Source of the DNA: Anaerolineales bacterium
GTDB taxonomy: Bacteria; Chloroflexota; Anaerolineae; Promineifilales; Promineifilaceae
NCBI GenBank assembly: GCA_020432595.1
Contig: JAGQGA010000086.1
Location: 1-12,869, forward strand
DNA length: 12,869 bases
Direction: 5' to 3'
Shown: positions 1 through 12,869 of the stretch, piece by piece
Numbering within the stretch: position 1 is the first letter of the stretch
Layout of the letters: the number at the start of each line of letters is the position of its first letter
Translations under genes and position numbers: made by a program
The notes under the pieces: model-generated
Seen by the model: the letters and a program-made list of their open reading frames with translations, nothing else
What the model was told of the DNA's origin: nothing
Database searches by the model: none

Positions 1-1
1 T

Positions 2-544
2 GTCACCGCCGCCCTGCGCTTTTTGGAGGTCGCCATTCCCGGCCCCGGCGGCTTTTCCCCCATCTTCGCCCCCATCATTTTATGCGGCTATGTCTTTGGC
101 GGGCGGTTTGGCTTTTTGCTAGGGGCGATGACGCTGCTGGTGTCGGGGCTGATCACTGGTGGCATTGGGCTGTGGCTGCCGTATCAAATGTTTGCTGCTG
201 GGTGGGTGGGGTTGACGGCCGGCTGGCTGCCAAAATTGACCCAGCCGCGCCGCGAACTGCTGCTGTTGGCCGCATTTGGTTTTGGATGGGGGCTGCTTTT
301 TGGGTTCATCATGAACCTCTATTTTTGGCCGTTTGTGGCTGGCGATCCGGCACTCAGTTGGCAACCGGGGGCGGGGTTGCTGGCTGGCGTGACCCGCTAC
401 ACTACGTTTTATATCGCCACCTCGCTGCTGTGGGACGTGGCGCGGGGTGGGGGGAATATGCTGCTGCTGCTGGTGCTGGGCACGCCCACGCTGCGAGCCT
501 TGCGCCGCTTTCGTGACCGCTTTGGTTTTGAGGTGGTGGGTTGA
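2..544 (+). CDS. ECF transporter S component (5'-partial), probable vitamin/corrinoid binding subunit
   Basis: Substrate-binding membrane subunit of an energy-coupling factor (ECF) importer. The reading frame is open from base 2, so the true start lies before the window; the TTG at 23 is internal. About 180 residues are visible, almost entirely hydrophobic. They include a segment reading FSPIFAPIILCGYVFGGRFG, then a G-rich helix and LPYQMFAAGWVGL, a central helix (LLLLAAFGFGWGLLFGFIMNLYFW), and a last helix ending in the basic tail RALRRFRDRF. This pattern fits the S-component family encoded with EcfT and a fused EcfA in Actinobacteria and Chloroflexota. It is followed by ecfT and ecfA on the same strand, which secures the assignment to an ECF system. 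The substrate is not readable from the sequence; the downstream cob(I)alamin adenosyltransferase makes cobalamin the best guess. Confidence 0.8.
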   Translation, partial: VTAALRFLEVAIPGPGGFSPIFAPIILCGYVFGGRFGFLLGAMTLLVSGLITGGIGLWLPYQMFAAGWVGLTAGWLPKLTQPRRELLLLAAFGFGWGLLFGFIMNLYFWPFVAGDPALSWQPGAGLLAGVTRYTTFYIATSLLWDVARGGGNMLLLLVLGTPTLRALRRFRDRFGFEVVG

Positions 545-555
545 AGAAGCATTTA

Positions 556-717
556 CCGCAGAGGGCGCAAAGAGCGCAGAGAGAAAAGAGGGAGGAAGCT
601 TTCGTTCGGAGAAGTAGACTGTCATTCCCGCGAAAGCGGGAATCCAGGCGTATGGATTCCCGCGAAAGCGGGAATGACAACCAGAGAAAATCTTTGCGCC
701 CTCTGCGCCCTCTGCGG
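556..717. repeat. Nested composite inverted repeat between S component and ecfT
   Basis: Outer arms at 556-581 and 692-717 are inverted copies of a 9-nt-period sequence (CCGCAGAGGGCGCA... against ...GCGCCCTCTGCGG), matching at about 23 of 26 positions. Inside lie two units, 621-646 and 653-678. Each is itself a hairpin ATTCCCGC-GAAA-GCGGGAAT flanked by GTC/CCA, and the two are inverted relative to one another. The core matches the ATTCCC-N8-GGGAAT form known as dRS3 in Neisseria. This fills nearly all of the 196-bp gap; short ORFs reading through it are not credible genes. Confidence 0.85.
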
Positions 718-740
718 TTCAAAAAAAACGAGGTGGCGGC

Positions 741-1733
741 ATGAAGCTGGACGCTCGTGCCTGGGTGGTGTGGGTGGCGGCGTTGCTGTTGCTGGTGCTG
801 ACCACGCGCAATCCGCTTTATTTGCTGCTGCTGTTGTTGGTGACGCGAGCGGTGGCGGCTCACTTTCCAGCTGGCAGCTTTGCGCTGCCGTTGGGACGGT
901 TGGCGGCGGTGATTTTGCTCTTTTCGACGCTGTTTAACTGGCTGCTGGCCCACAGTGGGCAGACGGTGCTGCTGACGCTGCCCGCGTCGTGGCCGTTGGT
1001 GGGGGGACGGTTGGCGCTGGAAACGGCCGTTTTTGGCTTCAGCAATGGCCTTCTCTTGCTCACCCTGCTGGCTCTGTTTGCCACCTTTAGCCAGGTGGTG
1101 GCGGCGGGGGAGCTGGTGCGGCTGACACCACGGGCATTGGTTGATTTGGGGCTGGTGCTGCTGATTGCCCTCACCTATTTGCCGGAGACGGTGCGGCAGC
1201 TTCAGCGCATTCGGGAGGCACAGGCGATTCGCGGCCACCGGCTGCGCGGCTGGCGCGATTGGCGGCCGATTGCCCTGCCGCTGCTGGTGGGCGGGCTGGA
1301 ACGGGCGATGAATTTGGCCGAGGCGATGGTGGCGCGGGGGTATGGGGCGACGATAAGCGTGGGGCAGCCATTGGCAATTCGGCTGCTGCTGACGCTGGGG
1401 CTGGCGCTGGGGTTGGCTGGCTGGCTGCTGACGTTTTGGTGGGCGTGGCTGGGGTGGCTGCTGCTGCTGCTGGGGTTGGGGGGATTAACGGCCGTTCTCT
1501 ACCAGCAAGGCCAGCGCATTCAAACCACCCGTTTTCGCCCGCACCGCCGGGGGTGGCGGGAAACGGTGGTGGTGATAACGGCCGTTTTTCCCCTGCTGCT
1601 CCTCCTCATCCCCTGGCCCTTCCTCCCCCCCGACCTGTTGTTCTACACCCCCTACCCAAAGGCGGTGCTGCCGACTTTTACGCCCTGGGCGGGGTTACTG
1701 TTGACGTTGTATTTGGCTCCGGCGTTGGTTTAG
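741..1733 (+). CDS. ecfT: ECF transporter transmembrane component EcfT
   Basis: Scaffold membrane subunit of the ECF importer, which couples ATP hydrolysis by EcfA to movement of the S component. The 330-residue protein has alternating hydrophobic helices through residues 8-150. It carries the two diagnostic Ala-Arg-Gly type coupling motifs, AIRG at about 162-165 (in REAQAIRGHRL) and ARG at about 198-200 (in AEAMVARGYG), which contact the ATPase grooves in this family. Beyond residue 210 there is a second hydrophobic block and a further C-terminal segment, making it longer than the usual 250-270 residues, as also happens in versions paired with fused ATPases. ATG at 741 follows GAGGTGG, a plausible ribosome binding site. 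Three AACGGCCGTT palindromes lie within the gene. It is followed, after a perfect hairpin, by ecfA. Confidence 0.9.
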   Translation: MKLDARAWVVWVAALLLLVLTTRNPLYLLLLLLVTRAVAAHFPAGSFALPLGRLAAVILLFSTLFNWLLAHSGQTVLLTLPASWPLVGGRLALETAVFGFSNGLLLLTLLALFATFSQVVAAGELVRLTPRALVDLGLVLLIALTYLPETVRQLQRIREAQAIRGHRLRGWRDWRPIALPLLVGGLERAMNLAEAMVARGYGATISVGQPLAIRLLLTLGLALGLAGWLLTFWWAWLGWLLLLLGLGGLTAVLYQQGQRIQTTRFRPHRRGWRETVVVITAVFPLLLLLIPWPFLPPDLLFYTPYPKAVLPTFTPWAGLLLTLYLAPALV

Positions 1734-1735
1734 TG

Positions 1736-1788
1736 GAGATTGGAGATTGGAGATTGCCAACCTTCATCAATCTCCAATCTCCAATCTC
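1736..1788. repeat. Perfect 21-bp hairpin of GATTGGA heptads
   Basis: The arms 1736-1756 and 1768-1788 are exact reverse complements with an 11-nt loop. Each arm is three tandem copies of a 7-nt unit (GATTGGA on the left, TCCAATC on the right). It lies between the ecfT stop (1733) and the ecfA start (1798), directly upstream of a start codon with no recognisable Shine-Dalgarno, so the folded RNA could affect ecfA translation. There is no T-run after it, so it is not a classic terminator. Confidence 0.9.
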
Positions 1789-1797
1789 GTGTTTGCA

Positions 1798-2727
1798 ATG
1801 ATTCAGATCAACCACCTCACCTACACCTACCCCAACCAACTCGCCCCCGCCCTGCAAGACATTTCCTGGCGGGTAGCGGCGGGGGAGTTTGTGCTGCTGA
1901 CCGGGCCGTCGGGGTCGGGCAAAAGCACGCTGCTGCGCTGTTTGAATGGGCTGGTGCCGCATTTTAGCGGCGGCAAGCTGGCGGGGCAGGTGGAGGTGGC
2001 GGGGGTGGATGTGGTGGCGGCGGGGCCACGAGCGTTGAGTCGGCGGGTGGGGTTTGTGATGCAAAGCCCGGAGGCGCAGGCGGTGCTGGATGAGGTGACG
2101 GGGGAGATTGTGTTTGGTATGGAGCAGGCGGCGGTGGCTCCGGCGGAGATGGCGCGGCGGCTGGAGGAGGTGCTGGAACTGTTGGGGTTGGTGGGGTTGC
2201 AGAAACGGCCGTTGCTCACCCTCTCCGGCGGTGAACGGCAGCGCGTTGCCATTGCCGCCGCCCTTGCCCTGCGCCCACAGCTTTTGCTGCTGGATGAACC
2301 GACCAGCCAGCTTGACCCCGAAGCGGCCGACGAGTTGGTGGCGGGGCTGGTGCGGCTGCGGCGGGAATTGGGGCTGACCATTATTTTGGCCGAACACCGG
2401 CTGGCGCGGCTGCTGCCGGTGGTGGATCGTGTTGCCTATATGGAGGCAGGGCAGATTGTGGCCGACGGTGCGGTGCAGGAAGCGCGGGGCGTGGGGCGTG
2501 AGGAATCATCCGCGTTTGTCCGCGTTCGTCCGCGTCCTATTGTGGAAGAAGCAGTGTTGGATGTGCGGAGGATGGTCGTGCGGTACGGCCAGGTGGAGGC
2601 GGTGCGTGGGGTGGATTTGACGGTGGGGCGGGGGGAGGTGGTGGCGGGGGAGGGGGGGGGGGAAGAGTTCGTTGTTGAAGGGAGTGGTGGGGTTGCTGCC
2701 GCTGGCGGGGGGGGAGGTGTGGATTAA
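1798..2727 (+). CDS. ecfA: ECF transporter ATP-binding protein, N-terminal ATPase domain (frameshifted fused EcfA)
   Basis: First nucleotide-binding domain of a two-domain energy-coupling ATPase. From the ATG at 1798 it shows Walker A GPSGSGKST (residues 36-44), Q-loop Gln at 89, signature LSGGERQRV (142-150), Walker B LLLLDEPTS (162-170) and switch His at 200, so the domain looks catalytically intact. After residue 230 a linker encoded by a GTCCGCGTT-type repeat leads into the start of the second domain (VRYGQVEAVRGVDLTVGRGEVVA). The frame then runs into low-complexity G-rich DNA and stops at 2727. The homologous continuation (GKSSLLKG...) is in the next frame. The ATG at 1798 is preferred over an upstream in-frame start at 1747 because the latter would translate the hairpin repeat. 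No clear ribosome binding site precedes it. Confidence 0.85.
   Translation: MIQINHLTYTYPNQLAPALQDISWRVAAGEFVLLTGPSGSGKSTLLRCLNGLVPHFSGGKLAGQVEVAGVDVVAAGPRALSRRVGFVMQSPEAQAVLDEVTGEIVFGMEQAAVAPAEMARRLEEVLELLGLVGLQKRPLLTLSGGERQRVAIAAALALRPQLLLLDEPTSQLDPEAADELVAGLVRLRRELGLTIILAEHRLARLLPVVDRVAYMEAGQIVADGAVQEARGVGREESSAFVRVRPRPIVEEAVLDVRRMVVRYGQVEAVRGVDLTVGRGEVVAGEGGGEEFVVEGSGGVAAAGGGGGVD
2507..2541 (+). repeat. 9-nt-period repeat tract inside ecfA linker
   Basis: Three imperfect tandem copies of a GTCCGCGTT-like unit lie in frame in the region joining the two ATPase domains, encoding the low-complexity stretch AFVRVRPRP. The style resembles the intergenic 9-nt-period repeats elsewhere in the window and not the flanking coding DNA. 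Confidence 0.65.
2652..2662 (+). other. G11 homopolymer at the ecfA frameshift (Walker A of second ATPase domain)
   Basis: Eleven consecutive G, preceded by GGCGGGGGA, lie where the second domain's P-loop should be. Upstream sequence is in frame 1 and downstream GKSSLLK is in frame 2. Compared with the family spacing between the conserved E-V-V-A strand and GKS, about 8 nt are missing, so more than a single slipped G is involved. A sequencing or assembly collapse, a real mutation and a phase-variable tract are all possible. Confidence 0.75.
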
Positions 2728-3277
2728 CGGCCGTTCTACCCAAAACCGCGCCGTGGCCGAACTTTGCCGCGAGGTGGGCTACCTGCCGCAAAACCCCGAT
2801 GATTTGCTCTTTGCCGAGTCTGTGGAGGAGGAGTTTCTGGTGACGCTGCGGAATCATGGATTGCTTGGGAGCGAGGAGGATAATCAAAGATTTCACAGAT
2901 TTCGCAGATGGTGGCAACGTCCCACGCCCCACACCCCACGCCCGACGGATGAGGCCTTTGCAACCATTGCTACGTTGTTGCAGCAGTTGGGATTAACGGC
3001 CGTTTCCCAACACTACCCCCGCGACCTGTCCGTGGGGCAACGGCAGCGAGTGGCGTTGGGGGCGGTAACGGTCACGCAACCAGGGCTGCTTCTGCTAGAT
3101 GAGCCGACGCGGGGGCTGGATGGTGCGGCCAAAGAAGCCTTGGTGGAGATTTGGCGCGGCTGGCAGGCGGCAGGGATGGGGATTTTGCTGGTGACACATG
3201 ATGTAGAATTGGTGGCGGCGGTGGCGGACAGGGTGGTGGTTTTGGCAGCGGGGCAGGTGGTAGATAAGGTGGATTAA
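2663..3277 (+). CDS. ecfA: ECF transporter ATP-binding protein, C-terminal ATPase domain (frameshifted fused EcfA)
   Basis: Second nucleotide-binding domain of the fused EcfA, in a different frame from the first. Read from the AAG of the P-loop at 2663, it begins KSSLLKGVVGLLPLAGGEVWING and continues with Q-loop region GYLPQNPDD, signature LSVGQRQRV (Val replacing the first Gly), Walker B LLLLDEPTRGLD and switch His in LLVTHD. A TTG at 2672 could serve as a start, but no ribosome binding site supports independent translation, so this is most likely the rest of the same gene. Between the VEEEFLVTLRNHGL helix and DEAFATIATLLQQLGL there is an insertion of about 27 residues (rich in R, H, W and P) encoded by repeat DNA at 2881-2943. 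With the first domain the intact product would be about 490 residues, like YkoD-type dual ATPases. Confidence 0.8.
   Translation, partial: KSSLLKGVVGLLPLAGGEVWINGRSTQNRAVAELCREVGYLPQNPDDLLFAESVEEEFLVTLRNHGLLGSEEDNQRFHRFRRWWQRPTPHTPRPTDEAFATIATLLQQLGLTAVSQHYPRDLSVGQRQRVALGAVTVTQPGLLLLDEPTRGLDGAAKEALVEIWRGWQAAGMGILLVTHDVELVAAVADRVVVLAAGQVVDKVD
2881..2943 (+). repeat. In-frame repeat insertion within second EcfA ATPase domain
   Basis: An AGATTTCAC/AGATTTCGC 9-nt-period tract (2881-2910) is followed by a CCCACGCCCCACACC-like tract (2920-2943). Together they encode about 20 residues absent from the normal ABC ATPase helical region. The base composition differs sharply from the G-rich flanks. Length and frame are compatible with continued translation. 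Confidence 0.65.
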
Positions 3278-3284
3278 CAGAATA

Positions 3285-3456
3285 GGACACAGATTTACCT
3301 GATTTACCTGATTTCTTTCTTAGGAAGTACCTATACAGGGGTCATACCCGCGAAAGCGGGTATCCATCTTCAGCCTAGGCATGGATTCCCGCCTTCGCGG
3401 GAATGACAGCCCTTTTTTATAGAGTTATATCAGGAATATCAGGCAAATCTGCGTCC
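3285..3456. repeat. Nested composite inverted repeat between ecfA and the adenosyltransferase gene
   Basis: The outer arms 3285-3314 and 3427-3456 are imperfect inverted copies of a 9-nt-period GATTTACCT sequence (about 25 of 30 positions). The inner pair, 3341-3366 and 3382-3407, is GTCATACCCGCGAAAGCGGG and its inverted partner TGGATTCCCGCCTTCGCGGG, each a hairpin with a 4-nt loop. The architecture is the same as at 556-717, but the outer arms belong to another family. It accounts for most of the 200-bp gap. Confidence 0.8.
3385..3418 (+). terminator. Possible Rho-independent terminator within repeat
   Basis: An 8-bp stem ATTCCCGC/GCGGGAAT with CTTC loop (3385-3404) is followed, after 8 nt, by a run of six T (3413-3418). 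It could end the ECF transcript, but the spacer is long and the stem is a repeat core found elsewhere without a T-run. Confidence 0.3.
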
Positions 3457-3468
3457 CATTGCTCTTAA

Positions 3469-3475
3469 AAGGTGA
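3469..3475 (+). promoter_or_regulatory. Ribosome binding site deciding the adenosyltransferase start
   Basis: AAGGTGA, four nt before the ATG at 3480. It selects this start over the in-frame ATG at 3459, whose extra residues (MLLKGEE) would come from the ribosome binding site itself. Confidence 0.7.
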
Positions 3476-3479
3476 AGAG

Positions 3480-4043
3480 ATGCCGAGATTGACAAAAATT
3501 TACACGCGGAAAGGGGACGACGGCTCAACGGGGTTGGGCGGCGGGCAGCGGGTGGGGAAAGATTCGCTGCGGGTGCAGGCGTATGGGACGGTGGATGAGC
3601 TGAACTCCTGCTTGGGGGTGGCATTGGCGCACGGACTGTGTACTCGGCTGGCGACGCTGCTGCCGACCATTCAAAATGAGTTGTTCCATCTGGGTTCAGA
3701 TTTGTGTATTCTGGAAGAAGACAAGGTGAAATATGCGATTCCTCAGATTGAAGAACGGCACGTTGTAGCGTTGGAAAAGATGATTGATGAATGCAATGAG
3801 GTTGTGGGGCCGCTGGAGAATTTTATTTTGCCCGGCGGGTCGGTGGGGGCGGCAAATTTGCACGTGGCGCGGACGGTGTGCCGCCGTGCTGAGCGTGAGG
3901 TGATTGCCTTGGGGCGGCTTGAGCCGATTGGGGCGTTTGTCATTCCCTACCTGAATCGCCTGTCGGATGCGTTGTTTGTGATGGCGCGGCTGGAGAACTT
4001 TGAGCGCGGCGTGGCGGAACCCTTGTGGGACAAGTTGGCATAA
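3480..4043 (+). CDS. pduO: PduO-type cob(I)alamin adenosyltransferase
   Basis: Transfers the 5'-deoxyadenosyl group of ATP to cob(I)alamin, giving adenosylcobalamin in the cytoplasm. The 187-residue protein is full length for the family. It shows the N-terminal ATP loop [12 protein letters not shown] (8-19), GTVDELNS (36-43), FHLGSDL (69-75), FILPGG (115-120), the catalytic helix [11 protein letters not shown] (130-140, with R131, R135, R136 and E138 corresponding to residues conserved in human MMAB) and NRLSDALFV (159-167). These motifs leave little doubt. It lies about 200 bp downstream of the ECF genes on the same strand, separated by a repeat element, and may be transcribed with them or from its own promoter. 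The pairing suggests that the ECF system brings in a corrinoid this enzyme finishes. No cobalamin riboswitch was recognised upstream. Confidence 0.95.
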
Positions 4044-4054
4044 GGGGGTAAAAT

Positions 4055-4121
4055 CGGTAAACAGTCATCAGTAAACAGTCATCAGTGATTGGTTATTGGT
4101 TTTACTGATTACCGATTACTG
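4055..4121. repeat. AATCAGT-type heptad repeat with tandem 14-mer
   Basis: GTAAACAGTCATCA occurs twice in tandem (4057-4070 and 4071-4084). It is followed by ACTGATTACCGATTACTG at 4104-4121, which is the exact reverse complement of the 18-mer at 5729-5746. The unit is 7 nt (AATCAGT/AATCGGT). This fills most of the 134-bp gap before the CcmD-like gene. Confidence 0.75.
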
Positions 4122-4177
4122 ACTACTGGATCATGTGATTATTTGCGTGGGATCGCTTAAAATGGAGAGGTAGAAAG

Positions 4178-4333
4178 ATGTTTGAGAGTTTACCGCTGAT
4201 TGCGGTGGTGATTATCTTGCTTTGGTTGGCTGTTTTTGTTTACTATCTCACCACGTCGCGTTCACAACAGACGTTGGAGCAAGAGATTGAAGCGTTGAAA
4301 AAAATTTTGGATGATGACGAGAAACATACCTAA
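4178..4333 (+). CDS. Small membrane protein, CcmD-like
   Basis: A 51-residue peptide starting MFESLPLIAVVIILLWLAVFVYYL. One transmembrane helix (about residues 6-24) is followed by a basic linker (TTSRSQQ) and a charged helix EQEIEALKKILDDDEK that could form a short coiled coil. This order, one membrane helix then a basic short coiled coil, is that of CcmD-family cytochrome c maturation peptides, but no other ccm gene is in the window and the family is defined by little sequence, so the name is tentative. GGAGAGG at 4164-4170 sits 7 nt before the ATG, good evidence that it is translated. Its 3' end overlaps the start of the following lipoprotein gene by 23 nt, implying translational coupling. 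Confidence 0.6.
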   Translation: MFESLPLIAVVIILLWLAVFVYYLTTSRSQQTLEQEIEALKKILDDDEKHT

Positions 4334-4988
4334 ATTTGGCCGATTGTTTGTTGTGTTCTTGCTGCTGGGGCTGCTGCTGGGTGGTTGTTCGCTGCTGCCA
4401 TCGGGCGAGGATGCGTGTGTGACGGCGGGCTCCCTGTTTGAGGATGATTTTGAGGCGGGGGATGCGTGTGGCTGGACGCTGTATAACCAGGGTGGCGTGG
4501 TGGCGGATATTGCCGACGGGGTGCTGCAAATTACCACGAGCCAGCCGGGGCAGATTGGCTGGGCGAATACGCGGCGCAGCTTTGATGATGTGGTGATTAC
4601 GGTGCAGGCGCGGCAAACGGCGGGGCCAAATAATAATGCGTATGGGGTGGTGTGTCGTTATCAGAATGCGTCGAATTTTTATCTGTTTTTGGTGAGTGGG
4701 GACGGATATTATGCCATTGGCAAATACCAGTCGGGCAGTGACCAAATTTCCTATTTAACGCCGGATGGGAAGTATCAATTTTCGGATGTGATCAACCAGG
4801 GGGTTGCGACGAACCAACTGCGGGTAAGCTGTGTGGGGAATGAGTTGAGCCTGGCGGTGAATGGGCTGTTGCTGCTGACGGTGACGGATACGACGTTTGT
4901 GACGGGTGATATTGGGTTGGGGGTGAGTACGTTTGAGCCAGGAACGGCCGTTGTTGCCTTTGATAATGTGCGGGTGACGGCTCCGTAA
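4311..4988 (+). CDS. Lipoprotein with LamG/DUF1080-like beta-sandwich domain (paralogue 1)
   Basis: A 225-residue secreted lipoprotein. Residues 1-26 form a lipoprotein signal: basic N-region MMTRNIPKFGR, hydrophobic core FVVFLLLGLLL, lipobox LGGC with Cys26 as the acylation site. The remainder is beta-rich with no obvious catalytic residues. It has blocks LFEDDFEAGD...GW, YGVVCRYQNASNFYLFLVSGDG, VINQGVATNQLRV, LSLAVNGLLLLTV and a closing VAFDNVRVTAP, the pattern of concanavalin-like domains of the DUF1080/glycoside-hydrolase-16-like type that may bind glycans. All these blocks recur in the next gene. ATG at 4311 overlaps the CcmD-like gene; ATG 4314 is an equally good start. The cell-envelope location is firm; the ligand is unknown. 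Confidence 0.75.
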   Translation: MMTRNIPKFGRLFVVFLLLGLLLGGCSLLPSGEDACVTAGSLFEDDFEAGDACGWTLYNQGGVVADIADGVLQITTSQPGQIGWANTRRSFDDVVITVQARQTAGPNNNAYGVVCRYQNASNFYLFLVSGDGYYAIGKYQSGSDQISYLTPDGKYQFSDVINQGVATNQLRVSCVGNELSLAVNGLLLLTVTDTTFVTGDIGLGVSTFEPGTAVVAFDNVRVTAP

Positions 4989-5000
4989 GAAGGGATTGAA

Positions 5001-5051
5001 GATTGGCGATTGGAGATTTAAGGTTTCCAATCGCCAATCTCTAATCGCCAA
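5001..5051. repeat. GATTGGCGATTGGA inverted repeat between lipoprotein genes
   Basis: GATTGGCGATTGGA (5001-5014) and TCCAATCGCCAATC (5026-5039) are exact reverse complements, with an 11-nt loop. A further partial copy extends to about 5055. It is the same heptad family as the hairpins at 1736 and 12348. An in-frame ATG at 4996 would translate it, so it is not the start of the next gene. Confidence 0.85.
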
Positions 5052-5070
5052 TCTCCATTTGGGTAAGAGC

Positions 5071-5727
5071 ATGAAGCGAATAATGACCTGCCTGTTGGTG
5101 CTGTTGCTGGTGGGCTGCGGGGGCGGCGAGGAGCAAGCTGATGTGGCTCGGCCACAACTGGATGCCAATACGCTGTTTTATGACAATTTTGCGCCGGGGC
5201 AGACGGGGGCGTGGCTGTTGGAGCAGGATGAGGTGGGGAAAACGGCCGTTCTCAACGAACAGCTTATCATCGAAATCAACGCGCCTAACACTGTGCAGTA
5301 CAGTGCCTTGGCTAATGAGTTGTTTGACAATTTTACGCTGACGGTGGACGTGAGCCAGCTTCAGGGGAGCCTGGACAGCAGCTATGGGGTGCTGTTTCGC
5401 ATGGTTAGCCCGGAGCAGTTTTACCGCTTTGCCATGACCGGCGAGGGAACGTTTGTGGTGGAGCGGCGGGATAACGGCCGTTGGCTGCGTCTGAGCGATG
5501 ATTGGCCGATTGCGCCGCCTATTAACCAGGGGCTGAATGTGGCGAATGAGATCAAAATAACGGCCGTTAATGACACCCTCACCTTTTTTGTCAATGGCAT
5601 CGAAGTGCAGCAGGTAACAGACAGCACCTATTCACTGGGCGGCATTGCCCTTGATGCGGGGACGTTTGGGCACACGGGGCTGCAGGTGGCGTTTGACAAT
5701 GTGCAGGTGTCGCGGGTTGGACAGTAG
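5071..5727 (+). CDS. Lipoprotein with LamG/DUF1080-like beta-sandwich domain (paralogue 2)
   Basis: A 218-residue lipoprotein. MKRIMTCLLVLLLVGC is a short signal peptide with lipobox LVGC (Cys16), followed by a flexible GGGEEQAD linker. The domain aligns block by block with the upstream gene: LFYDNFAPG..GAW for LFEDDFEAGDACGW, YGVLFRMVSPEQFYRFAMTGEG for YGVVCRYQNASNFYLFLVSGDG, PINQGLNVANEIKI, LTFFVNGIEVQQVTDSTYSLGGIAL, and VAFDNVQVSRV. This marks the two as diverged tandem duplicates. It carries three AACGGCCGTT copies. GTAAGAGC before the ATG is only a weak ribosome binding site. Function is unknown beyond an envelope-anchored beta-sandwich, perhaps carbohydrate binding. Confidence 0.75.
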   Translation: MKRIMTCLLVLLLVGCGGGEEQADVARPQLDANTLFYDNFAPGQTGAWLLEQDEVGKTAVLNEQLIIEINAPNTVQYSALANELFDNFTLTVDVSQLQGSLDSSYGVLFRMVSPEQFYRFAMTGEGTFVVERRDNGRWLRLSDDWPIAPPINQGLNVANEIKITAVNDTLTFFVNGIEVQQVTDSTYSLGGIALDAGTFGHTGLQVAFDNVQVSRVGQ

Positions 5728-5842
5728 ACAGTAATCGGTAATCAGTAATCGGTAATCAGTGGTCAGTTATCAGTGATTAGTTAAGGTAGCTGATGACCGT
5801 ATGCGGAGCAGTTGTGAAACGACATTACCGATTACCGGTATC
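5727..5842. repeat. AATCAGT/AATCGGT heptad repeat region
   Basis: CAGTAATCGGTAAT occurs in two exact tandem copies (5729-5742 and 5743-5756), followed by degenerate CAGTGGTCAGTTATCAGTGA. A reverse-oriented CATTACCGATTACCGG lies at about 5823-5838. Imperfect arms could pair across about 70 nt. This is all that is visible in the 120-bp gap before the TPR gene. Confidence 0.7.
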
Positions 5843-5847
5843 AAGAA

Positions 5848-6693
5848 ATGATTAACTTTGACGAGTTGTGGGATTATGGTCGGCCGGCCGAAACCGAGGC
5901 CAAATTTCGCGCTTTGCTGCCAGAGGCCGAGGCGGCTGGTGATGCGGAATATTTGGCGCAGCTTTTGACGCAGTTGGCGCGGACGCTGGGGTTGCAGCAG
6001 CAGTTTGCGGCAGCGCATGAACTGCTGGATCGGGCGGAGGCGTTGGCCGAGGCGGACAGTGTGGCGCAGGTGCGCTATCTGCTGGAGCGGGGTCGCTGCT
6101 TTAATTCGGCGGGGGACAAGGCGACGGCGCGACCGCTGTTTATGGCGGCTTATGAACAGGCGGCGGCGTTGGAGGCTGATTTTTACACGGTGGACGCGCT
6201 GCACATGCTGGCGATTGTTGACCCACCGGCGGCGCAAATGAGTTGGAACGAGCAAGCATTAGCACTGGCGGCGCAGTCGGCTGACCCCCGAGCGCGGGGG
6301 TGGGTGGGGTCGTTGACCAACAATTTGGGCTGGACATACCATGATTTGGGCAACTATGAGCGGGCGTTGGCACTGTTTGAACAGGCGTTGGCGTTTCGGC
6401 AGGAGCAAGGGGCGGCGGAGCCAATTCGGATAGCAAAATGGTGCATTGCCCGCACGCTGCGCTCGCTGGGGCGGGTGGAGGAGGCGTTGGCGCAGCAGCA
6501 AGCGTTGGCCGAGGGTGAGCAGGATGGGTATGTGTCTGAAGAGTTGGGGGAATGTTTGCAGTTGCTGGGGCGCATGGACGAGGCCCGCCCTCATTTTGGG
6601 CAGGCGTATGAAATGCTGTCGCAGGATGGGTGGCTGGTGGCGAATGAGCCAGCACGGTTGGAACGATTGAAGCAATTATGGCAAGGCGTTTGA
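5848..6693 (+). CDS. Tetratricopeptide repeat protein
   Basis: A soluble protein of 281 residues built of helical pairs with TPR spacing. The clearest unit is GWVGSLTNNLGWTYHDLGNYERALALFEQALAFRQEQ (about residues 151-187). Degenerate repeats precede it (LTQLARTLGLQQQFAAAHELLDRAEALAE; LERGRCFNSAGDKATARPLFMAAYEQAAAL) and follow it (IARTLRSLGRVEEALAQQQALAEGE; LGECLQLLGRMDEARPHFGQAYEML). There is no signal peptide or membrane segment, so it is cytoplasmic, probably a protein-interaction scaffold. It heads a compact run of genes including a methyltransferase and another TPR-like protein. The start ATG at 5848 has no strong ribosome binding site. No enzyme domain is seen. Confidence 0.8.
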   Translation: MINFDELWDYGRPAETEAKFRALLPEAEAAGDAEYLAQLLTQLARTLGLQQQFAAAHELLDRAEALAEADSVAQVRYLLERGRCFNSAGDKATARPLFMAAYEQAAALEADFYTVDALHMLAIVDPPAAQMSWNEQALALAAQSADPRARGWVGSLTNNLGWTYHDLGNYERALALFEQALAFRQEQGAAEPIRIAKWCIARTLRSLGRVEEALAQQQALAEGEQDGYVSEELGECLQLLGRMDEARPHFGQAYEMLSQDGWLVANEPARLERLKQLWQGV

Positions 6694-6899
6694 CCGAACT
6701 TTACCAGTCGGGAATGATGGTGGAGATTCGTTTTGGCGATGATGAGCAGTGGTGGCTGGGGCAGGTTGTGGGGCATCAGCCGCCGGGTGTGTGGGTGCAG
6801 ACGGTAAACGGCCGTTACTGGTTTGTCACAAACGGCCGTCGGATTCAGCGACAACGATTGGACGCAGATTCGCCTAGTGAAAAAACCACATCAGGTTAA
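6678..6899 (+). CDS. Small hypothetical protein with SH3-like composition
   Basis: A 73-residue ORF overlapping the TPR gene end by 16 nt. The central part, VEIRFGDDEQWWLGQVVGHQPPGVWVQTVNGRYWFVTNGRRI, looks like a small beta-barrel of SH3 type with many aromatic residues. An in-frame ATG at 6714 could be the real start, giving 61 residues. The last 12 or so residues and the stop codon are supplied by a repeat (ACGCAGATT...AATCAGGTAAATCTGCGT), so the ancestral C-terminus may have been replaced. One exact and one near-exact AACGGCCGTT lie in it. The function is not recognised. Confidence 0.5.
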   Translation: MARRLTELYQSGMMVEIRFGDDEQWWLGQVVGHQPPGVWVQTVNGRYWFVTNGRRIQRQRLDADSPSEKTTSG

Positions 6900-6915
6900 T
6901 CAGGTAAATCTGCGT
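6862..6915. repeat. AATCAGGTAAATCTGCGT-type repeat
   Basis: Short inverted arms ACGCAGATT (6862-6870) and AATCTGCGT (6907-6915) enclose tandem ATCAGGTTA/ATCAGGTAA units. It is the same family as the outer arms at 3285-3314 and 3427-3456. It overlaps the end of the small ORF and fills the gap to the methyltransferase. Confidence 0.65.
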
Positions 6916-6931
6916 TCTAATTCTTATAAAG

Positions 6932-7660
6932 ATGCAACCAGAAGTGGCGCAGCAGTTGCGCGAGTTGAACCAAAAATTTTATGCAAGCTTGGCGGATCCG
7001 TTTGCGCGGACGCGGGCGAATCCGCATCCCGGGTTTTTTGCCATGCTGCCGTTTTTGCCGGAGCGGTGTGAGGCGGTGCTGGATGTGGGGTGCGGAAACG
7101 GCCGTTTTGGTCACTTTCTCCAGCAGCATCACCCCGTTACGCGCTATGTGGGGGTAGATTTTACGGTGGAACTGCTGGCAAAAGGGGCGGAAATGCTGCC
7201 CAACGCCACCTTCTTGCCCCGCGACATGAGCCGCGCCGACTGTTTGGACGGGTTGGGGGCGTTTGATTTGGTGGTCTGCTTGGCGGCCATGCACCATTTG
7301 CCGGGGCGTGAGAACCGGGTGCGGCTGCTGCAAGGGATGCGGCGGGTGTTGCTGCCCGGCGGCCGGATTATCTTGTCCAACTGGCAGTTTATGGACAGCG
7401 AACGGCAGCAGCGCAAGGTGCGCGACTGGTCGGAGATTGGGTTGACGGCGGCGGATGTGGACGAAACGGATTATTTGCTGACGTGGCGGCACGATGGCTT
7501 TGGGTTGCGTTATGTGGCGATGATTGATGAGGCAGAAACGGCCGTTATGGCCGCTGCCGCCGAACTACAGGTCATTGGACAATTTCGCAGCGATGGCAAG
7601 GAAGGCAACCTGAGCCTTTACACCGTTTTGCAGCCAGACGAGGGAACTGATGCAGCTTGA
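6932..7660 (+). CDS. Class I SAM-dependent methyltransferase, Trm9-like
   Basis: A 242-residue Rossmann-fold methyltransferase. Motif I VLDVGCGNGRFG (49-60) binds S-adenosylmethionine. The acidic strand YVGVDFT (72-78), post-I strand FDLVVCLAAMHHLPG (111-125) and VLLPGGRIILSNWQF (139-153) follow in canonical order. The GCGNGR motif and the C-terminal pattern DYLLTWRHDG...RYVAMIDE...GNLSLYTVL resemble the Trm9/ABH8 group that methylates carboxymethyluridine in tRNA anticodons. This makes a tRNA or small-molecule O-methyltransferase plausible, but the substrate is not proven. The ATG at 6932 lies just after a repeat, with no clear ribosome binding site. Its end overlaps the next gene by 11 nt. 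The motif I codons contain AACGGCCGTT. Confidence 0.85.
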   Translation: MQPEVAQQLRELNQKFYASLADPFARTRANPHPGFFAMLPFLPERCEAVLDVGCGNGRFGHFLQQHHPVTRYVGVDFTVELLAKGAEMLPNATFLPRDMSRADCLDGLGAFDLVVCLAAMHHLPGRENRVRLLQGMRRVLLPGGRIILSNWQFMDSERQQRKVRDWSEIGLTAADVDETDYLLTWRHDGFGLRYVAMIDEAETAVMAAAAELQVIGQFRSDGKEGNLSLYTVLQPDEGTDAA

Positions 7661-8042
7661 GAATCCCATTGTGCAGCTTTGTATGCAGGGAACCAACGCG
7701 GAATTTCGCGGTGAATTACAGCAGGCCTATGCTTTGTACCAGAAGGCATGGGACATGGCACACGATGATTATGAGGCGTGTGTAGCTGCCCATTATCTGG
7801 GCCACATTTTAATGCGTTTGGAGGCACCCCCGCGAGAAAGGCTGTATTGGCACCAGGAGGCACTGCGGCGGGCAGATCGCGTGGCTGATGAGCGCGTTGA
7901 GTCGTTTTACCCTTCGCTCTACATCAACTTGAAGCGTTGTCATGAGCTTTTGGGCGACCGGGAAGAGGTGCTGCGGTATGACAAATTGGTCAGGGGGTTG
8001 GTTGACACCGACCTTGCCAATGCTACAATGATGCGTGAATAG
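7650..8042 (+). CDS. Tetratricopeptide-like helical protein
   Basis: A 130-residue all-helical cytoplasmic protein. Its conserved blocks are NPIVQLCMQGTNAEFRGELQ, AYALYQKAWDMAHDDYEACVAAHYLGH, HQEALRRADRVADERVESFYPSLYINLKRCHELLGD. I recognise this as a small family found in Actinobacteria and Chloroflexota and usually annotated as TPR or hypothetical; no catalytic residues are evident. AGGGA at 7641-7645 precedes the ATG, which overlaps the methyltransferase end, so translational coupling is likely and the two may work together. The biochemical role is unknown. Confidence 0.75.
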   Translation: MQLENPIVQLCMQGTNAEFRGELQQAYALYQKAWDMAHDDYEACVAAHYLGHILMRLEAPPRERLYWHQEALRRADRVADERVESFYPSLYINLKRCHELLGDREEVLRYDKLVRGLVDTDLANATMMRE

Positions 8043-8060
8043 GGGTACTATTGAGTACCT

Positions 8061-8065
8061 GGAGG
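8061..8065 (+). promoter_or_regulatory. Ribosome binding site deciding the yqeY start
   Basis: GGAGG five nt before the ATG at 8071. It rules out the in-frame ATG at 8035, which would add 12 poorly conserved residues and overlap the preceding gene. Confidence 0.8.
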
Positions 8066-8070
8066 TTATC

Positions 8071-8514
8071 ATGAGTTTGAAGCAGCAGTTGCAAGATGAT
8101 TTAAAAGAAGCGATGCGCGGCGGTGATGCGGCGCGGCGTGATGTGTTGCGGTTAATGATGGCCGCCATTAAGCAGGCCGAAGTGGACGGCCAGAAGACCC
8201 TGGATGATGCCGGGGTGCAGGAGGTGCTGACCAAACAGGCCAAGCAGCGGCGTGAAAGTATTACTGATTATGAAAATGCAGGGCGGGCAGATTTGGCGGC
8301 TGGGGAACAGGCAGAATTGACGATTATTGAGGTGTATTTGCCGCAGATGATGTCTGAGGCTGAGGTGCGGGCAGTCGCCGCGACACTGATTGCTGAGTTG
8401 GGTGTGACGGATGCCAAGGGGATGGGGCAGGTAATGGGGCGTTTGATGGCGCAGTTGAAGGGGAAAGCCGACGGCCGTTTGGTTAATCAGGTTGTGCGTG
8501 ACCTGCTGCAATAG
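8071..8514 (+). CDS. yqeY: GatB/YqeY domain protein
   Basis: A 147-residue protein, typical of the YqeY family, which shares the helical tail domain of the GatB subunit of tRNA-dependent amidotransferase; its own role is still unclear. Visible family features are LKQQLQDDLKEAMRGGDAARRDVLRLMMAAIKQAE at the N-terminus, QAKQRRESITDYENAGRADLAAGEQAELTIIEVYLPQMMSEAEV in the middle, and GVTDAKGMGQVMGRLMAQLKGKADGRLVNQVVRDLL at the end. It is complete and ends 8 nt before pgpH, with which it commonly clusters in Gram-positive bacteria and Chloroflexota. A near-copy of the palindrome (GACGGCCGTT) lies at 8470-8479. Confidence 0.95.
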   Translation: MSLKQQLQDDLKEAMRGGDAARRDVLRLMMAAIKQAEVDGQKTLDDAGVQEVLTKQAKQRRESITDYENAGRADLAAGEQAELTIIEVYLPQMMSEAEVRAVAATLIAELGVTDAKGMGQVMGRLMAQLKGKADGRLVNQVVRDLLQ

Positions 8515-8522
8515 CCCAAATC

Positions 8523-10715
8523 ATGACCATCAACCGGATAGAGCGCGACAAGAGCGGTAACGGCCGTTTGCGTGACCTGGCAAAAGGGTCATTGCTGTGG
8601 CTGTTTGTAACCGTGTTGACGGTAGGGATGACCCTGATTTTAGTCATTAACTACGGTGGCAGCGCTGAGGTGATGGTCGAATTGGGCAAACCAGCTCCCG
8701 AAAACGTCTATGCGCCCCGCGCCGTTGATTACCAGAGTGAGATTTTAACGGCTCAGGCCAAGGAAGACGCGGCCAACGCCGTGGAAGTGGAATACACGCC
8801 GTTTGACCTCAGCATTCGCCGCGAGCAGTTGCGTGATGCTCGCGCTATTTTTGCCTTTATTGACGTGGTGCGAGCCGATTTATACGCTAACGAAGCCGAG
8901 AAGCTCACGGTTTTGGGCGTGATTGAAGGGGTGACGATTGAGGCAGAGGTAGGGAAGGCGGTGCTGGTGCTGGATACGGCGCAGTATGAGCAAACCAAGA
9001 CGGAGATTATTGGCACCATTGATGAGCTGATGCGGCGGGAGATTCGGCCGGATGAGCTAAGTGCGGTGAGGCGTTCAGCACGACAGTCGCCTAACCCGGA
9101 TTTGACACCCACGCAGGAAACGGCCGTTACCAACCTCGCCCCCCAATTTATCGTCGCCAACGTGTTTCCTAACGTCGAAGCGACCACCCAGAAGCGTGAA
9201 GACGCAACTGCCGCCGTTGAGCCGCGCCATCGTATTGTGCTGGAAGGGCAGCAGATTCTCCAGACGGGCGACATCGTGACCGACGAAGACATTGAAATCT
9301 TGACCGAGCTGGGTTTGCTGCGCCCCGACCGCGATTGGCGCGATATTGCCAGCCTGTTTATGGCCTCCCTGCTATCTTCCGTTCTCATTACCCTCTATTG
9401 GCAGCAGTTCCACCGCGAATTTGCCGTCAAAGCGCGTTATTTGGGCGTTCTGCTCACCATCACCTTTTTCTTCACTATTGCAGCGCGGGTGATGGTCACA
9501 ACACCTGTCCTGCTTTACTGGTACCCCATTGCCGCCATGTCCATGCTGCTGGCCGTCATTTTTGAAACGCGGTTGGCAATTATGATAACCGTTGTCATCG
9601 CTTCCATTGTTGGCTTTATTGCCCCCAATTCGCTGGAACTGGTGGTTTATCTGGCGGCCGGCGGCATCATGTCGGTGCTGACGCTGCGTGATGCACAGCG
9701 GGTAACGGCCTTTTTCCGCGCCGGGCTGGCGGGAGCACTAGGGCATGTCTTTGTGCTGCTGGTCTTCCGGCTGCCGCAAAATGTGGATGGGCTGCTTTTG
9801 CTACAGCAAATCTTTTTTGCGGTGGGCAATGGCATCCTCTCGGCGGCACTTACCCTGGTTGGTTTCTATATTTTGGGCAGCCTGTTTGGGGTAATTACCA
9901 TCTTGCAACTGCAAGATTTGTCCCGTTTGGATCATCCTTTACTGCAACAACTGCTGCGCCGGGCACCGGGTACCTATCACCACAGCCTGATTGTGGCGAA
10001 TTTGGCGGAGCAGGCGGCGGAGCGAACGGGGGCTAACAGTACGCTGGTGCGCGTGGGGGCGTTTTATCATGATGTGGGCAAGATGAACCGCCCACCCTTT
10101 TTTACCGAGAACCAGGAGGGGGTAAACCCCCACGATTCGCTAGACCCATATACCAGTGCCCGTATTATTGCCAGCCACGTCACTGATGGTTTGGAACTGG
10201 CGCGGCGTTATCGGCTGCCTAACCGAATTCAGCAGTTTATTGCCGAACATCACGGTCAACGGTTGATTAAGGGGTTTTATTTTAAGGCACTTGAACAGGC
10301 GGGTGGCGATGAAAGCCAGGTTGACAAGGAGAAGTTCCGCTATGCTGGCCCGCGCCCACGCACGCGGGAGTCGGGGATTGTGATGCTGGCGGATGCGGTG
10401 GAGGCCACATCAAGTGCGCTGCGCCCGAACACGGAAAAGGCGATTGAAAAGCTGGTCAATTCGATTGTGGATGATGATTTGATGGAGGGGCAGCTTGATG
10501 ATTCCGGGTTGACGCTGGGGGATTTGCGGCTGATTCGGGCATCGTTTATTGAGACGCTCAAGGGGCGTTTTCACGTGCGGGTGAAATACCCGGGTAATGA
10601 AGCACTGGAAGAAGGGGGAGCCGTGGCGGCTTTACCGGCTGGTAATGTGGTTGAACTTGCTGAAACGGCCGTTTTGCCCGTACCCCCACAACCAGTACCA
10701 ATGGAAAGATCATGA
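8523..10715 (+). CDS. pgpH: 7TM-HD family phosphohydrolase, cyclic-di-AMP phosphodiesterase PgpH/YqfF
   Basis: A 730-residue membrane protein that hydrolyses cyclic-di-AMP to pApA in characterised homologues. Domain order is classical. There is one N-terminal transmembrane helix (about 24-45) and an extracytoplasmic 7TMR-HDED region (about 50-270), containing VELGKPAPENVYAPRAVDY near its start. Then come a cluster of about seven membrane helices (about 275-470) and a cytoplasmic HD domain. HD residues visible are HH at 486-487, the His-Asp pair H516-D517 in FYHDVGKM, H552 in SHVTDGLE, and H576-H577 in EHHGQRLIKGFY, all in the spacing expected for a bimetal site. Length and domain order match the family. 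It overlaps ybeY by 4 nt. Three AACGGCCGTT copies lie inside, one near each end. Confidence 0.95.
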   Translation: MTINRIERDKSGNGRLRDLAKGSLLWLFVTVLTVGMTLILVINYGGSAEVMVELGKPAPENVYAPRAVDYQSEILTAQAKEDAANAVEVEYTPFDLSIRREQLRDARAIFAFIDVVRADLYANEAEKLTVLGVIEGVTIEAEVGKAVLVLDTAQYEQTKTEIIGTIDELMRREIRPDELSAVRRSARQSPNPDLTPTQETAVTNLAPQFIVANVFPNVEATTQKREDATAAVEPRHRIVLEGQQILQTGDIVTDEDIEILTELGLLRPDRDWRDIASLFMASLLSSVLITLYWQQFHREFAVKARYLGVLLTITFFFTIAARVMVTTPVLLYWYPIAAMSMLLAVIFETRLAIMITVVIASIVGFIAPNSLELVVYLAAGGIMSVLTLRDAQRVTAFFRAGLAGALGHVFVLLVFRLPQNVDGLLLLQQIFFAVGNGILSAALTLVGFYILGSLFGVITILQLQDLSRLDHPLLQQLLRRAPGTYHHSLIVANLAEQAAERTGANSTLVRVGAFYHDVGKMNRPPFFTENQEGVNPHDSLDPYTSARIIASHVTDGLELARRYRLPNRIQQFIAEHHGQRLIKGFYFKALEQAGGDESQVDKEKFRYAGPRPRTRESGIVMLADAVEATSSALRPNTEKAIEKLVNSIVDDDLMEGQLDDSGLTLGDLRLIRASFIETLKGRFHVRVKYPGNEALEEGGAVAALPAGNVVELAETAVLPVPPQPVPMERS

Positions 10716-11203
10716 GCTATAACATTGAAGTGCAGGTATCGTGTGATGTTGGCAAAAGTAAACCAAGCGAAGTTCGTTCGCTGTTGGTGGGCGCAGCCGT
10801 GCAGACGTTGCAGCAGCAGGGGATTACACCGCCGGCTGATTTGACCATTTTGCTGACTGATGACGAGCAGATTCAGCAGTTTAACCGGGATTATCGCGGT
10901 GTGGACAGCCCAACAGATGTCTTGAGTTTTCCGGCCGGGGAGCCGCTGCTGGAACTGGTTGATCTAGACCCATACCTAGGTGACATTGCGGTGTCGGTTC
11001 CGTTTGCCGAACGACAGGCAGCGCAGGCGGGGCATGATCTGCTGGCCGAGCTACAGCTTTTGGTGGTGCATGGGGTGCTGCATTTGCTGGGGCATGATCA
11101 TGCTGATGCAGAGGAAAAAGCGGCGATGTGGGGGGCACAAACGGCCGTTCTCTCTGCCCTCAGTCTGGGTCACATCATCCCCACCGAAAGCGAACATGAT
11201 TGA
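10712..11203 (+). CDS. ybeY: Endoribonuclease YbeY (rRNA maturation factor)
   Basis: A 163-residue metal-dependent RNase needed for 16S rRNA 3'-end maturation and ribosome quality control. The zinc motif HGVLHLLGHDH at residues 120-130 supplies H120, H124 and H130; the tyrosine often seen before the last Asp-His is His here. Upstream the family signature FNRDYRGVDSPTDVLSFP and the GDIAVSV strand are both present. ATG at 10712 overlaps the pgpH stop (ATGA), and the end overlaps dgkA by 8 nt, so expression must be coupled. Complete and of normal length. Confidence 0.95.
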   Translation: MSYNIEVQVSCDVGKSKPSEVRSLLVGAAVQTLQQQGITPPADLTILLTDDEQIQQFNRDYRGVDSPTDVLSFPAGEPLLELVDLDPYLGDIAVSVPFAERQAAQAGHDLLAELQLLVVHGVLHLLGHDHADAEEKAAMWGAQTAVLSALSLGHIIPTESEHD

Positions 11204-11597
11204 ACAAGGCCGCCACGAATTCTACAGCCGCATCCGTAGCTTTGGCTATGCTTTTGAAGGGTGGTGGTATGTGCTGAAAACTCAGCACAACGCCTGGATT
11301 CATGCGGTGGTGACGGTGATTATAACGGCCGTTGGGCTATGGCTAAAAATTCCTCGGCGCGATTGGGTCGTATTGGTGCTAACCTTTATGGCCGTCTGGA
11401 TGGCTGAGTTTATGAACACCGCCATCGAAGCCGTGGTGGACATGAACACACGCGATCACCATCCGCTGGCAAAAGTTGCCAAGGACGTAGCCGCCGCCGC
11501 CGTGCTGGTGGGGGCGTGCGGGGCCGTCCTCATCGGTTTGTTGATTCTTGGCCCCCCCCTTTGGGTCAAGCTTTTTCCCGCTGTACGTATGCCGTAA
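11196..11597 (+). CDS. dgkA: Diacylglycerol kinase / undecaprenol kinase family protein
   Basis: A 133-residue integral membrane kinase phosphorylating diacylglycerol or, in Gram-positive relatives, undecaprenol. The protein starts with an amphipathic helix (SRIRSFGYAFEGWWYVLKTQHNAWIHA), then TM1 (about 36-51), TM2 (about 57-73) with the catalytic segment AEFMNTAIEAVVDMN (70-84, Glu71 and Glu78), a cytoplasmic HHPLAKVAKDVAAAAVL motif with Asp97, and TM3 (about 100-119). The ATG at 11196 lies inside the ybeY end; an earlier in-frame start at 10980 would only be the ybeY sequence in another frame. Its last 32 nt overlap the opposing SRPBCC gene. It closes the operon. Confidence 0.93.
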   Translation: MIEQGRHEFYSRIRSFGYAFEGWWYVLKTQHNAWIHAVVTVIITAVGLWLKIPRRDWVVLVLTFMAVWMAEFMNTAIEAVVDMNTRDHHPLAKVAKDVAAAAVLVGACGAVLIGLLILGPPLWVKLFPAVRMP

Positions 11598-12024
11598 TAT
11601 TTTCCATTTCCTGCTTATAAATACGGCGCATCACTGGCGGCGTTATCCATTTTTCGATTAGCCCGCCCAGCCCCGGCTTTTGCGGCATGTGGGTGGTGAA
11701 GGTTAATTCCGTTTGGCTGCCGTTGGCATGGGGCTTAAAGATAAAATCGGTGTAGACCCCAGTTGCCCGATCTTTCTCTCGCAGCAGTTTGCCCGGTTCT
11801 GGCTCGGTCACGTCCATGTGGTATTCCACTTTTACCCCCATTACTTCCATGGGAAAGCGAATGACGCTGCCCGCGCCAAAGCCGCCGGCCTCCACGGTGA
11901 GGTCGCCAAAATAGGGTTTGGGCAAAATGGCGGGATGCCCCACCTTGTAATCGGCAATGACCCCGTGCACATTAGCGGGTGGCGCGGGAATGATGCTTGA
12001 GTAACTAACTTGATAAAAACGCAT
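11566..12024 (-). CDS. SRPBCC family protein
   Basis: A 152-residue single-domain protein of the START/Bet v 1-like helix-grip superfamily, which encloses hydrophobic ligands. It begins MRFYQVSYSSIIPAPPANVHGVIADYKVGHPAILP, the usual strand 1 plus helix pattern, continues with GGFGAGSVIRFPMEVMGVKVEYHMDVTEPEPGKLLREKD and a TELTFTTHM strand, and closes with a long C-terminal helix (GLIEKWITPPVMRRIYKQEMENITAYVQ). The ligand is unknown. AAGGA on the minus strand at 12032-12036 supports the start at 12024 over one 24 nt further upstream. It follows the small gene at 12063 by 38 nt on the same strand. Confidence 0.85.
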   Translation of the reverse strand: MRFYQVSYSSIIPAPPANVHGVIADYKVGHPAILPKPYFGDLTVEAGGFGAGSVIRFPMEVMGVKVEYHMDVTEPEPGKLLREKDRATGVYTDFIFKPHANGSQTELTFTTHMPQKPGLGGLIEKWITPPVMRRIYKQEMENITAYVQREKA

Positions 12025-12031
12025 GATCTTT

Positions 12032-12036
12032 TCCTT
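12032..12036 (-). promoter_or_regulatory. Ribosome binding site for the SRPBCC gene
   Basis: AAGGA on the minus strand, seven nt ahead of the ATG whose first base is 12024. It decides that start. Confidence 0.6.
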
Positions 12037-12062
12037 GTCAGGTGACAATCACTTGCCACCTG

Positions 12063-12275
12063 CTATTGGTTACCTGTTTTCTTAGGATTGAGTGCCAGCA
12101 GCGTTAACCCCAGATCGCGGCAGCGGAGGATGAGGCCGTAGAGGGTAGCTTGGTCGCTATTAACGGCCGTTAACACCGTGTTCCCATCTGCCTCGTGTTG
12201 CAGCACCACATTGCCAAACCAGGCCGCATAGCTGGGGTCAAGCTGACCCTTGACTGTGAGTTCGTAATCCATCAT
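12063..12275 (-). CDS. Conserved small hypothetical protein
   Basis: Seventy or 71 residues (two adjacent Met codons, 12275 and 12272), starting MDYELTVKGQLDPSYAAWFGNVVLQHEADGNTVLTAVNSDQATLYGLILRCRDLGLTLLALNP. I recognise the pattern GQLD..AAWF...L.H...G.T.L.....DQA.L.GL....RDLGL.L...N as a small protein common in Chloroflexota and other soil bacteria, always annotated hypothetical. The predicted alternation of strands and helices suggests a compact alpha/beta fold. A longer frame back to 12407 exists, but its first 44 residues are translated hairpin repeat and proline-rich low complexity, so I reject that start. It contains AACGGCCGTT inside LTAVNSD. Probably co-transcribed with the SRPBCC gene. 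Confidence 0.75.
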   Translation of the reverse strand: MMDYELTVKGQLDPSYAAWFGNVVLQHEADGNTVLTAVNSDQATLYGLILRCRDLGLTLLALNPKKTGNQ

Positions 12276-12347
12276 TGGCTGTAGTGTAGCTGATTTTGGG
12301 GTGGGTGTGACCTGCCAGGGGGTGGGAAAAGGGGGTGGGAAATAGGG

Positions 12348-12410
12348 AGATTGGCGATTAGAGATTGGAGATTGAGGTTTGGGCAATCTCCAATCTCTAA
12401 TCGCCAATCT
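12348..12410. repeat. Perfect 27-bp hairpin of GATTGGA/GATTAGA/GGCGATT heptads
   Basis: The arms 12348-12374 and 12384-12410 are exact reverse complements over 27 bp with a 9-nt loop (AGGTTTGGG). The unit is 7 nt with variants GATTGGC, GATTAGA and GATTGGA. It starts 3 nt beyond the LuxR-type gene's stop and lies before the small gene. It is the longest perfect palindrome in the window and could stabilise the 3' end of the regulator mRNA. Confidence 0.92.
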
Positions 12411-12413
12411 TGT

Positions 12414-12869
12414 TTACCCAAACAGACCGAGTTCCCGTGCGCGGGCGATGGCTTGGGAGCGATTGCGGACGTGGAGCTTGCTGTAGAGGGTGTTGATGTA
12501 CCATTTGACGGTGCTGGGGGCGAGGGTGAGGGTGGCGGCGATTTCCTGGTTGGATTGCCCGGCGACCAGCAGCCGCAGCACGTCCTGTTCGCGGGGGGTG
12601 AGGGGGTCAATGAGGGGTGGGGGCATGGTAGGGGAGGAGGCAGCGGTGGGAAAAACGGCCGTTTTCCCCACCAACTCCCCCATTTCCCGCGCAAACGGCG
12701 GCGCGTCTGGCCGCTGGCACCATTGTGCCAACAAAGGCCGCAAACCAGGTGCCAAACTCAAAAAAGGATAGCGGCGGTTTTCTTCGGCAGCCATTTCCAC
12801 CGCCTGAGCCAGGGCAAGCTGGGTGTGGTGGCTGCTGCCCTGGGCGTGGCGAGCCAGTGCCAGCAGGAG
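12414..12869 (-). CDS. LuxR-family (MalT-like) transcriptional regulator, 3' end only
   Basis: C-terminal 151 residues of a regulator whose frame is still open at the window edge. The first visible part (LLALARHAQGSSHHTQLALAQAVEMAAEENRRYPFL...LRPLLAQ) is helical and looks like the end of a TPR-type sensor region, as in MalT/LAL regulators with an N-terminal ATPase. A linker of about 20 low-complexity residues (GKTAVFPTAASSPTMPPP), containing AACGGCCGTT, leads to a full GerE/LuxR helix-turn-helix: LTPREQDVLRLLVAGQSNQEIAATLTLAPSTVKWYINTLYSKLHVRNRSQAIARARELGLF. It presumably binds DNA as a dimer; the inducer and targets cannot be read here. The hairpin at 12348 begins just past the stop. Confidence 0.9.
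   Translation of the reverse strand, partial: LLLALARHAQGSSHHTQLALAQAVEMAAEENRRYPFLSLAPGLRPLLAQWCQRPDAPPFAREMGELVGKTAVFPTAASSPTMPPPLIDPLTPREQDVLRLLVAGQSNQEIAATLTLAPSTVKWYINTLYSKLHVRNRSQAIARARELGLFG

What the first reader, a model, noticed from the sequence alone, without database searches (positions are those of the whole stretch)
1022..12663. HIP1-like hyper-abundant palindrome AACGGCCGTT
Twenty exact copies of one 10-bp perfect palindrome in 12.9 kb, where random sequence of similar composition would give about 0.01-0.02. The density resembles HIP1 (GCGATCGC) in cyanobacteria, but the word differs. Functionally unrelated genes on both strands carry it, so it is a genome-level feature such as a methylation, repair, segregation or uptake mark, or a mutationally maintained word, and not a regulon operator.
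Basis: partly seen in the sequence, partly recalled or inferred. Interest (0 to 1): 0.9.

Follow-up and report, generated by a model that had tools for sequence, protein, structure and literature searches.

The report
Genome-wide repeated palindrome in Chloroflexota
A group of little-known Chloroflexota bacteria, and viruses that seem to infect them, carry one short mirror-image DNA word over and over across the genome, at places that evolution tends to keep fixed, much like a long-unsolved puzzle known from cyanobacteria but with a different word.

Summary
In detail: 20 exact AACGGCCGTT in 12.9 kb, expected 0.01. The window's own genome is not held, but relatives show a genome-level feature. 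Of 396 Chloroflexota genomes sampled from one class, 19 carry 396-5060 copies (reversed control 2-38); the others carry at most 149. The unit is ACGGCCGT around a CGGCCG core. Its outer base pair is lineage-specific, and sister lineages use GCGGCCGC or bare CGGCCG. Sites are kept beyond protein constraint: 210 of 212 same-amino-acid codons inside the word are unchanged where 171 are expected, and the excess is significant in 10 of 18 genome pairs. Viral contigs with portal or terminase genes carry it at similar density. This is a HIP1-like element in another phylum with another core. I think a CGGCCG-specific enzyme, probably a methyltransferase, reads it as a DNA-maintenance mark. A ~660-aa methyltransferase family (A1) occurs in 17 of the 19, and lies next to a NurA nuclease gene in 6 of 16 word-rich genomes examined. 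A1 also occurs without the word, and shared ancestry leaves the link untested. Function is unproven.

The parts
1022..1031 (.). AACGGCCGTT copy 1, in ECF transporter T component (CbiQ-like)
   Evidence: exact match; CbiQ Pfam hit
1487..1496 (.). copy 2, in ECF T component
1577..1586 (.). copy 3, in ECF T component
2204..2213 (.). copy 4, in ABC ATPase
   Evidence: ABC_tran
2726..2735 (.). copy 5, in ABC ATPase second half (after a frame break)
2995..3004 (.). copy 6, in ABC ATPase second half
4943..4952 (.). copy 7, in lipoprotein-like gene (named by eye)
5241..5250 (.). copy 8, in lipoprotein-like gene (named by eye)
5473..5482 (.). copy 9, in lipoprotein-like gene (named by eye)
5559..5568 (.). 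copy 10, in lipoprotein-like gene (named by eye)
6807..6816 (.). copy 11, the only intergenic copy by the hand gene models
7097..7106 (.). copy 12, in SAM methyltransferase-domain gene
7537..7546 (.). copy 13, in the same methyltransferase-domain gene
8559..8568 (.). copy 14, in 7TM-HD phosphohydrolase (PgpH-like, named from recalled motifs) gene
9119..9128 (.). copy 15, in PgpH-like gene
10664..10673 (.). copy 16, in PgpH-like gene
11140..11149 (.). copy 17, in ybeY
11324..11333 (.). copy 18, in diacylglycerol kinase gene
12162..12171 (.). copy 19, in minus-strand ORF 12063-12407
12654..12663 (.). copy 20, in minus-strand LuxR-type regulator gene
6832..6839 (.). ACGGCCGT octamer without the A..T outer pair
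   Evidence: the two odd outer pairs are listed
8471..8478 (.). ACGGCCGT octamer without the A..T outer pair
   Evidence: the two odd outer pairs are listed

Best explanation
It is a highly iterated palindrome (HIP) of a Chloroflexota lineage, of the same kind as cyanobacterial HIP1 but with another word. Shown: a CGGCCG core in a preferred ACGGCCGT frame; one octamer per about 0.5-1 kb in 18 of 19 word-rich genomes; in genes and between them; in all codon registers; kept at individual positions beyond protein constraint; outer bases that switch between lineages; and presence in phage-like contigs at similar density. Inferred: the word is read by a sequence-specific DNA enzyme whose hexamer core is CGGCCG, most likely a DNA methyltransferase. 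The candidate is the ~660-aa PF01555-type family 'A1', in 17 of 19 word-rich genomes and in several of them next to a NurA nuclease gene; an m5C enzyme may stand in for it in some A1-less lineages. The modified or bound sites would act as a dense mark for DNA maintenance (repair or recombination steering, or telling own from foreign DNA), and losing a site is selected against or repaired back.
For: Counts: 19 of 396 genomes with 396-5060 AACGGCCGTT against reversed control 2-38, and 2982-14867 ACGGCCGT. In 420 kb of one genome ACGGCCGT ranks first of the 8-mers by z (819 seen, 28.7 expected). In that genome one-off variants are in excess mainly at the outer bases (TCGGCCGT 4.0x, GCGGCCGT 1.9x, CCGGCCGT 1.2x; inner positions 0.4-1.0x except one transition at 2.0x on 13 counts), as the abstract of PMC4390886 reports for HIP1. 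Protein-guided alignments: same-amino-acid codons inside the word identical 210/212 (171.0 expected), 50/61 (27.6), 44/51 (22.9); window against G378 14/16 (7.1), G159 20/27 (10.2), G368 14/16 (7.2); 10 of 18 pairs with p under 0.05. Coding 1.97 and intergenic 1.58 per kb in one genome. Variants around one core: GCGGCCGC in G006, bare CGGCCG in G141, G279, G351, G201. A1 in 17 of 19 word-rich genomes against 31 of 377 others (Fisher 2e-15). A1 is followed by a NurA-domain gene (PF09376, two tested) in 6 of 16 word-rich genomes examined (G357, G388, G373, G296, G211, G378) and in G006, and lies about 3.7 kb from one in G393; 0 of 16 A1-bearing genomes without the octamer or GCGGCCGC excess showed it in the flanks held. 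NurA works in DNA end resection with HerA (recalled). The A1 model is confident (pLDDT 85); its PDB matches are weak, of class I methyltransferase type, CcrM and an N4-cytosine DNA methyltransferase among them.
Against: No methylation was measured. A1 was not found in G008 and G279, nor in G141, G201 and G351. It is present in 31 of 377 genomes without the octamer excess, and of four further genomes G004 has it and G002 and G005 have pieces. On the tree only 2 independent contrasts exist, so the A1-word link could be shared ancestry; the same holds for the NurA neighbourhood, whose flanks held differ in length between genomes and which is absent beside A1 in G363, G345 and G251 (neighbours Dus and LysM in G363). 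Outside the word-bearing lineages A1 often goes without CGGCCG excess (CGGCCG/GCCGGC 0.34 in G285, 0.19 in G245). In 8 of 18 pairs the codon-level excess is not significant; two show essentially none (G363-G357 14/24 against 12.5; G006-G363 3/10 against 3.1), and pairs are counted in both directions, so p values are too small. The one-off test on 62 kb of G006 showed no clear outer-base bias (few counts). Spacing is near random at 1 kb and clumped at 5 kb.
Confidence: 0.5

Rival explanations
1. By-product of biased repair: a methylation-linked mismatch-repair bias creates and protects the word on any DNA copied in the cell, with no benefit from the word itself (the model proposed for HIPs by Elhai 2015).
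For: Phage-like contigs carry it too; one-off variants in excess at the outer bases in G363, as the model predicts (PMC4390886 section 3.4 part 1); lineages switch flanks.
Against: Individual sites survive down to about 62-72% nucleotide identity, which asks for very strong protection; 16 of 19 word-rich genomes exceed 1.1 octamers per kb, up to 2.1, while that model expects about 1 per kb.
Confidence: 0.2
2. A recombination or exonuclease-protection signal of Chi type, working in both directions because it is a palindrome, recognised by the DNA end-resection machinery and also useful to phages.
For: Dense, intragenic, site-conserved, shared with phage-like contigs; A1 next to a NurA nuclease gene in 6 of 16 word-rich genomes and G006.
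Against: Known Chi sequences are not palindromes and are oriented with replication (recalled); spacing here is not evened out; NurA is not beside A1 in G363, G345, G251.
Confidence: 0.18
3. A nucleoid or chromosome-organisation site bound by an abundant architectural protein.
For: Genome-wide, intragenic, conserved; a role of this kind has been argued for HIP1 (Xu et al. 2018, recalled; its selection result is cited in a passage of PMC6604393).
Against: Phage-like contigs carry it at similar density; periodicity of 10-90 kb was not tested.
Confidence: 0.08
4. DNA-uptake sequence of a naturally competent lineage.
For: Abundance, intragenic location and conservation resemble DUS/USS (recalled).
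Against: Palindromic, and found in phage packaging genes; competence genes were not examined.
Confidence: 0.03
5. Local artefact: one odd contig, a mobile repeat or a protein motif.
For: None found.
Against: Genome-wide in 19 of 396 genomes, three codon registers, sites align with few gaps.
Confidence: 0.01

Closest known systems
HIP1 (GCGATCGC) of cyanobacteria
   Same: Hyper-abundant GC-rich palindrome, about one per kb; excess one-off variants at the outer bases; methyltransferases with core specificity implicated (PMC4390886 abstract); maintenance by selection inferred (passage of PMC6604393 citing Xu et al. 2018).
   Different: Other phylum, other core (CGGCCG instead of CGATCG; GCGATCGC is absent from the window), lineage-specific outer bases extending the word to 10 bp, presence in phage-like contigs (I did not check cyanophages).
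Alternate HIPs of cyanobacteria (GGCGCC, GCSGC, RCCGGY, TCGATCGA, GGGATCCC; PMC4390886 sections 2.3 and 2.5.3)
   Same: Replacement of one HIP by another in single lineages; word within the range of a resident methyltransferase's site.
   Different: Here one core recurs across a Chloroflexota group while flanks change; none of the listed words is CGGCCG.
M.Ssp6803II, GGm4CC methylation in Synechocystis (PMC6560206, abstract read)
   Same: GGCC core; a methyltransferase linked to replication and repair.
   Different: Specificity GGCC; no sequence comparison with A1 was made.
DUF1156 / PF01555 DNA methylases
   Same: The three A1 proteins tested exceed the PF01555 cut-off (40.8-53.6 against 26.7 bits) and match NF042963 locally.
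   Different: NF042963 score 67-76 against cut-off 1000, so A1 is not that equivalog.

Membership tests
HIP1 sensu stricto | word GCGATCGC | tested here: not met
   0 GCGATCGC in the window
HIP class (HIP1 and alternates) | GC-rich palindrome over-represented genome-wide | tested here: met
   in relatives; own genome not held
HIP class (HIP1 and alternates) | about 500-2500 per million bases (PMC4390886 section 2.3) | tested here: met
   514-2102 ACGGCCGT per Mb genome-wide in the 19; window 1710
HIP class (HIP1 and alternates) | coding and intergenic, no preferred peptide | tested here: met
   1.97 and 1.58 per kb; registers 400, 255, 92 (one genome, crude gene calls)
HIP class (HIP1 and alternates) | one-off variants biased to first and last base | tested here: met
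   met in G363; unclear in G006 (few counts)
HIP class (HIP1 and alternates) | resident methyltransferase for the core | tested here: inconclusive
   A1 in 17 of 19, but specificity unknown and phylogeny confounds
HIP class (HIP1 and alternates) | sites conserved beyond coding constraint (Xu et al. 2018, recalled) | tested here: met
   significant in 10 of 18 pairs
HIP class (HIP1 and alternates) | 10-90 kb periodicity (Xu et al. 2018, recalled) | not tested
   only 420 kb of one contig was held
Chi | asymmetric, oriented octamer (recalled) | tested here: not met
   perfect palindrome
DNA uptake sequence | preferential uptake by competent cells | not testable with these tools
   needs an experiment
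Restriction site | avoided in host and phage | tested here: not met
   over-represented in both
NF042963 DUF1156 anti-phage protein (for A1) | score over 1000 bits | tested here: not met
   67-76 bits in 3 proteins

The most novel reading that the evidence does not exclude
The word is a licence of self: the host spares or repairs DNA that carries enough CGGCCG-core words (through a methyltransferase and NurA-type end processing) and attacks or loses DNA that does not, so that phages have been driven to build the host's word, outer bases included, into their packaging genes. This would be the reverse of restriction, where phages shed the site.
Probability: 0.12. Interest if true: 0.93.

Novelty: new variant of a known kind. 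Interest (0 to 1): 0.75.

Why it matters
The function of HIP1 has long been unsolved and, as far as I know, was studied in one phylum. A second case in Chloroflexota, with natural switches of flank, lineages with weak or no excess, a candidate enzyme that in part sits beside a resection nuclease gene, and phages that carry the word, gives contrasts that cyanobacteria alone do not. It makes the methylation, repair-bias, recombination and chromosome-organisation models testable. It also suggests that oligomer-based binning and host prediction in this group partly read this word (inference).

Tried and rejected
Rejected: protein motif (three registers), mobile insertion (sites align with few gaps), single-contig artefact, restriction site (over-represented). 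Cytosine-5 methyltransferase PF00145 as the universal partner: no hit in 8 of the 19 word-rich genomes. The m5C enzymes of G141, G351, G075 and G144 are 59-71% identical and G279's is 43-45% to them, but G144 has no CGGCCG excess and G201 has no PF00145 hit, so this link is weak. A test of A1 against the word with independent pairs had only 2 contrasts. A viral scan for A1, limited to two peptide patterns, gave 8 loci with only short or distant matches; this is weak evidence that viruses lack it. A control pair pattern of the same composition gave 11 viral stretches, none word-dense, so some chance stretches per scan are expected; 4 of 19 in the A-flank scan look like that. The C-flank scan gave 16 stretches, of which L329 and L334 are dense (over 2 octamers per kb; L319 is 1.5 kb long and holds only the pair itself), and the T-flank scan gave 1, not dense. 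I first called A1 solitary; a check of its neighbours found NurA beside it in several genomes, so I dropped that word. In the ten paper searches of the held open library I saw no paper on a HIP in Chloroflexota (listings only, apart from the four papers opened); the 4 papers that hold the exact 10-mer were judged by title. Xu et al. 2018 and Delaye and Moya 2011 are not held and are cited from recall or from reference lists.
Full report
Observation. The window holds 20 exact AACGGCCGTT; shuffles give 0.01. It holds 22 ACGGCCGT (expected 0.33) and 31 CGGCCG, of which 20 are in the 10-mer while the other 11 are spread over 11 different 10-mers. By hand gene models, 19 of 20 copies are coding, registers 13, 4 and 2. 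Genes of the window include ECF transporter parts, cobalamin adenosyltransferase, YqeY, YbeY, diacylglycerol kinase and a LuxR-type regulator, and a PgpH-like HD protein (named from recalled motifs).

Source. The own genome is not held. A scan with the PgpH-like protein gave 11 loci, 8 of them Chloroflexota by title (Promineifilum, Ardenticatenia, Anaerolineae, 'Chloroflexi bacterium') at 51-57% identity. One of these 8 genomes, G008 ('Anaerolineae bacterium S016_13'), has 3261 copies against 7 of the reversed control; the other seven have 4-19.

Distribution. In a sample of 396 genomes of the class of G008, 19 have 396 to 5060 AACGGCCGTT; the next are 149, 83 and 79, and all others at most 29. 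The same 19 have 2982-14867 ACGGCCGT, or 514-2102 per Mb; next come 1727, 1189 and 657. CGGCCG against GCCGGC adds G006 (13814 to 51), G141 (21019 to 132), G351 (19809 to 1835) and G201 (25568 to 7284). GCCGGC is itself scarce in some of these, so the ratio overstates the excess there. Some further genomes have ratios of 2 to 10 on smaller counts (for example G324, 243 to 25) and were not studied.

Anatomy of the word. Among stretches of 31 sources including the window, the word-rich genomes share ACGGCCGT but differ in the outer pair: A..T in the window (20 of 22), G393 (13 of 18), G008 (40 of 72), G188 (31 of 59); among palindromic outer pairs C..G is commonest in G251, G345, G363, T..A in G231 (7 of 47), G..C in G296 (16 of 90). 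G006 uses GCGGCCGC (1468 per Mb); G141, G279, G351 and G201 have CGGCCG with little flank preference. In 420 kb of G363, ACGGCCGT is the top 8-mer by z (819 against 28.7), with CACGGCCGTG 124 and AACGGCCGTT 42; gaps have CV 1.11, 1-kb bins var/mean 1.05, 5-kb bins 1.71, gaps under 50 bp 48 against 76 expected. Near-miss octamers are in excess mainly at the outer bases in G363; the G006 sample is too small to say.

Sites are kept. With blastn alignments of 14 genome pairs, octamers are kept in 0.43-0.93 of cases against 0.00-0.52 for same-composition control octamers; nucleotide alignment may favour shared words. Protein-guided alignments of 18 pairs agree: at 92% identity 102/107 kept (controls 604/1134); at 67-72% identity 20/29, 24/48, 32/68, 22/50 and 8/19 (controls 0.06-0.11). 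Codons for a conserved amino acid inside the word are unchanged more often than the same codons outside it, with p under 0.05 in 10 of 18 pairs (G388-G357 210/212 against 171.0; window-G378 14/16 against 7.1). Not significant: G241-G296, window-G211, window-G296, window-G241, G363-G241, G008-window (all above expectation), G363-G357 (14/24 against 12.5) and G006-G363 (3/10 against 3.1; 0 of 13 octamers kept, as expected for a genome with another word). Each pair is taken in both directions, so kept sites count twice and the p values are too small.

Family tree. In a tree of 51 PgpH-like proteins (window plus 50 of the 70 genomes with a match out of 75; G188, G231, G373, G141 and G190 had none) the window and 15 octamer-rich genomes fall in one clade of 23 (SH-aLRT 100) that also holds a group of 7, with the two Promineifilum-named genomes G001 and G003, in which the octamer is only 1.9-5.6 times its control. 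G279, G351 and G201 form another group; G006 branches nearby, unresolved. Holding the 16 octamer-rich rows together (window included, G279 not) is not rejected (p-AU 0.27), so one origin with later change of flanks is possible.

Candidate enzyme. PF00145 is missing in 8 of 19 word-rich genomes. A PF01555 search of 9 genomes exposed a ~660-aa protein with motif order DPMMGGGTT then TDPPYFDSVQY. This A1 family has full-family hits (my cut: 420 bits or more, one divergent 470-bit hit in G026 left out) in 48 of 396 genomes; 104 of 396 have some match at 1e-20. It is in 17 of 19 word-rich genomes (G211 in two contigs, G231 with a frame break, G313 cut by a contig end) and 31 of 377 others. G008 and G279 gave none in three searches. 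Of four further genomes G004 has it, G002 and G005 have pieces, G007 none; their octamer counts are 0.5 to 3.1 times control. Phylogenetic contrasts number 2.

Neighbours of A1. In the flanks of A1 held for 33 genomes (16 word-rich, G006, 16 without the excess), a gene like the NurA-domain gene of G357 directly follows A1 on the same strand in G357, G373, G296, G211, G006 and, as a start cut by the contig end, in G378 and G388; in G393 it lies about 3.7 kb on; it was not seen in the 16 without the excess nor in the other nine word-rich ones (PF09376 confirmed for G357 and G296). A second gene of about 215 aa, without a Pfam hit, follows in G357, G296, G211, G006 and, in part, G373. In G363 the neighbours are Dus and LysM proteins. 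Flank lengths differ between genomes, and the genomes are related, so this is suggestive only. It ties A1 to DNA end processing rather than to a restriction enzyme; no dedicated search for restriction enzymes was made. The predicted A1 fold is confident, with weak general methyltransferase matches in the PDB.

Viruses. A pair pattern of the 10-mer found 19 stretches in IMG/VR; 15 have 0.84-3.72 octamers per kb (two of the 15 from one contig), 4 look like chance. In 20 ORFs from six dense stretches, PHROG matches include major head, portal and terminase (L302), terminase and head genes (L292), portal (L293, L306) and terminase small subunit (L288); L291 gave only ATPase, DNA repair, anti-repressor, ParA and FtsK-like matches among the 5 tested. 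Octamers lie inside portal and large terminase genes (3 and 3 in L302; 3 in L292's terminase), none in L302's major head gene. The scan favours dense contigs, so the densities are not a fair sample of phages. L329 shows the C..G form in 10 of 11 octamers. Hosts of these contigs are inferred from the word only.

Reading. The features match the HIP class; exact HIP1 membership fails on the word. I favour a CGGCCG-reading DNA enzyme, probably a methyltransferase, with the sites used in DNA maintenance or self-recognition. Biased repair as a by-product and a Chi-like resection signal are the strongest rivals. From PMC4390886 I saw the abstract, sections 2.3 and 2.5.3 and part 1 of 3.4; from PMC6604393 passages; from PMC6560206 the abstract; from PMC8093824 one passage.

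Noticed in passing
window 2640-2672: The second ABC ATPase half is out of frame with the first at a run of G; likely a sequencing or assembly slip.
   Followed up: partly
window 625-642, 657-674 and 3347-3360: Three copies of CCCGCGAAAGCGGG, each a small hairpin; two lie 32 bp apart in TTCCCGCGAAAGCGGGAA context between genes. Looks like a dispersed REP-like repeat.
   Followed up: no
window 1735-1788, 5048-5056, 7432-7440, 12346-12354: Repeated GGAGATTGG / CCAATCTCC runs, several between genes.
   Followed up: no
G006 and G141, whole genomes: GCCGGC is almost absent (51 in 8.0 Mb, 132 in 4.1 Mb) while CGGCCG is in vast excess; GCCGGC is also scarce in many word-dense viral stretches.
   Followed up: no
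G027, G059, G132, G249, G338, G371: CGGCCG itself is almost absent from several genomes of the same class sample (2-26 copies in 3.3-6.0 Mb), the opposite extreme.
   Followed up: no
L302:10199-11392: A word-bearing phage contig encodes its own DNA methyltransferase-like protein (phrog_498) close to the terminase gene.
   Followed up: no
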